64,000 bases of DNA from Geodermatophilus dictyosporus (GTDB lineage: Bacteria; Actinomycetota; Actinomycetes; Mycobacteriales; Geodermatophilaceae), in NCBI RefSeq assembly GCF_900115505.1, contig NZ_FOWQ01000005.1:186001-250000 (forward strand), written 5' to 3'. The translations under genes were made by a program, and so were the position numbers. Below the pieces are notes generated by a model. The model had not been told where the DNA came from. It made no database searches and worked only from the letters and a program-made list of their open reading frames with translations. Positions 1 to 64,000 of the stretch are shown one piece after another. The first letter of the stretch is position 1, and every line of letters begins with the position of its first letter.

Positions 1-1338
1 CGGAAGGACATCCGCCTGGAGACCCGGGTGACCGAGGCCGTCTGGGACGACGAGGACGCCCGGTGGATGGTCCGCACCGACCGCGGTGACCAGGTGTCGG
101 CCCAGCACGTGATCATGGCGACCGGCTGCCTGTCGACGTCGAAGGTGCCCGAGGTGCCGGGCCTGGAGACCTACACCGGCCGCTGGTACCACACCGGGCA
201 CTGGCCCAAGGAGGGCGTGGACTTCAGCGGCCAGCGGGTCGGCGTCGTCGGCACTGGTTCCTCCGGCGTGCAGTCGATCCCGCTGATCGCCGAGCAGGCC
301 GCGCACCTGACCGTCTTCCAGCGGACGCCGAACTTCGTCGTCCCGGCGCACAACCACCCGATCGACCCCGAGCACCAGCGCTCGGTGAAGGCCGAGTACG
401 ACGAGTACCGCCGGGCCAACCGCGAGTCCGGCTTCGGCATCGCGGTCCCGCCGGCGACCAAGGGGGCGCTCGAGGCGAGCGAGGAGGAGCGCCAGGCCCT
501 CTGGGAGCGGGCCTGGTACGACCGCGACAACAGCCTGGTCACCTTCCTCACCGGCTTCACGGACATGATCACCGACAAGGCGGCCAACGACACCGCCGCC
601 CAGTACGTGCGCGACCGGATTGCCGAGATCGTGGAGGACCCCGAGGTCGCGCGGCTCCTGCAGCCCACCGACCACCCGTTCGGCACCAAGCGGCCGTGCC
701 TGGGCACGAACTACTACGAGACCTTCAACCGGCCCAACGTGCGCCTGGTCGACGTGCGCAAGGACCCGATCGTCGAGATCACGGCCAAGGGCCTGCGCAC
801 CGGCACCGAGGAGTTCGAGCTCGACGCGCTGGTCTTCGCCACCGGCTTCGACGCGATGACCGGCGCGCTCACCGCCGTCGACATCCACGGCCGGGACGGC
901 CGCTCGCTCCGGGAGTCGTGGGCCGCCGGGCCCCGCACCTACCTGGGCGTCCAGATGGCCGGCTTCCCGAACCTCTGGACGATCACCGGCCCGGGCAGCC
1001 CGTCGGTGCTGTCGAACATGATGGTGTCCATCGAGCAGCACGTGGAGTGGGTCACCGACGCCATCGTGGCGCTGCGCGACGAGGGCCTGGCCACCATGGA
1101 ACCCGACGAGGGCGCCCAGGACGGCTGGACCAGGCACGTCGACGAGGTCGGGCACATGACGCTCTACCCGTCGGCGAACTCCTGGTACATGGGCGACAAC
1201 GTGCCCGGCAAGCCGCGGGTGTTCATGCCCTACATCGGGGGCGTCGGCCCGTACCGGCAGAAGTGCGACGAGGTCGCGGCCAACGGCTACGAGGGCTTCG
1301 TCCGCCGTCCGCAGCGCGTGCCGGCCGGCATGAGCTGA
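1..1338 (+). CDS. Baeyer-Villiger flavin monooxygenase, 5'-truncated by window edge
   Basis: Probable FAD/NADPH-dependent Baeyer-Villiger monooxygenase inserting oxygen next to a ketone carbonyl. The frame is open from base 1, so the FAD-binding N-terminus lies outside the window; 445 residues are visible. The family fingerprint FxGxxxHxxxWP appears as YTGRWYHTGHWP, followed by the NADPH Rossmann motif GTGSSG and the late LVFATGFDA motif. It aligns along its length with the next gene, so the two are tandem paralogues. The last residues RVPAGMS recur in two other enzymes of this island. A strong hairpin follows the stop. The substrate cannot be read from the sequence. Confidence 0.9.
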   Translation, partial: RKDIRLETRVTEAVWDDEDARWMVRTDRGDQVSAQHVIMATGCLSTSKVPEVPGLETYTGRWYHTGHWPKEGVDFSGQRVGVVGTGSSGVQSIPLIAEQAAHLTVFQRTPNFVVPAHNHPIDPEHQRSVKAEYDEYRRANRESGFGIAVPPATKGALEASEEERQALWERAWYDRDNSLVTFLTGFTDMITDKAANDTAAQYVRDRIAEIVEDPEVARLLQPTDHPFGTKRPCLGTNYYETFNRPNVRLVDVRKDPIVEITAKGLRTGTEEFELDALVFATGFDAMTGALTAVDIHGRDGRSLRESWAAGPRTYLGVQMAGFPNLWTITGPGSPSVLSNMMVSIEQHVEWVTDAIVALRDEGLATMEPDEGAQDGWTRHVDEVGHMTLYPSANSWYMGDNVPGKPRVFMPYIGGVGPYRQKCDEVAANGYEGFVRRPQRVPAGMS

Positions 1339-1367
1339 GGCGGTCGGCTCCCGCGGTGAGCCTGGCG

Positions 1368-1403
1368 ACGCCCCGCACGGGTCTTGACCCCCGTGCGGGG
1401 CGT
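1368..1403 (+). terminator. Hairpin terminator after first monooxygenase
   Basis: Perfect 13-bp inverted repeat: ACGCCCCGCACGG (1368-1380) pairs with CCGTGCGGGGCGT (1391-1403) around a 10-nt loop, 30 nt after the stop and before the next gene. There is no long T-run, as is usual in actinobacteria. Confidence 0.7.
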
Positions 1404-1499
1404 TCCTAACTTGTGGTGCAGGTCACACCGACCGGCCCACCCGCTCCCCGGACCCTCCGGCCGGGTCCGTGGACGCGCTTCCCCGCCGAGGAGCTCGCC

Positions 1500-3197
1500 A
1501 TGACCCAGCCCAGCCCCGTCCCTGCCCCCACCGACGGATCCGCGAGCGGACGGTCCGTCGACGTCGTCGTGATCGGCGCCGGGTTCTCCGGCATGTACCT
1601 CCTGCACCGGCTGCGCGGGCACGGGCTGCGGGTGCAGGTGTTCGAGATGGCCGACGACGTCGGCGGCACCTGGCACTGGAACCGCTACCCCGGTGCCCGC
1701 TGCGACATCCGGAGCATGGAGTACTCCTACTCCTTCGACCCGCAGCTGGAGCAGGAGTGGCAGTGGACGGAGAAGTACCCGACCCAGCCGGAGATCCTGC
1801 GCTACGCCCACCACGTCGCCGACCGCTTCGACCTGCGCCGTGACATCCGCTTCCGCACCCGCGTCGAGTCGACCGTGTGGGACGACGCCGCCGAGCGCTG
1901 GACGGTGCGCACCGACGGCGGCGAGGAGTGGACGGCGCAGTTCGTCGTCCATGCCTCGGGCTGCCTGTCGATCTACAAGAAGCCGGAGATCCCGGGGCTG
2001 GAGAGCTTCCGCGGGGCCTGGTACCACACCGCTCGCTGGCCGCACGAGGGCGTGGACTTCACCGGGCTGCGGGTCGGCGTCATCGGCACCGGCTCCTCGG
2101 CCATCCAGAGCATCCCGCTCATCGCCCGGCAGGCCGGCGACCTCACCGTCTTCCAGCGGACGCCGAACTTCGCGGTGCCGGCGCACAACCACCCGTTCCC
2201 GCCGGGCTACCAGGAGGAGATGAAGGCGCACTACCCGGAGTTCCGCGAGGACGCCCGGACGTCGATGCTCGGCATCCCGCACCCGCCGGCGGAGAAGGGA
2301 GCCCTCGAGGACGACGCGGAGTCGCGCCGGGCCCGCTACGAGAAGGCGTGGAACGACCGGGACAACACCCTCGTCGACCTCATGGCCGCCTACACCGACA
2401 TGCTCACCGACCAGGCGGCCAACGACACCGCCGCGGAGTTCGTCCGCGAGCGGATCCGGGAGATCGTGCACGACCCGGGTGTCGCCGAGACGCTCTGCCC
2501 GAAGGACTACCCGATCGGCAGCAAGCGGATCTGCGTGGCCACCGACTACTACGAGACCTACAACCAGCCGCACGTGCACCTGGTCGACCTCCGCAGGACG
2601 CCACTGGTCGAGGTCACCCCGGCCGGGGTCCGCACGACCGAGCGCGAGTACGAGCTCGACGCGCTGGTCCTGGCCACCGGGTTCGACGCGCAGACCGGCG
2701 CCCTGACGTCGATCGACATCCGCGGTCGCGGCGGGCAGCGACTCACCGACCACTGGTCGGCCGGGCCGCGCAGCTACCTGGGGATCGGCATCGCGGGGTT
2801 CCCCAACACGTTCGTGGTGACCGGCCCGCAGAGCCCGTCGGTGCTGTCGAACATGATGGTGTCGATCGAGCAGCACGTGGAGTGGATCTCCGACTGCATC
2901 GCCTTCGTCCGCGAGCGCGGGATCCGCACGATCGAGCCGACCCCGGAGGCCGAGCAGGCGTGGGTCGACCACAACGCCGAGGTGGGCAACGCGACGCTCT
3001 TCCCGACCGCGAACTCCTGGTACATGGGCTCGAACGTCGAGGGCAAGCCGCGGGTGTTCATGCCCTACATCGGCGGGGTCGGCCCCTACCGCGAGCGGTG
3101 CCAGGAGGTCGCCGCCAACGGCTACGAGGGCTTCCTCATCGACGGTGCCCCGAGTGGTGCGGCGGCCTCGGGACGCGTCCCGGCGGGCATGAGCTGA
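1500..3197 (+). CDS. Baeyer-Villiger flavin monooxygenase (full length)
   Basis: Complete 565-residue class B flavoprotein monooxygenase, probably converting a cyclic or aliphatic ketone to an ester or lactone. ATG 1500 is chosen because GAGGAG (1488-1493) lies 6 nt upstream; an upstream in-frame start at 1413 would add 29 Pro-rich residues. Visible motifs are the FAD Rossmann VIGAGFSGMYLL near residue 25, the fingerprint FRGAWYHTARWP, the NADPH motif GTGSSA and LVLATGFDA. It is a tandem paralogue of the preceding gene and also ends RVPAGMS. A convergent hairpin separates it from the minus-strand SDR. Substrate is unknown; the neighbouring acyl-CoA genes suggest the product enters beta-oxidation. 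Confidence 0.93.
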   Translation: MTQPSPVPAPTDGSASGRSVDVVVIGAGFSGMYLLHRLRGHGLRVQVFEMADDVGGTWHWNRYPGARCDIRSMEYSYSFDPQLEQEWQWTEKYPTQPEILRYAHHVADRFDLRRDIRFRTRVESTVWDDAAERWTVRTDGGEEWTAQFVVHASGCLSIYKKPEIPGLESFRGAWYHTARWPHEGVDFTGLRVGVIGTGSSAIQSIPLIARQAGDLTVFQRTPNFAVPAHNHPFPPGYQEEMKAHYPEFREDARTSMLGIPHPPAEKGALEDDAESRRARYEKAWNDRDNTLVDLMAAYTDMLTDQAANDTAAEFVRERIREIVHDPGVAETLCPKDYPIGSKRICVATDYYETYNQPHVHLVDLRRTPLVEVTPAGVRTTEREYELDALVLATGFDAQTGALTSIDIRGRGGQRLTDHWSAGPRSYLGIGIAGFPNTFVVTGPQSPSVLSNMMVSIEQHVEWISDCIAFVRERGIRTIEPTPEAEQAWVDHNAEVGNATLFPTANSWYMGSNVEGKPRVFMPYIGGVGPYRERCQEVAANGYEGFLIDGAPSGAAASGRVPAGMS

Positions 3198-3213
3198 CCG
3201 CCCTCGTGCCGCA

Positions 3214-3262
3214 CGTCGACCTGTGGTGGTCTCGGGTGCGGGGAGACCACCACAGGTCGACG
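3214..3262. terminator. Bidirectional hairpin between convergent genes
   Basis: A 20-bp perfect stem: CGTCGACCTGTGGTGGTCTC (3214-3233) is the exact reverse complement of 3243-3262, with a 9-nt loop. It fills the gap between the monooxygenase (+) and the SDR (-), so it can serve both transcripts. Confidence 0.8.
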
Positions 3263-3276
3263 ACGGGCGCGCGGCG

Positions 3277-4104
3277 TCAGACGAGCAGCGTGCCCATGTC
3301 CACCGGCAGCGCGGTGCCGGTCACGTACTTGGCCTGCTCCGAGAGCAGGAACAGCACGGCGTCGGAGATGTCGCCGGGCTGCACCGGGCCGTGCTCCATG
3401 ACGTTGGCCATCCACCCGGGCGGGGCGTCGGCCTGCAGGTCCCTGCTGAAGAACTCGTTGCTGATCATCGGGGTGTCGACCCCGGCCGGGACGACCGTGT
3501 TGACCCGGATGCCGTACCGGCCCAGCGCCATCGCGTAGTTGCGCATCAGCGACAGGACGCCGGACTTGGCCGCCCCGTAGGCCATGTGCCCCGGGTTGAG
3601 CATCTCGGTCTTGTACGCGACACCGCGGAAGCTCGACGTCGACCCGGTGATGACGATCGCGCCGCCGCGGCCGCGCTCGACCATGCCCGGCGTCACCGCG
3701 CGCAGCGTGAAGAAGACGCCGGACAGGTTGGTGGCCACGGTGTCGTACCAGGCCTCCAGCCGCTGGGCGTGCGGGCCGGTCGAGGGCAGGATGCCGGCGT
3801 TGGCGCAGACCAGGTCGATCCCGCCGAACTGCTGCTCCACCTGCCGCACGGCGGCCTCGACCTGCTCGACGTCGCGCACGTCGGCCTGGATGCCGAGGAA
3901 CTGCCGGCCGTGCTCGCGCACCAGCTTCTCGGTCTCGGCCAGGTCGTCGGGCGTGGACATCGCATACTGCACCGAGTCGAACTGCCGGCAGACGTCGACC
4001 ACCGCGACGTCGGCGCCCTCGGCCGCGAGCCGCACCGCGTGCGAGCGGCCCTGGCCGCGCGCCCCACCGGTGACCAGGGCGACCCTGCCCTCGAAACGTG
4101 CCAT
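3277..4104 (-). CDS. Mycofactocin-coupled SDR family oxidoreductase
   Basis: 275-residue short-chain dehydrogenase/reductase. It has the cofactor motif TGGARGQGRSHAVRLA near residue 14, NAG of the core fold, and the catalytic YGAAK. The segment VDVCRQFDSVQYAMSTPDD after beta-2 is the insertion typical of the mycofactocin-dependent SDR group (TIGR03971-like), whose NAD(H) is tightly bound and reoxidised by mycofactocin. That makes an alcohol dehydrogenase role likely. ATG 4104 is preceded by GGAGGAG. It is the last gene of a three-gene minus-strand operon, 20 nt after the LLM oxidoreductase. The mycofactocin assignment rests on family resemblance; no mft genes are in the window. Confidence 0.88.
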   Translation of the reverse strand: MARFEGRVALVTGGARGQGRSHAVRLAAEGADVAVVDVCRQFDSVQYAMSTPDDLAETEKLVREHGRQFLGIQADVRDVEQVEAAVRQVEQQFGGIDLVCANAGILPSTGPHAQRLEAWYDTVATNLSGVFFTLRAVTPGMVERGRGGAIVITGSTSSFRGVAYKTEMLNPGHMAYGAAKSGVLSLMRNYAMALGRYGIRVNTVVPAGVDTPMISNEFFSRDLQADAPPGWMANVMEHGPVQPGDISDAVLFLLSEQAKYVTGTALPVDMGTLLV

Positions 4105-4124
4105 CTCTCCTCCGGTCCTCTCGC

Positions 4125-5171
4125 TCACGCCATGCCGGCCGGCACGGGTTCGGGCTGCGGGGTGGGCAGCGCGCGGATGGCCGGCACCACCTCCCGGCCC
4201 AGCCGCTCGATGGCGGCGATGGTCTCGTCGGCCGACATCGACGGCCACTGCGGGCGCAGCAGCAGCGGGTCGACCGGGAAGCGGGTGCACAGGTCGGTCA
4301 GCTGCGCCACGACCTCGGCGTCGGTGCCCACGACGGCGTGCTGGGCCACGGCGGTGAGGAAGTCGCGGTCGAGGGTCTCGGCGTCGCCGGCGTGCGCCAT
4401 GCCCTTGCTCGCGTAGGACAGGTACTTCCCCTTCGACACCCGCGCGTACTCGACCAGCGCCGCGTCGCGGGAGTCGGCGACGAGCACGTTGCGGCGCACC
4501 GGCTGCGGGCCGAAGGGCTTGCCGCGAGCGGCGAAGCCCTCGCGCACGGCGGCGAAGCGCTCCTCGATCTCGTCGTAGGTGGCCTCCGGTGTCACCGGGA
4601 AGGCGTCGCCGAACCGCCCGGCCCGGCGCGCTCCCGCGACGCTCTGGGCACCGACCCAGATCGGCGGGTGCGGGTCCTGCACCGGCCGCAGGTGCGGCGT
4701 GACGCCCTCGAGCTGCCAGAACCGGCCGTGGTGGGTGACCTCGTCCTGGGTCCAGAGCTTGACCAGCAGCTCGAGGATCTCGTCCGTGCGGGCGGCGCGC
4801 TCCTTGAAGGGGACGCCGAGGTACTCGAACTCCTCGGGGCGGTAGCCGATGCCGGCACCGAAGACCAGCCGGCCCTCGGTCACCACGTCGAGGGTGGCGA
4901 GCTCCTCGGCCAGCAGCACCGGGTGGTACAGCGGCGCGATCATGATCTGGGTGGCCAGCCGGGTCTCCCGGTCGCACTCGGCGGCCAACCGGGCCAGCAG
5001 CGGCACCGGTTGCAGCCAGCGCAGGTCGCCGTAGAGGAAGTGCTGGCCGATGGCGATGTAGCTCATCCCGGCCCGTTGGGCGGCGGCGACGATGCGCCGC
5101 ACGTCGTCGAACTGCTGGGCGGGCGGAACGGAGCTCGGGACGTCGGAGAGCAGCATGCCGACGGCGACCAT
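4125..5171 (-). CDS. LLM-class flavin/F420-dependent oxidoreductase
   Basis: 348-residue luciferase-like TIM-barrel oxidoreductase. Recognisable segments are the early beta-strand MSYIAIGQHF, the LATQIMIAPLYHPVLLAEE region, GRLVFGAGIGYRPEEFE and PPIWVGAQS, all typical of the family that uses FMN or coenzyme F420. A purine-rich GAGAGAAGAGG precedes ATG 5171. It is the middle gene of the minus operon. The C-terminus is VPAGMA, almost the tail of the two monooxygenases although the folds are unrelated. Choice between FMN and F420 and the substrate cannot be settled here. Confidence 0.88.
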   Translation of the reverse strand: MVAVGMLLSDVPSSVPPAQQFDDVRRIVAAAQRAGMSYIAIGQHFLYGDLRWLQPVPLLARLAAECDRETRLATQIMIAPLYHPVLLAEELATLDVVTEGRLVFGAGIGYRPEEFEYLGVPFKERAARTDEILELLVKLWTQDEVTHHGRFWQLEGVTPHLRPVQDPHPPIWVGAQSVAGARRAGRFGDAFPVTPEATYDEIEERFAAVREGFAARGKPFGPQPVRRNVLVADSRDAALVEYARVSKGKYLSYASKGMAHAGDAETLDRDFLTAVAQHAVVGTDAEVVAQLTDLCTRFPVDPLLLRPQWPSMSADETIAAIERLGREVVPAIRALPTPQPEPVPAGMA

Positions 5172-5198
5172 GGCGGGGCCTCTTCTCTCGATCGGAGG

Positions 5199-6329
5199 TC
5201 AGCGGGCCGGGCGGGTCAGCGTCTTGGCCAACTGGCCGAGGAGCACCTCGTTGCCGCCCTCGTAGATGCGCATCGGGCGCGCGTTGCGGTAGAGCCGCTC
5301 GATCGTGGAGCCGGTGACGACGCCGAAGCGGCCCGTCATCTGCACGCACCGGTCGGCAACGCGCGAGGCGGTCTCGGTGGCCGCGACCTTGGCCATGGAG
5401 GACCAGTGCAGTGCGCCCTGCGGATCGGCCGCGGCCTTGGACGCCGCGGAGTAGGTGAGCAGCCGGGCCTGCTCGACCTCCATCCAGCAGGTGCCCAGCA
5501 TCTGCGGGATCGGGCCGAGGCGGGCCAGCGGCTGGCCGAACTGCTCGCGGCCGGTGGTGTGCGCGACCGCCTCGTCGAGCGCCGCCTGCGCCAGGCCCAC
5601 CGCGGAGCCGGCCACCGACACCCGGAAGGAGGCCAGCGTCTGCAGCACCAGCGGGAAGGCCTGGCCGGGCTGACCGACGCGGGAGTCCAGCGGCACCCGG
5701 ACGCCCTCGAAGCGCACCTCGCCGATCACGTGCGGGGCGATGAGGTCGGGCCCGGAGGTCACCGTGACCCCCGGGGTGTCGGCCGGCACGAACACCAGCG
5801 AGTAGCCCGCCTCCTCCTTGGCCAGCACGGTGAAGAAGGCCGCCGCCGGGGCGTTGGTGATGAACGACTTGTGCCCGTCGAGCACGAGTTCGCCGTCGCG
5901 CTCGGCGACGGTGGTGGTGATCGAGCGCAGGTCCGAGCCGACGTCGGGCTCGGTCAGGCACAGCGCGGCGATCGCCTCGACGGCGAGCACCCGCGGCAGC
6001 CACTCCTCCTGCACCCGCCGGCTGCCGGCCACCGAGAGCGCGTAGCTGCCGATCCCCTGCATGGCGAACAGCGAGTCCAGGTGTGCCGACACCCCGCCGA
6101 AGGCCTCCCGGACGACGGTGACCGCCAGCGGGTCGACGGTCTCGCTCGCGCCGCCGTGCGCAGCCGGCACGGTGACCGACACCAGCCCGCTGGCCTGCAG
6201 GGCCTCGCGCATGACCGGGTCGACGTCGGTGGCGGCGTCGGCGTCCCCGGCGTGCCAGCGCACCTTGTCGGCGGTCTGCCGGGCCCGCTCGAGGAGTTCC
6301 CGGTGGGCGGCCGGCAGCTCGAAGGACAT
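5199..6329 (-). CDS. Acyl-CoA dehydrogenase
   Basis: 376-residue FAD-dependent acyl-CoA dehydrogenase introducing the alpha-beta double bond into an acyl-CoA. The N-terminal helical domain, the LTEPDVGSD middle-domain signature and the C-terminal IYEGGNEVLLGQLAK segment with the likely catalytic glutamate are present. ATG 6329 (MSFELP) follows AGGAG; a start 7 codons upstream is possible. It is the first gene of the minus-strand operon, divergent from the thiolase, so a shared 130-bp control region drives both arms. Confidence 0.92.
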   Translation of the reverse strand: MSFELPAAHRELLERARQTADKVRWHAGDADAATDVDPVMREALQASGLVSVTVPAAHGGASETVDPLAVTVVREAFGGVSAHLDSLFAMQGIGSYALSVAGSRRVQEEWLPRVLAVEAIAALCLTEPDVGSDLRSITTTVAERDGELVLDGHKSFITNAPAAAFFTVLAKEEAGYSLVFVPADTPGVTVTSGPDLIAPHVIGEVRFEGVRVPLDSRVGQPGQAFPLVLQTLASFRVSVAGSAVGLAQAALDEAVAHTTGREQFGQPLARLGPIPQMLGTCWMEVEQARLLTYSAASKAAADPQGALHWSSMAKVAATETASRVADRCVQMTGRFGVVTGSTIERLYRNARPMRIYEGGNEVLLGQLAKTLTRPAR

Positions 6330-6400
6330 CCTGGCTCCTCTCGGGTGCACCCCGCGGGGCGCGGCAGACGTCGCATGGCGGCCGACGTCCGGACGTATCC

Positions 6401-6426
6401 ATGTTATTGGTGCTCATGGTTATTGT
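6401..6426. promoter_or_regulatory. Divergent control region with TATTGGT-type sites
   Basis: The gap between the two divergent catabolic operons has an AT-rich island in otherwise GC-rich DNA: TATTGGT at 6405-6411 and a related TATTGT at 6421-6426. TATTGGT also occurs inside the palindrome upstream of the nearby GntR gene (9980-9986). I infer a shared binding site for that regulator or overlapping promoter elements. Confidence 0.4.
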
Positions 6427-6460
6427 GTCAACGACCACACCGACCTGAGGAGGCGGTCCC

Positions 6461-7651
6461 GTGCCCGCTGCCGTCGTCGTCGACGCCGTCCGCAGTCCCA
6501 TGGGACGCGGCAAGCCCGGGGGTGCGCTGTCCGGCGTGCACCCCGTCGACCTGCTCGCCCAGGTGCTGCAGGCCCTGGCCGCGCGCAGCGACCTCGACCC
6601 CGCCACCGTCGACGACGTCCTCGTCGGCTGCGTCGGGCAGAACGGGGAGCAGTCCGCGACACCCGGCCGGCAGGCGGTGCTCGCCGCGGGCTGGCCGGAG
6701 TCGGTGCCCTCGGTGACCATCGAGCGCAAGTGCGGGTCGGGCCAGCAGGCGCTGGACTTCGCCGTCCAGGGCGTCGTCGCCGGCGCCTACGACGTCGTGG
6801 TCGCGGCCGGCGTGGAGTCGATGAGCCGGGTGCCGATGGGCTCGGCCCGCGGCGACGCCGACCCGCACGGGCCGCAGGTCACCGAGCGGTACTCCCCCGG
6901 GCTCCTGCCGCAGGGCATCTCCGCCGAACTGGTCGCCGACAAGTGGGGCCTGACCCGCGAGCAGCTCGACGCCTACGCCGCCCGCTCGCACGCGCGCGCG
7001 GCCGAGGCCGCCGCGGCCGGCGTCTTCGACCGCGAGACCGTGCCGGTCACCACTCCCGACGGCGTGGTCTCCGCCGACGAGACCATCCGCCCCGGCACCA
7101 CCCCGGAGCGGCTCGCCGGGCTCAAGCCCGCGTTCGCCGGCCACCCGCTGGCCGCGCGCCACCCCTCGCTGCACTGGAGCATCACCGCCGGCAACTCCTC
7201 CCAGCTCACCGACGGCGCCGCCGCGGTGCTGGTGATGAGCGAGGAGCGCGCCGCGGCGCTCGGGCTCACCCCCCGGGCGCGAGTGGTGGCCAGCGCGGTC
7301 ACCGGCGACGACCCGCTGCTCATGCTCACCGGGCCGATCCCGGCCACCCACAAGCTGCTGGCGCGCTCCGGGCTGTCCCTCGACGACGTCGCCGCCGTCG
7401 AGGTCAACGAGGCGTTCGCCTCGGTGCCGCTGGCCTGGCAGGCGGAGTTCGGCGTCGACGACGACCGACTCAACCCGCGCGGCGGCGCCATCGCCCTCGG
7501 GCACCCGCTGGGCGCCTCCGGCGTCCGGCTGGCCACCACGCTGCTCGGCTTCCTCGAGGACACCGGGCAGCGCTACGGGCTGCAGACCATGTGCGAGGCC
7601 GGCGGGATGGCCAACGCGATGGTGATCGAGAACCTCTCCGCGAAGGGCTGA
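6461..7651 (+). CDS. Thiolase (acetyl-CoA acyltransferase)
   Basis: 396-residue thiolase cleaving a 3-ketoacyl-CoA with CoA. The nucleophilic cysteine lies in ERKCGSGQQAL (about residue 91), the catalytic histidine in ALGHPLGASG, and the second cysteine in MCEAGGMANA. GTG 6461 follows a GAGGAGG ribosome-binding site. It is the first gene of a three-gene plus operon, with 5 nt to the next start. Homologues work in fatty-acid, steroid or ring-fission product degradation; the specific chain is unknown. Confidence 0.94.
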   Translation: MPAAVVVDAVRSPMGRGKPGGALSGVHPVDLLAQVLQALAARSDLDPATVDDVLVGCVGQNGEQSATPGRQAVLAAGWPESVPSVTIERKCGSGQQALDFAVQGVVAGAYDVVVAAGVESMSRVPMGSARGDADPHGPQVTERYSPGLLPQGISAELVADKWGLTREQLDAYAARSHARAAEAAAAGVFDRETVPVTTPDGVVSADETIRPGTTPERLAGLKPAFAGHPLAARHPSLHWSITAGNSSQLTDGAAAVLVMSEERAAALGLTPRARVVASAVTGDDPLLMLTGPIPATHKLLARSGLSLDDVAAVEVNEAFASVPLAWQAEFGVDDDRLNPRGGAIALGHPLGASGVRLATTLLGFLEDTGQRYGLQTMCEAGGMANAMVIENLSAKG

Positions 7652-7656
7652 TCAGG

Positions 7657-8424
7657 ATGGACGTCACTGCAGGGTCCGCGGTCGTCACCGGCGGGGCCTC
7701 GGGCCTCGGCCTGGCCACCGCCCGCCGGCTGGTCGAGCGCGGCGTGCCGACCGTCCTCGTCGACCTGCCCACCTCCGCGGGTGCGGAGCGGGCGGAGGAG
7801 CTCGGGGGCAAGGCGCGGTTCGCCGCCGCCGACGTCACCGACCCCGAGGCGGTCGCGGCCGCGGTCGCCCAGGCCGACGAGCTGGCCCCGCTGCGCACGC
7901 TGGTGCACTGCGCCGGCCGCGGCGGGGCGATGCGCGTGGTCGACAAGGAGGGGAAGCCGGGATCGCTCGAGCTCTACGAGTCGGTCGTGCGGGTGAACCT
8001 GATCGGCACGTTCAACGTGCTCAGCCAGGCCGCGGCGCGGATGGCCGCCCACGACCCGGTCGACGGCGAGGAGCGCGGCGTCTGCATCCTGACCGCGTCC
8101 GTGGCGGCGTGGGAGGGGCAGATCGGCCAGCTGCCCTACGCCTCGGCCAAGGCCGGCATCGTCGGCCTGACGCTGGTGGCCGCGCGCGACCTCGCCAGCA
8201 GGCTGGTCCGGGTCGTGACGATCGCGCCGGGCACCTTCGACACGCCGATCCTCGCCCGGCTGCCCGAGAACGTCCGCGAGTCGCTCGGCCAGATGGTGCC
8301 GCACCCGCGGCGGCTCGGCGTCCCCGACGAGTTCGCCCGCCTGGCGCTGGCCGTCGTGGACAACCCGATGCTCAACGGCGAGACCATCCGGCTCGACGGC
8401 GCGATCCGGATGCAGCCCAGGTGA
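7657..8424 (+). CDS. SDR, type II 3-hydroxyacyl-CoA dehydrogenase-like
   Basis: 255-residue short-chain dehydrogenase resembling HSD10/type II 3-hydroxyacyl-CoA dehydrogenase. It has VVTGGASGLGLATARRL for NAD binding, an ADVTD acidic motif and the catalytic YASAK. The chain IAPGTFDTPILARLPENVRE is characteristic of this branch. It begins 5 nt after the thiolase stop, and its stop overlaps the GTG of the hydratase, so all three are probably co-translated. It would supply the ketoacyl-CoA for the thiolase. Confidence 0.88.
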   Translation: MDVTAGSAVVTGGASGLGLATARRLVERGVPTVLVDLPTSAGAERAEELGGKARFAAADVTDPEAVAAAVAQADELAPLRTLVHCAGRGGAMRVVDKEGKPGSLELYESVVRVNLIGTFNVLSQAAARMAAHDPVDGEERGVCILTASVAAWEGQIGQLPYASAKAGIVGLTLVAARDLASRLVRVVTIAPGTFDTPILARLPENVRESLGQMVPHPRRLGVPDEFARLALAVVDNPMLNGETIRLDGAIRMQPR

Positions 8425-9182
8425 GCGAGGTCCGGGTCGAGCGCGACGGCGCCGTCCTCGTCGTCACCATCGACCGGCCGCAGGCGAAGAACTCGATCAA
8501 CACCGCCGCGGCCGAGGGCATCGGCGCGGCGATGGAGCAGCTGGACACCGACGACTCGCTGTTCGTCGGTGTGCTCACCGGCGCCGGTGGCGTCTTCAGC
8601 GCCGGCATGGACCTCAAGGCGTTCCTGGCCGGTGAGAAGCCGCACGTGCCCGGCCGCGGCTTCGCCGGCCTCGTGGAGCGGCCGCCGGCCAAGCCGCTGG
8701 TCGCCGCCGTCGAGGGGCCCGCGCTGGCGGGCGGCTTCGAGATCGCGCTCGCCTGCGACCTCATCGTGGCCGGGGAGGGTGCCTCGTTCGGCCTGCCCGA
8801 GGTCAAGCGGGGTCTGCTCGCCGGTGGCGGCGGGTTGCTGCGGCTGCCGCGGAAGGCCGGACTGCCCAAGGCGACCGAGTGGGCGCTCACCGGCGACCGG
8901 GTCAGCGCGGCCGATGCGCACGCCGCCGGGGTGGTCAACCGGCTGGTGCCCGACGGGCAGGCGCTGGTGGCGGCGCTCGAGCTGGCACGGCAGATCGCGG
9001 CGAACGGCCCGCTGGCCGTGCAGGGCACCAAGCGGATCCTGGCCGAGGGCCCGTCGTGGCCGGCCGAGGAGGCCTTCGCCCGTCAGTGGGAGGTCTACGC
9101 GCCGATCCGCGCGTCCGAGGACGCGAGGGAGGGCGCGCGCGCGTTCACCGAGAAGCGCGCACCGGTCTGGCGGGGCCGCTGA
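8421..9182 (+). CDS. Enoyl-CoA hydratase/isomerase family protein
   Basis: 253-residue crotonase-fold protein. The oxyanion-hole segments FSAGMDLKAF and GPALAGGFEIALACD are clear, and LPEVKRGL carries the second acidic residue of hydratases. GTG 8421 overlaps the preceding stop (GTGA), indicating translational coupling. With the dehydrogenase and thiolase it completes a beta-oxidation set together with the divergent acyl-CoA dehydrogenase. Some crotonases are isomerases or hydrolases, so hydratase activity is inferred from context. It ends 3 nt from the convergent GntR gene. Confidence 0.9.
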   Translation: MSEVRVERDGAVLVVTIDRPQAKNSINTAAAEGIGAAMEQLDTDDSLFVGVLTGAGGVFSAGMDLKAFLAGEKPHVPGRGFAGLVERPPAKPLVAAVEGPALAGGFEIALACDLIVAGEGASFGLPEVKRGLLAGGGGLLRLPRKAGLPKATEWALTGDRVSAADAHAAGVVNRLVPDGQALVAALELARQIAANGPLAVQGTKRILAEGPSWPAEEAFARQWEVYAPIRASEDAREGARAFTEKRAPVWRGR

Positions 9183-9185
9183 GGG

Positions 9186-9944
9186 TCACTGCCAGCTGAT
9201 CACCTGGTCGGTCAGCTGCGGGTGCCGCCGGGTGACCCAGTCGGCGTACTCCTGCATGTGCTCACGCATCAACTGCTCGGCGGCGTCGGCCTCGCCCGCG
9301 GCGATGGCCCGGGCGATCGCCGCGTGGACCTCGAGCACGTGCCGGCGCTCGTCCTCGGGCGAGAGCAGGCCGGTGACCTGGTCGCGGAAGACGTCCTCCA
9401 GCGACACGCTCACCAGGTTGAGCACCGGGTTGCCCGACATCGAGGCGACGCCGCGGTGGAAGTCGGTGGTGGCGGCGTAGTAGACGGAGTCGTCCTCCAC
9501 GGCCGTGGTGTCGGGGTCGGCCACCTTGTCCGCCAGTTCCTGGCCGCGCCGCTCGGCGGCCAGCCGGGCCATCATCGGCTCGAGCACCAGCCGGGCCTCG
9601 ATCAGCTGGCCGAAGGTCATGCCGCCGAGGTGGAAGAACAGCGTCGACATCCGGCCGTAGTCGCGGGTGCCGACCTCGATGACCATCGGCCCGCCGTTGC
9701 GGCCGGGCTTCATGGTGATCAGCCCGTGCACCTCGAGGATGCGCAGCGCCTCGCGCAGCGAGCCGCGGCCCACGCCGTAGTCCTCGAGCATCTGCGCCTC
9801 GGAGGACAGGAGCGTGCCCGGTGGCAGCTTGCGGGAGACGATCTCGTGCACGATCTCCTGCGCCAGCGCCTCCGCCACCTTGGCACCACGCTTGATGGGG
9901 CGCGGGGCCGGTCCATCGGCTCGGGGACGCGCACTGACGGTCAT
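9186..9944 (-). CDS. GntR/FadR-family transcriptional regulator
   Basis: 252-residue regulator with an N-terminal winged helix (about 20-90; LPPGTLLSSEAQMLEDYGVG then GSLREALRILEVHGLI) and a C-terminal all-helical FCD ligand domain (LVLEPMMARLAAERR, TDFHRGVASMSGNPVL). The FadR group typically represses catabolic operons and releases DNA on binding an acyl-CoA or acid. ATG 9944 is the first good start downstream of a palindrome at 9969-9990, which suggests autoregulation. It probably controls the neighbouring operons. Confidence 0.9.
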   Translation of the reverse strand: MTVSARPRADGPAPRPIKRGAKVAEALAQEIVHEIVSRKLPPGTLLSSEAQMLEDYGVGRGSLREALRILEVHGLITMKPGRNGGPMVIEVGTRDYGRMSTLFFHLGGMTFGQLIEARLVLEPMMARLAAERRGQELADKVADPDTTAVEDDSVYYAATTDFHRGVASMSGNPVLNLVSVSLEDVFRDQVTGLLSPEDERRHVLEVHAAIARAIAAGEADAAEQLMREHMQEYADWVTRRHPQLTDQVISWQ

Positions 9945-9968
9945 GGACCCAGCGTAGGCCGGTGAGCA

Positions 9969-9990
9969 CCGTACCCTGATATTGGTACGG
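9969..9990. promoter_or_regulatory. Candidate GntR operator
   Basis: CCGTACC (9969-9975) and GGTACGG (9984-9990) form a perfect 7-bp inverted repeat with an 8-nt AT-rich spacer, 25 nt upstream of the GntR start. The TATTGGT within it also occurs in the divergent operon promoter at 6405. Confidence 0.5.
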
Positions 9991-10183
9991 CTGATTGACC
10001 CCAAGGGGTCGGCCCCCGCCCCGCTCACGCACCCGGGGTCGGCTGCGAGTGGTGCTCAGCGGCCGGCGGTGTGGTGGTCGGCGACCTGCGCCGCCGTGAG
10101 CACGACACCCGGGTGGAACGCGGCACCGGCCAGCGAGCCGGCGAGGTGGTTGCTGGTCGGCCGGACCGGCCAGGAGTCCTTGT

Positions 10184-10561
10184 TCAGCTGGTCGTACGGT
10201 GCAGCAGGGCCACGGCGGACCGGTCGACCGGCGTGCTGTCGGCCCGGGCGTTGGCGTCGCCGCGCAGCACGAGGCCGCCGTCGGTCACCTCGACCAGCCG
10301 GTGCAGCCGCAGCCGCCCGGCGTGGTCGGGGTCGTCGACGAGCAGGATCTGGCCCGGCGTCAGGTCGCCATCGGCCACGGGCCGGGCGAGGACGACGTCC
10401 CCGACGGCGAGGGTCGGCGTCATCGAGCTCGACACGACCACCGACGACTCCCGGCCCGCGGCCACCGGCACCACCGACCACAGCAGCAGCCCGGCGAGCG
10501 TGCCGAGCAGCCCGCGCGCCGGCAGCGGGACGGCCAACAGGTCTCCGGCAGGTGCCCTCAC
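10184..10561 (-). CDS. SipW/ER-type signal peptidase I-like protein
   Basis: Small membrane-anchored peptidase of family S26. One hydrophobic segment (GLLGTLAGLLLWSVVPVAAG) precedes SSSMTPTLAVGDVVLAR, where the Ser of the SM(T)P box is the nucleophile. The region RLRLHRLVEV has His where bacterial enzymes have Lys, as in the archaeal/ER/SipW type. GDANARADST matches the third box. The start is uncertain: GTG 10561 gives 125 residues; in-frame starts up to 10705 would run into the cspA leader. The next 128 bp towards the GntR gene hold an unrecognised open stretch and no clear gene. Confidence 0.65.
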   Translation of the reverse strand: MRAPAGDLLAVPLPARGLLGTLAGLLLWSVVPVAAGRESSVVVSSSMTPTLAVGDVVLARPVADGDLTPGQILLVDDPDHAGRLRLHRLVEVTDGGLVLRGDANARADSTPVDRSAVALLHRTTS

Positions 10562-10704
10562 CCCGACGGGTGGAGGACGTCGCGACGAGAAGTGGCAGCC
10601 CCGTCCCGCCACGGAGCCGTCCAGGCAGCTAGGGTCGTGCACGTCGGGAAGGCCCTGCGCACTGGCAGGACCCCGATGCACCATCGCAGCTAGGAGCGAG
10701 CGCA

Positions 10705-10908
10705 ATGCCCGAAGGAACTGTCAAGTGGTTCAACGCGGAGAAGGGGTTCGGCTTCGCCACCCCTGACGGTGGCGGACCGGACGTCTTCGTCCACTACTCG
10801 GCCATCCAGACCAGCGGTTACCGCAGCCTCGACGAGGGGCAGCGCATCTCGTTCGACGTCGAGCAGGGTCAGAAGGGTCCGCAGGCGGCAAACGTCACCC
10901 CGCTCTGA
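10705..10908 (+). CDS. cspA: Cold-shock protein
   Basis: 67-residue single cold-shock domain binding single-stranded RNA/DNA. Both RNA-binding motifs are intact: KGFGFA (14-19) and VFVHYS (27-32). TAGGAG at 10691-10696 is a good ribosome-binding site 8 nt before ATG. The long leader upstream could hold the temperature-responsive 5'UTR of this family. An 11-bp hairpin follows. Confidence 0.97.
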
Positions 10909-10924
10909 TCGCCTGAGCCACCGA

Positions 10925-10960
10925 CAGCGCCCCCGTCCGGTCCGCCGGTCGGGGGCGCTG
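10925..10960. terminator. Hairpin between cspA and a convergent gene
   Basis: CAGCGCCCCCG (10925-10935) pairs perfectly with CGGGGGCGCTG (10950-10960) around a 14-nt loop. It lies 16 nt after the cspA stop and just before the end of the convergent gene. Confidence 0.7.
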
Positions 10961-10977
10961 CCGTGTCCGGGCCCGGT

Positions 10978-11439
10978 TCAGCGTGCGCGCGGCACGTACC
11001 CGCCGATCAGCGCGGACAGCAGCAGCGCGCCGTCGTCCGGCCCGACGGCGGCCGCGGCGTCGGCGAACGCCCGCCAGCGCTGCCGCTCGACGTCGGTCGG
11101 GGCGTGCTCGGCCCGGGCGGCCAACTGCTCGAGCAGCCGCTCCCACTCCCCCTGCGGCGTCGGCCACAGTCCGGTCAGCCGGCGGGCCTCGGGCGAGACG
11201 CCGGTGAAGCGGACGATCTCGCCGGAGTAGGTGGTGAGCACCTCGACGTAGCCGGCGTCGGCCAGCGCCCGGGCGGCGGCCAGCACGTCGGGCTTGGCCA
11301 GGCCGCTGGCCGGCACCACCTGGCCGAGGTAGGGGTTGCCGCCGTGCTCGGGCCCGTCGACCAGCCGGGCGACCGCGCGCAGCACGGGCAGGTCACGGCG
11401 GAACCAGGTGTCGGGCAGGGACCGGTCGGGCGGGGTCAC
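10978..11439 (-). CDS. Conserved hypothetical, possible winged-helix protein
   Basis: 153 residues, not recognised. The central part ([40 protein letters not shown], shown here only in outline as helix-turn-helix then a beta wing) resembles a winged helix, and the C-terminal half is helical, acidic and Trp/Glu-rich. No transmembrane segment or signal peptide. It is convergent with cspA and divergent from msrB. A DNA-binding role is only a guess. Confidence 0.6.
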
Positions 11440-11504
11440 GCCGTCCAGTCTCCCGCGCGCGTTCCCGGCCCCGGCGGGTGGCGGGCCGGGCCTACCGTGG
11501 GGAC

Positions 11505-11921
11505 ATGACGACGTCCGCGCAGCAGCCGAAGGTGACCCGGTCCGACGAGGAGTGGCGGGCGCAGCTCTCGCCGCAGGAGTACGCCGTCCTCCGCCAGGCC
11601 GGCACCGAGCGCCCGTGGACCGGCGAGTACGTGGACACGAAGACCGTCGGCGTCTACACCTGCCGGGCCTGCGGCGCCGAGCTGTTCCGCTCGGAGACCA
11701 AGTTCGACTCGCACTGCGGCTGGCCGTCGTTCTACGAGCCGTCGGCGGCCGACAACGTGGTGCTCCGCGAGGACCGCACCCTGGGCATGGTCCGCACCGA
11801 GGTCCTCTGCGGCACCTGCCACAGCCACCTCGGTCACGTCTTCGACGACGCCCCGCAGACGCCGACCGGCGACCGCTACTGCATCAACAGCGTCTCCATC
11901 CGGCTGGTGCCGGCGGAGTAG
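11505..11921 (+). CDS. msrB: Peptide-methionine (R)-S-oxide reductase
   Basis: 138-residue MsrB repairing methionine-R-sulfoxide. Two zinc CxxC pairs (CRAC and CGTC), the substrate motif HSHLGHVF and the catalytic cysteine in RYCINSVSI are present, followed by the usual short tail. ATG 11505 is followed directly by the conserved region [15 protein letters not shown]. Its position next to the haem genes matches Rv2674 in M. tuberculosis. Confidence 0.97.
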
Positions 11922-11937
11922 CGCTGCGGCGCAGCCG

Positions 11938-12081
11938 TCAGGCGCCGATGATCCTCGAGATCCGCGCCCCGCGGTCGTCGTCCTTCCCGCAGCGGGCGCA
12001 CCTGAGGTAGCCCTGTCCCTGCTCGTTGCGCTGCGGACGCCAGGCGTGCAGGCCCAGGCGGCAGCGGAGAGTCCCCAGCAC
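11938..12081 (-). CDS. Small zinc-ribbon-like protein
   Basis: 47-residue protein with a conserved actinobacterial layout: CRLGLHAW, then NEQGQGYLRCARCGKD, with Cys/His residues that could bind zinc. GTG 12081 is preferred because conservation appears to begin there; a longer in-frame start at 12204 would add Arg-rich low-quality sequence. It is convergent with msrB, 16 nt away. Function unknown. Confidence 0.6.
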   Translation of the reverse strand: MLGTLRCRLGLHAWRPQRNEQGQGYLRCARCGKDDDRGARISRIIGA

Positions 12082-12181
12082 GGCCGCATGGTCGCCCCGG
12101 CACCGGGCGTCCGACAGGGCCGAACGCCCCGGGGCGGTCACCCCGTGGCGGGCGGCCGCCCGCGGCCCGCGACGTCTACCG

Positions 12182-12251
12182 CACCGCAGCGCGTCCCACC
12201 GCACCGTGGGCGGTCAGGGAGGACCCGCGACGATCGTGTCACCTGGTGATC
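12182..12251. repeat. Two-copy intergenic element, copy 1
   Basis: CACCGCA, a 40-bp core (12189-12228) with inverted ends GCGCGTCC/GGACCCGC, then GACGATC and a GATC-bounded near-palindrome (12232-12251). The core matches 21539-21578 at 37 of 40 positions in inverted orientation, while both flanks match in direct orientation. It lies 13 nt past the hemQ stop. Confidence 0.65.
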
Positions 12252-12264
12252 GCGCGGCCAGGCG

Positions 12265-12984
12265 TCACGGCAGGTCGGCGACGAGCTCCGCCACCGGCTT
12301 GCGGGTGCCGGTGTAGAAGGGGACCTCCTCGCGCACGTGCCGGCGGGCGCGGCTGGCCCGCAGGTCGCGCATGAGGTCGACGATGCGGTGCAGCTCGTCG
12401 GCCTCGAAGGCGAGCATCCACTCGTAGTCGCCCAGGCCGAAGGACGCGACGGTGTTCGCGCGCACGTCGGGGTAGGGCCGGGCCTGCATGCCGTGCTCCT
12501 TGAGCATGTCCCGCCGCTCCTCGTCGGGCAGCAGGTACCACTCGTAGGACCGCACGAACGGGTAGACGCAGACGTAGCGGCGCGGCTCCTCGTCGGCCAG
12601 GAACGCCGGGATGTGGCTGCGGTTGAACTCCGCCGGCCGGTGCAGCGCCATCTGCGACCACACCGGCTCCAGGTGCCGGCCGAGCGCGGTGCGGCGCAGC
12701 CGGCCGTAGGCCTCCTGCAGCGCCTCGGGCGTCTCGGCGTGCCACCAGACCATGACGTCGGCGTCGGCGCGCAGGCCCGAGACGTCGTAGGTGCCGCGGA
12801 CGACGACGCCCTTGCCGGCCAGCTCCTCGACCAGCCCCGCCACCTCGTCGGCCAGGGCGGTGCGCGGCTCGTCGCCCAGCGGCCGGGCCAGCCGGAACAC
12901 CGACCACATCGTGTAGCGGATCAGGGAGTTGAGCTCGTTGGCCCGCTTGCCCACGCTGCGCTGCTCCTGGGGCGTCTCGGTCAT
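12265..12984 (-). CDS. hemQ: Coproheme decarboxylase (chlorite dismutase-like)
   Basis: 239-residue HemQ/ChdC, which decarboxylates coproheme to protohaem in the last step of the coproporphyrin-dependent pathway. The catalytic tyrosine region [13 protein letters not shown] and the haem-proximal histidine region [15 protein letters not shown] are intact, and [11 protein letters not shown] closes the protein. It starts 7 nt after the DUF4126-like gene and is the last gene of the hemE-hemY-DUF4126-hemQ operon. It corresponds to Rv2676c. Confidence 0.95.
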
Positions 12985-12991
12985 GCCCCCA

Positions 12992-13453
12992 TCATCGCGC
13001 GCCCGGCCGGGACCCTGCCGGGCCGTCAGGTGTGGCGCGGGCCGCAGCGGCGGCGAGGGCCAGCACCAGCGCGTCCTCGACCAGTGCCGCCGGCAGCGCC
13101 CCGAGCCGGGGTGCCGCCGCCCGGCGCCAGCGCGCCCCGCCGAGCGTCCCGGTCGCGGCGCCGGCCGCCCCGGCGAGCGCCGGCAGCACCTGCCCGCCCC
13201 CGCCGCGGCGGGCCAGCAGCCACCCGCCGGCCGCGCCGGAGACCAGCCGGACGGCGGCGCTCGGCGGCATCGTGCGGTCGGGCGTCCCGGGCAGCTTGTC
13301 GGCGACCAGCTCGCCGGCGACGGCGGCGAGCGCGGCCGCCCGCAGCGGCCACCGCGGGGACGAGGTGAGCACGGGAGCGGCGATGCCCAGGGCGCTGCGG
13401 CCCCCGGCGGCGGTCCCGAGCAGGGCGGCCCGCAGGACGGCGGAGGAGGTCAC
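12992..13453 (-). CDS. DUF4126-like membrane protein
   Basis: 153 residues, Ala/Gly-rich, with about four weak hydrophobic helices. The block [17 protein letters not shown] followed by [12 protein letters not shown] is the DUF4126-type signature. It sits between hemY and hemQ with 24 and 7 nt gaps, so it is co-transcribed with haem synthesis. A role in handling porphyrins is unproven. Confidence 0.75.
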
Positions 13454-13477
13454 GGGTGCGAGCGTGGCAGGCCGGGG

Positions 13478-14845
13478 TCAGGCCAGCGCGTCGACGGCGC
13501 GGCGGGCGCTGCGGATGCAGGCCGGCACCCCGACGCCGTCGTAGGCCGCGCCGGCCACGGCCAGCCCGGGCACCGCGGCGACGGCGTCCCGGACCGCCAC
13601 CACCCGCTGCGGGTGGCCGACCAGGTACTGCGGCAGCCCCCCGCCCCAGCGCACCAGGTGGGCCTCCACCGGCTCGGGGCGCTCGAGGTCGAGCAGGTCG
13701 GCGACGTCGGCCACCACCGCGGCGGTGAGGTCGTCGTCGTCGCGCTGCAGCTGCGCCTCGTCGCCGTAGCGGCCCACCGAGGCGCGCACCCGCAGCAGCC
13801 CGCCGCCGGACAGGTGCGGCCACTTCGAGGAGGAGACGGTGACGCCCTTGACCAGCCGCCCGGTCACCGGCGGGACCAGCAGGCCGGAGCCCGCGGCCAC
13901 CGGCTGGGCCGGGAAGGCCATCGCCACCACGGCCGTCGACGCGTACGGGATCCCCCGCAGCGGCTCCACGGCGTCCGGGGCGACCCCGGACAGCAGCCGC
14001 GCCGCCTTGCCCGCCGGCGCGGCGAGGACCACGGCGTCGGCCTCGAGCACCTCCGGGGCGGCCACCGGGCCGACGGCGACCTCGAGCCGCCCCCCTGCCC
14101 GCCGGATCGCGTGCGCCGGCGTCCGCAGCCGCACGACCGCACCGGAGGCCTCGACCAGCGCCTGCGGCAGCGAGCCGATCCCGTCGGCGACGGTGACGAA
14201 CACCGGCCCGTCGGCGTCGCCCCGGCTGCGCGCCCCCGCGTCGCGGGCGGCGACGGCGGCGGCGAGGACCGAGTCGGCGCGCGCGAGCTGGGCGGCCAGC
14301 GCCGGCATGGTCGCGGCCAGCGAGAGGTCGTCGGGCCGGCCGGCGTAGACCCCGCCCAGCAGCGGCTCGACCAGCCGGTCGACCACCTCGTCGCCGAGCC
14401 GCCCGCGCAGCAGCGCCCCGACCGACACGTCGCCGTCCAGCCGCAGCGGCGGCAGGTCGGCCTCGGCGCGCACCCGCGCGACGCCGTCCGGGGTCAGCAC
14501 ACCGGTCAGCCCGTCGGCCGACGTGGGCACGCCCTGCACGGTGCCCGGGGGCAGCGGGTGCCGCCCGTCGGGGAGCACGATCGAGGCCTGCGTCGTCGCC
14601 GGGGCCACCAGCCGCTCGCCCAGCCCGAGCGCCCCGACCAGCTCGACGGCCTCGGGCACCCGCGCGAGCACCGCCTCGGGCCCGGTGTCGTACCACTGGC
14701 CGGCCAGCTCCAGCCGGTCGATCTTGCCGCCGACGCGGCCACCGGCCTCCAGGACGACCACCTCGTCACCGGGACGGCGCCGCGACCACTCGAACGCGGC
14801 GGTCAGCCCGGCGATGCCGGCGCCGACGACGACCAGGCGGGTCAT
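13478..14845 (-). CDS. hemY: Coproporphyrinogen/protoporphyrinogen oxidase
   Basis: 455-residue FAD protein of the HemY/CgoX family; in actinobacteria it oxidises coproporphyrinogen III to coproporphyrin III. The N-terminal dinucleotide motif [25 protein letters not shown], the central [10 protein letters not shown] and the C-terminal [14 protein letters not shown] are typical. The ATG overlaps the hemE stop (ATGA at 14842-14845), so it is translationally coupled to hemE. Confidence 0.94.
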
Positions 14846-15897
14846 CGCTGCGACAGCTCGTGCACCAGGTCGACGACGTGGGTGAGCGCGCCGGGGTCGG
14901 TCTCGGGCAGCACGCCGTGGCCCAGGTTGAACACGTGGCCGCGGGCGGCGCGGCCCTCCTCGACCACCCGGCGCACCTCGCGGTCGACGGTCTCCCGGTC
15001 GGCCAGCAGGACGGCGGGGTCGAGGTTGCCCTGCAGCGAGCGGGTCGGGCCCACGCGGCGGGCGGCCTCGTCCAGCGGCACCCGCCAGTCGACGCCGACG
15101 ACGTCGGCCCCGGCGTCGCCGATCAGCGCGAGCAGCTCGCCGGTGCCCACGCCGAAGTGGATGCGGGGCACGTCCCGGTCGCCGAGCCCGTCGAAGACCG
15201 CGCGGGAGTGCGGCTGCACCCGGGTGCCGTAGTCGGCGGCCGAGAGGACGCCGGCCCAGGAGTCGAACAGCTGCACCGCCGAGGCGCCGTTGTCCACCTG
15301 CACGCGCAGGAAGGTCGCCGCCGAGACCGCCAGGCGGTCGAGCAGCCGGCCCCACGCCGCGGGCTCGGCGTACATGAACGCCTTGGTGCGGGCGTGCTCC
15401 TTGGAGGGGCCGCCCTCGATCAGGTAGGTGGCCAGGGTGAACGGCGCCCCGGCGAAGCCGATGAGCGGGGTGGGGCCGAGCTCGGCGACCAGCCGGCGCA
15501 CCGCCGTCGCCAGGAAGTCCAGCCGGTCGGGCTCGAGGTCGGGCAGCGCGTCGACGTCGGCGACGGTGCGCACGGGGCTGGCCACGACCGGGCCGACGCC
15601 GGGCTTGATCTCGATGTCGACGCCGGCCACCACCAGCGGCAGCACGATGTCGGAGAAGAGGATCGCGGCGTCGACGCCGTGCCGGCGCACCGGCTGCAGG
15701 GTGATCTCGGTGACCAGGTCGGGGTCCTGGCAGGCCCCCAGCATCGCCGTCCCGGCGCGCAGGGCCCGGTACTCCGGCAGCGAGCGGCCGGCCTGGCGCA
15801 TGAACCACACCGGCGTCCGGTCGACCGGGAGGCCGCGCGCGGCCCGGACCAGGCCCGAGTCGGCGGGAGACGGGGCGGCGGAGGCAGCGGCGGTCAC
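14842..15897 (-). CDS. hemE: Uroporphyrinogen decarboxylase
   Basis: 351-residue HemE decarboxylating uroporphyrinogen III to coproporphyrinogen III. The N-terminal [16 protein letters not shown] signature, the active-site Asp in FSDIVLPL and the C-terminal [16 protein letters not shown] are complete. GTG 15897 gives the usual family length. It is the first gene of the haem operon and diverges from DUF3000 across a 102-bp gap. Confidence 0.97.
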
Positions 15898-15999
15898 GAC
15901 GATCCATCCTCCCAGACCGGCGGGGGCTCCCCCACCGCGCGCCGGTCCGACCTGCGGCGCGTCCGAGACAGACGCGCCGCGGGGCCCTACCCTGCGGTC

Positions 16000-16638
16000 G
16001 TGGAGCCACGCAGCCTGGCCGGTCCGAGGGACGGCGCCGGCGCACGCGCGGGCGCCGGGGACGTCCCGCCGCCCGCCGACTTCGTGGCCGCCCTGGAGTC
16101 GCTGGCCTCGCTGCGGGTGCGCCCGGAGATCGTGGTGGAGCGCATCCCCGCGCCCCAGCGGCTGGCGCCCTTCGCGCACGCCCTGGGCGCCCGGATCACC
16201 GAGCTCGACGGCGACGAGGAGGTCGAGGTCGCCAGCGCCCGCTTCATCGTGCTGCACGACCCGGCCGGCCACGAGGCCTGGGCGGGCACCACGCGCTGCG
16301 TCGGCTACGTCTCGGCCACCACCGACGAGCACATGGTCGACGACGCGATGTTCTCCGAGGTCGCCTGGAGCTGGCTGACCGAGGCGCTGGCCGGCTGCGG
16401 CGCCGCCTCGCACGCGCTCGGCGGCACCGTCACCCGCACCGCCTCCACCCGCTTCGGCGACCTGGCCGGCCCCGAGCACTCGGTCGACGTCGAGATCCGC
16501 GCCTCGTGGACGGCGGAGGACACCGGCCTCGACCGGCACCTCGACGCCTGGCTGGAGGTGCTGGCCAACGCCGCGGGCCTGCCCCCGCCGGGGGTGGCGA
16601 TGCTGGGCCCCTCCGGCCCGGTGGCCGACGGCAACTAA
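16000..16638 (+). CDS. DUF3000 protein
   Basis: 212-residue DUF3000 family protein of unknown function, conserved in actinobacteria between hemE and the RNase D-like gene (Rv2680 position). [20 protein letters not shown] near residue 25 and [13 protein letters not shown] near 125 are family-typical. GTG 16000 is used; the first 23 residues are low-complexity Gly/Ala. It diverges from the haem operon. Confidence 0.88.
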
Positions 16639-16752
16639 CATCGCGGGGGTGGGGGCACGCCCCCGGGTCCGCGCCGGCCGGCTCGATCCGCCCGGAGGCC
16701 GGAGGACCGGCCGCGGACGCACGGACGACACGGCCGAGAAGGTGGACGGCAA

Positions 16753-17997
16753 CTGAGCACCGAGCCCCTGCCCGACGTTCCCGACGACGGCAGCGAGTAC
16801 CCCGCCCCGACCCCCCTGCTCGCCCCGCGCGACGGCCTGCCCCCGGTCATCGACACCCCCGGGGCGCTGATCGGCTACGCCGACGCCCTGCGCGCCGGCA
16901 GCGGGCCGGTCGCGGTCGACGCCGAGCGCGCCTCCGGCTACCGCTACGGGCAGCGCGCGTACCTCGTGCAGCTGCGCCGCGCCGGGGCCGGCACCGGGCT
17001 GGTCGACCCCGTCCCGCTCGGTGACCTGTCCGCGGTGCAGGACGCGATCGCCGGCGAGGAGTGGGTGCTGCACGCCGCCAGCCAGGACCTGCCCTGCCTG
17101 GCCGAGGTCGGCATGGTGCCCGCCCGGATCTTCGACACCGAGCTGGCCGCGCGGCTGGCCGGGCTGCCGCGCGTGGGGCTGGGTGCCGTCGTCGAGTCGC
17201 TGCTCGGGTACTCGCTGCAGAAGGGCCACTCGGCCGCCGACTGGAGCACCCGGCCGCTGCCCGAGGAGTGGCTGGTCTACGCCGCCCTCGACGTGGAGGT
17301 GCTGGTCGACCTGCGCGACGCGCTGGCCGCGATCCTCGAGGAGCAGGGCAAGACCGAGTGGGCGCGGCAGGAGTTCGCCGCCGTCCTGGCCGCCGGCCCC
17401 CCGCCGCCGCGGCAGGACCCGTGGCGGCGGACCTCCGGGGTGCACGGGCTGCGCAACCGCCGCCAGCTGGGCATGCTGCGCTCGCTGTGGCAGGCCCGCG
17501 ACGACCTGGCCCGCCGGCGCGACGTCGCCCCGGGACGGGTGCTGCCCGACTCCGCGATGGTCTCCGCCGTCCAGGCCGACCCGCAGACCGAGGCCGCGCT
17601 GCTCGAGCTGCCGGTGTTCCGCGGCCGGGCCAACCGCAAGCTGGTCGGGACCTGGTTCGGCGCGCTGACCCGCGGCCGCGCGCTGCCCGACGACGAGCTG
17701 CCGCCGCACAGCCGCGCGGGCGACGGGCCTCCCCCGGCCAACCGCTGGGCCGACCGCGACCCCGCCGCGGCCACCCGCCTGCAGGCGGCCCGCACCGCGC
17801 TGGCCGAGCTGTCGCAGAAGCACGCGGTGCCGGTGGAGAACGTCCTCTCCCCCGACCTGGTGCGCCGGCTCATGTGGGTCCCGCCGGAGCCGCGCGACCC
17901 GGCGACGATCGCCGCGGCGCTGCGGGCCGGCGGTGCCCGCGAGTGGCAGGTCGAGCTCACCCGCGACCTGCTCACCGACGCCGCCACCCGCGCCTGA
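16753..17997 (+). CDS. rnd: Ribonuclease D-like 3'-5' exonuclease (CTG start)
   Basis: 414-residue DEDD exonuclease with HRDC-type helices, processing or trimming RNA. Motif I is [14 protein letters not shown], motif II includes [10 protein letters not shown], and motif [15 protein letters not shown]. The C-terminal part has two helical HRDC-like regions (about 215-290 and 330-400). No ATG, GTG or TTG exists in frame between the previous stop and 16966, and starting at 16966 would remove motif I. CTG 16753, 7 nt after AAGGTGG (16739-16745), is therefore the likely start. It corresponds to Rv2681. A 38-bp palindrome follows. Confidence 0.88.
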
Positions 17998-18011
17998 GGC
18001 CCCACGACGGC

Positions 18012-18049
18012 CGGGGGCCCGCCGTCCGGTACCGGACGGCGGGCCCCCG
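18012..18049. terminator. 38-bp perfect palindrome between convergent genes
   Basis: The two 19-nt arms are exact reverse complements (left arm CGGGGGCCCGCCGTCCGGT). It lies between rnd (+) and the sugar permease (-) and can fold on either transcript, so it is probably a bidirectional terminator. Confidence 0.8.
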
Positions 18050-18062
18050 ACTCCGACTCGGG

Positions 18063-19349
18063 CTAGTGACCCGTGGCCGCGGCCCGCCGACGGGCCAGCG
18101 CGTCGACGCTGGCGGCCAGCAGCAGGACCCCACCGGTGATGATGAAGTTCAGGTACGCCTCGGTGCCCAGCAGGCCCAGCCCGTTGGCGATGATCGCCAC
18201 CACCAGGCCGCCCAGGACGGCGTCGCGCACCCGTCCTCGGCCGCCGAAGAGGCTGGTGCCGCCGATGACCGCGGCCCCCACGGCGTAGAGCAGCGTGTTG
18301 CCGCCGCCGGACCCCGGCGCCACCGAGCCGAGCCGGGCGGCCGCGACGATGCCGCTGATCGCCGCCAGGGTCGAGCCGATGACGAACACCGACACCCGGA
18401 TCCGGGTGACGTTGATGCCGGCGCGCCGGGCCGCCTCGGCGTTGCCGCCGACCGCGTACACGTGCCGCCCGAAGCTCGTGCGGCCGAGCACGAACGTCAG
18501 GAACAGCAGCAGGAGGACGACGAGCGGGATCGCGTAGGGGATCCCGGCGAGCACCACGCCGACGGCCGGCGCCCGGTCGACGCTCAGCACCGCCGTCACC
18601 AGGACGACGACGGCCGCGATCACGCCGATGCGCACGAGCACCACGGCGAGCGGGGCGTGGGCCAGCCCCCGCGCCTTCTGGACGCGGAACCGGTTGAGCT
18701 GCAGCGCGGCGTACACGGCGATGGTGAGCAGGGCGAGCACCCAGCCGAGGGTGACCGGCACGTTCCTGTCGCTGATCGCCGAGATCACCGGGTCGCGCAC
18801 GGGCACGGTGCCGCCCTCGCCGATGAGCCGCAGCGTGAAGCCCTGCCAGCCCAGGAACAGCGCGAGTGTGACGACGAACGACGGGATGCCGATCATCCCG
18901 ACGAGGCTGCCGGTGAACAGCCCGATGACCACGCCGGTGACGATGGCCGCCAGCACCGAGACGTACCAGGGTGCGCCGGCGTCGGCGAGCAGCTTGGCCA
19001 TGACCGCGGCGCAGACGCCGCTGACCACGCCGGCGGACAGGTCGATCTCGCCCAGCAGCAGGATGAAGACCAGCCCCATCGCCAGGATGATGATCGGCGC
19101 CGCCTGGTCGGCCAGGTTGGCCATGTTCCGCGGGGTCAGGAATGTCTCGGGCCGCAGCGCGAAGAACAGCAGCCCGAGCACGACGATGCCGAGGATGGCC
19201 GGCAGCGCGCCGAGGTCCCCGCCCCGGACCCGGTCGAGGTAGGCCCGGACCGTCGCGCCGAGGGAGTCCGCGCTGCGGTCGGCCTCGAAGCCGGACGGTG
19301 CGCCGCCGGGCTCCTGCGCGCTGGTGGGGGCGGACAACGTGCTGGACAT
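18063..19349 (-). CDS. xylH: Xylose-type sugar ABC transporter permease
   Basis: 428-residue inner-membrane permease of the ribose/xylose (CUT2) class with about ten to twelve hydrophobic segments. Family blocks are [18 protein letters not shown], the EAA-like region [15 protein letters not shown] and [12 protein letters not shown]. It starts 2 nt after the ATPase stop and is the third gene of the binding protein-ATPase-permease operon. D-xylose is the likely substrate from the binding protein, but other pentoses or hexoses cannot be excluded. Confidence 0.9.
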
Positions 19350-19351
19350 GC

Positions 19352-20236
19352 TCAGACCTCCACCGCTGCGGCTTCGGCGGGTGCGATGCCCAGGTTGCCC
19401 GAGCGGCCCGCCGTGATGAGCTCGATGACCTGCGGACGGTCGACCTGGGAGATGGGGACGTCGGCCGCCATCCGACCCAGGTACAGGGCCGCGATCCGGT
19501 CGGAGACCTCGAAGACGTCGACCATGTTGTGGCTGATGAAGACGACCGCGTGACCGGTGTCGGCGAGCCGCCGGACCAGGTCGAGGACCTGCCGGGTCTG
19601 CGCGACGCCGAGGGCCGCGGTCGGCTCGTCGAGGACGACCAGCTTGGACTCCCAGAGCACGGCCTTGGCGATGGCGACCGTCTGCCGCTGACCGCCGGAG
19701 AGGCTGGAGACCAGTTGGCGCACGGACTTCAGGGTCCGGACGGAGAGCTTGCTCAGCGTGTCCCGGGCCGCCTCCTCCATCGACGACTCGTCGAGGAGGA
19801 TGCCGTTCTTGCGCTCGCGGCCGAGGAACATGTTCTGGACGACGTCGAGGTTGTCGGCCAGGGCGAGGTCCTGGTAGACGATCTCGATGCCGAGCGCCGC
19901 GGCCTCGCGCGGGCCGCTGACGGTGACCGGCCGGCCCTCGAAGAGGAACTCGCCGGAGTCGATCGCGTGGATGCCGGCGATCGACTTGATGAGCGTGGAC
20001 TTGCCCGCCCCGTTGTCACCGACCAGCGCGGTGACCTGGCCGGGGTAGACCTTCATGTGCACGTCGTGCAGGACCTGGATGGCGCCGAAGCTCTTGTTGA
20101 CGCCGCGGAGCTCCAGGGTGGGGGTGCCGTCCTCGGGACGGTCGGTGGGTGCGGACACGCCGGGCCTCTCGGTCGAGCTGGGTGGGGCGGGGTGCTGCTG
20201 TGGGGCCGGGGCAGCAGCCGCCGGGGCGCCCATCAT
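19352..20236 (-). CDS. Sugar ABC transporter ATPase (single domain)
   Basis: 294-residue ATPase with Walker [11 protein letters not shown]-loop [10 protein letters not shown], signature LSGGQRQ and Walker [13 protein letters not shown]. Most CUT2 ATPases (XylG, RbsA) have two ATPase domains (about 500 residues); this has one, as in FrcA-type systems, so it would act as a homodimer. Two starts are possible: ATG 20236, or GTG 20158 preceded by GAGAGG, which removes an Ala/Pro-rich stretch. Confidence 0.9.
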
Positions 20237-20260
20237 CGACGCCCCGGCGGCCGCTGACCA

Positions 20261-21373
20261 CTACTCGATGCCGAGCTCGGAGCACGCGGCGGCGAACTCG
20301 CCGGCGCACAGCTCCTCGGCGGACACGAACTCGTCGTCCACGACGTCCTTGACGTTGTCGCGGAAGATCGCCTGCGGCGTCAGCAGGACCGACGGGACGT
20401 CACGGCCGCCCTCGGTGTCCTCGACGGTGCCCGTGGTCTCGCCCTCCTCGCCGTTGAGCAGCGCGACGGCCAGCTCGGCCAGCGCGTTGGCCTCCTCGCG
20501 GACGGACTTGTAGACCGTCATGCACTGGTCGCCGTTGAGGATGTTCTGCAGGCCCTCGACGGTGGCGTCCTGGCCGGTCACGTTGGCCTGGCCGGCGGCG
20601 TTGTTGCGGCCGAGGATCTGGATCACCGAGTTGGCCAGACCGTCGTTGGCCGCCAGCACACCCTGGATGTTGCCGTTGTTCTGGGTGTACATCTGCTCGA
20701 AGATCGTCGCCGCCTCCTGGTTGTCCCACTCCGGCACGGCCTGCTCGGCCACCTGGGTGTACTGGGTGAGCGGGTCGAGGATCTCGTGGGCGCCCGAGGA
20801 GAACAGCGTCGCGTTGTTGTCGTCCGGCGAGCCGTTGAGGAAGGCGATGTTGCCCTGGGTGACGCCGTTGGCCTCCAGGCACTGCTGCAGGCCCTGGCCC
20901 TGCAGCCGGCCGACCTCGGTGTTGTCGAAGGAGACGTAGTACTCCGCGGAGCCACCGAGGGTCAGCCGGTCGTAGTCGATGGTCTGGACGCCCTCGTTGG
21001 CCGCCTGCTCCTGGATCTGCGCACCCGAGGCCGAGTCGAGGTTGACGATGGCGAGGACCGTGGCGCCCTCGGTGATCATCTGCTCGGCGATGGTCGCCTG
21101 CCGCTGGGCGTCGCCCTCGGCGTTCTGGATGTCGAACTCGACACCGGCCTCCTCGAAGGCCGCCTCGAGGTAGGGGCGGTCGAAGTTCTCCCAGCGCACC
21201 GAGGACTCGGTGTCGGGGAGGATCACGCCGACCCGGCCGGCGGACTCGCCGCCGCCACCGCCGCCACCGCCACCGCCGCCGGTGTCGCCGCCGCCGCTGT
21301 CGCCGCCACACGCGGCCAGGCTGAAGACGAGGGAGGCCGCGAGGGCCGTCATGAGGGTGCGCCGTCGCGCCAT
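20261..21373 (-). CDS. xylF: Xylose-type sugar-binding lipoprotein
   Basis: 370-residue extracytoplasmic binding protein. A lipoprotein signal (MARRRTLMTALAASL, lipobox LAAC) is followed by a Gly-rich linker of about 20 residues and a periplasmic-binding fold. YDRLTLGGSAEYYVSFDN and NGSPDDNNATLF are close to XylF. It is the first gene of the operon and has an inverted repeat at 21439-21460 upstream. D-xylose binding is inferred from these motifs. Confidence 0.9.
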   Translation of the reverse strand: MARRRTLMTALAASLVFSLAACGGDSGGGDTGGGGGGGGGGGESAGRVGVILPDTESSVRWENFDRPYLEAAFEEAGVEFDIQNAEGDAQRQATIAEQMITEGATVLAIVNLDSASGAQIQEQAANEGVQTIDYDRLTLGGSAEYYVSFDNTEVGRLQGQGLQQCLEANGVTQGNIAFLNGSPDDNNATLFSSGAHEILDPLTQYTQVAEQAVPEWDNQEAATIFEQMYTQNNGNIQGVLAANDGLANSVIQILGRNNAAGQANVTGQDATVEGLQNILNGDQCMTVYKSVREEANALAELAVALLNGEEGETTGTVEDTEGGRDVPSVLLTPQAIFRDNVKDVVDDEFVSAEELCAGEFAAACSELGIE

Positions 21374-21438
21374 GGAGGGTCCACCGTTCTGTCGGGAATG
21401 CGCAGAAGTGCGGCGGTCAGGATGCGCGCTGGCTCACA

Positions 21439-21460
21439 GTCGGTGCAAGGGGCGACCGAC
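21439..21460. promoter_or_regulatory. Candidate operator upstream of the sugar operon
   Basis: GTCGGT (21439-21444) and ACCGAC (21455-21460) form a 6-bp inverted repeat with a 10-nt spacer, 65 nt before the binding-protein start. A possible site for the ROK regulator encoded at 24005. Confidence 0.35.
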
Positions 21461-21531
21461 GGCGTTGCCGGACCGTGACCTCGGCGGGCGGGTGGAACCC
21501 CGTCCGCGCCGGGCCGTCCGTCGTCCTCCCT

Positions 21532-21598
21532 CACCGCAGCGGGTCCTCCCCGACCGTCCACCGTGCGGTGGGACGCGCGACGATCAGGTCACCTGATC
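21532..21598. repeat. Two-copy intergenic element, copy 2
   Basis: CACCGCA, a 40-bp core (21539-21578), GACGATC, then GATCAGGTCACCTGATC (21582-21598), an 8-bp inverted repeat around one base. The core is inverted relative to copy 1 at 12189-12228 but the flanks are not. It lies 11 nt beyond the stop of the pseudogene at 21610, the same spacing as copy 1 after hemQ. Confidence 0.65.
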
Positions 21599-21609
21599 AC
21601 CGCCCCGGC

Positions 21610-21806
21610 TCAGCGGGACCCGCGGGTCCGGCTGTCCGTCGTCCGCGCCACGCCGGCCACCTCGACGCGCGAGATCCCGCCGGTCGCACCCGCGGCCGGC
21701 ACCGCCTTGTGCGCGGCCCGCAGCGTGGCCCGCACCGCGTCGGCCCCACCCTCGACCGTCGTCCCCAGGGCGCCGTCCTCGTGCCGCAGGCCCGACGCCT
21801 CGTCAC
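21610..21806 (-). pseudogene. Truncated MTH1187/thiamine-binding-like (DUF77) gene
   Basis: About 65 residues in frame up to a stop at 21610. SGLRHEDGALGTTVEGGADA, then VRATLRAAHKAVPAAGA and ISRVEV resemble the C-terminal two thirds of the about 100-residue MTH1187/YkoF-like family (SGL..GT.VEG....V...AH.AV..AG..R). The expected first beta-strand and start are missing; in their place is palindromic element A (21807-21860). Reading upstream in this frame goes through the element. I infer a gene decapitated by a rearrangement at the element. Confidence 0.5.
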
Positions 21807-21860
21807 GGCCCCGTCCGGGGGCGCGCCCTGAGCGTGCAAAAGATGAGGGGACGGGGTCCT
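21807..21860 (-). repeat. Stop-proximal palindromic element, copy A
   Basis: Arms GGCCCCGTCC (21807-21816) and GGACGGGGTCC (21849-21859) enclose a divergent centre. It lies downstream of dxs (minus strand), 45 nt after its stop, and forms the broken end of the DUF77-like pseudogene. Confidence 0.6.
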
Positions 21861-21905
21861 CCTCCTGGATCCCGGCGATCACCCGGTCACCGGCCGGCGC
21901 CGACG

Positions 21906-23816
21906 TCAGTGCTGGGCGCCGTCGACGGGCAGCGCCTGCTCCTCGCGCTCGGTGAGCACCGCGGTCCACTCGGCGATCCGCCGGGCGACGTCCTGCTCGG
22001 TCAGCCCGGCGTCGGCCAGGACCTGGCCGCGGCTGCCGTGCTCGAGGAACGCCTGCGGCAGGCCCACGGCGCGCACCGGGACGTCGTGCCCGGCGTCCTG
22101 CAGCGCCTGGGTCAGCGTCGTGCCCAGGCCGCCGGCCCGGCCGCCGTCCTCGACGGTCACCACCAGGCGGTGGCCCGTGGCGAGCTCGACGAGCTGCGCG
22201 GGGACCGGCACCACCCAGCGCGGGTCGACGACGGTGACCTCGATGCCGTGGTCGGCGGCCCGCTCGGCGGCGGCCAGGCACAGCGGCACCATCGAGCCGA
22301 CGGCGACCAGCAGCACCTCCTCGCGCCCGCCCCGGCGCAGCACGTCGACCGGGCCGCGCCGCTCCAGCGCCGGGATGTCGACCGGCGGCGGGCCCTTGGG
22401 GAAGCGCACGACGGTGGGGCCGTCGGTCACCTCGACGGCCTCGCGCAGCGCCTCCCGCAGCGTCGGCTCGTCCCGCGGCGCGGCCAGCCGCAGCCCCGGC
22501 ACCACCGGCAGGATCGACATGTCCCACATGCCGTTGTGCGACGCGCCGTCGGTGCCGGTCACCCCGGCCCGGTCCAGGACGACGGTCACCGGCTGGCGGT
22601 GCAGCGCGACGTCCATGAGCAGCTGGTCGAAGGCGCGGTTGAGGAACGTCGAGTAGACCGCGACCACCGGGTGCAGCCCGCCCATCGCCATGCCCGCGGC
22701 GCTGGTGAGCGCGTGCTGCTCGGCGATGCCGACGTCGAAGGTGCGCTCGGGCCACCGCTCGGCGAAGGCGGCCAGACCGGTGGGGTGCAGCATCGCCGCG
22801 GTCACGGCCACGACGTCGGCCCGCTCGGCGCCGATGCGCACCAGCTCGTCGGAGAAGGCCGCCGTCCAGTCGCGGGCGGCGCTGGGGCTGGCACCGCTGT
22901 CGGGGTCGAAGACCCCGGTGGCGTGCCACGCGTCGATCTGGTCGGTCTCGGCCGGCGGGTAGCCGAAGCCCTTGGTGGTGACCGCGTGCACGATCACCGG
23001 GCCGCCGAAGGAGCGCGCGCGGCGCAGCGCCGACTCCATGGTCTCGACGTCGTGCCCGTCGACCGGGCCGATGTACTTCATGCCGAGGTCCTCGAACATG
23101 CCCTGCGGCGACAGGACGTCCTTGAGGCCCTTCTTGATGGCGTGCAGCGCGTCGTAGAGCGCCGAGCCGACGACGGGCGCGCGGTGCAGGGCGTGGCGCA
23201 CCTGCAGCAGCGCCTGCTCGTAGCCCGGCCGCAGTCGCAGCGTGCCCAGCGCGTCGGCGACGCCGCCGATGGTCGGCGAGTAGGAACGGCCGTTGTCGTT
23301 GACGACGATGACCACGGGCCGGTCCTGGGCGGCGGCGATGTTGTTGAGCGCCTCCCAGGCCATGCCGCCGGTGAGCGCGCCGTCGCCGACGACGGCGACC
23401 ACCGGCCGCTGGTCGCCCCGGACGGCGAAGGCCTTGGCCAGCCCGTCGGCGTAGGACAGCGCCGTCGAGGCGTGGCTGTTCTCCACCCAGTCGTGCTCGC
23501 TCTCGGCGCGGCTGGGGTAGCCCGACAGCCCGTCGCGCTGGCGCAGCCGCTCGAAGCCCCCGACCCGGCCGGTGAGCATCTTGTGCACGTAGGCCTGGTG
23601 GCCGGTGTCGAAGACGATCGGCTCGCGCGGGGACTCGAACACCCGGTGCAGCGCGATGGTCAGCTCGACCGTCCCGAGGTTGGGGCCGAGGTGCCCGCCG
23701 GTGCGCGCGACGCTGGTGACGAGCGCGTCGCGGATCTCGGCGGCCAGCGCGGGCAGCCGGTCGGCGGGCAGCGCCCTCAGGTCGGCGGGGTCTCGGAGGG
23801 AGCGCAGGAGCGACAC
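21906..23816 (-). CDS. dxs: 1-deoxy-D-xylulose-5-phosphate synthase
   Basis: 636-residue thiamine-diphosphate enzyme condensing pyruvate and glyceraldehyde 3-phosphate, first step of the MEP isoprenoid pathway. The substrate/TPP motifs [35 protein letters not shown] and VNDN, the transketolase-like middle ([18 protein letters not shown]) and the C-terminal domain are complete. GTG 23816 ([16 protein letters not shown]) is the usual family start. It corresponds to Rv2682c and diverges from the ROK regulator; the sugar operon downstream is absent at this place in mycobacteria. Confidence 0.97.
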
Positions 23817-24004
23817 GGCGGCGCGGTGTCCTCTCTGTCGGCGGCAGGGGCACGGCACCGGAGGGCCGCCGACCCACTGTAGTCGCGCTCCGGCGGGCAC
23901 CTCTGGTCGCGCGTGAGACGAGGAGCACTCCCCCGGATCACGCCTCGACGTCGGACTTCCGTCGATCGTTGACATAAGCCGGACCGGCCCCGGACCATCC
24001 CGGC

Positions 24005-25177
24005 ATGGACCCCCGGCCGTGGCTGCCCGACCTCACCGGGCCGCCGCGCCGCCTGGTCGAGGCGCTGCGCCTCGGCGGCCCGGCCACCCGCGCCCAGCTG
24101 GTCGAGCAGACCGGCCTGTCGCGGGCGACGGTCTCGGGGTACGTGAGCGACCTGGTGGGCCGCGGCCTGGTCAGCCCGGCCGACGCGCAGCCCACCGGCG
24201 GCCGCCCGGCCGGCCTGGTGCGCCTCACCCGCCGGGCCGGCGTGGTGGTCGGGGTGGACGTCGGCCGCACGCACGTCCGCGTCGCCGTCGCCGACCTCTC
24301 CCACGAGGTGGTCGGCGAGCACGTGGTCTCCCTCGCCGTCGCCGACCTGGCGGCCGACGCCGCCCTGGACGCCGTCGCGGCGCGGGTGTGCGCCGAGCTG
24401 GAGCGGGTGGGCGCGACCTCGGCCGACGTCGCCGGGATGGTGGTCGGGCTGCCCACGCCGCTGGTGGGCGGGGCGGCGACCGCCGAGGCCACCGTGGCGC
24501 AGTCGAACATCCTGCCGACCTGGTCGGGCAGCGCCCCGGCCCTGGAGCTGCGGCGGCGGCTGGCCGTCCCGGTCATCGCCGACAACGACGCCAACCTGGG
24601 CGCGCTGGCCGAGGTCCGGTGGGGGGCCGGCCGCGGGTCCCGCTTCACCGTCTACCTCAAGATGGCGACCGGGGTCGGCGGCGCGCTGGTGCTCGACGGC
24701 CACCTGCTGCGCGGTGTGGGCGGCACCGCCGGGGAGATCGGGCACGTCAGCCTGGACCCCGCGGGGGCGCTGTGCCGCTGCGGCAACCGCGGCTGCCTGG
24801 AGCTCACCGCCGGCGGCGGCGCGCTGCTCGACGCCATCCGCACCGCCGCGCCGCAGTACGGCGACCTGCGGTCGCTGGTGGCCGGCGCCGTCGACGGGGA
24901 CCAGGCCTGCCGGCGGCTGGTCGCCGACGCCGGCACCTCGGTCGGCCTCGTCCTCGGCGGCCTGGTCAACACCCTCAACCCCGACCGCATCGTCGTCGGC
25001 GGCGAGCTGGGTGCCGCCGGCGACCTGCTCGTCGACCCGCTGCGGCGGGCGCTCGTCCAGTCCGCCATCCCCGCCGCCGCCGAGCGGCTCGCCGTGGTCC
25101 CCGGCTCGCTCGGGGGGCGCGCCGAGGCGCTCGGGGCGCTGGCGGTCGCGCTCCGCGAGGCCGACCGGCTCGCCTGA
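24005..25177 (+). CDS. ROK-family transcriptional regulator
   Basis: 390-residue XylR/NagC-like ROK protein. An N-terminal helix-turn-helix ([20 protein letters not shown], about 29-48) is followed by a sugar-kinase fold with [18 protein letters not shown], the GVGGALV loop, GEIGHVSL and the zinc motif [10 protein letters not shown]. It has the form of a sugar-responsive repressor. It lies 2.6 kb from the xylose-type transporter, separated by dxs, and is its most likely local regulator. TTGACA at 23970-23975 could be a -35 box. Confidence 0.9.
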
Positions 25178-25194
25178 GGGAGGACTCCCTGTGG

Positions 25195-25563
25195 CTACAG
25201 CCGGGGCACCCACACCTCGCCGCGCAGCGCGCCGGCGACCACCTCGACGCCGCGCCGGGCCGCCACCAGGCGTGCGCCCTCGCGCTCGTAGGCGGTGACG
25301 GCGGCCTCGATCGCGTCCGGCGGCAGCTGGTCGGCGAGCTCCACGCGGACGGTGCGCCAGCCCTCCCGCGCGGCCTCGAGCCCGGCGCGCACGTGGTCGG
25401 CGGCGAACCGCGCGAGCAGCACCGGGTAGCGGCGCAGCACCGCGTGGGCGCGGTAGTCGGGCGGGACCAGGTCGAACAGCCAGGCCACCGCCGTCGCCTC
25501 CCAGTCGGGGGCACCCGGCGGCCGCACCTGCTCCGGCCAGCCCGGAGGAACGTCAGCTCCCAC
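25195..25563 (-). CDS. Conserved actinobacterial hypothetical protein
   Basis: 122 residues. The pattern WLFDLVPPDYRAHAVLRRYP and then AADHVRAGLEAAREGWR is familiar from actinobacterial proteins of unknown function; the C-terminal half is a mixed alpha/beta region. GTG 25563 is the only plausible start near the conserved part. It is convergent with the ROK gene. Confidence 0.7.
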   Translation of the reverse strand: MGADVPPGWPEQVRPPGAPDWEATAVAWLFDLVPPDYRAHAVLRRYPVLLARFAADHVRAGLEAAREGWRTVRVELADQLPPDAIEAAVTAYEREGARLVAARRGVEVVAGALRGEVWVPRL

Positions 25564-25614
25564 GACCGGGAGTCTGCCGCACGTCGAACGGGTGTTCGAC
25601 CCGACGGGCCGGAT

Positions 25615-25672
25615 GGCCACCCCTCGGGGTCCCGCGCCGAGCCTGCAAGGCGTGGGGGGAGGGGTGGTCCTC
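25615..25672 (-). repeat. Stop-proximal palindromic element, copy B
   Basis: Arms GGCCACCCCTC (25615-25625) and GAGGGGTGGTCC (25659-25670). Inner stem is the CGCC/GGCG version. It ends 13 nt from the stop of the minus-strand gene at 25686. Confidence 0.8.
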
Positions 25673-25685
25673 CCACCGGTCGGGA

Positions 25686-25922
25686 TCAGCCGGCGGGCCG
25701 CTTGAGCCAGAACTGCTCGAACCCCCAGGTGCCCGCGCCGCTGGAGTGGTAGCTGACCAGTTCCCAGCCCTCGCCACCGAGACGGTTGAGCACCGAGCTG
25801 GTGTCCCCCTGCTGCCGCTCGAGCCGGCCGTTGGGGAGCTTGACGCTCACCCCCGCCCGCTGCGACTCGGCGTCGTTGGCCGTGATGACCGAGGCGTACT
25901 CCCAGGTGGTCACGCCGCCCAC
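25686..25922 (-). CDS. DUF4177-like small protein
   Basis: 78 residues. TTWEYASVITANDAESQ at the N-terminus and LNRLGGEGWELVSYHSSG resemble DUF4177-type single-domain proteins (short beta-strand, helix, then GWELV). ATG 25922 or GTG 25913 may be the start. Function unknown. Confidence 0.7.
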   Translation of the reverse strand: MGGVTTWEYASVITANDAESQRAGVSVKLPNGRLERQQGDTSSVLNRLGGEGWELVSYHSSGAGTWGFEQFWLKRPAG

Positions 25923-25949
25923 CGTAGCCGGGGCGGGTGCGCCGCCCGC

Positions 25950-26519
25950 TCAGCCGGGCGGGCCGATCCGGACCCACGGGTGGGCGACCCGCCCGCTCAC
26001 CGGGTCGTAGGCGAACACGCTGCCCTGCCCCGGCTGGTCCAGCCGACGGTCGACCGGCACGCCGAGCAGCGCGCACAGCAGCAGGGTGCCGACGCCGCCG
26101 TGGCAGACCAGCGCGACGTCGCCGTCCGCCCCGGCCACCGCGCGGCCGGCCGCGGCGACCACCCGCGTCTGCGCGTCGACGGCCCGCTCCCAGCCCCGGA
26201 CGCTCTCCTCCGGCCGGGCGAAGAAGGCGTCGGCGACGGCCTCGAACTCCGCGGGCGGCAGGAACCCGGTGGCCGACCGGTCGTTCTCGCCCAGGCCCGC
26301 GTCGACGGCCACGGGCAGCCCCACGGTGGCCGCCAGCGCGGCCGCCGTCTCCACCGCCTTGCGCTCGGTGCTGGCCACCACCCGGGCCAGCCGCGGGACC
26401 CACGGCTGGGCGAGCAGGAAGCGCAGCCGGTCGCGGCCGGCGTCGGACAGGCCCCACTGCGGGACGGGCACCTCCGGCTCGACCCGGACCTCGGGGTGGG
26501 TGACGACGTGGACCAGCAC
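25950..26519 (-). CDS. Histidine phosphatase-superfamily protein with altered RHG motif
   Basis: 189-residue phosphoglycerate-mutase-like fold. LSDAGRDRLRFLL, VVASTERKAVETAAAL and the second catalytic site VCHGGVGTLLLCALLG are present. The phospho-acceptor RHG at the N-terminus is replaced by THPEV: the His stays but Arg and Gly do not. A subgroup with THPE exists in this family, so it may be active on an unusual substrate or be non-catalytic. Confidence 0.82.
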   Translation of the reverse strand: MLVHVVTHPEVRVEPEVPVPQWGLSDAGRDRLRFLLAQPWVPRLARVVASTERKAVETAAALAATVGLPVAVDAGLGENDRSATGFLPPAEFEAVADAFFARPEESVRGWERAVDAQTRVVAAAGRAVAGADGDVALVCHGGVGTLLLCALLGVPVDRRLDQPGQGSVFAYDPVSGRVAHPWVRIGPPG

Positions 26520-26571
26520 GCCGCACTCCTACCGTGCCGCCCTCCCCCGTGGGACCGTCCGCGGAACCGGT

Positions 26572-27912
26572 TCAGCCGGAAGGGGTGAACAGCGCCACGC
26601 ACTCGACGTGGGCGGTCATCGGGAAGGCGTCGAACCCGCGCAGCCCCGCGAGGCGGTAGCCGGCGGCGGCGAACGCGGCGGCGTCGCGGCCGAGCGAGGC
26701 CGGGTCGCAGGCCACGTAGACCACCGCGCGCGCCCGGGTGCCGGCCAGCACGCGGCAGACCGCCGGCCCGGCGCCGGCCCGCGGCGGGTCCAGGACGACG
26801 ACGTCCGGGGTGCCGCCGAGCTCCTCGAGCAGCCCGGTGAGGCCCTCGGCGTCCACCTCGCCCTGCCACACCTCGGCCTGCGGCAGTCGGGCGAGGTTCG
26901 CCTCGGCCGCCGCGCACGCCTCGGCGTCGGCCTCCACGCAGACCACCCGGCCGGTCTCCCCCGCCGCGGGCGCCAGCGCCCCGCCGAAGAGCCCGGCGCC
27001 GGCGTACAGGTCGAGCACGGTGTCCCCGGCGCGCACGCCGGTGGACGCGGACACCGCGTCCACCAGGGCGTCGGCCGCCGACTCGTGCACCTGCCAGAAG
27101 CCGGTGCCCTCGACCTCCCAGTCCCGGCCGCCGGCGCGCCGCCCGGCCCGCCGGGCGGGCTCGGCCGGCACGTCGGCCCCCGGCCGCAGCACCCGTGTCG
27201 ACGTCGGGACACCGCGGCGGTCCAGCCGGGTGGTGGTCACCGCGCCGGCCGAGTCGACGGCGACGTCGACCGCCCCGGCGCCGGGCCAGCGCCGGCCCAG
27301 CACCGCCCGCGCGGCGGACTCCACGGTGATCGGGCAGTCCTCGAGCGGGACGACGTCGTGCGAGCGGTGCCGACGCAGCCCCGGCACGCCGTCGCGGCCG
27401 ACGGCGAAGCGGGCCCGCGACCGCCAGCGCAGCGGCCCGCCGGGCAGCGGCTCGACGGCGAGGTCGCGCACCACCGGGTCGGCGGCGTCCAGCCCGCCCA
27501 GGCGGGTCAGCTGCTCCCGGACGACGCCGGCCTTCAGCCGCAGCTGGCCCTCGTGCGAGACGTGCTGCCAGTCGCAGCCGCCGCAGCGCCCGGGCCCGCT
27601 GTACGGGCAGGGCCGCTCGACCCGGTCGGGCGCGGCCTCGAGCACCTCGACGGCGTCGGCGCGGCAGTAGCCGGGCTGGCGGTCCTCGGTGACCCGGGCG
27701 ACGACCCGCTCCCCCGGCAGGGCGTGCCGGACGAACACCACCCGGCCCTCGGCGCGCGCGACGCAGTGCCCCCCGTGCGCCACCGGCCCGACGGTCACGG
27801 TGAGCTCTCGGCCGACCCAGCCCAGGCCCCGCTCCGGCCGCGTCTGTCGGCCCCGCTGCAGGGGCCTGCCGCGAGCCTGCGAGCGGTGGGGGGCAGCGGG
27901 GTCCTCACCCAT
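26572..27912 (-). CDS. TRAM-domain 23S rRNA m5U/RlmD-type methyltransferase
   Basis: SAM-dependent RNA (uracil-C5) methyltransferase matching Rv2689c. Order: TRAM domain (VGPVAHGGHCVAR), a [4Fe-4S] cysteine cluster (RPCPYSGPGRCGGCDWQ plus LEDC later), the Rossmann SAM site DLYAGAGLFGG, VLDPPRAG and the catalytic Cys in VYVACDPASLGRD. ATG 27912 overlaps the permease stop; starting there, about 20 N-terminal residues are encoded by palindromic element C. GTG 27798 would avoid the element but start inside the first TRAM strand. Confidence 0.9.
   Translation of the reverse strand: MGEDPAAPHRSQARGRPLQRGRQTRPERGLGWVGRELTVTVGPVAHGGHCVARAEGRVVFVRHALPGERVVARVTEDRQPGYCRADAVEVLEAAPDRVERPCPYSGPGRCGGCDWQHVSHEGQLRLKAGVVREQLTRLGGLDAADPVVRDLAVEPLPGGPLRWRSRARFAVGRDGVPGLRRHRSHDVVPLEDCPITVESAARAVLGRRWPGAGAVDVAVDSAGAVTTTRLDRRGVPTSTRVLRPGADVPAEPARRAGRRAGGRDWEVEGTGFWQVHESAADALVDAVSASTGVRAGDTVLDLYAGAGLFGGALAPAAGETGRVVCVEADAEACAAAEANLARLPQAEVWQGEVDAEGLTGLLEELGGTPDVVVLDPPRAGAGPAVCRVLAGTRARAVVYVACDPASLGRDAAAFAAAGYRLAGLRGFDAFPMTAHVECVALFTPSG
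27849..27905 (-). repeat. Stop-proximal palindromic element, copy C
   Basis: Arms GGCCCCGCTGC (27849-27859) and GCAGCGGGGTCC (27893-27904), inner stem CCGC/GCGG type. It directly follows the permease stop and, if ATG 27912 is used, is translated as the start of the methyltransferase. Confidence 0.85.
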
Positions 27913-29938
27913 ACGGCGTGGCCTCGACCTGGTCGTCGGTCAGACCACGGCGCAGGTCACCGGGCATCGGGCCCGGCCGGTCGTCGTCGCCCCGGCCGAC
28001 CGAGCTCTCCAGCTGCCACGGCACCGTGGTGATCATGACGCCGGGCTGGAACTGCAGCCGGGCGCGGAGCCGCAGCGCGCTCTGGTTGTGCAGCACGTTC
28101 TCCCACCAGTGGCCCACCACGTACTGCGGCACGAAGACGATGACCAGCTCCCGCGGGCTGCGCCGGCGGATCCCCTTGACGTAGTCGACGACCGGCCGGG
28201 TGATCTCCCGGAAGGGCGACTCCAGCACGGTCAGCGGCACCGGGATGTCGTAGCGCTCCCAGTCGGCCTGCAGGCCGCGGGTCTCGGCGTCGTCGACGTT
28301 GACCGTCACCGCGGTCAGCACGTCCGGCCGCGTCGCGCGCGCGAAGGCCAGGGCCCGCAGCGTCGGCTTGTGCACCTTGGACACCAGCACGATGGCGTGC
28401 ACCTTGCTGGGCAGCAGCCGCGCGTTGCTGTCCGGGGTGAGCTGCTCAGCGACGTGCGAGTAGTGCCGGTTGATCGCCCGCATGAGCAGGAAGAGCACCG
28501 GCATGACGAGGAGCACCAGGTAGGCGCCGCGGGTGAACTTCGTGACGATGATGATCAGCAGCACGATCGTGGTCAGGCTGCCGCCGACGGCGTTGATCAG
28601 CTGCGACCGGCGGATCCGCGCGCGGCTCCGCGGGTCGGTCTCGGTGGCCAGCTCCCGCCGCCAGTGCCGGACCATCCCCCACTGGCCGATCGAGAAGCTG
28701 GTGAACACCCCGACGATGTACATCTGGATCAGCCGGTTGACGTCGGCGGAGAAGGCGACGATGAGCAGTGCGGCGAACCCGGCGAGCAGCAGGATGCCGT
28801 TGCTGTAGACCAGCTTGTCGCCGCGGGTGTGCAGCTGGCGGGGCAGGAAGCTGTCCTGCGCGAGCACGTTGCCCAGCAGCGGGAAGCCGTTGAACGCCGT
28901 GTTCGCGGCGAGGATGAGGACCAGCGCGGTGGCCGCCTGGATGGCGAAGAAGCCGACCGAGGTGTCCCCGCCGAAGGTCGCCGCGGCGACCTGGGCGATG
29001 ACCGTGCGCTGCGGCTCGGTCTCGCAGGCCGTGAAGCCGACGAGGTCGCAGGGGTGCTCGGCGTACCTGACGTCGGCGAAGAGGGCCAGCGCGGTGACGC
29101 CGGAGAACATCGTCGCGGCGATGCCGCCCATGAGCGCCAGCGTCGTCGCCGCGTTGCGGCTCTTGGGCGGCTTGAACGCCGGGACGCCGTTGGCGATCGC
29201 CTCGACGCCGGTGAGCGCGGTGCACCCGGAGGCGAAGGCGCGCAGCACGAAGAAGACCAGTGCCAGGCCGGTCACCTGCTCGAACCCGGGCTCGGGGGTG
29301 ATCGAGTAGCCGGCGCTCTCGGCGGTGATGTCCTGGCCGAAGAAGTGCCGGACCAGCCCGGTCACGACCATGACCAGGATGCCGGAGATGAACAGGTAGG
29401 TCGGGACGGCGAACGTGCGGCCGGACTCCCGCAGCCCGCGCAGGTTGGCCGCGGCCAGCAGGGCCACCAGCCCCACGGCGATGGCCACCCGGTGCCGGTC
29501 GAGGTCGGGGAAGGCCGAGATGATGTTGTCGGTGCCGGCCGCCACCGACACCGCCACGGTGAGCACGTAGTCGACCAGCAGCGCGCTGGCCACCACCAGC
29601 CCGGCGAACTGCCCGTGGTTCTTGATCGCCACCTCGTAGTCCCCGCCGCCGGAGGGGTAGGCCCGCACCACCTGGCGGTAGGAGAGGACGACGGTCCCCA
29701 GCAGCAGGACGACGGCGATCGCCAGCCAGGGCGCGAGGAAGAGGAACGCCGTGCCGGCCAGCGTGAGGACGATGAGGATCTCCTGCGTGGCGTAGGCCAC
29801 CGAGGAGAGCGGGTCGCTGGCGAAGATCGGCAGCGCCAGGCGCTTGGGCAGCAGCGACTCGCCGGCGCGGTCGCTGCGGACCGGTCGGCCCAGGACGAGC
29901 CGCTTCGGGAGTTGTCCGAGGTCGGACAGGCGTGGCAC
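27905..29938 (-). CDS. KimA-like APC-superfamily permease
   Basis: 677-residue membrane protein with about 12 transmembrane helices in the first 470 residues (FASDPLSSVAYATQEIL, YPSGGGDYEVAIKNHG are diagnostic of this APC branch) and a cytosolic C-terminal domain of about 180 residues containing VHAIVLVSKVHKPTLRAL and LVIVFVPQYVVGHWWEN. This layout resembles KimA/YdaO potassium importers more than amino-acid permeases. GTG 29938 begins VPRLSDLGQLPKRLVLGRP as in Rv2690c relatives. It diverges from two TrkA/RCK genes. Confidence 0.88.
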   Translation of the reverse strand: MPRLSDLGQLPKRLVLGRPVRSDRAGESLLPKRLALPIFASDPLSSVAYATQEILIVLTLAGTAFLFLAPWLAIAVVLLLGTVVLSYRQVVRAYPSGGGDYEVAIKNHGQFAGLVVASALLVDYVLTVAVSVAAGTDNIISAFPDLDRHRVAIAVGLVALLAAANLRGLRESGRTFAVPTYLFISGILVMVVTGLVRHFFGQDITAESAGYSITPEPGFEQVTGLALVFFVLRAFASGCTALTGVEAIANGVPAFKPPKSRNAATTLALMGGIAATMFSGVTALALFADVRYAEHPCDLVGFTACETEPQRTVIAQVAAATFGGDTSVGFFAIQAATALVLILAANTAFNGFPLLGNVLAQDSFLPRQLHTRGDKLVYSNGILLLAGFAALLIVAFSADVNRLIQMYIVGVFTSFSIGQWGMVRHWRRELATETDPRSRARIRRSQLINAVGGSLTTIVLLIIIVTKFTRGAYLVLLVMPVLFLLMRAINRHYSHVAEQLTPDSNARLLPSKVHAIVLVSKVHKPTLRALAFARATRPDVLTAVTVNVDDAETRGLQADWERYDIPVPLTVLESPFREITRPVVDYVKGIRRRSPRELVIVFVPQYVVGHWWENVLHNQSALRLRARLQFQPGVMITTVPWQLESSVGRGDDDRPGPMPGDLRRGLTDDQVEATPYG

Positions 29939-30107
29939 GGCGGCGATGGTACGGACGCCGGGGCCCCCGTCGCCGCCTCCTGCCGGTGGGTCCTCCCCCC
30001 GGGGGTGTGGCGTCCGGCACGCTCCCCGGACCGCCGTCGTGCGGGTGTAGCTTCGCGCCCGGGACGCGGGCCGCAGGCGCCCGTGACGACGACGCGGGGA
30101 GCGGCAC

Positions 30108-30773
30108 GTGCACGTGGTCGTCATGGGCTGCGGCCGTGTGGGCTCGGCCATCGCACGGCGGCTGGAGCAGATCGGCCACAGCGTCGCGGTCATCGACCAG
30201 GACCCCGAGGCCTTCCGCCGGCTGGGGCCGGAGTTCACCGGCCGCCAGGTCACCGGCCTCGGCTTCGACCGGCAGACCCTGCTCGACGCCGGCATCGACT
30301 CCGCCGGCGCCTTCGCCGCCGTCAGCAGCGGCGACAACTCCAACATCATCAGTGCCCGGGTGGCGCGGGAGACCTTCGGCGTCCAGCACGTCGTGGCGCG
30401 GATCTACGACTCCAAGCGCGCCGAGGTCTTCGAGCGGATGGGCATCCCGGCCGTGGCCACCGTGCCGTGGACGGTGAACCGGCTGCTGCGCGAGCTGCTC
30501 TCGGTCAAGGTCAGCGAGATCTGGCGTGAGCCCACCGGCCGGGTGCTGCTGATGCGGGTGACCGTCACCGACGGCTGGGTGGGCCGCAGGCTCGCCGAGC
30601 TCGAGGCCGCCTCCGGTGCCCGGGCGGCCTGGCTGGTCCGCTTCGGCGAGGCCGTCCTGCCCTCGGCCGCCACCGTGCTGCAGGACGGCGACCAGCTCGT
30701 CGTCGCGGCCACCGACGAGATCTCCGACCGGGTGCACGCCACGGTCGAGCACCCCGAGGGAGGGCGGGCCTGA
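30108..30773 (+). CDS. ceoB: TrkA/RCK potassium-uptake regulatory protein
   Basis: 221 residues: RCK_N Rossmann domain (VVVMGCGRVGSAIARRL) binding NAD(H), then an RCK_C domain (about 140-215; GRRLAELEA...LQDGDQLVVAA). It gates potassium transport in response to a nucleotide. GTG 30108 is 5 bases into an RBS-poor leader after GGGGAGCGG. It overlaps the next gene (TGATG) and corresponds to Rv2691. No TrkH/TrkG pore is nearby. Confidence 0.93.
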   Translation: MHVVVMGCGRVGSAIARRLEQIGHSVAVIDQDPEAFRRLGPEFTGRQVTGLGFDRQTLLDAGIDSAGAFAAVSSGDNSNIISARVARETFGVQHVVARIYDSKRAEVFERMGIPAVATVPWTVNRLLRELLSVKVSEIWREPTGRVLLMRVTVTDGWVGRRLAELEAASGARAAWLVRFGEAVLPSAATVLQDGDQLVVAATDEISDRVHATVEHPEGGRA

Positions 30774-31438
30774 TGCGCGTGGCCATCGTCGGCGCCGGCG
30801 CGGTCGGCCGCTCGATCGCCGGGGAGCTGCTCAACAACGGGCACACCGTGATGCTCATCGAGAAGGACGGCCGCAAGGTGCGCACCCGGGCGGTACCCGG
30901 CGCCGAGTGGGTGCAGGCCGACGCCTGCGAGGTGTCCTCCCTCGAGGAGGCCCAGCTGGCCACGTGTGACGTGGTCGTGGCGGCCACCGGCGACGACAAG
31001 GCCAACCTCGTCGTGTCGCTGCTGGCCAAGACCGAGTTCGCGGTCAACCGCGTCGTCGCCCGGGTCAAGGACCCGCGCAACGAGTGGCTCTACACCGAGG
31101 CCTGGGGCGTCGACGTCGCCGTCTCCACCCCGCGGGTGCTCGCCGCGCTGGTCGAGGAGGCGGTGACCGTCGGCGACGTCGTCCGGCTGATGAGCTTCCG
31201 CAAGGGCGCCGCCAACCTGGTGGAGATCACCCTGGCCGAGGACACCCCGTGGGCCGGCCGGCCGCTCGGCGAGGTGCCGCTGCCGCGGGAGACCGTGCTG
31301 ACGGCGCTGCTGCGCGGCGACCGGGTGATCACGCCCTCCCCCGACGAGCCGCTCGAGGTCGGCGACGAGCTGCTGTTCGTCACCCACGCCGACGTCGAGG
31401 AGCAGCTGCAGCAGGTGCTCTCCGCCAGCAGCGTCTGA
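30773..31438 (+). CDS. ceoC: TrkA/RCK potassium-uptake regulatory protein
   Basis: 221-residue second TrkA protein: VAIVGAGAVGRSIAGEL Rossmann motif, NNGHTVMLIEKD acidic end of beta-2, and a C-terminal RCK_C domain ending DELLFVTHADVEEQL. ATG 30773 shares its A with the previous stop, so the two are translated together and may form a hetero-oligomer. Corresponds to Rv2692. Confidence 0.93.
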   Translation: MRVAIVGAGAVGRSIAGELLNNGHTVMLIEKDGRKVRTRAVPGAEWVQADACEVSSLEEAQLATCDVVVAATGDDKANLVVSLLAKTEFAVNRVVARVKDPRNEWLYTEAWGVDVAVSTPRVLAALVEEAVTVGDVVRLMSFRKGAANLVEITLAEDTPWAGRPLGEVPLPRETVLTALLRGDRVITPSPDEPLEVGDELLFVTHADVEEQLQQVLSASSV

Positions 31439-31443
31439 CGGGG

Positions 31444-32343
31444 TCAGTCCGGCGGCGGGGCAGCTCTGTCGGCCTCGTCCCAAGTCCCGCCGTGAGCCTG
31501 CGAGGGGTGGGGAGGACGAGGTCCTGCCACGGTCTCGACCCTGTGCCGGTGCAGCCGGGCGACCACCCAGAGGGTGACCGCCAGCGCGACCGCGGTCACC
31601 GGCAGGCCGAGCACCAGCGAGGCGACGCCGAGCAGGTCCTCCTCGTTGGCCAGGTACAGCGGCGTCTGCACCGCCACCCGCAGCAGGAACGTCAGCGCCC
31701 ACATCACCGTGAGCCAGCCGTAGGCCCGCACCACCCGGGGGTCGTCGCGCCAGTGCCGCTCGGGCTCCGGGTCGACCCGGCGGCCGTCGGGCGCCGTCTC
31801 GGGCGGCGGCCGGTGGTGCAGTCGCGCCCGGGCGGTGTCCACCCGCCGCCGCAGCCCCGGCAGCGAGTGCGCGGCCATCGAGCCCAGGTGGCTCGGTGCC
31901 AGGAACTCGGCGAGGACGCCGACCAGCGGCCAGCGCAGCGGCACCGACCCGAGCAGCACCACGCCGATGACGGCGTTGCGGATGATCCCCGGCACGAAGT
32001 AGTTGCGCGCCTGCCCGGACGCCGCGGCGATGGCCACCGCGACGGCGACGCCGAACAGGCCGCTGAACGCCTGCTGCAGGCTCTCCCGCCGGACCAGCCG
32101 GAACAGCACGACGAGGACGGCGGCGCCCAGCGCGCTGTAGACGCCGGTGCGCAGGTCGCCGATCGCGTTGGCGACGATGAAGGCGATGGTCGGCAGGGAG
32201 GCGTCGACCATCCCCCGCCAGCCGCCGAGCTGGTCGAGGACCAGGTGCCGGTCGAAGGTGAGCGGCCGGTCGTCCTCGGGCTCGTCGTGCGGTGCTGCTC
32301 CCCCCGGGTCGCGCCGGCCGTCGTCGTCGGCCGCCGGGGTCAC
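31444..32343 (-). CDS. DUF3159 membrane protein with repeat-encoded tail
   Basis: 299-residue DUF3159 protein (Rv2693c position). LGGWRGMVDASLPTIAFIVAN near residue 38 and several membrane helices (about 40-150 and 225-280) are typical. The last 28 residues (from VAGPRPPHPSQAHGG) are encoded by palindromic element D: the frame runs through the repeat to a stop at 31444. GTG 32343 overlaps the stop of the upstream OB-fold gene. Function unknown. Confidence 0.87.
   Translation of the reverse strand: MTPAADDDGRRDPGGAAPHDEPEDDRPLTFDRHLVLDQLGGWRGMVDASLPTIAFIVANAIGDLRTGVYSALGAAVLVVLFRLVRRESLQQAFSGLFGVAVAVAIAAASGQARNYFVPGIIRNAVIGVVLLGSVPLRWPLVGVLAEFLAPSHLGSMAAHSLPGLRRRVDTARARLHHRPPPETAPDGRRVDPEPERHWRDDPRVVRAYGWLTVMWALTFLLRVAVQTPLYLANEEDLLGVASLVLGLPVTAVALAVTLWVVARLHRHRVETVAGPRPPHPSQAHGGTWDEADRAAPPPD
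31471..31525 (-). repeat. Stop-proximal palindromic element, copy D
   Basis: Arms GGCCTCGTCC (31471-31480) and GGACGAGGTCC (31514-31524). It is inside the 3' end of the DUF3159 reading frame and between two convergent genes. Confidence 0.8.
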
Positions 32344-32717
32344 CCCGCGCTCAGCTCGTACCAGGGGTTGTAGATGACCTTGCGGCCCTCGAAGTTGCCG
32401 AACCGGCCGCGTGCGGTGAGGGAGCGCCCCGGCTCGATCCCGGGGATGCGCCGCCGGCCGAGCCACACCAGGGTGACCGAGCCGGAGCCGTCGAACAGCT
32501 CGGCCTCGAGGGTCGGCACCGTCTCGCGCGGGGTGTAGACCACCGACTTCAGCCGCCCGGTGACCGTGACCACCTCGCCCTTGCGGCAGGCGCTCACCGG
32601 CTCGCAGCCGGCGCGGTCGGCCTCGGCGCGCAGCGCCTGCGCGTCGATGGTGGAGTCGTCGGCGGTCAGCCGCTGCAGCGTGCGCGAGAGCCAGCCGCCG
32701 GGACGCGTCTGTGTCAC
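32340..32717 (-). CDS. OB-fold nucleic acid-binding protein
   Basis: 125 residues matching the Rv2694c position. An N-terminal helix (SRTLQRLTADDSTIDAQALR) leads into an OB-fold: GEVVTVTGRLKSVVYTPRE, LEAELFDGSGSVTLVWLGRR, RFGNFEGRKVIYNPWYELS. GTG 32717 and its stop overlap both neighbours by GTGA, part of a chain of coupled genes running from dut to DUF3159. Confidence 0.9.
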   Translation of the reverse strand: MTQTRPGGWLSRTLQRLTADDSTIDAQALRAEADRAGCEPVSACRKGEVVTVTGRLKSVVYTPRETVPTLEAELFDGSGSVTLVWLGRRRIPGIEPGRSLTARGRFGNFEGRKVIYNPWYELSAG

Positions 32718-33511
32718 GGCTCCAGCGTAGTGCTGCCGCCGCGGCCGGCGCGGCGCTGCCCGAGCCACTCCCTCGCCGGTGCCCACTGCTCACCCGAGGG
32801 GTCGATCAGCTCCAGGTGACCGCCCGGGACGGGGCGTACCACCACCCGGTCCCCGGCCGCGCCGGCGGCCACGGCGAACCGCTCGGACTGCTCGAGGGGG
32901 ACGACGTCGTCCCCGGTGCCGTGCACGCACAGCACGTCCGCGCCGGTGGGCAGCAGCCGCACCGGGTCGGCACCGGCGTAGCGGTCGGGCACCTCACCGG
33001 GCTCGCCGCCGAGGAACTCCTGGGTCGCCCCGCGGCCGAGCCGCTGCTCGGCGGCGCGGACGAGGTCGAGGACGCCGGCCTGCAGCACCGCCGCGGTCAC
33101 CCGCACCCGCGGGCCGGCGCCGGGGGCGCCGTCGGGCAGCCGGCCGCGCCCGGCGGCCCACGCGGCGAGGTGGCCGCCCGCGGAGTGCCCGACGACGGCG
33201 ACCTCGGTCAGGTCGAGGCGGGCCGCCTCCGGCAGGTCCGGCAGCGCGTCGAACGCGGCGGCGACGTCCTCGAGGGTGGCCGGCCACCCGCCGCCGCTGC
33301 CGACCCGGCGGTACTCCACCGCCACGGCCGCCCAGCCGGCGCCGGCGAGGTCGGCGGCCAGCGGGCGGGCCAGCTCGACCCCGTGCGCGGCACGCCAGAA
33401 GCCGCCGTGCAGCACCACGGCCACGGGCGCGGGTCCGTCGCCGGCGGGCAGGGTCAGCTCGAGGAACTGGTCGGGGTGCCCGCCGTAGGCGGCGGTCACG
33501 GGGGCGCTCAC
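32714..33511 (-). CDS. Alpha/beta hydrolase
   Basis: 265-residue esterase/peptidase-like hydrolase. The oxyanion motif HGGFW, nucleophile GHSAGG, acid region HGTGDDVVP and histidine GGHLELI are all in order, which fits the dienelactone-hydrolase/prolyl-oligopeptidase-like or BD-FAE group. GTGA overlaps at both ends couple it to DUF3710 and the OB-fold gene. Substrate unknown. Confidence 0.88.
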   Translation of the reverse strand: MSAPVTAAYGGHPDQFLELTLPAGDGPAPVAVVLHGGFWRAAHGVELARPLAADLAGAGWAAVAVEYRRVGSGGGWPATLEDVAAAFDALPDLPEAARLDLTEVAVVGHSAGGHLAAWAAGRGRLPDGAPGAGPRVRVTAAVLQAGVLDLVRAAEQRLGRGATQEFLGGEPGEVPDRYAGADPVRLLPTGADVLCVHGTGDDVVPLEQSERFAVAAGAAGDRVVVRPVPGGHLELIDPSGEQWAPAREWLGQRRAGRGGSTTLEP

Positions 33512-34326
33512 CCGGCGGGGTCGGGCGGGGCGGCGTGCCGGCCGGTGGACGGCGGAGCCGCCGTCGGCGGGGTGGACGGCGGAGCCGTCGGCGGGGTGGT
33601 CGGCGGGGCGGTCGGCGGGGCGGCGGCCGGCGGCGGGGCCCCGCCGGGCCGGCCGGCCTGCTGCTGGCGGGCGAGCTGGGCGGCGGCCTGCGGCGGCAGG
33701 GACAGCGGCAGTTGCTCGCGCACCGGCATGGGCTCGGCGCCCCGGACCACGACGACCTTGCGGAACACGTCCTCCAGCACCGCCGCGGCCTCCGGGTTCT
33801 CGGCCGCCGGGCCGCTGATCATCCCGCGGAGGAACCAGCGCGGGCCGTCGACGCCGACGAAGCGGGCGGCGCGGCGGACCGGTCGGGGCGGCGGGCCCCC
33901 GGGCTGGGCCGACGGGGTCACCACGATGCTGCCGGCGAGCTCGGTGCCGAAGGGGCCCTCGACCTCCTGCAGGCGGGCGCCCTGGCCGGAGGCGCCGCGG
34001 GCGAGGTCGGCGCGGACGTCGTCCCAGATACCGGCGGCGCGCGGCGCGGCGAAGGCGGAGACCTGCAGCAGCGAGTCGCCGTAGCGCAGGGTCGCGCCGA
34101 TGACCTTCTGCTGCTGGTTGACGTCGACCCGGAGCTCCGTGCCCGGGACGGCGGGCAGCCGCAGCGAGCCGAGGTCGACGCGCACGGTGCCGTCGTCGGG
34201 GACGTCGGCGGCGTCGTAGGGGCCGGTGGTCTCGTCGACCTCGCGCTCGCGGTGCTGCGGCTCGGGCGGGACACCGCGCTCGCGCAGGCTGCGGTCGATC
34301 CGGTTGCGCCGTCGTCCGAAGGGCAC
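33508..34326 (-). CDS. DUF3710 protein with proline-rich tail
   Basis: 272 residues, Rv2696c position. The folded part (about 35-215) contains VRVDLGSLRLPAVPGTELRV, WDDVRADLARG and RFVGVDGPRWFLRGMISG. The last 50 residues are Pro/Ala/Thr repeats (APPTAPPTTPPTAPPST), a low-complexity tail likely to vary between strains. ATG 34326 is 1 nt after the dut stop. Function unknown. Confidence 0.88.
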   Translation of the reverse strand: MPFGRRRNRIDRSLRERGVPPEPQHREREVDETTGPYDAADVPDDGTVRVDLGSLRLPAVPGTELRVDVNQQQKVIGATLRYGDSLLQVSAFAAPRAAGIWDDVRADLARGASGQGARLQEVEGPFGTELAGSIVVTPSAQPGGPPPRPVRRAARFVGVDGPRWFLRGMISGPAAENPEAAAVLEDVFRKVVVVRGAEPMPVREQLPLSLPPQAAAQLARQQQAGRPGGAPPPAAAPPTAPPTTPPTAPPSTPPTAAPPSTGRHAAPPDPAG

Positions 34327-34327
34327 C

Positions 34328-34783
34328 TCAGGCCTCCTGTCCCGCGCCGGTGGACCCGTGCCCGGCCTCGCCGCGGACGCTCTCCGGCAGTGCCTCGACG
34401 GTCACGAAGCGGGCCCGCACCACCGGCTGCACCACCAGCTGGGCGACCCGGTCGCCACGGCGCAGCGTGACCGGGGTGGTCGGGTCGAGGTTCACCAGGT
34501 TGACCTTGATCTCCCCGCGGTAGCCGGCGTCGATCGTGCCGGGGGCGTTGACCACGCTGACCCCGTGCCGGGCGGCCAGGCCCGAGCGCGGGTGCACGAA
34601 CCCGGCGTAGCCCTCCGGGATGGCCACCGCGACACCGGTCCCCACCAGCGCCCGCTGGAGCGGGGCCAGCTCGACGTCCTCGGTGACGGTCAGGTCGGCG
34701 CCGGCGTCGCCCGGCAGCGCGTACCGCGGGGGCGCCGCCCCCGCCGCGGTGAGCCGGACGGGGACCTCGAGGGGGTCGACCAC
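34328..34783 (-). CDS. dut: Deoxyuridine 5'-triphosphate nucleotidohydrolase
   Basis: 151-residue trimeric dUTPase hydrolysing dUTP to dUMP and PPi. Motifs I-V can be seen: [31 protein letters not shown] and [10 protein letters not shown]. Motif V has His in place of the usual Phe, as in actinobacterial enzymes, and Ala in place of the first Gly. It is the first gene of the coupled minus-strand operon. Corresponds to Rv2697c. Confidence 0.96.
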
Positions 34784-34833
34784 GACGGCGACCCTAACGG
34801 CGCCGGCGGCGGTCCGGCCGACCGGCCGCGGGG

Positions 34834-35730
34834 TCAGGCGCCGGCGCGGCGGAGGTCGGCGCGGACCCTGCGGGCGAGGGTCTCGGTGGCCTTGAGGTTG
34901 CCCCGCCCGCCGAGCGCGGCGCCGACCAGCAGCGGTGCCGCCGAGCCGACGTTGCGCACCAGCCGGCGGGACAGCCGGCGCCGCAGCGCCCGGAAGCCCG
35001 CCGTCCCCAGGACCGCGCCGACGCCCTGCTCCGTGGTGCCCTCGACGGCGCGCTGCTGGGTCCAGCTGGACAGGTAGGCCAGCGCCCGCTCGCGGGCGTC
35101 GCCGGGCGCCGGGCGGCCGGCCAGCTCGTGCAGCTCGCCGAGCAGCACCACCTCGACGGCCGCGACGAGCAGCGTCTCGGCGCCGAGCTCCAGCGGCAGG
35201 GCCACCAGCGACGGCGGGGCGAACCAGTGCGCGGCCGACAGGCCGCCGGTGGCCGCGCCGACGGCGGCGGTGAGCCGGGACGCCCGGGTGACGAGGGCGT
35301 CGGCGATCTCGTCGTCGGTGCGCCCGGGGTGGACGGCCCGCAGCCGGGCGGCGTCGCGGATGGGCAGCCGGGGCGCCGCCGCGGCGAGCAGGTCGCCGAG
35401 CACGGTGCCCGGCGACCGGCCGGTCTCGCCGTCGGCGGAGGCCGGCGCGTCGCCCCGCCGGCCGGCCGCGGAGGCGACCGCGCCGAGGACGTCGCGCAGC
35501 GTGCCGGCCGCCGAGCGCGGCTGACGGTCGGGCGCCCCGTCGTCCGGGGCGCTGCCGAGCAGCCCGGCCACCGCGTCGGCGACGGCGCGGGCCGCGCGGC
35601 CCAGGCCGGAGTCGTCGGCCAGCCAGGCCGGCCCGCCCGCCGGGGTCGCCCCCGGGCCGGCGGCCGGCCGCACCGGCCGCGGCGGCGGGACGTCCCGCGG
35701 TGCGACCCTGCGGTCCCCGTGCTCGCTCAT
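34834..35730 (-). CDS. Hypothetical protein, possibly EcsC-like
   Basis: 298 residues with a Pro/Gly-rich N-terminal third and a helical region [20 protein letters not shown], then [20 protein letters not shown], which may be weakly membrane-associated. A distant resemblance to EcsC family proteins is possible but I cannot confirm it. It replaces the DUF3093 gene that follows dut in mycobacteria. Confidence 0.6.
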
Positions 35731-35759
35731 CCCCTGCCCTCTCGGTGACGTGCTGGAAC

Positions 35760-35815
35760 GGCCCCCTCGCAGGGCCCCGCCGCGAGCGTGCGAGCGGTGG
35801 GGGCGAGGGGGTCCT
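35760..35815 (-). repeat. Stop-proximal palindromic element, copy E
   Basis: Arms GGCCCCCTCGC (35760-35770) and GCGAGGGGGTCC (35803-35814), inner CCGC/GCGG type. It begins 3 nt after the DUF4193 stop. Its distal flank GACGTGCTGGAACGGCC (35747-35763) reappears exactly, reversed, right after the sigA stop. Confidence 0.85.
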
Positions 35816-35818
35816 CGT

Positions 35819-36121
35819 TCAGGCGGCGCAGTCGCGGCAGTACAGCTGGTCGCCCTTGGTGGCGGCCAGCCGGCTGCGGTGCTGCACCAGGAAGCAGCGC
35901 GAGCAGGTGAACTCGTCCTCCTGCTTGGGCAGCACGCGGACGGTCAGCTCCTCGTTGGACAGGTCCGCGCCGGGCAGCTCGAGGCTCTCGTTGAAGTCGG
36001 TCTCGTCGACGTCGACCGAGGCGGACTGGGCCTCGGCACGCCGCGCCTTGAGCTCCTCGAGGGAGTCCTCGCCGAGCTCGTCGGCCTCGTTGCGGCGCGG
36101 GGCGTCGTAGTCGGTGGCCAT
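35819..36121 (-). CDS. DUF4193 zinc-ribbon protein
   Basis: 100-residue DUF4193 protein (Rv2699c position). The acidic N-terminal half (ATDYDAPRRNEADELGEDSL) leads to a zinc ribbon EFTCSRCFLVQHRSRLA and YCRDCAA. GGAGGAGGGG precedes ATG 36121. Function unknown; usually highly conserved and near sigA. Confidence 0.95.
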   Translation of the reverse strand: MATDYDAPRRNEADELGEDSLEELKARRAEAQSASVDVDETDFNESLELPGADLSNEELTVRVLPKQEDEFTCSRCFLVQHRSRLAATKGDQLYCRDCAA

Positions 36122-36418
36122 GGGGTGTGCCCCTCCTCCGGGGTTCTCGCGGGCGGAACGCGCCCGCATCGTGCGACGGTGACGGGGAACGCCACCGTCC
36201 GGTCCGGCCGCCGGGGCGGCCGTGGGTTCCGGGACCGGCGCCCGCTCCCGCCGACTCCCGGGAGTCGGCCCGGTGCGGGACCGGCAGCCCCCCAACGCCG
36301 TGCGGTCCCGGTTTGTGCCCGCCCGCGCGCGGGAGACACGAGGAGTCGCGGCGGGCTCAGCGACGGGGTCCGGACGGGCCGGTGGGGAGGCGGAGTGCCG
36401 GAGGTTACCCTGCGGCCC

Positions 36419-37465
36419 GTGTCGAGTCCCGTGGGTGCCGATCCCACCGTCGTCGGCCCGTACCTCGCCTCCGTCCTGGGCGACGACCGATGGCGCGAGG
36501 TGACCGTCGAGCTGATCGCGGCGGGCATGTCGAACCTCACCTATGTGGTGACGCCGTCCGGGGGGACGCCGGAGGAGTCGGTGATCCTGCGCCGTCCGCC
36601 GACGGGTGCGGTGCTGGCCACGGCGCACGACATGGCCCGGGAGCACCGCGTGATCAGCGCGCTGGGCCCGACCGCCGTCCCGGTGCCGCGCACGCTGCAC
36701 CTGTGCACCGACACCGACGTCCTCGGGGCGCCGTTCTACGTGATGGAGCGGGTGTTCGGCCTGCACGTCGTCGACCGCATCCCGGCGGGGTACGCCGACG
36801 AGCCGGCCCGGCGCCGGGCGATCGGCGAGGGGCTGGTCGACGTCCTGGCCGACCTGCACGCCGTCGACCCCCAGGCCGTGGGGCTCGGCGACTTCGGCCG
36901 GCCGGAGGGCTTCATGGCCCGGCAGGTGCGCCGGTGGACCCAGCAGTGGGAGGCCACCCGGGACCGCGACCGGCCCGGCCTCGACGCCCTCGCCGCCCGG
37001 CTGGCCGAGACCGTCCCGGCCGGCCAGCGGACCGGGATCGTGCACGGCGACTTCCGGCTGGACAACTGCCTGCTCGACCCGGACCGGCCCGGTGGCGTCC
37101 GCGCGGTCCTGGACTGGGAGATGTCGACGCTGGGCGACCCGCTGGCCGACCTCGGCATGCTGCACGTCTACTGGCCGCAGGCCGGTGAGCCCAGCGTCGC
37201 CGGGCAGAGCACGGTGACCGCGCTCGAGGGCTTCCCCACCCGCGCCGAGGTCGCGGCGCGCTACGCCGAGCGCAGCGGCCTCGACCTGGCCGACCTGAAC
37301 TGGTACGTCGGGTTCGCCTACTTCAAGTTCGCCGCGATCGTGGCCGGCATCGTCGCCCGCTCGGCCGCCGGCGCGATGGCCGGCAAGGACACCTCCGGGT
37401 ACGCCGACCGGATCGACCCGTGCGTCGAGCGGGGACGCGCCGCACTCGACGACGGTGTCCTCTGA
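36419..37465 (+). CDS. Phosphotransferase family protein (APH/ACAD10-like)
   Basis: 348-residue aminoglycoside-phosphotransferase-fold kinase of the ACAD10/11 N-terminal type, often associated with acyl-CoA metabolism. ATP and catalytic motifs are VILRRPPTG, GIVHGDFRLDNCLLD (catalytic Asp) and LDWEMSTLGDPLADLG (metal-binding). GTG 36419 is chosen; GTG 36431 is possible. It is a plus-strand gene between DUF4193 and cei and is absent there in M. tuberculosis. Substrate unknown; resistance function is not suggested. Confidence 0.88.
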   Translation: MSSPVGADPTVVGPYLASVLGDDRWREVTVELIAAGMSNLTYVVTPSGGTPEESVILRRPPTGAVLATAHDMAREHRVISALGPTAVPVPRTLHLCTDTDVLGAPFYVMERVFGLHVVDRIPAGYADEPARRRAIGEGLVDVLADLHAVDPQAVGLGDFGRPEGFMARQVRRWTQQWEATRDRDRPGLDALAARLAETVPAGQRTGIVHGDFRLDNCLLDPDRPGGVRAVLDWEMSTLGDPLADLGMLHVYWPQAGEPSVAGQSTVTALEGFPTRAEVAARYAERSGLDLADLNWYVGFAYFKFAAIVAGIVARSAAGAMAGKDTSGYADRIDPCVERGRAALDDGVL

Positions 37466-37535
37466 GCCCCGGGGCCGACCGTAGGATCCGCGCGACCCGG
37501 CGAGCGCTGCCGGGCCGCCGGCGAGGAGGACGACC

Positions 37536-38072
37536 GTGAGCGTGGCAACCGAGACGCCCCCGGTGCGCCCCCGCAAGGACCGCCGGCTGATCCCGCCGCT
37601 GGTCTTCCTGCTCGTCCTGGCCCTCGCCGCCCTCGGCGTGTGGTGGAAGGTGCTCTCCGACGCCAGCGCCCGGGAGGAGGCCGCCGACGCCGCCTGCGCG
37701 ACCGCCGAGGCCGCCCCGCCGTCCCTGGACCCCTCGACGGTGGCCGTGCGCGTCTTCAACGCCACCGACACCGCGGGCCTGGCCCAGACGGTGGCCGCCG
37801 AGCTGCAGCAGCGCGGCTTCGTCGTCGAGGAGATCGCCAACGACTCCAGCGACCGCGAGGTGACCGGCCCCGGTGAGGTGCGCCACGGCCCGGCCGGCGG
37901 CGACGCGGCCGCCTACCTGGGGCTGTTCCTCCCCGGCGCCGGCAGCTACCAGGACACCCGGGCCGACGCGCGCGTCGACCTGGTGATCGGTCCGGAGTTC
38001 GACCGGCTGGCCTCGCCCGAGGAGGTCGCGGCCACCCTCACACCCATCGCCAGCGCCGAGGCGGCCTGCTAG
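37536..38072 (+). CDS. cei: Envelope integrity protein Cei (LytR_C domain)
   Basis: 178 residues, Rv2700 homologue. A short cytosolic N-terminus with basic residues, one transmembrane helix (LIPPLVFLLVLALAALGVWW, about 21-40), then an extracytoplasmic LytR_C domain (VAVRVFNATDTAGLAQTVAA, VDLVIGPEFDRLA). GAGGAGG lies 7 nt before GTG 37536. In mycobacteria it supports cell-envelope integrity. Confidence 0.92.
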   Translation: MSVATETPPVRPRKDRRLIPPLVFLLVLALAALGVWWKVLSDASAREEAADAACATAEAAPPSLDPSTVAVRVFNATDTAGLAQTVAAELQQRGFVVEEIANDSSDREVTGPGEVRHGPAGGDAAAYLGLFLPGAGSYQDTRADARVDLVIGPEFDRLASPEEVAATLTPIASAEAAC

Positions 38073-38074
38073 CG

Positions 38075-38100
38075 GCGCCTCGCGGAGGCGAGGGGGTCCT
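38075..38100 (-). repeat. Stop-proximal palindromic element, short copy I
   Basis: CGCCTC (38076-38081) and GAGGCG (38085-38090) with a 3-nt loop, followed by AGGGGGTCCT that abuts the suhB stop. It shares GGCGAGGGGGTCCT with copy E but lacks the conserved centre, so it appears to be a deletion derivative. Confidence 0.6.
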
Positions 38101-38913
38101 TCACGGGTGCAGCCGGTCGAGGAGGGCGAGGAACGGCTCGGCGACCGTCTCGGGGACGGCGACGGCCATCGGCGCGGCGAAGGGCCGGCCGGGCAGGCCG
38201 GTGACGACCAGCCCCGCCTCGGCGGCCACCAGGGCGCCGGCCGCGTGGTCCCACGGCTTGAGGTCGAGCTCGTAGTAGGCGTCCACCCGCCCGGCGGCCA
38301 CCGAGCACAGGTCGAGCGACGCGCAGCCCTGGCGGCGGATGTCGCGCACCTCGGTCAGCAGCGCGGCGACGACGGCGCCCTGCGCGCGGCGCTGCTCCAC
38401 CCGGTAGCCGAAGCCGGTGGCCACCAGCGTCTGCCCGAGGGAGTCCGGCCGGTTCCCGGACAGCCGCACGGGCTCCGGCTCGGCCGGCGTCGAGAGGAAC
38501 GCCCCGCCGCCGGCGGTCGCGGTGAACAGCTCCCCGGTGGGCACGTCGAGCACCGCACCGGCCACGGTGGCGCCGTCGACCTGGGCGGCGATCGAGACGG
38601 CGTAGCCGCGCAACCCGTAGAGGAAGTTGACCGTCCCGTCGATCGGGTCGACCACCCACCGCACGCCGCTGGTGCCCTGCCGGTCGGCGCCCTCCTCGCC
38701 GAGCAGCCCGTCGTCGGGCCGCGCCGCGAGCAGCCGGCTGGTGATCAGCTGCTCGGCGGCGGTGTCGACGGCGGTGACGACGTCGGTCGGGCTGGACTTG
38801 ACGTCGACGGCGGCGGCCGCCGACCCGCGCTCGCGGGTGATCAGCGCGGCCGCCTCCCGGGCGGTGTAGACCGCGAGGTCGAGCAGGACGGCGGGCGGGG
38901 GCGCGGCACTCAC
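38101..38913 (-). CDS. suhB: Inositol monophosphatase family protein
   Basis: 270-residue Mg-dependent phosphatase. Metal ligands are in LLGEEG, DPIDGTVNFLYG and KPWDHAAG. GTG 38913 gives the expected length. Homologue of Rv2701c SuhB, likely producing myo-inositol for phosphatidylinositol and mycothiol, though related enzymes act on other sugar phosphates. Diverges from ppgK. Confidence 0.93.
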   Translation of the reverse strand: MSAAPPPAVLLDLAVYTAREAAALITRERGSAAAAVDVKSSPTDVVTAVDTAAEQLITSRLLAARPDDGLLGEEGADRQGTSGVRWVVDPIDGTVNFLYGLRGYAVSIAAQVDGATVAGAVLDVPTGELFTATAGGGAFLSTPAEPEPVRLSGNRPDSLGQTLVATGFGYRVEQRRAQGAVVAALLTEVRDIRRQGCASLDLCSVAAGRVDAYYELDLKPWDHAAGALVAAEAGLVVTGLPGRPFAAPMAVAVPETVAEPFLALLDRLHP

Positions 38914-38965
38914 CCGGGCGATCCTGCCCGAGCGGCCACACCACCGTGCGGCGCCGGTCACTAGG

Positions 38966-39721
38966 GTGACCGCCGTGCAGCAGGGCTTCGGGGTGGACAT
39001 CGGTGGCAGCGGCATCAAGGGCGGCCTGGTCGACCTCGCGCAGGGCGCGCTCGTCGGCGAGCGGTTGCGGGTGGAGACGCCGCGGCCCTCGACGCCGGAG
39101 GCGGTCTACCGGGAGGTCGCCGGGATCGTGGCGTCCTTCGGCTGGACCGGCCGGATCGGCGTCACCTACCCCGGCGTGATGAAGCGCGGCGTCGCCTACA
39201 CCGCCGCGAACATGGACCCGGGCTGGATCGGCACCGACGTCGACGCCGGGATGACCGCGCTGGTCCCCGGCACCGTCGAGACGCTCAACGACGCCGACGC
39301 CGCCGGGCTGGCCGAGATGCGCTACGGCGCCGGCCGCGACCGCCGCGGCGTGGTGCTCATGCTCACCTTCGGCACCGGCATCGGCAGCGCCCTGTTCGTC
39401 GACGGGCACCTGGTGCCCAACACCGAGTTCGGCCACATCCAGGTCGACAGCGAGGACGGCGAGAAGCGGGCATCGGCGGCGGCCAAGGACCGGGAGGACC
39501 TCAGCTACCCCCAGTGGGCCAAGCGGGTCGACCGCTACCTCGACGTCCTCGAGAACGGGCTGTGGCCCGACCTGATCATCGTCGGCGGCGGCGTGAGCAA
39601 GAAGGCGCACAAGTGGGTGCCACTGCTGACCACCCGCACGGAGGTCGTGCCGGCGCAGCTGCTCAACGACGCGGGCATCGTCGGGGCGGCACTCACCGCC
39701 GCCGAGCGCATCGACCACTGA
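38966..39721 (+). CDS. ppgK: Polyphosphate glucokinase
   Basis: 251-residue ROK-fold kinase using polyphosphate (or ATP) to phosphorylate glucose. [31 protein letters not shown] and [20 protein letters not shown] (the region typical of PPGK rather than ATP-glucokinases) are present. GTG 38966 or GTG 38975 may be the start. Rv2702 homologue. A nested pair of palindromic elements follows 2 nt after the stop. Confidence 0.96.
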
Positions 39722-39723
39722 GG

Positions 39724-39838
39724 AAGGACCCCTCCGCCCCCCGGGAAGGACCTCCCTGCCCCCCACCGCTCGCAGGCTCGCGGCGGGCCCCTGCAGGAAG
39801 GCCGGCAAACGCTCGGCGCGGGCCCCTGCGGAGGGGCC
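39724..39838 (+). repeat. Palindromic element, outer copy F' interrupted by copy F
   Basis: Outer arms GGACCCCTCCG (39726-39736) and CGGAGGGGCC (39829-39838). Its centre retains CGCTCGGCGCGGG of the CGCC/GGCG subtype on the right side, but the left half of the centre is replaced by a complete second element (39746-39803). Confidence 0.75.
39746..39803 (+). repeat. Stop-proximal palindromic element, copy F (nested)
   Basis: Arms GGACCTCCCTGC (39748-39759) and GCAGGAAGGCC (39793-39803), inner CCGC/GCGG type with the conserved CTCGCAGGCTCGCGG loop region. It is in plus orientation, matching the upstream plus-strand ppgK, opposite to the copies behind minus-strand genes. Confidence 0.85.
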
Positions 39839-39927
39839 GGTCACGGCTGCTCCTGCCACTCGGGGCGTCGGTCACCCCTCGGAGGGAGCGGCTGACCTGG
39901 GGTGGTGTGGCGCCCCCTCCGGGCGAG

Positions 39928-39972
39928 CACCGCCGCGATGGCGGTGGTCACACTCCGCTCCGCCGCTACAAT
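39928..39972 (+). promoter_or_regulatory. Putative sigA promoter with overlapping inverted repeat
   Basis: TACAAT (39967-39972) is a good -10 box; TGGTCA (39945-39950) 16 nt upstream is a plausible -35. CACCGCC (39928-39934) and GGCGGTG (39940-39946) form a 7-bp inverted repeat overlapping the -35. The transcript leader to GTG 40142 would be about 160 nt. Confidence 0.5.
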
Positions 39973-40141
39973 GAAAGAGCCCCAGCCCGTCGCCACCCAG
40001 CCGGGAGTCATCCCCCGCCCGCGCCGCGGTCAAACACCGCGCCGGTCCGGTGGCACTCCCCGCTCCGTGGTCACTGACCGGGGCCGCTGCCCGGAGCTCC
40101 ACCCGCTCCCGGGGACGCACCCAGCACGGGAAGGAACCTGA

Positions 40142-41497
<1,356 letters not shown>

Positions 41498-41514
41498 GGC
41501 CGTTCCAGCACGTC
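41498..41514 (+). repeat. Tail remnant of the palindromic element behind sigA
   Basis: GGCCGTTCCAGCACGTC begins with the first base after the sigA TAG. It is the exact reverse complement of the distal flank of copy E (35747-35763). The hairpin part is absent, so this may be a deletion product or a shared ancestral 3' sequence. Confidence 0.5.
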
Positions 41515-41520
41515 GCCGAG

Positions 41521-41550
41521 ACGGCTCCCGACCTCCGGGTCGGGAGCCGT
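41521..41550 (+). terminator. sigA terminator
   Basis: ACGGCTCCCGACC (41521-41533) and GGTCGGGAGCCGT (41538-41550) form a perfect 13-bp stem with a TCCG tetraloop, followed by TCTCGT. Confidence 0.88.
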
Positions 41551-41932
41551 TCTCGTCGTGCGTGTGGCCGCCGTGTCGCGGGCGGGTGTCGTCCCGGTCG
41601 CGCTGAGGTCACGATCTCACCCGCCCGGGCGGGCGGGGCGGTGTACGAGGGCCCCGGCCGGGTAGACGGCGTAGCGTGGAGGACGTCGAGACAGCAGCGG
41701 ACCCACGAGCCGGAGACCTGCCGGCGCACGGAACGACCAGCACCACCCAGACAGACCGGCACGACCCAGTGACGTCCCTGCTGACCCCCACCCACCCGTC
41801 CCACCGGCCACCCGCTCCCCATCACGGGCGAGTCGGCCGACGGATCGGGAGGATCGGGAACACAGGGGCTCATCCTGGCGCTGTGCAGGAGGCCGATCCG
41901 CAGCCGCGGGTCCGTGCGGTAGAGAGCGAGTG
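41551..41932 (+). other. Intergenic stretch between sigA and the DUF7455 gene
   Basis: About 380 bases without a convincing gene. It contains the palindrome CCCGCCC/GGGCGGG at 41620-41633. A GTG-started frame from 41676 runs 85 codons and ends in a TGATG overlap with the next gene, but its composition (Thr/His/Pro-rich) is not protein-like. It may be a long leader. Confidence 0.4.
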
Positions 41933-42157
41933 ATGACCCAGATGACCCAGACGCTGACGACGACCCCCGCCGCCGACGACCTGGTCGTGCCCTTTCACTG
42001 CGACCGGTGCGGCGCACTGGCCAAGGTGCGTGTCGTGCTCGCCAGCGGTAGCGACCTCGTCTTCTGCGGGCACCACGCTCGCGAGTACGAGTCCAAGCTC
42101 CGCGACATCGCCGTCGACATCATCGAGACGGACGGCGAGCAGCACCTCGCCCGCTGA
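41933..42157 (+). CDS. DUF7455 small zinc-ribbon protein
   Basis: 74 residues. A Thr-rich start (MTQMTQTLTTTPAADDL) leads to FHCDRCGALAKVRVVLASG and LVFCGHHAREYESKLR, a CxxC...CxxH zinc site. Proteins of this form sit behind sigA in many actinobacteria. ATG 41933 follows GAGAGCGAG; GTG 41930 is also possible. Function unknown. Confidence 0.88.
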   Translation: MTQMTQTLTTTPAADDLVVPFHCDRCGALAKVRVVLASGSDLVFCGHHAREYESKLRDIAVDIIETDGEQHLAR

Positions 42158-42183
42158 GAGAGGCGCTATCGTCGCTCCCTGCG

Positions 42184-44628
42184 ATGAAGCCCTCACCCGA
42201 CGACGCCGCCGGCGTCCCCGTTCCGCCTGAGGCGGACGGGGGCCCGGCGGCTCCGTCGTTGTCGGGGACCCCCGGTCGACACGAGGACCCCGAGATGCCG
42301 CAGCACCCCACTCCCCACGCGCCCGCCGCGGACGCCGCCACGCCCGGCGAGCTGTCCGACGACACCCGTCCGGTCCCCCGCGACCGGGGTCCCCTCGGTC
42401 CCGACGCGCCGCCCCCGCCCGGGGTCCCGGCCGCGCCGCCCGCGGCCACCGCACCCGGGGCCGACACGCCCGGGGTGACCCCACCCGCCGCGGCGGCATC
42501 CGCAGGCGCCCCCGTCGCCGAGGCGCCACAGCCGGCTCCTGCGGCCGACGGACCGGCTCCGGCGGACGAGCCTCCCGCGCCGGCACCCGACCCGGTCCAC
42601 GACACGGTGGCGCTCCCCGACGGCCCCGTGGGCGCCTCGCCGACCGAGCCGGTCCCCACGGACGCGACGGCGCGCCTCGACCCGGCCGGTGCGCCGCCGC
42701 CGGCGCCGGCCGCGGCACCGGTCGGGCCCCCTGCCGGGTCCTCCCCCGCCGGCTCCTCCCCTGCCACCGTGCCGCCGCCGAGCACCCCCGCGGCCCCCCC
42801 GCCGGCCGGCGTCGGACCCCGGCGGCGCGGCTGGCGACGGCCGGCCGTCCTCGCGCCGGTGGCGGTGCTCGCCGCCCTCGGCGTGGCCTACGGGGTGGAC
42901 CTGCTGGTCGCCGGCGACGACGTGCCGCGCAACACCGTGGTGGCCGGCGTCGACATCGGCGGCCTCTCGCCCGCGGCCGCGGCCGACCGCCTCCAGGAGG
43001 ACCTGGCGCCGCGGGTGGCCGCCGACCACGTCGTCGTGGCCGACGACGTGGAGACCACCCTCTCCCCCGCCACCGCCGGCATCACCCTCGACGTCGAGGG
43101 CACCGTCGACGCCGCCGACGACCAGCCGCTCGCCCCCTGGACGCGCCTGGTCTCCCTGTTCTCCGAGCGCGAGGTCACCCCGGTCATCACCGGCGAGGAA
43201 ACGTCGCTGACCGCGCAGGTCGACACCATCGCGACGCAGGTCGACCGCGTGCCGGTGGACGCGACCATCGCCGTCGAGGACACCACCGCGACGCTGGTGC
43301 AGCCGGTCGACGGCCGCACCCTCGACCGGGAGGGCGCGGCCGAGGCCATCACCGCCGCCCTCGCCTCCGGAGGGGACCCCGCCACGCCGATCGAGCTGCC
43401 GGTCGACGTCGTCCCGGTGCGGGTCGACGCCGAGGAGGCCGGGCGCGTCCTCGACGAGACGGTCACCCCGGCACTGGCCGCGCCGGTGACGGTCACCAGC
43501 CAGGACGGCGCGACCTCCGTCGACGTCCCCGTCGAGGCGATCGCCGCCTCGCTGACGTTCACCCCCGAGGACAGCGGCGAGCTCACCGTCGGCGTCGACC
43601 CGGCCGCGCTGCAGACGGCGATGGGCGAGGACTTCACCGCGTTCGGCACCCCGGCCCAGGACGCCCGCTTCGAGATCTCCGGCGACACCGTGCAGGTCGT
43701 CCCGTCGGTGGAGGGGACCGGCGTGGACCCGGCCGTGCTCTCCACGCAGCTGCTGGAGGTGCTGCCCGACCCCGCACCCCGCACGGTGACCGCCGAGCTC
43801 GGCCCGGTGCCCGCCGAGCTGACCACCGAGGAGGCCGAGGCCCTCGGCATCCGGGAGAAGGTCAGCTCGTTCACCACCACCACGGGCAACAACTCCAGCG
43901 GCACCAACATCCGCGTCGTGGCCGAGGAGGTCGACGGCGCGCTGGTGCTGCCCGGCGAGACGTTCAGCCTGAACACCCACACCGGCCCGCGCGGGGCGGC
44001 GCAGGGGTACGTGCCGGCCAACGTCATCAGCGGCGGTGAGCTCTCCACCGCGGTCGGCGGCGGCATCAGCCAGTTCGCCACCACGATGTTCAACGCGGTG
44101 TTCTTCGCCGGGCTCGAGGACGTCTACCACAAGCCGCACAGCTTCTACATCAGCCGCTACCCGGCCGGGCGCGAGGCCACGGTGTACGAGGGCCAGATCG
44201 ACCTGCAGTGGCGCAACGACACCGAGACCGGCATCTACGTCGACACCCAGTGGACGCCGGGCGCCTCGGGCGGGTCGATCACCGTCACCTTCTACGGCAC
44301 GCGCTACTACGAGGTCGAGGCGATCGAGGGGCCGCGGCGCAACGTGCGCCAGCCCGCCGTCCAGGAGAAGGTCGACGACGGCAACTGCATCCCGCAGGGC
44401 GGCGCCCAGGGCTTCGACGTCACGGTGACCCGGGTCTTCCGCGACCTGCAGAGCGGCGCGGAGCTGCGGCGGGAGTCCTTCGACACCAGCTACGCCGCCG
44501 AGGCGGTCATCCGCTGCGTGCCGGCGCAGCCGGACCCGGCCGCGCCGGCACCCGCCCCGGAGGGCGCCCCGCCGCCCGCCGCGCCGTCGGCCCCCGGTCG
44601 CCGGCCCGGGCACCGCCGGACCCGCTGA
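42184..44628 (+). CDS. VanW-family protein with peptidoglycan-binding-like domains
   Basis: 814-residue membrane-anchored envelope protein. Residues 1-215 are a cytosolic Pro/Ala/Gly-rich disordered region, then a membrane helix (RPAVLAPVAVLAALGVAYGV), then two to three PG_binding_4 repeats (GGLSPAAAADRLQEDLAP; DGRTLDREGAAEAI), then the VanW domain (FTTTTGNNSSGTNIRVVAEE, ETFSLNTHTGPRGAAQGYVP, GGGISQFATTMFNAVFFAGL) and a Pro-rich tail. The function of VanW domains is unclear. No vancomycin-resistance cluster is nearby. Confidence 0.93.
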   Translation: MKPSPDDAAGVPVPPEADGGPAAPSLSGTPGRHEDPEMPQHPTPHAPAADAATPGELSDDTRPVPRDRGPLGPDAPPPPGVPAAPPAATAPGADTPGVTPPAAAASAGAPVAEAPQPAPAADGPAPADEPPAPAPDPVHDTVALPDGPVGASPTEPVPTDATARLDPAGAPPPAPAAAPVGPPAGSSPAGSSPATVPPPSTPAAPPPAGVGPRRRGWRRPAVLAPVAVLAALGVAYGVDLLVAGDDVPRNTVVAGVDIGGLSPAAAADRLQEDLAPRVAADHVVVADDVETTLSPATAGITLDVEGTVDAADDQPLAPWTRLVSLFSEREVTPVITGEETSLTAQVDTIATQVDRVPVDATIAVEDTTATLVQPVDGRTLDREGAAEAITAALASGGDPATPIELPVDVVPVRVDAEEAGRVLDETVTPALAAPVTVTSQDGATSVDVPVEAIAASLTFTPEDSGELTVGVDPAALQTAMGEDFTAFGTPAQDARFEISGDTVQVVPSVEGTGVDPAVLSTQLLEVLPDPAPRTVTAELGPVPAELTTEEAEALGIREKVSSFTTTTGNNSSGTNIRVVAEEVDGALVLPGETFSLNTHTGPRGAAQGYVPANVISGGELSTAVGGGISQFATTMFNAVFFAGLEDVYHKPHSFYISRYPAGREATVYEGQIDLQWRNDTETGIYVDTQWTPGASGGSITVTFYGTRYYEVEAIEGPRRNVRQPAVQEKVDDGNCIPQGGAQGFDVTVTRVFRDLQSGAELRRESFDTSYAAEAVIRCVPAQPDPAAPAPAPEGAPPPAAPSAPGRRPGHRRTR

Positions 44629-44711
44629 GCTCCTCGCCCGACCGGGCGACCGTGCCCGGTGCCACCCGCGCGGCCCGGCGGGCGGCGGCGCCCGGCGTGC
44701 ACACTGGGCCG

Positions 44712-45788
44712 GTGAGCACCGTGCGGGCCGGCGGGCCGCCCCGCACGGACGGGGCGGCCGGGGAGCGCACCGACGGCTCGCCGGCCCCCGCGGGCACCGC
44801 CTCGGGGGCACGCCGCGCCGACGTCCCGCGGCCCGGGCGGCTCGACCACTGGCCGGCCGTGGTCCGCGTGCCGCTGCAGGTGCTCGGCCGCGCGGTGGCC
44901 AAGGCGTGGCAGGACCGCATCCTGGGGCTGTCCGGCGAGGCGGCGTTCTGGCAGATCCTCTCGGTGCCGCCGCTGCTGATCGCCCTGCTCGGCTCGCTCG
45001 GCTTCCTGGGCGACTGGATCGGCGCGGCATCGGTGCAGACCGTCGAGGACACCCTGGTCGACGCCTCCAGCCAGGTGCTGACCGCCGACGTCGTCGACAC
45101 GCTCGTGCGGCCCACCCTCAGCGACATCCTGACCTCGGGCCGGCTCGACGTGGTCAGCCTCGGCTTCCTGCTCACCCTGTGGGCCGGGTCGTCGGCGACG
45201 GCGACGTTCATGAACACGATCGTCATCGCCTACGACCAGCGCGACGTCCGCGGCCCGATCCGGACCCGGCTGATGGCGCTGGGGCTCTTCGTCGTGGGCC
45301 TGGTGCTCGCGGTGCTCATGCTGCCGCTGCTGGTGCTCGGGCCCGGCCTGCTCGTCGCGGTGCTGCCGCAGGACTGGCAGGACACCGCCACGGTGCTGAT
45401 CAACGCGGTGTACGTACCGCTGGTGGTCGTGGGCCTGGTGCTGGCGCTGGCGAGCTTCTACCACGTGATCCTGCCCCGGCGGCTGCCGTGGCGGCGGCAC
45501 CTGCCGGGCACGGTGCTCGCGGTGGTCTTCTTCGTGGTGGCGGCGACGGTGCTGCGGCTCTACGTCTCCGACATCCTGGTCGCCGCGCTGCCCTACGGGG
45601 CGCTGGCCACCCCGATCGCGGCGCTGCTGTTCCTGTTCTTCTTCGGGATGGCCGTGCTGCTGGGCGCCGAGCTCAACGCGGCCGTGCAGGAGCGCTGGCC
45701 CGCGCCCCTGCGCCGGCACACCCGGCGGGCCCAGCGCCGCCGGGCCGCCGAGCTGCAGGCCGAGGCCAGGCGCCTCGGCCTGCAGTGA
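44712..45788 (+). CDS. YihY/BrkB-family membrane protein
   Basis: 358-residue inner-membrane protein of the YihY/virulence factor BrkB family (once mislabelled RNase BN). About six transmembrane helices; the diagnostic LSGEAAFWQILSVPPLLIAL, WAGSSATATFMNTI and FFGMAVLLGAELNAAVQERW are present. GTG 44712 is preferred. Transport or envelope function is unproven. Convergent with DUF3039 across palindromic element G. Confidence 0.92.
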   Translation: MSTVRAGGPPRTDGAAGERTDGSPAPAGTASGARRADVPRPGRLDHWPAVVRVPLQVLGRAVAKAWQDRILGLSGEAAFWQILSVPPLLIALLGSLGFLGDWIGAASVQTVEDTLVDASSQVLTADVVDTLVRPTLSDILTSGRLDVVSLGFLLTLWAGSSATATFMNTIVIAYDQRDVRGPIRTRLMALGLFVVGLVLAVLMLPLLVLGPGLLVAVLPQDWQDTATVLINAVYVPLVVVGLVLALASFYHVILPRRLPWRRHLPGTVLAVVFFVVAATVLRLYVSDILVAALPYGALATPIAALLFLFFFGMAVLLGAELNAAVQERWPAPLRRHTRRAQRRRAAELQAEARRLGLQ

Positions 45789-45799
45789 GCGACTGGAAC

Positions 45800-45858
45800 G
45801 GCCACCCTTCAGGGGCCCCGCGCCGAGCGGAGCGAGGCGTGGGGTGAAGGGTGGTCCT
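45800..45858 (-). repeat. Stop-proximal palindromic element, copy G
   Basis: Arms GGCCACCCTTCA (45800-45811) and TGAAGGGTGGTCC (45845-45857), inner stem CCCCGCGCC (45816-45824)/GGCGTGGGG (45836-45844), the compensated CGCC/GGCG version. It ends 1 nt from the DUF3039 stop. Confidence 0.87.
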
Positions 45859-45859
45859 T

Positions 45860-46087
45860 CTACTTGCGGAGCTGCTCGTAGACCTCCTTGCAGGCCGGGC
45901 ACACCGGGCTGCCGGGCTTGGGGCTCTTGGTCACCGGGAACACCTCACCGCACAGGGCCTCGACCAGCGTGCCCATGACCGCGCTCTCGGCGATCTTGTT
46001 CTTGCGCACGTAGTGGAAGACCTCGTTGGCGTTGCCGGTGTCGCTGTCGCGGACGTCGGGCTTCTCGAGGAGGTCGGAGTCGCTCAC
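45860..46087 (-). CDS. DUF3039 protein
   Basis: 75-residue DUF3039 protein (Rv2708c position). NEVFHYVRKNKIAESAVMG and ALCGEVFPVTKSP...CPACKEVYEQL with three cysteines that may bind zinc are typical. GTG 46087 is preferred; longer in-frame starts exist up to 46201 but overlap the divergent promoter. Function unknown. Confidence 0.93.
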   Translation of the reverse strand: MSDSDLLEKPDVRDSDTGNANEVFHYVRKNKIAESAVMGTLVEALCGEVFPVTKSPKPGSPVCPACKEVYEQLRK

Positions 46088-46178
46088 GGGCTCTCCCAGG
46101 GTCGGGTCCAGGTCGCGGCGGGTGCCCGGCGCCCAGGGAGGAGCCGGGCGCCACCCGCCCACCGACCATGATGGCAGG

Positions 46179-47129
46179 GTGTCCGTCGAACCCACCTCCA
46201 CCGGCCGTCACGCCGCCGGCTCCCCGCTGCGCCTCTCCCCCGAGGTCGCCGAGGCGCTGGCCACCGGAGCCCCCGTCGTCGCGCTGGAGAGCACGCTGCT
46301 CGCCCACGGCCTGCCCCGGCCGGACAACCGGGCCGCCGCGGACGACGTCGAGGCCGCGGTGCGGGCCGGTGGCGCCCTGCCGGCCACCGTCGCGGTGCTC
46401 GACGGCGTCCCGCACGTGGGTCTGACCGCCGAGCAGGTCGACCGGGTGTGCAGCGACCCCGACCTGGCCAAGCTCGGCGTCCGCGACCTGCCGGTGGCCG
46501 CCGCGCTGGGCCTGTCGGGAGCCACCACCGTCTCCAGCACCGCCCTGCTGGCCGCCGCCGCGGGGATCGGCGTGTTCGCGACCGGCGGGCTGGGCGGGGT
46601 GCACCGCCAGTCGGCCGAGACCTTCGACGAGTCGGCCGACCTCACCGCGCTGTCGCGGACGTCGCTGGCCGTCGTCTGCGCGGGCGTGAAGTCCATCCTC
46701 GACGTCCCGGCGACGCTGGAGCGGATGGAGAGCCTGTCGGTGACCGTCGTCGGCTACCGCACGCGGACCTTCCCCGGCTTCTACGTGGCCGACTCCGGGT
46801 CGCCGGTCGAGTGGTCGGTCGACTCCCCGGAGCAGGCCGCCGCGGTGCTCGCCGCGCGCCGGGAGCTGGCACCGGGCGCGGTCGTCGTCGCCAACCCGCT
46901 GCCGGCCGACGAGCAGCTCGACCCGGCGCTGCACGACCGGGTCATCGCCGACGCGCTCGCCGCCGCCGAGGCCGCCGGCGTGCGCGGCAAGGCGGTGACG
47001 CCGTTCGTGCTCGACCACCTGCACCGGGCCAGCGGGGGCGCCACCTTGGCGGTCAACGTGCGGCTGGTGCTGCGCAACGCCGAGCTCGCGGGCCGGATCG
47101 CCGCCGCGCTCGCCGGGCAGGCGCGCTGA
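46179..47129 (+). CDS. psuG: Pseudouridine-5'-phosphate glycosidase
   Basis: 316-residue enzyme splitting pseudouridine 5'-phosphate into uracil and ribose 5-phosphate. ALESTLLAHGLPRPDN, the FATGGLGGVHRQSAETFDES loop, CAGVKSILDVPATLE with the catalytic Lys, and TPFVLDHLHRASGG are typical. GTG 46179 fits family length. It is followed by a PfkB kinase, the usual partner (PsuK) that makes the substrate, with CTGA or 14-nt spacing. Confidence 0.95.
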   Translation: MSVEPTSTGRHAAGSPLRLSPEVAEALATGAPVVALESTLLAHGLPRPDNRAAADDVEAAVRAGGALPATVAVLDGVPHVGLTAEQVDRVCSDPDLAKLGVRDLPVAAALGLSGATTVSSTALLAAAAGIGVFATGGLGGVHRQSAETFDESADLTALSRTSLAVVCAGVKSILDVPATLERMESLSVTVVGYRTRTFPGFYVADSGSPVEWSVDSPEQAAAVLAARRELAPGAVVVANPLPADEQLDPALHDRVIADALAAAEAAGVRGKAVTPFVLDHLHRASGGATLAVNVRLVLRNAELAGRIAAALAGQAR

Positions 47130-47143
47130 GCACCGCGCGGCCG

Positions 47144-48004
47144 GTGGTCGTCGTCGGCGACGTCGCCACCGACGTCGTCGCCGTCCTCGCCGGGGAGCCG
47201 GCGCCGGGTTCGGACCGGCCGGCCACCATCCGCACCCGGGGCGGTGGCGCCGGCGCCAACGTGGCCGCCCACCTGGCCGCGCTCGGCGTGCCGGTGCTGC
47301 TGGCCGGCTGCGTCGGCGACGACGCCGCCGGGACGGCGCAGGCCGGCGAGCTGGCCGCGGCCGGCGTCCGGACGGCGCTGCGCCGCGTCGCCGGGGCCGC
47401 CACCGGCACGATCGTGAGCCTGGTCGAGCCCGGCGGGCAGCGCAGCATGCTGGCCGACCGCGGCGCCAACCTGGACCTGCGTGCCGGCGACGTCCCGGCA
47501 CCTCCGCCCGGCGGGCACCTGCACCTGTCGGGCTACACGCTGCTCGACGAGCGGCCGCGCGCGGCCGGGCTGGCGGCGCTGGCCGCGGCCCGTGGCGCCG
47601 GGTGCACCGTCTCGGTGGACCCGGCCTCGACCGGCCCGCTGGCCGCCTCCGGGGTGGACCGGTGGCTGGCCGACACCGCCGGCGCCGACCTGCTGCTGCC
47701 CAACGCCGACGAGGCGCGGCTGCTCACCGGCTGCGCGGACGCGGCCGCCGCCGCGCGGGCGCTGGCCGGCCGGCACGCCGCGGTGGCGGTGACCCTGGGT
47801 GCCGACGGGGCGCTGTGGGCCGCGGGCGGCACGCTGGTGCACCGCCCCGCGCACCCCGCCGAGGTGGTCGACACCACCGGCGCGGGGGACGCGTTCACCG
47901 CCGGACTGCTGGCGGTGTGGCTGGCGGGAGGGGAGCCGGCCGCCGCCCTGGACGGCGGGCTGGCCCGGGCCGCCGCGGTGGTCGGGCGGCCCGGGGCGCG
48001 CTGA
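47144..48004 (+). CDS. PfkB-family kinase, probable pseudouridine kinase
   Basis: 286-residue ribokinase-like kinase. N-terminal GDVATDVVAVLAG, the GG motif RTRGGGAGANVAAHLAALG and the C-terminal anion-hole/catalytic DTTGAGDAFTAGLLA are intact. Next to psuG it is probably the pseudouridine kinase, though this family includes ribokinases and others. GTG 47144 is the first standard start; CTG 47126, overlapping the psuG stop as CTGA, would add six residues and create coupling. Confidence 0.9.
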   Translation: MVVVGDVATDVVAVLAGEPAPGSDRPATIRTRGGGAGANVAAHLAALGVPVLLAGCVGDDAAGTAQAGELAAAGVRTALRRVAGAATGTIVSLVEPGGQRSMLADRGANLDLRAGDVPAPPPGGHLHLSGYTLLDERPRAAGLAALAAARGAGCTVSVDPASTGPLAASGVDRWLADTAGADLLLPNADEARLLTGCADAAAAARALAGRHAAVAVTLGADGALWAAGGTLVHRPAHPAEVVDTTGAGDAFTAGLLAVWLAGGEPAAALDGGLARAAAVVGRPGAR

Positions 48005-48007
48005 GGA

Positions 48008-48373
48008 TCAGCCGTCGATGACCCGGCCGCCCTCGATCACCCGGCGCTCCCGTCCGGGCGCCTCCAGGATCCGGTCGGGCCGCGGGGCGATGTAGCGGTG
48101 GGCGTCGAGCTTCTTCTTCGGCGGCCGGTCGTTGGCCATCACGACGGCGATCCAGGGCAGCACCGTGCCGAGCACGGCGAAGATGATCATCAGCCACACC
48201 GTCTGGTAGAAGACCGCGGCCAGCACCAGGCTGACGCCGCGGACGGCCATGGTGAGGACGTAGCGCCTCTTCCGGGCGGCGTGCTGCTCCACCAGGCTCG
48301 GTTCGGCCTGGGTGATCAGCACCGGCTCGGCCTTGCGGGGTCGCGCGGACTGCTGGCTCGAGGCCACGAGCAC
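48008..48373 (-). CDS. DUF3099 membrane protein
   Basis: 121-residue DUF3099 protein. ITQAEPSLVEQHAARKRRYV leads to two membrane helices (MAVRGVSLVLAAVFYQTVWL; IIFAVLGTVLPWIAVVMAN) and a basic tail. GTG 48373 follows GGAGGGAAGG; GTG 48367 is an alternative. Convergent with the kinase, 3 nt apart. Function unknown. Confidence 0.9.
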   Translation of the reverse strand: MLVASSQQSARPRKAEPVLITQAEPSLVEQHAARKRRYVLTMAVRGVSLVLAAVFYQTVWLMIIFAVLGTVLPWIAVVMANDRPPKKKLDAHRYIAPRPDRILEAPGRERRVIEGGRVIDG

Positions 48374-48546
48374 CCTTCCCTCCGCGGGCCGGGGCAGAGA
48401 CGGCACGGTGTCGCCTGCGCGGGACCGGTTGCTCGCCATCCGGTGGCGGGCAATCCGGCGTCTCCCGGTCCAGACTCCATCGTGCCACTCGCAGCAGGTC
48501 CGTGCAGGGGCCTCCGCGGACGATCCGGTACTGGCGGAGGGCGTGG

Positions 48547-49146
48547 TCAGCGGGTCGCCGCGGCGGCCCTCGCCGCCTTCTTCGCCTCCTGCTTGGCGGC
48601 ACGCACCTCGGCCAGGGACTCGGGCCCGGTGATGTCGGCGACCGACCGCCGCGAGCCCTCCTCGCCGTAGGAGCCGGCCGCCTCGCGCCACCCCGGCGGC
48701 GTCACGCCGTACTGCTTGCCGAGCAGGGCGACGAGGATCTTGGCCTTCTGCGCGCCGAAGCCGGGGAGCTCGCCGATGCGACGCAGCAGGGTGGCGCCGT
48801 CCGGGACGCCGTCCCACAGGTTCTCGGCGCGGCCGTCGTAGCGGTCGACCAGCAACCGGCACAGCGCCCGTGTCCGCGCCGCCATGGACCCGGGGTAGCG
48901 GTGCACCGCGGGCGGCCCGGCGAACCAGGCGGCCACCGCGTCGGGGTCGGCGTCGGCGATGTCGGCGGCCGACAGGCTGTCCGACGCGGGGTCCAGGCCC
49001 ATCCGCTCGGCGAGCAGGCGCGGCCCGGCGAAGGCCCGCTCCATGGGGAACTGCTGGTCGAACAGCATCCCGAGCACGAGGGCGAGCGGGTCACGGCCGA
49101 GGAGGTCGTCGGCGGCGTCGTCCTGGGTGATGCGCAGCGTCGGCAC
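48547..49146 (-). CDS. HhH-GPD-type base-excision repair protein
   Basis: 199 residues. DPLALVLGMLFDQQFPMERA, RIGELPGFGAQKAKILVALL (helix-hairpin-helix plus GPD-like region) indicate a small DNA glycosylase-like protein; the basic tail AAKQEAKKAARAAAATR may bind DNA. GTG 49146 is preferred by similarity to relatives starting MPTLRITQDDAADDLL. The first 65 bases of its coding sequence and its leader are duplicated upstream of the next gene. Confidence 0.87.
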   Translation of the reverse strand: MPTLRITQDDAADDLLGRDPLALVLGMLFDQQFPMERAFAGPRLLAERMGLDPASDSLSAADIADADPDAVAAWFAGPPAVHRYPGSMAARTRALCRLLVDRYDGRAENLWDGVPDGATLLRRIGELPGFGAQKAKILVALLGKQYGVTPPGWREAAGSYGEEGSRRSVADITGPESLAEVRAAKQEAKKAARAAAATR

Positions 49147-49179
49147 GTCGGCAGTGTGCCGCAGCACGGCCCCGGGGCG
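49081..49179. repeat. 99-bp direct duplication, copy 1 (5' end of HhH-GPD gene)
   Basis: Matches 49804-49902 with 11 mismatches in 99 positions and no gaps, in direct orientation. It covers the leader and first 22 codons of the HhH-GPD gene. Confidence 0.85.
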
Positions 49180-49230
49180 ACTGCCCTCCGGCGGCGGCCA
49201 CCGTGGTCCTCCCGGTCGTGACGGTCGTGC

Positions 49231-49869
49231 TCAGTGCAGGGCGGCGTCGGCCGGGCCGACGGCCCACCGGCGGAAGCGGACGACCAGGCCGGCCCGGGTG
49301 GGGGCGCAGCAGTACGGGCCCGCCGCGACCGGGACGCCGGCCGGGAAGGGGGCGACGCGGACCAGGCGGAACGGCTCGTCGTCGACCCGTGCCCGCACGG
49401 TCACCGCGTCCCCGGCGCGGCTCGCGCGCACGGTCACCCGGCGCCCGGCCCACTCCGGCACGGGCGCCACCGACCAGTCGGAACGGCCCAGCGTGACGAC
49501 GGCGCCGACCTGGAGCGCACCGTCGGAGACCTCGACGCCGGCCTTGAGCCACGTCCGTGCGTCGGCCCGCAGCACGAGCCCCGCCTGGTCGAACTGCTCG
49601 CCGAAGGACGCGTCGAGGGAGACCTCGACCGCGCCCGGGTCGGTCAGCGGAGCGAGCAGCGCGTGCGCGTCGTCGTGCACGAAGCCGTAGGCGGTGTGCC
49701 GCCAGGCGTCGCTGCCCTCGGCCGCGGTGACGAGCAGGTCCGCCCCCTCCTCCGACGCCGCGACCGGCGGCGTGGTCCACGACCCGCCGGACCAGGGCAG
49801 GACGGCGAGCGGGTCCCGACCGGAGGAGTCGCCGGCGGCGTCGTCCTGGGTGGTGCGCGGCGTCGGCAC
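49231..49869 (-). CDS. DUF1349 protein with duplicated N-terminus
   Basis: 212-residue DUF1349 beta-sandwich protein (lectin/glucanase-like fold). WSGGSWTTPPVAASEEGADL, EGSDAWRHTAYGFVHDDAHA and the C-terminal YCCAPTRAGLVVRFR are typical. Its first 21 residues (VPTPRTTQDDAAGDSSGRD) are a copy of the N-terminus of the neighbouring HhH-GPD protein, supplied by the 99-bp duplication, and are not part of the DUF1349 fold. The leader was copied too, so the expression signals may be shared. Confidence 0.85.
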   Translation of the reverse strand: MPTPRTTQDDAAGDSSGRDPLAVLPWSGGSWTTPPVAASEEGADLLVTAAEGSDAWRHTAYGFVHDDAHALLAPLTDPGAVEVSLDASFGEQFDQAGLVLRADARTWLKAGVEVSDGALQVGAVVTLGRSDWSVAPVPEWAGRRVTVRASRAGDAVTVRARVDDEPFRLVRVAPFPAGVPVAAGPYCCAPTRAGLVVRFRRWAVGPADAALH

Positions 49870-49902
49870 GTCGGCAGTGTGCCGCAGCGCGACCCCGGGG
49901 CG
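49804..49902. repeat. 99-bp direct duplication, copy 2 (5' end of DUF1349 gene)
   Basis: Second copy of the segment at 49081-49179, 89% identical, most differences being transitions. It supplies the leader, GTG start and first codons of the DUF1349 gene. Confidence 0.85.
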
Positions 49903-49974
49903 GCCCGCCGCGGGCGGGACGCCGTCCACGAGCACCCGGTGGCGGATCGTGCGCGATCAGGTGAGGCTCGACCG

Positions 49975-50916
49975 GTGAGGATCCTGGTGACGGGGGCGTC
50001 CGGCTTCGTGGGCAGCCGGCTGGCCACCGCCCTGGTCGGGGAGGGCCACGACGTCCGGGCGATGACGCGGCACCCGGAGGGCTACCGCGGCGCGGGCGCC
50101 GCCGTCGCCGGCGACGTCGGCGACGAGGGATCGCTGCGCGAGGCCCTCGACGGCTGCGAGGCGGCCTACTACCTGGTGCACTCGCTCGCCGACCCCGACT
50201 TCGAGCGGAAGGACGCCGCGGCGGCCCGGTCGTTCGCGCGGGCGGCGGCCGGGACGGGGGTCGGGCGCATCGTCTACCTGGGCGGCCTGGGCCGTGACGG
50301 CGACACCCTCTCCCCGCACCTGCGCAGCCGCCGTCAGGTCGAGCGGCTGCTGGGCGGGACCGGCGTACCGGTCACGGTGCTGCGCGCCGGCATCGTCGTC
50401 GGCCACGGCGGCGTCTCGTGGGAGCTGACCCGTCAGCTGGTGGCCCACCTGCCGGCGATGGTCACCCCCCGCTGGGTGCACACCCGCACCCAGCCGATCG
50501 CGGTCGCCGACGTGATCCGCTACCTCGTGGGCGTGCTGCGGGCGCCGGAGGCCGCGGGCCGGGTGTTCGAGGTGGGTGGCCCCGAGGTGCTCTCCTACCT
50601 CGACATGCTCACCCGGGTGGCCCTCGTCCAGAACCGTCACCTCTTCGTCGTCCCGGTGCCACTGCTCAGCCCGCGGCTGTCCTCCCGCTGGCTGGCGCTG
50701 GTGACCGACGTCGACGTCGCCACCGGCCGGTCGCTCATCGACTCGATGACCAACGAGGTGGTCGTCACCGACGACTCGATCCGCTCGGTGGTGCCCTTCG
50801 AGCCGATGGACTACGACCGGATGGTCCTCGAGGCGCTCGTCGAGCGCGCCGCCGAGCACCGGCGACGGGGCCGCCGGCGGCGGGCCGGGTGGCTGAGCCG
50901 CGGAGCCCGCCGGTGA
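49975..50916 (+). CDS. NAD(P)-binding epimerase/NmrA-like protein
   Basis: 313-residue atypical SDR. RILVTGASGFVGSRLATAL at the N-terminus, YYLVHSLADPDFERKDA and IVYLGGLGRDGDTLSPHLRS match the group of NAD(P)H-binding proteins often fused to DUF2867. GTG 49975 is used. Its stop overlaps the CPBP protease start (GTGA). Function unknown; relatives are called complex I NDUFA9 subunit-like. Confidence 0.88.
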   Translation: MRILVTGASGFVGSRLATALVGEGHDVRAMTRHPEGYRGAGAAVAGDVGDEGSLREALDGCEAAYYLVHSLADPDFERKDAAAARSFARAAAGTGVGRIVYLGGLGRDGDTLSPHLRSRRQVERLLGGTGVPVTVLRAGIVVGHGGVSWELTRQLVAHLPAMVTPRWVHTRTQPIAVADVIRYLVGVLRAPEAAGRVFEVGGPEVLSYLDMLTRVALVQNRHLFVVPVPLLSPRLSSRWLALVTDVDVATGRSLIDSMTNEVVVTDDSIRSVVPFEPMDYDRMVLEALVERAAEHRRRGRRRRAGWLSRGARR

Positions 50917-51695
50917 CCGCGGCGCGGCGCGGGCCGGCCGGCACCGTGGGCCGGTGGCTGCGGCGGACGCTGATCGAGCGGGTGCCCCGCGACCACCGCG
51001 AGTCCGACGCCGCCTTCCGCCGTCGGCGCCGGATCACCGCCGGCACCGCGGTGACCGGCGCGACGCTGCTGGGCGTGTCGCTGTCCCAGCCGCCGGACTC
51101 GCCGCGGTTCTACGGCCTGACGCTGGCCGTGGCCGGCACCTGGGTGGCCGGGGGGCTGGCCTCCGGGCCGCTGCACCTGGGTTGGACCGTCGGTGAGGAC
51201 AGGGCGCTGCGCCGGCCGCTGACCACCCCGGTCCTCACCGGCGTGGGCGCCTTCGGCGCGTTCTACGGCGCCGCGCTGGTCGCCCGGCGCATCCCGGTCC
51301 TCGACCGGGCGATCACGTCGGTGCTCCGCTACGCCCACCAGGGGTCGTTCCCGCTGGTGCTGACGACGACGCTGGCCAACGGCGTGGCCGAGGAGGTGTT
51401 CTTCCGCGGGGCGCTGTACGCCGCGATCGGCGTCGACCGGCCGGTGCTCAAGTCGACAGCCGTCTACGGCCTGGCCACGACCGCCACGCGCAACCCGGCG
51501 CTGGTGCTGGCCAGCATCGCGATGGGGGTGCTCTTCGGGCTGCAGCGGCAGGCCACCGGCGGCATCCAGGCACCGGTCCTGACCCACCTGGCCTGGTCGG
51601 TGCTCATGCTGCGCCACCTGCCCCCGCTGTTCACCGACCGGCCCGCACTCGACGACCCGCGGCCCCCTCGGCGGGGCGTGACCTCCGGAGCGTGA
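50913..51695 (+). CDS. CPBP-family intramembrane metalloprotease
   Basis: 260-residue membrane protein. The catalytic EExxxR is in NGVAEEVFFRGALYAAIG, and the later TRNPALVLASIAMGVLFGLQ and LTHLAWSVLML supply the family motifs. About six transmembrane helices after a basic N-terminus. Translationally coupled to the epimerase. Substrate unknown. Confidence 0.9.
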   Translation: MTAARRGPAGTVGRWLRRTLIERVPRDHRESDAAFRRRRRITAGTAVTGATLLGVSLSQPPDSPRFYGLTLAVAGTWVAGGLASGPLHLGWTVGEDRALRRPLTTPVLTGVGAFGAFYGAALVARRIPVLDRAITSVLRYAHQGSFPLVLTTTLANGVAEEVFFRGALYAAIGVDRPVLKSTAVYGLATTATRNPALVLASIAMGVLFGLQRQATGGIQAPVLTHLAWSVLMLRHLPPLFTDRPALDDPRPPRRGVTSGA

Positions 51696-51700
51696 GCTGC

Positions 51701-51716
51701 GCGCCCGACCGGGCGC
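51701..51716. terminator. Short hairpin between convergent genes
   Basis: GCGCCC (51701-51706) and GGGCGC (51711-51716) with a GACC loop, 5 nt after the protease stop. Confidence 0.4.
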
Positions 51717-51752
51717 CCCCGCGACCCGCGCGGACGACGACGTCCCGGCACC

Positions 51753-52152
51753 TCAGAGCTGCAGGACCGCGGCCGCGCTGAGGTACGCCGCCGACACACC
51801 CTCGGGGTCGTGCAGGTCCCCCGGGTCCGCCACCGCCGCCCGGGACCGCGCGCGCACCGCGGCTCCGGGGTCCTCGGCGACGAGGTCGACGGACAGCCCT
51901 GTGACGACGGCACGGGCGTCGTGCTCGTCCGGGCCGTCGAGGGCCAGGCCGTCGTGGAGCAGCTGCGCCGCCTCCCGGAACACCTCGCGGGCCAGCTCGG
52001 GGTCCACGTCGGGCCGCTCGCGGGCCACCGCCTCGGCGGCCGCCAGGAACTGCCCGAACGGCGGGCCCACGCCGGGGGGGGGGGGGGGGCGACGTGCCGC
52101 GAGCCTCCCAGCGCGGGTCCGTGGGGACGACGCGGTCGTACCACTCGCTCAC
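51753..52152 (-). pseudogene. Small helical protein gene split by a G16 run
   Basis: Two in-frame halves are separated at a run of 16 G (52074-52089; C on the coding strand). The 5' part from GTG 52152 reads VSEWYDRVVPTDPRWEARGT, then polyproline; the 3' part reads GPPFGQFLAAAEAVARERPD and continues to a stop at 51753. They are offset by one base: 15 or 18 C would give a single protein of about 132 residues with a Pro5 (or Pro6) linker. It may be phase-variable, a real frameshift or a sequencing error. Function unknown. Confidence 0.55.
52074..52089. repeat. G16 homopolymer
   Basis: Sixteen consecutive G on the plus strand within a minus-strand coding region; by far the longest homopolymer in the window. 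Confidence 0.9.
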
Positions 52153-52207
52153 CCGGTGTCCCCCGCCGCGGGCCACGGAGGGGGACACCGGGTGGTCGGG
52201 CGTCAGG

Positions 52208-52909
52208 TCAGGCGGGGACGTGCTGCCCGGTGACCGGCGCGTGGACGGCGGGCTCGGCTCGCAGCAGCGCTCGTGCCGCCGGAGCGAGCCCGACGACGAG
52301 GGCGCCGGCCCACACCGTCGTCGACCAGGGCTGCGAACCGACGCCCAGGAACAGCACCGTGCCGAGGCACACGGTCAGCGCCGCCCACAGCGGCACGATG
52401 CGCGCCCGGCGGAGCGCCACCGCCTGGGGGAGCCACGCCAGGGCACCGAGGAGGAACGGCACGAACAGGGCCACGTTGAACGGCACGACGTCGAACGCCA
52501 GCCCCAGCTCGGCGGCCGACTGCCGGTCCGGCTGGGCGGACAGGAGCTGCAGCAGCCCGTAGTAGCCGGTGAGGTGCACGACCTCGCCGATCACCCCGAG
52601 CACGGCGAGGAGGAGTCCCGTCCACGCCCAGCGCCGGGATCGTGCCGCGGCCAGCCGCCACAGCGCCACGGCCGCGGGGATGCTCGCCAGCACGCCGGCG
52701 TAGGCCAGCCACGAGGCAAGCTCGAAGGTGCCCCGGTGCGCGTCGATGGCGGCGAGCTGGGCCGTGGCCTCGGCGACGCCCCACGTGGTGGCCACCCCAC
52801 CCACCTCGTCCACCCCCTCGGCGGACATCCGCAGCAGGTCCGCCGCCCCGAGCAGCACCGGGGTGAGCACGATCCCGCCCGCCCCCACGATCTCCGTCTT
52901 CCTGGCCAT
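52208..52909 (-). CDS. Multi-pass membrane protein of unknown function
   Basis: 233 residues with about six transmembrane helices (IVGAGGIVLTPVLLGAADLL; LASWLAYAGVLASIPAAVAL; AWTGLLLAVLGVIGEVVHLT and later). GGAGGAC precedes ATG 52909. It resembles DUF4386-type proteins loosely. Located next to, and divergent from, the histidine kinase. Function unknown. Confidence 0.75.
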   Translation of the reverse strand: MARKTEIVGAGGIVLTPVLLGAADLLRMSAEGVDEVGGVATTWGVAEATAQLAAIDAHRGTFELASWLAYAGVLASIPAAVALWRLAAARSRRWAWTGLLLAVLGVIGEVVHLTGYYGLLQLLSAQPDRQSAAELGLAFDVVPFNVALFVPFLLGALAWLPQAVALRRARIVPLWAALTVCLGTVLFLGVGSQPWSTTVWAGALVVGLAPAARALLRAEPAVHAPVTGQHVPA

Positions 52910-53098
52910 GTCGTCCTCCGAGGTCCCCCGGTCCGTGCCGGGACGTCCCAGACCCTGACCGGGCACGCCCGTCGCGTCGTCCGCCTCGGCGCACCCGGCG
53001 GTGTGGCAGCGGCGCACCGGCGGACTCGCAGATCCGCTGACCGGACGTCAGCGCGCAGGTGGACGCTCCGGCCGCCCGCCGCCACTAACCTCCGCCGC

Positions 53099-54976
53099 AT
53101 GCGCTGGGGGCGGCCGCTGCGCGGCGACCTCGTGGCCGCCGCCGCGTGCGGCGGCTGGGCGGCGGTGTTCCTGGTGTCCGACACACCGCTCGCCGCCGCG
53201 GTGCTGAGCCCGCTCGTCGCGCTCGCGGCGCTGGGCGCCCGTCGTCTCCCGGCCTGGGCGGCGTTGCTGACGTGCGGGGTGGGCTTCCTCGGGGACCGGC
53301 TCGGCGTGCCCGTCGAGAACCAGGCGTTGCTGCCCGTCCTGCTGGTCGCCGCCTACGCCCTCGGCCGGTGGGCCGCACCCCGGGCGGCCCTGCTGCCGCT
53401 CGCGGCCCTCGAGCTCGGTGTCCTGGCAGGGGGCGGCACGGGGCTGGACGTCGTGTTCGCCGCCGTCCTCGGCGCCGTCCCCTGGGCCTTCGGCCGCCTC
53501 GTGTGCCGCCGCACGGCCGCGGCCGTCCAGGCCCGGCAGCACGCCGCGGAGCTGGCCGCCCGCGACCCCGCCGCGCTCGCCGCACGGGCGGTCGCCGAGG
53601 AACGGGGGCGCCTGGCGGGGCAGGCGCTCGGTGCCGTCCGGACGGCGGTGGAGACGATGCACGCGTGCGCCCTGGCGGCCGGGCCGCAGCTGGCGCCGGA
53701 GTCGCTCACCAGGGTCACGGCGCAGGGCCGGGAGGCGGTCGGCGAACTGCGGCGGCTGCTCGGCCTGCTGCGCACCGAGGCCGGGACGTCGCCGGAGGCC
53801 GTCCCGGTGCCCCTCCGCCGCCGACCCCTCCGCGCGCACCTGGTCGACGCCTCGGTGGTCGCCGCGCTCGCCGTCCTGTGGCCGCTGGAGGCGGCGGTGA
53901 TCGACGGCGACCTCGGTCCGGTCCGCCTCGTCCTGGGGTACGCGGTCGTGGCCGGGGTGGCCCTGCGCCGCGTGGACGCCGCGCTGGCCTGCCTGCCGGC
54001 CGCTGCGGCCACCGCGGCCGCGGTCCCGACGGACCTGCCCCTGGACGACCTGTCGCTGGCACTGGCCCACGGCCTGCTGACCTGGTCGGCCGCCGTCGAC
54101 GGCCGCGCCCGCGCCTGGGCCGCGGTCACCCTGCTCGCGGCGCTGGCCGTGCTCGGGGTGCACCTGGGAGCGCCCGGCAGCGAGGGCGTCACGCTGGCCG
54201 CCGTCGCCCTCCCCGCCGTGGCCGGTCACCTCTGGGCCGGGCGCGACCGCGCGGAGCGGTCCGCCCGCGGCGTGGCCGAGGTCCTGCGCTCGGCACAGGA
54301 GGCCGCGGCCGAGCGCGCGGTCCACGAGGAACGGCTGCGGCTGGCCCGCGACCTGCACGACGTGGTCAGCTCCGCGGTCGGCGTGATGGTCCTGCAGGCG
54401 GGAGCCGCGCTCGCCCAGCGCGACCGGGACCCCGAGCGCGCCCGTGAGGCCGTGTGCGCGGTGCAGCGGGCGGGTGCCGAGGCGCTCGTCGAGCTCGACG
54501 TCCTCGTCGGCCTGCTCGACGCCGGCGCGGGCGCCGGGGACCGCGGCACCACGGACGGCGAGGACGGCCTGCGCCGCTCCCTCGACGCCCTCGTGGCACG
54601 GCTGGGTGCCGGCGGGCTCGCCATCCGGCTGCGGACGCGCGGCGACCTCCCCCGCGAGGCCGAGGTCGTCTCCGTGGCGCACCGGGTGGTGCAGGAGGCG
54701 CTCACGAACGCCGCGCGGTACGCGCCCGGGAGCAGCGTCGAGGTCTGTCTGGACGCCACCGGCGAGGTGCTGGTCGTCACCGTGCACGACGACGGCCCCG
54801 GCGGGACGCCCACCGACAGCGGTGCCGGGTTCGGCCTCGTCGGGCTGGCCGAACGGGTACGGGCCCGTGGTGGTGCGGTGGCGGCCGGTCCGGCGCCCGG
54901 CGGCGGCTTCACCCTGACCGCCCGGCTGCCGCTCACGCCGGTCGTCCCCGGGACGCCGACGGCGGTCGGACCGTGA
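53099..54976 (+). CDS. Sensor histidine kinase with duplicated architecture
   Basis: 625-residue membrane histidine kinase of the NarL-type (HisKA_3) class. A first membrane block (about 8-130) is followed by a segment EERGRLAGQALGAVRTAV that looks like a dimerisation helix without its histidine; then a second membrane block (about 235-370), the true phospho-acceptor RLRLARDLHDVVSSAVGVMV (His about 420), and a HATPase domain (VQEALTNAARYAPGS, HDDGPGG, GFGLVGLAERV). The two halves look like an internal duplication with a decayed first copy. Coupled to the response regulator by GTGA. Confidence 0.92.
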   Translation: MRWGRPLRGDLVAAAACGGWAAVFLVSDTPLAAAVLSPLVALAALGARRLPAWAALLTCGVGFLGDRLGVPVENQALLPVLLVAAYALGRWAAPRAALLPLAALELGVLAGGGTGLDVVFAAVLGAVPWAFGRLVCRRTAAAVQARQHAAELAARDPAALAARAVAEERGRLAGQALGAVRTAVETMHACALAAGPQLAPESLTRVTAQGREAVGELRRLLGLLRTEAGTSPEAVPVPLRRRPLRAHLVDASVVAALAVLWPLEAAVIDGDLGPVRLVLGYAVVAGVALRRVDAALACLPAAAATAAAVPTDLPLDDLSLALAHGLLTWSAAVDGRARAWAAVTLLAALAVLGVHLGAPGSEGVTLAAVALPAVAGHLWAGRDRAERSARGVAEVLRSAQEAAAERAVHEERLRLARDLHDVVSSAVGVMVLQAGAALAQRDRDPERAREAVCAVQRAGAEALVELDVLVGLLDAGAGAGDRGTTDGEDGLRRSLDALVARLGAGGLAIRLRTRGDLPREAEVVSVAHRVVQEALTNAARYAPGSSVEVCLDATGEVLVVTVHDDGPGGTPTDSGAGFGLVGLAERVRARGGAVAAGPAPGGGFTLTARLPLTPVVPGTPTAVGP

Positions 54977-55641
54977 GCGGGCGGCGAGTGCGGGTGGTGC
55001 TCGCCGACGACCAGGCGCTCGTCCGCGGCGGGCTGCGCGCGATCCTCGACGCCGAGGACGACATCGAGGTGGTGGCGGAGGCCGACGACGGGGGCGCGGC
55101 CGCGCGGGCCGCGGCCGCCGAGCGCGCGGACGTCGTCCTCATGGACGTGCAGATGCCGGGTGTCGACGGGCTCGAGGGCACCCGCCGCGTGATCGCCTCC
55201 CGCCCCGGGTGCCGGGTGCTGGTGCTGACCACCTTCGACCTCGACGAGTACGTCTTCGCCGCGCTGCGGGCCGGGGCGAGCGGCTTCCTGCTCAAGACGA
55301 GCGATCCGGCGGAGCTGGCCGCGGCGGTGCGCGCGTGCCACTCCGGCGAGTGGCTCTTCGCCCCGACCGTGACCCGTCGGCTCGTCGAGGCCTACGTGTC
55401 CCGACCGCCCGGCGGGGCGGGGATCCCGCCGGTGATGAGGAGCCTGACCGACCGGGAGCTCGACGTGCTCCGGGCGATCGCCCGGGGCCTGTCGAACGCC
55501 GAGATCGCGACCGAGCTGTACCTGGGCGAGGCGACGGTGCGGACGCACGTCACCCGCATCCTCGCCAAGCTGGGCCTCCGCGACCGGGTCCAGGCGGTCG
55601 TCCTGGCGTACGAGACCGGCCTGGTCGCCCCCGGCCCGTGA
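54973..55641 (+). CDS. NarL/LuxR-type response regulator
   Basis: 222 residues: receiver domain (VRVVLADDQALVRGGLRAIL, phospho-acceptor Asp about 58 in VVLMDVQMPG, conserved Lys in GFLLKTS) and C-terminal LuxR helix-turn-helix (LTDRELDVLRAIARGLSNAE, VRTHVTRILAKLGLRDR). GTG 54973 overlaps the kinase stop. Its targets are not evident; the membrane gene at 52208 is a neighbour. Confidence 0.94.
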   Translation: MSGRRVRVVLADDQALVRGGLRAILDAEDDIEVVAEADDGGAAARAAAAERADVVLMDVQMPGVDGLEGTRRVIASRPGCRVLVLTTFDLDEYVFAALRAGASGFLLKTSDPAELAAAVRACHSGEWLFAPTVTRRLVEAYVSRPPGGAGIPPVMRSLTDRELDVLRAIARGLSNAEIATELYLGEATVRTHVTRILAKLGLRDRVQAVVLAYETGLVAPGP

Positions 55642-56326
55642 CCGGTCCACCCCGTCCCGGGTGGGGCGCGCACGGGTCGCCTCCGCGCTGCGGGCGGACG
55701 ACCGGCACCGGGCAGGGCGCGTGCGCTCGCAGCGCAGCGCCACAGGACCGAGGACCGTGCCGGCCACCCGGCTGTGGCTGCGGTTGCGGGCGACGAGGGG
55801 CGCGGCGTCGTCGGCCCGCCGGTCGACCGGCTCTCCGACCAGGCCGGCGAGACGGGCGTCGACCCGAGGGGTCGACGCTCGTCCGCGAGCAGGTGGCCGC
55901 ACGCCTCCCCCGCCTCGAGGACGTGGAGGACCACCCGTCCTCTCCCGGGTGCGCGGGCGTCGCCTGCCGCAGGACCAGCGCCCGGGCGGGTCGACCTGCG
56001 CGACGCGGGGCACGAGCCGTCCGGCAGCGGCCCCCGCCCTGCGGACCACGACCACCCGTCCACCGGCGGCGAGGTGCTGTCGCGGACCTCCGCACGCTCC
56101 AGCCACGTGGTACCGCCTGGGTCGTCTGCTCGGCCGGCGGTGACGATCGACGTGCCCGCCGTGGAGCTGTGGGACAGGTCGCTCGTCGGTGGTGTGCTTC
56201 CGTACCCATCGGCGCGGACCGCGGCACCGGCGGTCAGCCTGAGCGGAGGGCGCCCGAGTCATGCCCGCGGTCATGTCGCATCGCTGACCTGCGAGAACTG
56301 TCGTACCCAGGTCGTAGGTTCGTCCC
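55642..56326 (+). other. 685-base intergenic stretch without a recognisable gene
   Basis: Open frames here are low-complexity (Arg/Pro/Ser-rich) in all readings and none has motifs or a convincing ribosome-binding site. I see no RNA gene. It may hold a decayed gene between the two-component system and the HNH protein. Confidence 0.5.
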
Positions 56327-57808
56327 GTGGAGCAGCTCGAGGAGGACCAGCCGCCCGTGGGCGGTCTCCTCGGCCTGCTCGTGGCCGAGCCACCCGAGCT
56401 GCGGCGGCTGCCGGTCGCGCTGCTGACCCGCGGGCAGAAGGCCGCCGAGCTCGAGCACGTCGCCGCGCTCACGGCCCGGCTCGCGGCCTACGAGGCGGAG
56501 CTGGTGCTGGGCCTGGCCGACGACACCCCCGACGACCTCGACCCCGCGCCTGGGACCCCGGGTGCACGGCAGGGCTCGTGGGCGCCGGATCCCGAGCTGC
56601 CCGGCGTCTCGGAGTCCTTCACCGCCGAGCTGGCCATGGTCCTCAACTGCGGCCGCCGGTCGGCCTCCCTGCTCGCGCAGCGAGCCTGGGTCTATCGGGA
56701 GTCGCTGCCCGGCACCTGGGCGGCGCTGGCCGAGGGTGTGCTGGACGAGGCGCGGGCGAAGGTCTTGGTGGACGTGCTGCAGCACACCGACCCGGATGTG
56801 GCGCGGCAGGTGGAGTTCCGGCTGCTGCCCGAGGCCGCTTCCCTGACGATGCACGCGCTGCGCAAGCGGGCGGTCGCCGCCCTCCTCGCTGTCGACGCCG
56901 ACGCCGTCGATGCCCGGCGCAGGGAGGCCGAGCGGCAGGCCGACGTCCGCGTCCACCCCTCCCCGCGGGAAGGCATGAGCACCCTGACCGCGGACCTGCC
57001 CGCCCCGGTCGCCGCGGCGTGCTTCGACCTGGTCGACCAGCTCGCCGTCCTGCTCAAGAAGGACGGCGACGACCGCCCGGTCGGGCAGCTGCGCGCCGCC
57101 GTCCTCGCCGACCTCGTCCAGCGGCCCTGGGACGACACCCGCCCGCCGGTCACCGCCCACCTGCAGCTGATCGCCCCGCTCAGCGCCCTGGCCGGTGAGT
57201 CCTCCGAGGCCGGCGAGGTCAACGGGCTGCCGATCACCACCCGCCAGCTCCGCGACCTCCTCGCGCGCCTCGACGGGCTGGGCGTGCGCACCCCCGCCGG
57301 CGGTTCGGTCACCCTCGCGCTCACCGACGACGACGGCGCCCTGCGGGCCACCACCTCGCTGGAGCAGTTGCGCCGCCTGGCCCGCCGCGGCTGCCCCACC
57401 CACCCCGACATCGACTGTGACTGCGGAGTACTCGACCGGCCCGCCGAGGTCGATGGCTACGCACCCTCCGCCGCGCAGCAGACGTTCGTGCACACCCGCG
57501 ACCGCACCTGCCGCTTCCCCGGCTGCGGCCAACGGGCGGGGTGGGCCGACGCCGACCACGTCGTCCCCCACGCGCACGGCGGCCCCACCGACTGCGCCAA
57601 CCTCTGCTGCCTGTGCCGCAGCCACCACCGCCTCAAGACCTTCGCCCCCAGCTGGCGGTTCACCATGAGCCCCGACGGGGTGCTCACCGTGACCACCCCG
57701 TCCGGCATCACCCGCACCACCCGACCACCGGGCACGCGACCACCTCCGGCCGAGTCCTCAGCACCGCCACCATCGGGCAACCCCGACGACGACCCGCCGC
57801 CGTTCTGA
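56327..57808 (+). CDS. DUF222/HNH endonuclease family protein (13E12-like)
   Basis: 493 residues. An N-terminal DUF222 region (about 40-320; [34 protein letters not shown]) is followed by a C-terminal HNH domain: [20 protein letters not shown], then [20 protein letters not shown] with Cys pairs that bind zinc. A Pro-rich tail follows. GTG 56327 is used. The family is multicopy in actinobacteria (REP13E12 proteins of M. tuberculosis) and may be mobile; no inverted termini were found here. Confidence 0.93.
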
Positions 57809-58019
57809 CCGAGGCACGGGACTGCGGCTGCTCGCGTCGTCTCCGAGGACCCGACGGGCCGTCACGTGGTCGCCGGACTCCAGGTCCGCGACAGGCACGC
57901 GGCAAGGGGCCGTCGGGACCGCCTCTCAGCCCCTCGGGCGCTCGAGCCCGGTGGGTGCCAGCAGCCGGGCCCACCACGGGCGCCGCACGGGTCCTCGGCA
58001 GGTCGCGGAGGATGGGCCG

Positions 58020-58451
58020 GTGCGGGCGGTGGTGAGCAGGGTGTCCTCGGCGTCGGTGACCGTCGACGGCGCCGTCGTGGGGGAGGTCGGCCGGGGACTG
58101 CTGGCGCTGGTCGGCGTCGGCCGGGACGACGACGGCGACCGCGCTCGGGCGCTGGCTCGCAAGGTCCACGAGCTGCGGGTGTTCCCCACCGAGGACGGCG
58201 CGCGGTCGGCGGGCGACCTCGGCCTGCCGGTGCTGGTGGTGAGCCAGTTCACCCTCTACGCCGACACGCGCAAGGGGCGGCGCCCCTCCTGGGACGGCGC
58301 CGCGCCCGGGGAGGTCGCCGAACCGCTGGTGGAGGAGGTCGTCGCGGAGCTGCGGCGGCGTGGCGCCCCGGTCGCGACCGGGGTCTTCGGAGCGCGCATG
58401 GCGGTCGCCTCGGTCAACGACGGGCCGATGACCTTGCTGCTGGAGGTCTGA
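58020..58451 (+). CDS. dtd: D-aminoacyl-tRNA deacylase
   Basis: 143-residue proofreading enzyme that hydrolyses D-aminoacyl-tRNA. The two active-site motifs are present: [17 protein letters not shown] and [14 protein letters not shown] 58020 begins [17 protein letters not shown], the normal family start. It lies just upstream of sigB. Confidence 0.96.
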
Positions 58452-58496
58452 CCCGCGATCGAGTGGGTACGGATGGTGACCGAACACACCGCCTGT

Positions 58497-58513
58497 GGTT
58501 TCGCTGAGAAACC
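58497..58513 (+). terminator. Short hairpin after dtd
   Basis: GGTTTC (58497-58502) and GAAACC (58508-58513) around GCTGA, 45 nt after the dtd stop and just upstream of the sigB promoter. It could be a weak terminator or part of the control region. Confidence 0.3.
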
Positions 58514-58522
58514 GGCCAGCGT

Positions 58523-58550
58523 GGAACACCGTACCCGTCGCGACCGTTGG
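58523..58550 (+). promoter_or_regulatory. ECF-type (SigE/SigH-like) promoter of sigB
   Basis: GGAAC (58523-58527), 17 nt, CGTT (58545-58548) matches the stress ECF consensus GGGAACYA-N15/16-CGTT known for mycobacterial sigB. It lies 140 nt upstream of the GTG. Confidence 0.65.
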
Positions 58551-58564
58551 ACGGGGCGTAACAC

Positions 58565-58584
58565 AACGGACCACAACGGACCAC
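58565..58584 (+). repeat. Tandem 10-bp repeat in sigB leader
   Basis: AACGGACCAC occurs twice in a row between the ECF promoter and the sigB start. Possible regulator half-sites; function unknown. Confidence 0.5.
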
Positions 58585-58689
58585 ACAGCGAGGCGCTCCG
58601 CCGGACACGGAGCCCCACCCGTGCGGGTGCGCGACCGGTCACCACACCGGCCGGTGCATCCGAACCAGACGCAAGGACGAAGACAGACC

Positions 58690-59673
58690 GTGACGCTCCT
58701 CCAGTCTTCCCCCAGTGACGCCCTCGAGGTCCGCTCACCGCGCCGCGAGCCGGACACCAGTGGCCTGGTGTCGACCGACCTGGTGCGCGTGTACCTCAAC
58801 ACCATCGGCAAGACCGCCCTGCTGACCGCCGAGCAGGAGGTGGAGCTCGCCAAGCGCATCGAGGCGGGGCTCTACGCCGAGCGGCTGCTCGGCGAGCGGC
58901 AGCTCACCCCCGCCGTCGAGCGCGACTACAAGGCCCTCGCGGCCGACGGCAAGGCCGCCAAGCGCCACCTGCTGGAGGCCAACCTCCGGCTGGTCGTGTC
59001 GGTCGCCAAGCGCTACACCGGCCACGGCATGACGTTCCTGGACCTCATCCAGGAGGGCAACGTCGGCCTCATCCGCGCCGTGGAGAAGTTCGACTACACC
59101 AAGGGCTTCAAGTTCTCGACCTACGCGACGTGGTGGATCCGCCAGGCGATCACCCGCGCGATGGCCGACTCCGGCCGCACCATCCGGCTGCCCGTGCACC
59201 TGGCCGAGCAGGTCAACAAGGTCGTGCGGACCCGCCGGCGGGTGCACCAGGAGCTCGAGCGCGAGCCCACCGCCGAGGAGCTCGGCCTCGAGCTGGACAT
59301 GACGCCCGAGCGGGTCACCGAGCTGCTCGAGTACAGCCGCGACCTGGTCTCGCTCGACCAGACCGTCGGTGCCGACGAGGAGTCCCGCCTGGGTGACTTC
59401 ATCGAGGACGCCGACGCCGCGGTGGCCGAGGACGCGGTGGCCTTCCAGATGATGAAGGGCGACGTGCGCAACGTGCTCTCCACGCTGGAGGACCGCGAGC
59501 GCGACGTGGTCGTGCTCCGCTTCGGCCTCGACGGCGGCCAGCCCCGCACGCTCGAGCAGATCGGCAAGCAGTTCGGTCTCTCCCGCGAGCGGGTGCGCCA
59601 GATCGAGCGCGAGACGATGGCCAAGCTGCGGGACCCGCAGCGCGCCGACGCCCTGCGCGACTACCTGGCCTAG
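58690..59673 (+). CDS. sigB: Group 2 sigma factor SigB
   Basis: 327-residue sigma-70 closely resembling SigA in regions 1.2-4 ([59 protein letters not shown]) but with only 28 residues before region 1.2. The short N-terminus and the stress-type promoter identify it as SigB, Rv2710 homologue, a stress/stationary sigma factor. GTG 58690 is used. A strong hairpin follows. Confidence 0.95.
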
Positions 59674-59686
59674 CCGGGCCAGCCGG

Positions 59687-59714
59687 GAGCCGGTCACCTG
59701 CGGGTGGCCGGCTC
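59687..59714 (+). terminator. sigB terminator
   Basis: GAGCCGGTCACC (59687-59698) pairs with GGTGGCCGGCTC (59703-59714) over 12 bp with one T-G pair and a TGCG loop, 14 nt after the stop. Confidence 0.8.
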
Positions 59715-59762
59715 TCGGCGTGTCCGGGCGTTGACAGCGCCGGCGTCCAGGGCCAGGGTCTT

Positions 59763-59782
59763 CCTCAACCGATCGGTTGAGG
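59763..59782. promoter_or_regulatory. 20-bp palindromic operator overlapping a leader
   Basis: CCTCAACCGATCGGTTGAGG is perfectly palindromic and ends inside the GAGGAGG ribosome-binding site of the next gene, 8 nt before ATG. The AACCGATCGGTT core resembles TetR-family operators. No TetR gene is in the window. Confidence 0.6.
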
Positions 59783-59790
59783 AGGCGGCG

Positions 59791-60342
59791 ATGGGGACGA
59801 CGGCGGAGCGCTGGGCGCGGCTGGCCGACGACTTCGGCCGGCGGGTCGACGGGGTCCCGCCCGGCCGCTGGGACGACCCCGCGCCCTGCGAGGGCTGGCG
59901 AGCCCGTGACGTCGTCCGGCACGTCGCGGACTGGATGCCGTCGCTCTACCTCGGCGCCGTGGGGCTCCCGCTGCCCGACGGCCCGTCGGTGGACGACGAC
60001 CCGCGCGGCGCCTGGCGGGCCGCCGACCGCGCCGTCCGCGCCCTGCTGGCCGACCCCGCCACGGCCCGGCAGCCGACGAGGACCCGCGCAGGCGAGATGC
60101 CGCTGGAGGACCTGGTCGCGATGACCGGCCTCATGGACCTGCTCGTGCACGCCTGGGACCTCGCCCGCGCCACCGGCCAGGACGAGGCGCTCGACCCGGC
60201 GGAGGTCTCGGGCTTCCTCGCCGGGATCGAGCCGTGGGACGCCGCCGTGCGCAGCAGCGGCCACTACGGCGCGCGGGTGCCCGTCCCCGACGACGCGGAC
60301 GACCAGACGAAGCTGCTCGCCTTCACCGGCCGCCGTCCCTGA
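59791..60342 (+). CDS. TIGR03086/mycothiol-dependent maleylpyruvate isomerase-like protein
   Basis: 183-residue DinB/MDMPI-type helical bundle. WDDPAPCEGWRARDVVRHVA and the metal-binding DLLVHAWDLARATGQ with conserved His residues match TIGR03086 proteins. ATG 59791 follows GAGGAGG. A perfect palindrome overlaps its leader, so it is probably controlled by a TetR-type repressor. Reaction unknown. Confidence 0.85.
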   Translation: MGTTAERWARLADDFGRRVDGVPPGRWDDPAPCEGWRARDVVRHVADWMPSLYLGAVGLPLPDGPSVDDDPRGAWRAADRAVRALLADPATARQPTRTRAGEMPLEDLVAMTGLMDLLVHAWDLARATGQDEALDPAEVSGFLAGIEPWDAAVRSSGHYGARVPVPDDADDQTKLLAFTGRRP

Positions 60343-60409
60343 CCCGGTCCACCCGATGAGTTCCGGCCCGGGCGCCGGTCTGCCCGTCGTGGACACCGAG
60401 GAGGGGACC

Positions 60410-61054
60410 GTGGGCCGGCTGCTGAGGGTGCAGAACTTCACCGTCTCGAGCGACGGGTACGGCGCGGGCGAGGGGCAGAGCCTGCAGCGGCCGTTCGGGC
60501 ACGCCGATCCCCGGGAGCTGATGGCCTGGGCCCTCGCCACCGCGAGCTTCCCGGGTCGCACCGAGCCGGGCGGCAGCCGGGGTCTGGACGACCACCTCGT
60601 CCGCGACTTCGCCCACGGCATCGGTGCCGAGATCATGGGCCGGAACAAGTTCTCGCCCCAGCGCGGTCCGTGGCAGGACCACCAGTGGCGGGGCTGGTGG
60701 GGGGACGAGCCGCCGTTCCACACGCCCGTCTTCGTGATGACCCACCACGTGCGGCCGTCGTTCACGCTGTCGGACACCACGTTCCACTTCGTCGACGCCG
60801 ACCCGGCCACGGTGCTGCAGCAGGCCCGCGCGGCGGCCGGCGGCGCCGACGTCCGGCTCGGGGGCGGCGCCACCGTGATCCGCCAGTTCCTCGACGCCGA
60901 CCTGGTCGACACGCTGCACGTGGCCGTCGCCCCGGTCGAGCTGGGGAGCGGATCGCGGCTGTGGACCTCACCCGACGAGCTGCTCGACCGCTTCCACCGG
61001 GACGTCGTCCCCAGCCCCAGCGGCGTCACGCACCACCTGTTCTGGCGCAGGTGA
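60410..61054 (+). CDS. Dihydrofolate reductase-like (RibD C-terminal) protein
   Basis: 214-residue protein of the DHFR/RibD_C superfamily common in actinobacteria. LLRVQNFTVSSDGYGAGEGQ, GIGAEIMGRNKF and GADVRLGGGATVIRQFL, then VDTLHVAVAPVELGSG are typical. GTG 60410 is chosen over ATG 60356 because GAGGAGG lies 5 nt upstream and the conserved region starts there. Substrate unknown; it probably binds NADPH. Confidence 0.87.
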   Translation: MGRLLRVQNFTVSSDGYGAGEGQSLQRPFGHADPRELMAWALATASFPGRTEPGGSRGLDDHLVRDFAHGIGAEIMGRNKFSPQRGPWQDHQWRGWWGDEPPFHTPVFVMTHHVRPSFTLSDTTFHFVDADPATVLQQARAAAGGADVRLGGGATVIRQFLDADLVDTLHVAVAPVELGSGSRLWTSPDELLDRFHRDVVPSPSGVTHHLFWRR

Positions 61055-61069
61055 GGCCGGCCGCGGCGC

Positions 61070-63844
61070 TCAGTACAGGTCGCGCATCCGGCGGGCTCCG
61101 GGCTCGACGCGCGCGGTGGGCGGGCCGACCCGGGCGGTGCCCCCGGCCACGACCAGCGAGCGGCCGCCGTGCCAGGGGTTCGCCGGGCCGACGATGACCG
61201 GCGTCAGGTCCAGGCCGAGCACCTCGGGCAGGTCGTCGGCCAGCCGGGCCACCCGCAGCAGCAGGTCCTCGAGCGCGGCCACGTCGACCGGCTCGGCCCC
61301 CCGCCAGCCGTCGAGCAGCGGCCAGGCGCGCGGGGCGCGCACCAGCTCGGCGGCGTCGAGGTCGGTGAGCGGCAGGGTGCGGTAGGCCCGGTCGCCGAGC
61401 AGGTCGGTGGCCACCCCGCCGACGCCGAAGCTGACCAGCGCGCCGAACGACGGGTCGTCGACCACCTCCACCACGGTGGCCACCCCCGGGGCGGCCATCT
61501 CCTGCACGATCACCGGGTCACCGGCGGGGATGGCGGCGTACGCGGCCCGGACGGCGGCGGCGTCGGCCAGGTCCAGCCGCACCCCGCCGAGGTCGGTACG
61601 GTGCCGCAGCCAGGGCGCCGTCGACTTGAGCACGACCGGGTACCCGACGGCGTCCGCGGCCGCGACCGCCTGCTCGGCGTCGGTGACCACCCGGGTGCCC
61701 AGCAGCGGGATGCCGTAGGCGCCCAGCAGGGCCAGCGCCTCGTCGTCGGTGAGCGGCCGGCCCGCGGGGCTGTCGGCCAGTGCGCCCTGGACGATCGCCC
61801 GGGCGCGCTCCTCGTCGACGTCGGGCAGCTCGGGCACCGTGCCCACCGGCCGCTGCCGCCAGCGCGCGTACTCGGTGACCCGGGCCAGCGCGATGACCGC
61901 CCGCTCCGGCGTCGCGTAGGAGGGCACCGAGCCGCGGGCGGGCATGCCGGCCGCGTCGGGCAGGGTCAGCTCCGGCAGGAAGCCCTCGGCGGAGAGGAAC
62001 GTCGCCACGACCGGCTTGGCCGAGCCGACCGAGACCTCGCGCAGCGCCCGGCCGTACTCCTCGGGCGGCGTGCGCACCAGCGGCGGCAGGAACACCGCCA
62101 CCACGGCGTCGACCCCGTCGTCGTCCACGGCCGACTGCAGCGCCGCGCGGAACTCCTCCGGGCTGCCGCCGGTGCCGATGTCGACCGGCGCCTCGTGCGC
62201 CAGGGCGAGCCCCTGGTCGAGGACGGCGTCGGCGACCAGCACGCCCAGCGCCGTCGAGTTGCCGACGACGGCCACCCGGTCGCCGTCCGGCAGCGGCTGG
62301 TGGGCCGCGAGCATGCCGACCTCGAACAGCTGCGCGACGGTGTCGACCCGGATGACGCCGGCCGAGGTGAAGAGGGCCGCCACCGACTGCTCGGGCACGG
62401 CCACCGAGGTGCCGGCCAGGCCCGGCGCGAGGCCGCCGTGCCGGCCGCTCTTGACCGCCACCACCGGCTTGGTGCGGGCCACCGAGCGAGCCAGCCGGGC
62501 GAACTTGCGCGGGTTGCCGAAGCTCTCCAGGTGCAGCAGCACGACCTCGGTGCCGGGGTCGGTGGCCCAGTACTGCAGCAGGTCGTTGCCGCTGACGTCG
62601 GCGCGGTTGCCGGCCGAGACGAAGCTCGACAGGCCGATGTTGCGGCTGCGCGCCCGCTCCAGCAGCGCCACGCCCAGCGCACCGGACTGCGCGAAGAAGC
62701 CGACCCGGCCCCGGCCCGGCACCTGCGGCGCGAGGCTGGCATCGAGCCGCACGGCCGGGTCGGTGTTGACGATGCCCAGGCAGTTGGGTCCGACCACGCG
62801 CATGCCCGAGGCGCGGGCGGCGGCGACCAGCCGGCGCTCGGCGTCCCGGCCGGCCGGGCCGCTCTCGCCGAAGCCGCCCGAGATGACCACCAGGCCGCGC
62901 ACCCGCTTGCGCCGGCAGCTCTCGACGACCCCGGCCACCTCGTCGGCCGGCACGGCGACGACGGCGAGGTCGACGTCGTCGGGGATGGCCTCGATGGAGG
63001 CGAAGGCCGGCACGCCGCGCACGTGCCGCACGTTCGGGTTGACCGGGTAGACCGGGCCGTCGAAGCCGTACTCGAGCAGGTTGCGCAGGACGGCGTTGCC
63101 GACCTTGCCCTCGTCGTTGCTGGCGCCGACCACCGCCACCGACGACGGGGTGAGCAGCCGCGCGATGGAGCGGGACTCGCTGCGCTGCTCGCGCTCGTGG
63201 CTGACCGCGAGCGAGTCGTCGGTGAGCGCGATCGGGAAGGTCAGGTGGACCACGCCGTCCTCGTAGGAGCGGCTGGCGTGGTACCCGGCGTCGAGGAAGA
63301 CCCGCACCATCCGCGCGTTCTGCGCCAGGACCTCGGCGACGAAGCGGGTGATGCCGCGCTCGCGGGCCGCGGCGGCGAGGTGCTCGAGCAGCACCGAGCC
63401 CAGCCCGCGGCCCTGGTGGGCGTCCTCGACGAGGAAGGCGATCTCGGCGTCGGTGGTCCCGGGCAGGCGGTCGTAGCGGCCGACGGCGATCAGCTGGTCG
63501 CCCAGCAGCACGACGAAGGCCACGCGGTCGGAGTGGTCGACGTGGGTGAACCGGTGCAGGTCGCGGTCCGACAGCCGCTTCATCGGCCCGAAGAACCGCA
63601 GGTAGCGGGTCTGGTCGGAGCTGCGCTCCATGAGACCGGTCAGCCCGTCGGCGTCCTCGGGGCAGATCGGGCGCAGGTGCACCGTGCCGCCGTCGGCGGC
63701 GATGATGTCGGCCTCCCAGTGCGCGGGCGGCCGCGGCGCCTCCTGCTCCCCCGGCGGGGTGGCGAGGTCCGCCGACGGCCCCCCTGCAGGGTCCCGCCGC
63801 GAGCTTGCGAGTGGTGGGGGGCAGGGGGGTCCTTGTTCAGTCAC
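61070..63844 (-). CDS. GNAT acetyltransferase fused to acyl-CoA synthetase-like domains (Pat-type)
   Basis: 924-residue fusion: N-terminal GNAT (about 45-200; VEDAHQGRGLGSVLLEHLAA binds acetyl-CoA), a CoA-binding domain (SVAVVGASNDEGKVGNAVL), a succinyl-CoA-ligase-like domain (FAQSGALGVALLERA, SGNDLLQYW), and a C-terminal ATP-grasp domain (YPVVLKSTAPWLRHRTDLGG). This resembles protein lysine acetyltransferases that control acyl-CoA synthetases, or ADP-forming acyl-CoA synthetases. GTG 63844 is the only in-frame standard start before the GNAT domain, so about 20 N-terminal residues are encoded by palindromic element H. Confidence 0.9.
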   Translation of the reverse strand: MTEQGPPCPPPLASSRRDPAGGPSADLATPPGEQEAPRPPAHWEADIIAADGGTVHLRPICPEDADGLTGLMERSSDQTRYLRFFGPMKRLSDRDLHRFTHVDHSDRVAFVVLLGDQLIAVGRYDRLPGTTDAEIAFLVEDAHQGRGLGSVLLEHLAAAARERGITRFVAEVLAQNARMVRVFLDAGYHASRSYEDGVVHLTFPIALTDDSLAVSHEREQRSESRSIARLLTPSSVAVVGASNDEGKVGNAVLRNLLEYGFDGPVYPVNPNVRHVRGVPAFASIEAIPDDVDLAVVAVPADEVAGVVESCRRKRVRGLVVISGGFGESGPAGRDAERRLVAAARASGMRVVGPNCLGIVNTDPAVRLDASLAPQVPGRGRVGFFAQSGALGVALLERARSRNIGLSSFVSAGNRADVSGNDLLQYWATDPGTEVVLLHLESFGNPRKFARLARSVARTKPVVAVKSGRHGGLAPGLAGTSVAVPEQSVAALFTSAGVIRVDTVAQLFEVGMLAAHQPLPDGDRVAVVGNSTALGVLVADAVLDQGLALAHEAPVDIGTGGSPEEFRAALQSAVDDDGVDAVVAVFLPPLVRTPPEEYGRALREVSVGSAKPVVATFLSAEGFLPELTLPDAAGMPARGSVPSYATPERAVIALARVTEYARWRQRPVGTVPELPDVDEERARAIVQGALADSPAGRPLTDDEALALLGAYGIPLLGTRVVTDAEQAVAAADAVGYPVVLKSTAPWLRHRTDLGGVRLDLADAAAVRAAYAAIPAGDPVIVQEMAAPGVATVVEVVDDPSFGALVSFGVGGVATDLLGDRAYRTLPLTDLDAAELVRAPRAWPLLDGWRGAEPVDVAALEDLLLRVARLADDLPEVLGLDLTPVIVGPANPWHGGRSLVVAGGTARVGPPTARVEPGARRMRDLY
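63777..63833 (-). repeat. Stop-proximal palindromic element, copy H
   Basis: Arms GGCCCCCCTGC (63777-63787) and GCAGGGGGGTCC (63821-63832), inner stem CCGC type. It begins 4 nt past the stop of the upstream minus-strand gene and is translated in frame as the start of the GNAT fusion. Confidence 0.87.
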
Positions 63845-64000
63845 GGGGGTCGTCCGGGTCGAGGCCGAAGTAGGGGAAGGACGCCCGGCGGGTGCGGGCG
63901 ATCGCGCGGTCGACCCGCGACTCGGTGAACGGGTCCCACGCCGAGAAGCCGGTGTAGCCGCCCTCGGTCATGTGCGTGGGCGGCCGGACGCGCAGCCCCC
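63837..64000 (-). CDS. C-terminal end of a protein, possibly AcuC-type deacetylase
   Basis: 54 residues are visible, with the 5' part beyond the window. PPTHMTEGGYTGFSAWDPFT and RAIARTRRASFPYFGLDPDD resemble the C-terminal tail of actinobacterial acetoin-utilisation AcuC proteins. Overlap of its stop with the GNAT fusion start (GTGACTGA) and a possible deacetylase-acetyltransferase pairing support this, but the catalytic part is not visible. Confidence 0.5.
   Translation of the reverse strand, partial: GLRVRPPTHMTEGGYTGFSAWDPFTESRVDRAIARTRRASFPYFGLDPDDPRD

Follow-up and report, generated by a model that had tools for sequence, protein, structure and literature searches.

REP-like palindromic elements with hypervariable, complementary arms behind stop codons in Geodermatophilaceae

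REPs are high-copy short palindromes that lie close to the 3′ ends of open reading frames (ORFs), many of them within 20 bp, as described in PMC3733652. GTAG REPs and REPINs occur together with TnpA_REP (RAYT) enzymes, which cut at CT, a site whose choice is attributed to A3-G4 of the GTAG foot; the stem bulge is needed by the E. coli REP, according to the account in PMC8266576. CGTC-tagged REPs apparently lack a dedicated transposase and have been reported in five phyla without Actinobacteria, while untagged REP-like families are mentioned in M. tuberculosis (PMC3733652). Because REPs are already known near ORF 3′ ends (PMC3733652), position alone does not make a palindrome family new. No earlier description of the family reported here was found among the titles and abstract openings of a mostly non-subscription literature, and the accessible text of one Geodermatophilaceae genome paper contains, under the relevant terms, CRISPR only.

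In the family unit of about 60 nt, GGACC and GGCC flank a pair of complementary arms, the left one 6-8 nt long, on either side of a centre of some 33 nt. The centre holds an inner stem (CCGC/GCGG, CCCC/GGGG or CGCC/GGCG) and a loop of the type CTCGC-N-GCTCG, resulting in two stacked stems with a loop of about 10 nt. The bulged A, which distinguishes GGACC from GGCC, gives the hairpin a direction; in the 106 copies parsed out of 143, the bulged side reads GGACC in 99, GGGCC in six and GGCC in one. Some copies carry the tail GTTCCAGCACGTCACC.

Like GTAG REPs and REPINs, these elements are high-copy short palindromes near ORF 3′ ends (compare PMC3733652), with a CT beside the hairpin, a stem bulge and a foot tetranucleotide ending in AG (compare PMC8266576). 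They differ in their GAAG foot, their two stacked stems, their length, their hypervariable arms and their fixed sense orientation. The Y1 (RAYT) transposase that goes with GTAG REPs and REPtrons was also not found: PF01797 matched in 0 of 108 family genomes, with a positive control in 5 of 14. Given that both the GTAG foot and PF01797 are absent, the element works like a REP, yet is not classed as one. With the CGTC-tagged REPs it shares the apparent absence of a dedicated transposase (PMC3733652) and CACGTCACC in the tail of some copies, but CGTC is not located at the hairpin foot, a TTCC...TC[AG]C tail is present on just 31 of 143 copies, and stem and loop differ from the 8-9 bp stem and 4-5 nt loop that accompany the CGTC end tag. 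Those E. coli REPs that lie 15 nt or less from a stop codon likewise place an mRNA hairpin directly behind the stop (PMC12306157). A classical MITE would have conserved terminal inverted repeats, unlike the 50 distinct left arms found here among 129 anchored copies. The window had no Rfam match at gathering score. Regarding other movers, a reverse transcriptase is encoded in 48 of 108 family genomes and was ruled out as it is absent from both the own genome and the related genome G064, and a Y2 (IS91-like) transposase gave no match in 26 genomes, the control genomes likewise giving none.

The window, i.e. the whole stretch of 64,000 nt that was analysed, derives from Geodermatophilus dictyosporus (genome G000; other G0xx labels denote related genomes used for comparison). 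Copies were read on both strands and subsequently aligned. A preliminary description had listed about ten related elements, all within about 0-45 nt after a stop codon. Eight of them (A-H) are intact and lie where they had been placed, but D does not follow a stop; the distances given below run from the stop to GGACC. Element B (25611..25673, minus strand) lies 15 nt past gene 25686-25922 and is present in G064 and absent in G063 and G043. Element C (27845..27907, minus) directly adjoins the TGA that ends the permease gene 27905-29938, with 0 nt to GGACC, and element E (35756..35817, minus) 4 nt past the DUF4193 gene 35819-36121. Element G (45796..45860, minus) lies between the DUF3039 gene 45860-46087, 2 nt past its TAG, and a convergent stop at 45788, and element H (63773..63835, minus) 4 nt past a predicted ORF without Pfam match (63837-63971). 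Element A (21802..21862, minus), with a diverged centre, is found 46 nt past the stop of the dxs-like gene 21906-23816. Element D (31466..31528, minus) falls within the predicted DUF3159 ORF 31444-32343, near its 3′ end, and is read through as a C-terminal extension: the G000 protein ends in ...AGPRPPHPSQAHGGTWDEADRAAPPPD, that of G064 in ...DAGAAPPPD without the extension. The two remaining entries are no intact units. F′ (39722..39840, plus; arms at 39729-39737 and 39828-39836, plus) follows the ROK-family gene 38966-39721 with 4 nt from stop to GGACC and is an older copy split by element F (39745..39807, plus), which is nested in its loop. Entry I (38074..38100, minus), between the convergent genes 37536-38072 and 38101-38913, has evidently lost its centre, judged from its G063 ortholog, where the element is still intact and the left arm is identical.

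A covariance model built from A-H scores these eight copies at 58.6-81.9 bits, compared to 18.6 bits for the next best place in the window and 9.8 bits, which is noise level, for I. Seven of the eight were found by an anchor scan that predates the model; F has an arm mismatch. As the model was built from A-H itself, the genome-wide counts are the real test. Two other features were noticed in the window. At about 52064-52120, a GGACC hairpin-like stretch adjoins 16 consecutive C on the minus strand, a run that stands out even at 75.6% GC. A second dispersed repeat (GATCAGGTGACCTGATCGT.GCGCGTCC ... GGACGCGCTGCGGTGCGG) is located at 12130-12264 and in the orthologous flanks of G063, G064, G043 and G049; G063 and G049 have it behind a further gene as well.

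The covariance-model search of family genomes, proposed in the preliminary description, returned 148 hits (E ≤ 1) for the own 4.69-Mb genome (150 of 4456 first-look candidates scored), so that roughly 3% of genes carry a copy (some 4300 genes, extrapolated from the 800 stops of an 864-kb portion). This list recovered 19 of the 21 strong copies of an unbiased 800-kb sample and missed two; compared with these 21, the window is copy-rich, with eight copies in its 64 kb. Matches occur in 101 of 112 family genomes and in 9 of 12 genera (47 candidates scored per genome), with low or zero counts in G001 (0), G029 (0), G017 (2) and G007 (4). A class-wide sample yielded matches in 2 of 394 genomes, both Geodermatophilaceae, hence none outside the family under strict filters with 13 candidates per genome, which weak or rare copies may escape. 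Among the matches listed (80 records), all but one are labelled Geodermatophilus, Blastococcus, Modestobacter, Trujillonella or Geodermatophilaceae, the exception being labelled unverified.

The arms are hypervariable yet complementary. In A-H, nine of 18 pairs changed on both sides, and 17 cells changed on both sides versus 5.7 in shuffles and at most four with the partners slid, which bears out the double covariation of arms and inner stem that had been noted for the window copies. Across the own-genome matches (n = 142; 138 distinct rows), pairing holds in 94.3% of cells, and both sides changed in 300 cells, versus 77.5 shuffled and at most 56 slid, in an alignment that is itself model-fitted. 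A model-free check, anchored on GG[AG]CC and GGCC alone (14 of 143 copies could not be anchored and were dropped), gave seven Watson-Crick pairs out of seven in 67 of 129 copies (5.5 in shuffles) and at least six in 103 (15.9 in shuffles). The covariation thus extends beyond the window, and the compensated arms support the earlier proposal that selection or copying preserves a hairpin.

Genes were called with a simple codon-usage finder; five of the 148 hits have no flank and eight of the other 143 lie inside predicted ORFs, which leaves 135 classifiable copies. As had been claimed for the window, orientation follows the upstream gene: 117 of the 135 are in sense, and 97 start at most 10 nt from the upstream stop, where random intergenic insertion would give 38% and 2.8%, respectively. 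The random genome-wide placement and orientation that would have spoken against the preliminary description were therefore not seen. Uniform insertion of each element in its own gap, with the element removed, would put 26.6 of 117 copies within 6 nt of the stop, whereas 96 are observed there; for gaps of at least 50 nt, the corresponding figures are 4.0 expected and 50 observed out of 67, and in tandem gaps 76 copies are sense and nine antisense. A set of 113 stretches from other genomes, found by one exact centre pattern, gave 98 sense copies out of 104 classifiable ones, 85 of these 98 within 6 nt of a stop (of 114 rows, seven in ORFs and three at edges were dropped). This is not the ordinary hairpin placement of the genome, since, of 413 genes that a short pattern shows to be element-free, 65 have a hairpin of at least 8 bp, only 10 of the 65 starting at 0-5 nt. 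A minority of copies (for example C6:197882, C7:86890 and C10:557138) is located upstream of divergent genes, with the 5′ end close to a CTAG that may belong to a -10 box.

The junction with the stop codon follows a grammar, (C)TGA-N-GAAGG or CTAG-AAGG, the consensus ahead of GGACC being (N)GAA, i.e. a GAAG foot. At a spacing of 4 nt, the stop is TGA in 41 of 45 own copies and in 52 of 53 from other genomes, and a C precedes it in 92 of 98 copies versus 506 of 800 background genes. TAG occurs in 29 of 48 copies at a spacing of 2 or 5 nt, against 5 of 115 at 1 or 4 nt. Of the own copies that do not adjoin a predicted stop (n = 46, some of which may adjoin stops of genes missed by the simple gene finder), CTRR stands immediately upstream in 15 (2.5 expected) and GTRR in 13 (3.4 expected), so the preference is loose at its first position. 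Together, the C ahead of the stop, the link between stop type and spacing, and CTRR away from stops speak for a favoured joining site over selection acting alone. An element that targets any stop trinucleotide was rejected as an explanation, as it predicts 20% of copies at real stops while 96 of 114 are observed; a preference for CTGA, CTAG and CTAA alone predicts 37%, and selection must do the rest.

Comparison of orthologous stops in related species shows gain, loss, nesting and replacement of elements, in agreement with the earlier suggestion that the element can spread. At the site of E, an element or remnant is present in about 21 of 25 species of the genus (by eye), and arms and inner stems mostly differ, even between species with a 100% identical protein. 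Right-half remnants are found there behind a newer copy in G063 and G064, one of them keeping an arm still found in G000. Tandem remnants at this site in G063, G064, G048, G047 and G055 (L183, L184, L195, L196, L205) start near the loop centre (as in AGGCTCGG) and directly follow a tail ending in TCACC, which would fit joining that favours the loop centre (by eye). Behind the ROK-family gene, G063 has the outer element unsplit (CCCCCCGGG-CCGGCAAACG), G000 has F inserted and G064 is also nested; either G000 may have gained the inner copy, or G063 may have lost it. By eye, G000 and G064 both have an element at seven sites, with one site filled in G000 only and two in G064 only; the corresponding counts are 7, 7 and 4 for G063, and 3, 7 and 2 for G043. 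An automatic detector gave 7/4/2, 7/11/4 and 3/9/4, and neither element at 66, 97 and 54 genes, respectively, with at least three false calls (W|15, L173|4, L174|5), three genes counted twice via overlapping loci and some diverged elements missed (G043 at W|64, G064 at L173|2, G063 at L018|2).

Where the flanks show one shared insertion, both arms may differ and yet pair, in few cases. At the DUF3039 site, the arms are ACCCTTC/GAAGGGT in G000 versus CCCTTGC/GCAAGGG in G064, with the same stop and nearly the same tail. A looser parser counted, among 44 pairs that include false ones, both arms changed in 33, the right only in five, the left only in one and neither in five; from these, individually named pairs alone were used. 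The DUF3039 site of G040, G047, G050 and G056 (L213, L223, L222, L221) also carries a repeated stretch (GATCATGG.GTCCGGGTGGCGACACGCC ... ACCGGTGTGTCG), which comes after the stop or after a degenerate element copy. Among 23 pairs in which just one side has an intact element, 20 agree in their C-termini (by eye; detector 30 of 33), and the idea that the element supplies the stop codon and truncates genes was rejected on this ground. No target site duplication was evident by eye in the filled/empty pairs.

On balance, we consider it probable that these are non-autonomous REP-like palindromic mobile elements of the Geodermatophilaceae, which join next to CTRR and survive mainly behind stop codons. 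The unit (N)GAAGG-A-CC-arm-centre-arm′-GG-CC would be copied to new places by a putative enzyme acting on the folded single strand. Such an enzyme would recognise the centre CTCGC-N-GCTCG together with the bulged A and the GAAG foot, and for the arms pairing would suffice. Joining is preferred 3′ of CTRR (CTGA, CTAG); the CT, the foot ending in AG and the bulged A resemble those of TnpA_REP substrates. Selection would remove other copies, leaving mainly those joined at a stop codon in sense, because coding DNA is intolerant and the gene-start side of a gap holds promoters and ribosome sites. More tentatively, the element could be a mobile hairpin recognised by its shape, joined next to CTRR at stops by a putative non-Y1, single-strand enzyme, with both arms renewed together between sister species and new arms arising continually while foot, bulge and loop are kept.

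An RNA module, i.e. a transcribed hairpin that acts on the upstream mRNA, with selection setting its position and orientation, would account for the sense orientation in both genome sets, the start mostly 0-6 nt past the stop and the compensated arms. It might stall ribosomes and provoke cleavage, or protect from 3′ exonucleases, by analogy with stop-proximal E. coli REPs (15 nt at most), which are reported to stall ribosomes (cited in PMC12306157); moreover, in 21 of 64 tandem cases no more than 40 nt separate the element from the next start, which places these elements probably inside operons. We nevertheless find this reading doubtful, as a C before the stop and a link between stop type and spacing are not expected from hairpin RNA function, the element is often absent at the same gene in related species, and so few genes carry a copy. 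An RNA role like that of the stop-proximal E. coli REPs is possible and compatible with spread.

Termination, which the preliminary description had also proposed, is unlikely, and a family of intrinsic terminators without U-tract very improbable, even though the hairpins are strong (median -37.8 kcal/mol over the 97 stop-adjacent copies) and 33 of the 97 lie between convergent genes. TTTT within 10 nt of the hairpin is absent in 97 of 97, and the hairpin follows the stop at 0-6 nt, a shorter spacing than is tolerated by an E. coli terminator, which is almost fully repressed at short distance from a stop (as reported in PMC4824070). A separate terminator-like hairpin is found further on behind 18063-19349, 40244-41497 and 58768-59673, with and without element (by eye), and two of four folded window copies are no better than shuffled sequence (z -1.0, 0.2, -4.6 and -2.8, z-scores being weak evidence at 75.6% GC). 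Template switching within the hairpin, which would copy one arm onto the other and produce covariation by mutation with no need for selection, fits site C, where G000 and G064 share the 33-nt centre and both G064 arms are one base shorter, and C11:22197, where an arm pair is C-G in one and T-A in the other of G000 and G063. It would erase the bulged base, however, which most parsed copies retain, one-sided arm changes also occur (site B in G064), and placement is left unexplained; we regard it as improbable.

The non-autonomous REP-like elements favoured here add a large palindrome family in Actinobacteria. Hairpins behind stop codons in these genomes should not be annotated as terminators. 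The quick, compensated turnover of arms at fixed sites makes it possible to ask whether structural selection or hairpin-templated mutation is at work, and, as no Y1 gene was detected, an enzyme of a different kind is indicated for REP-like spread.
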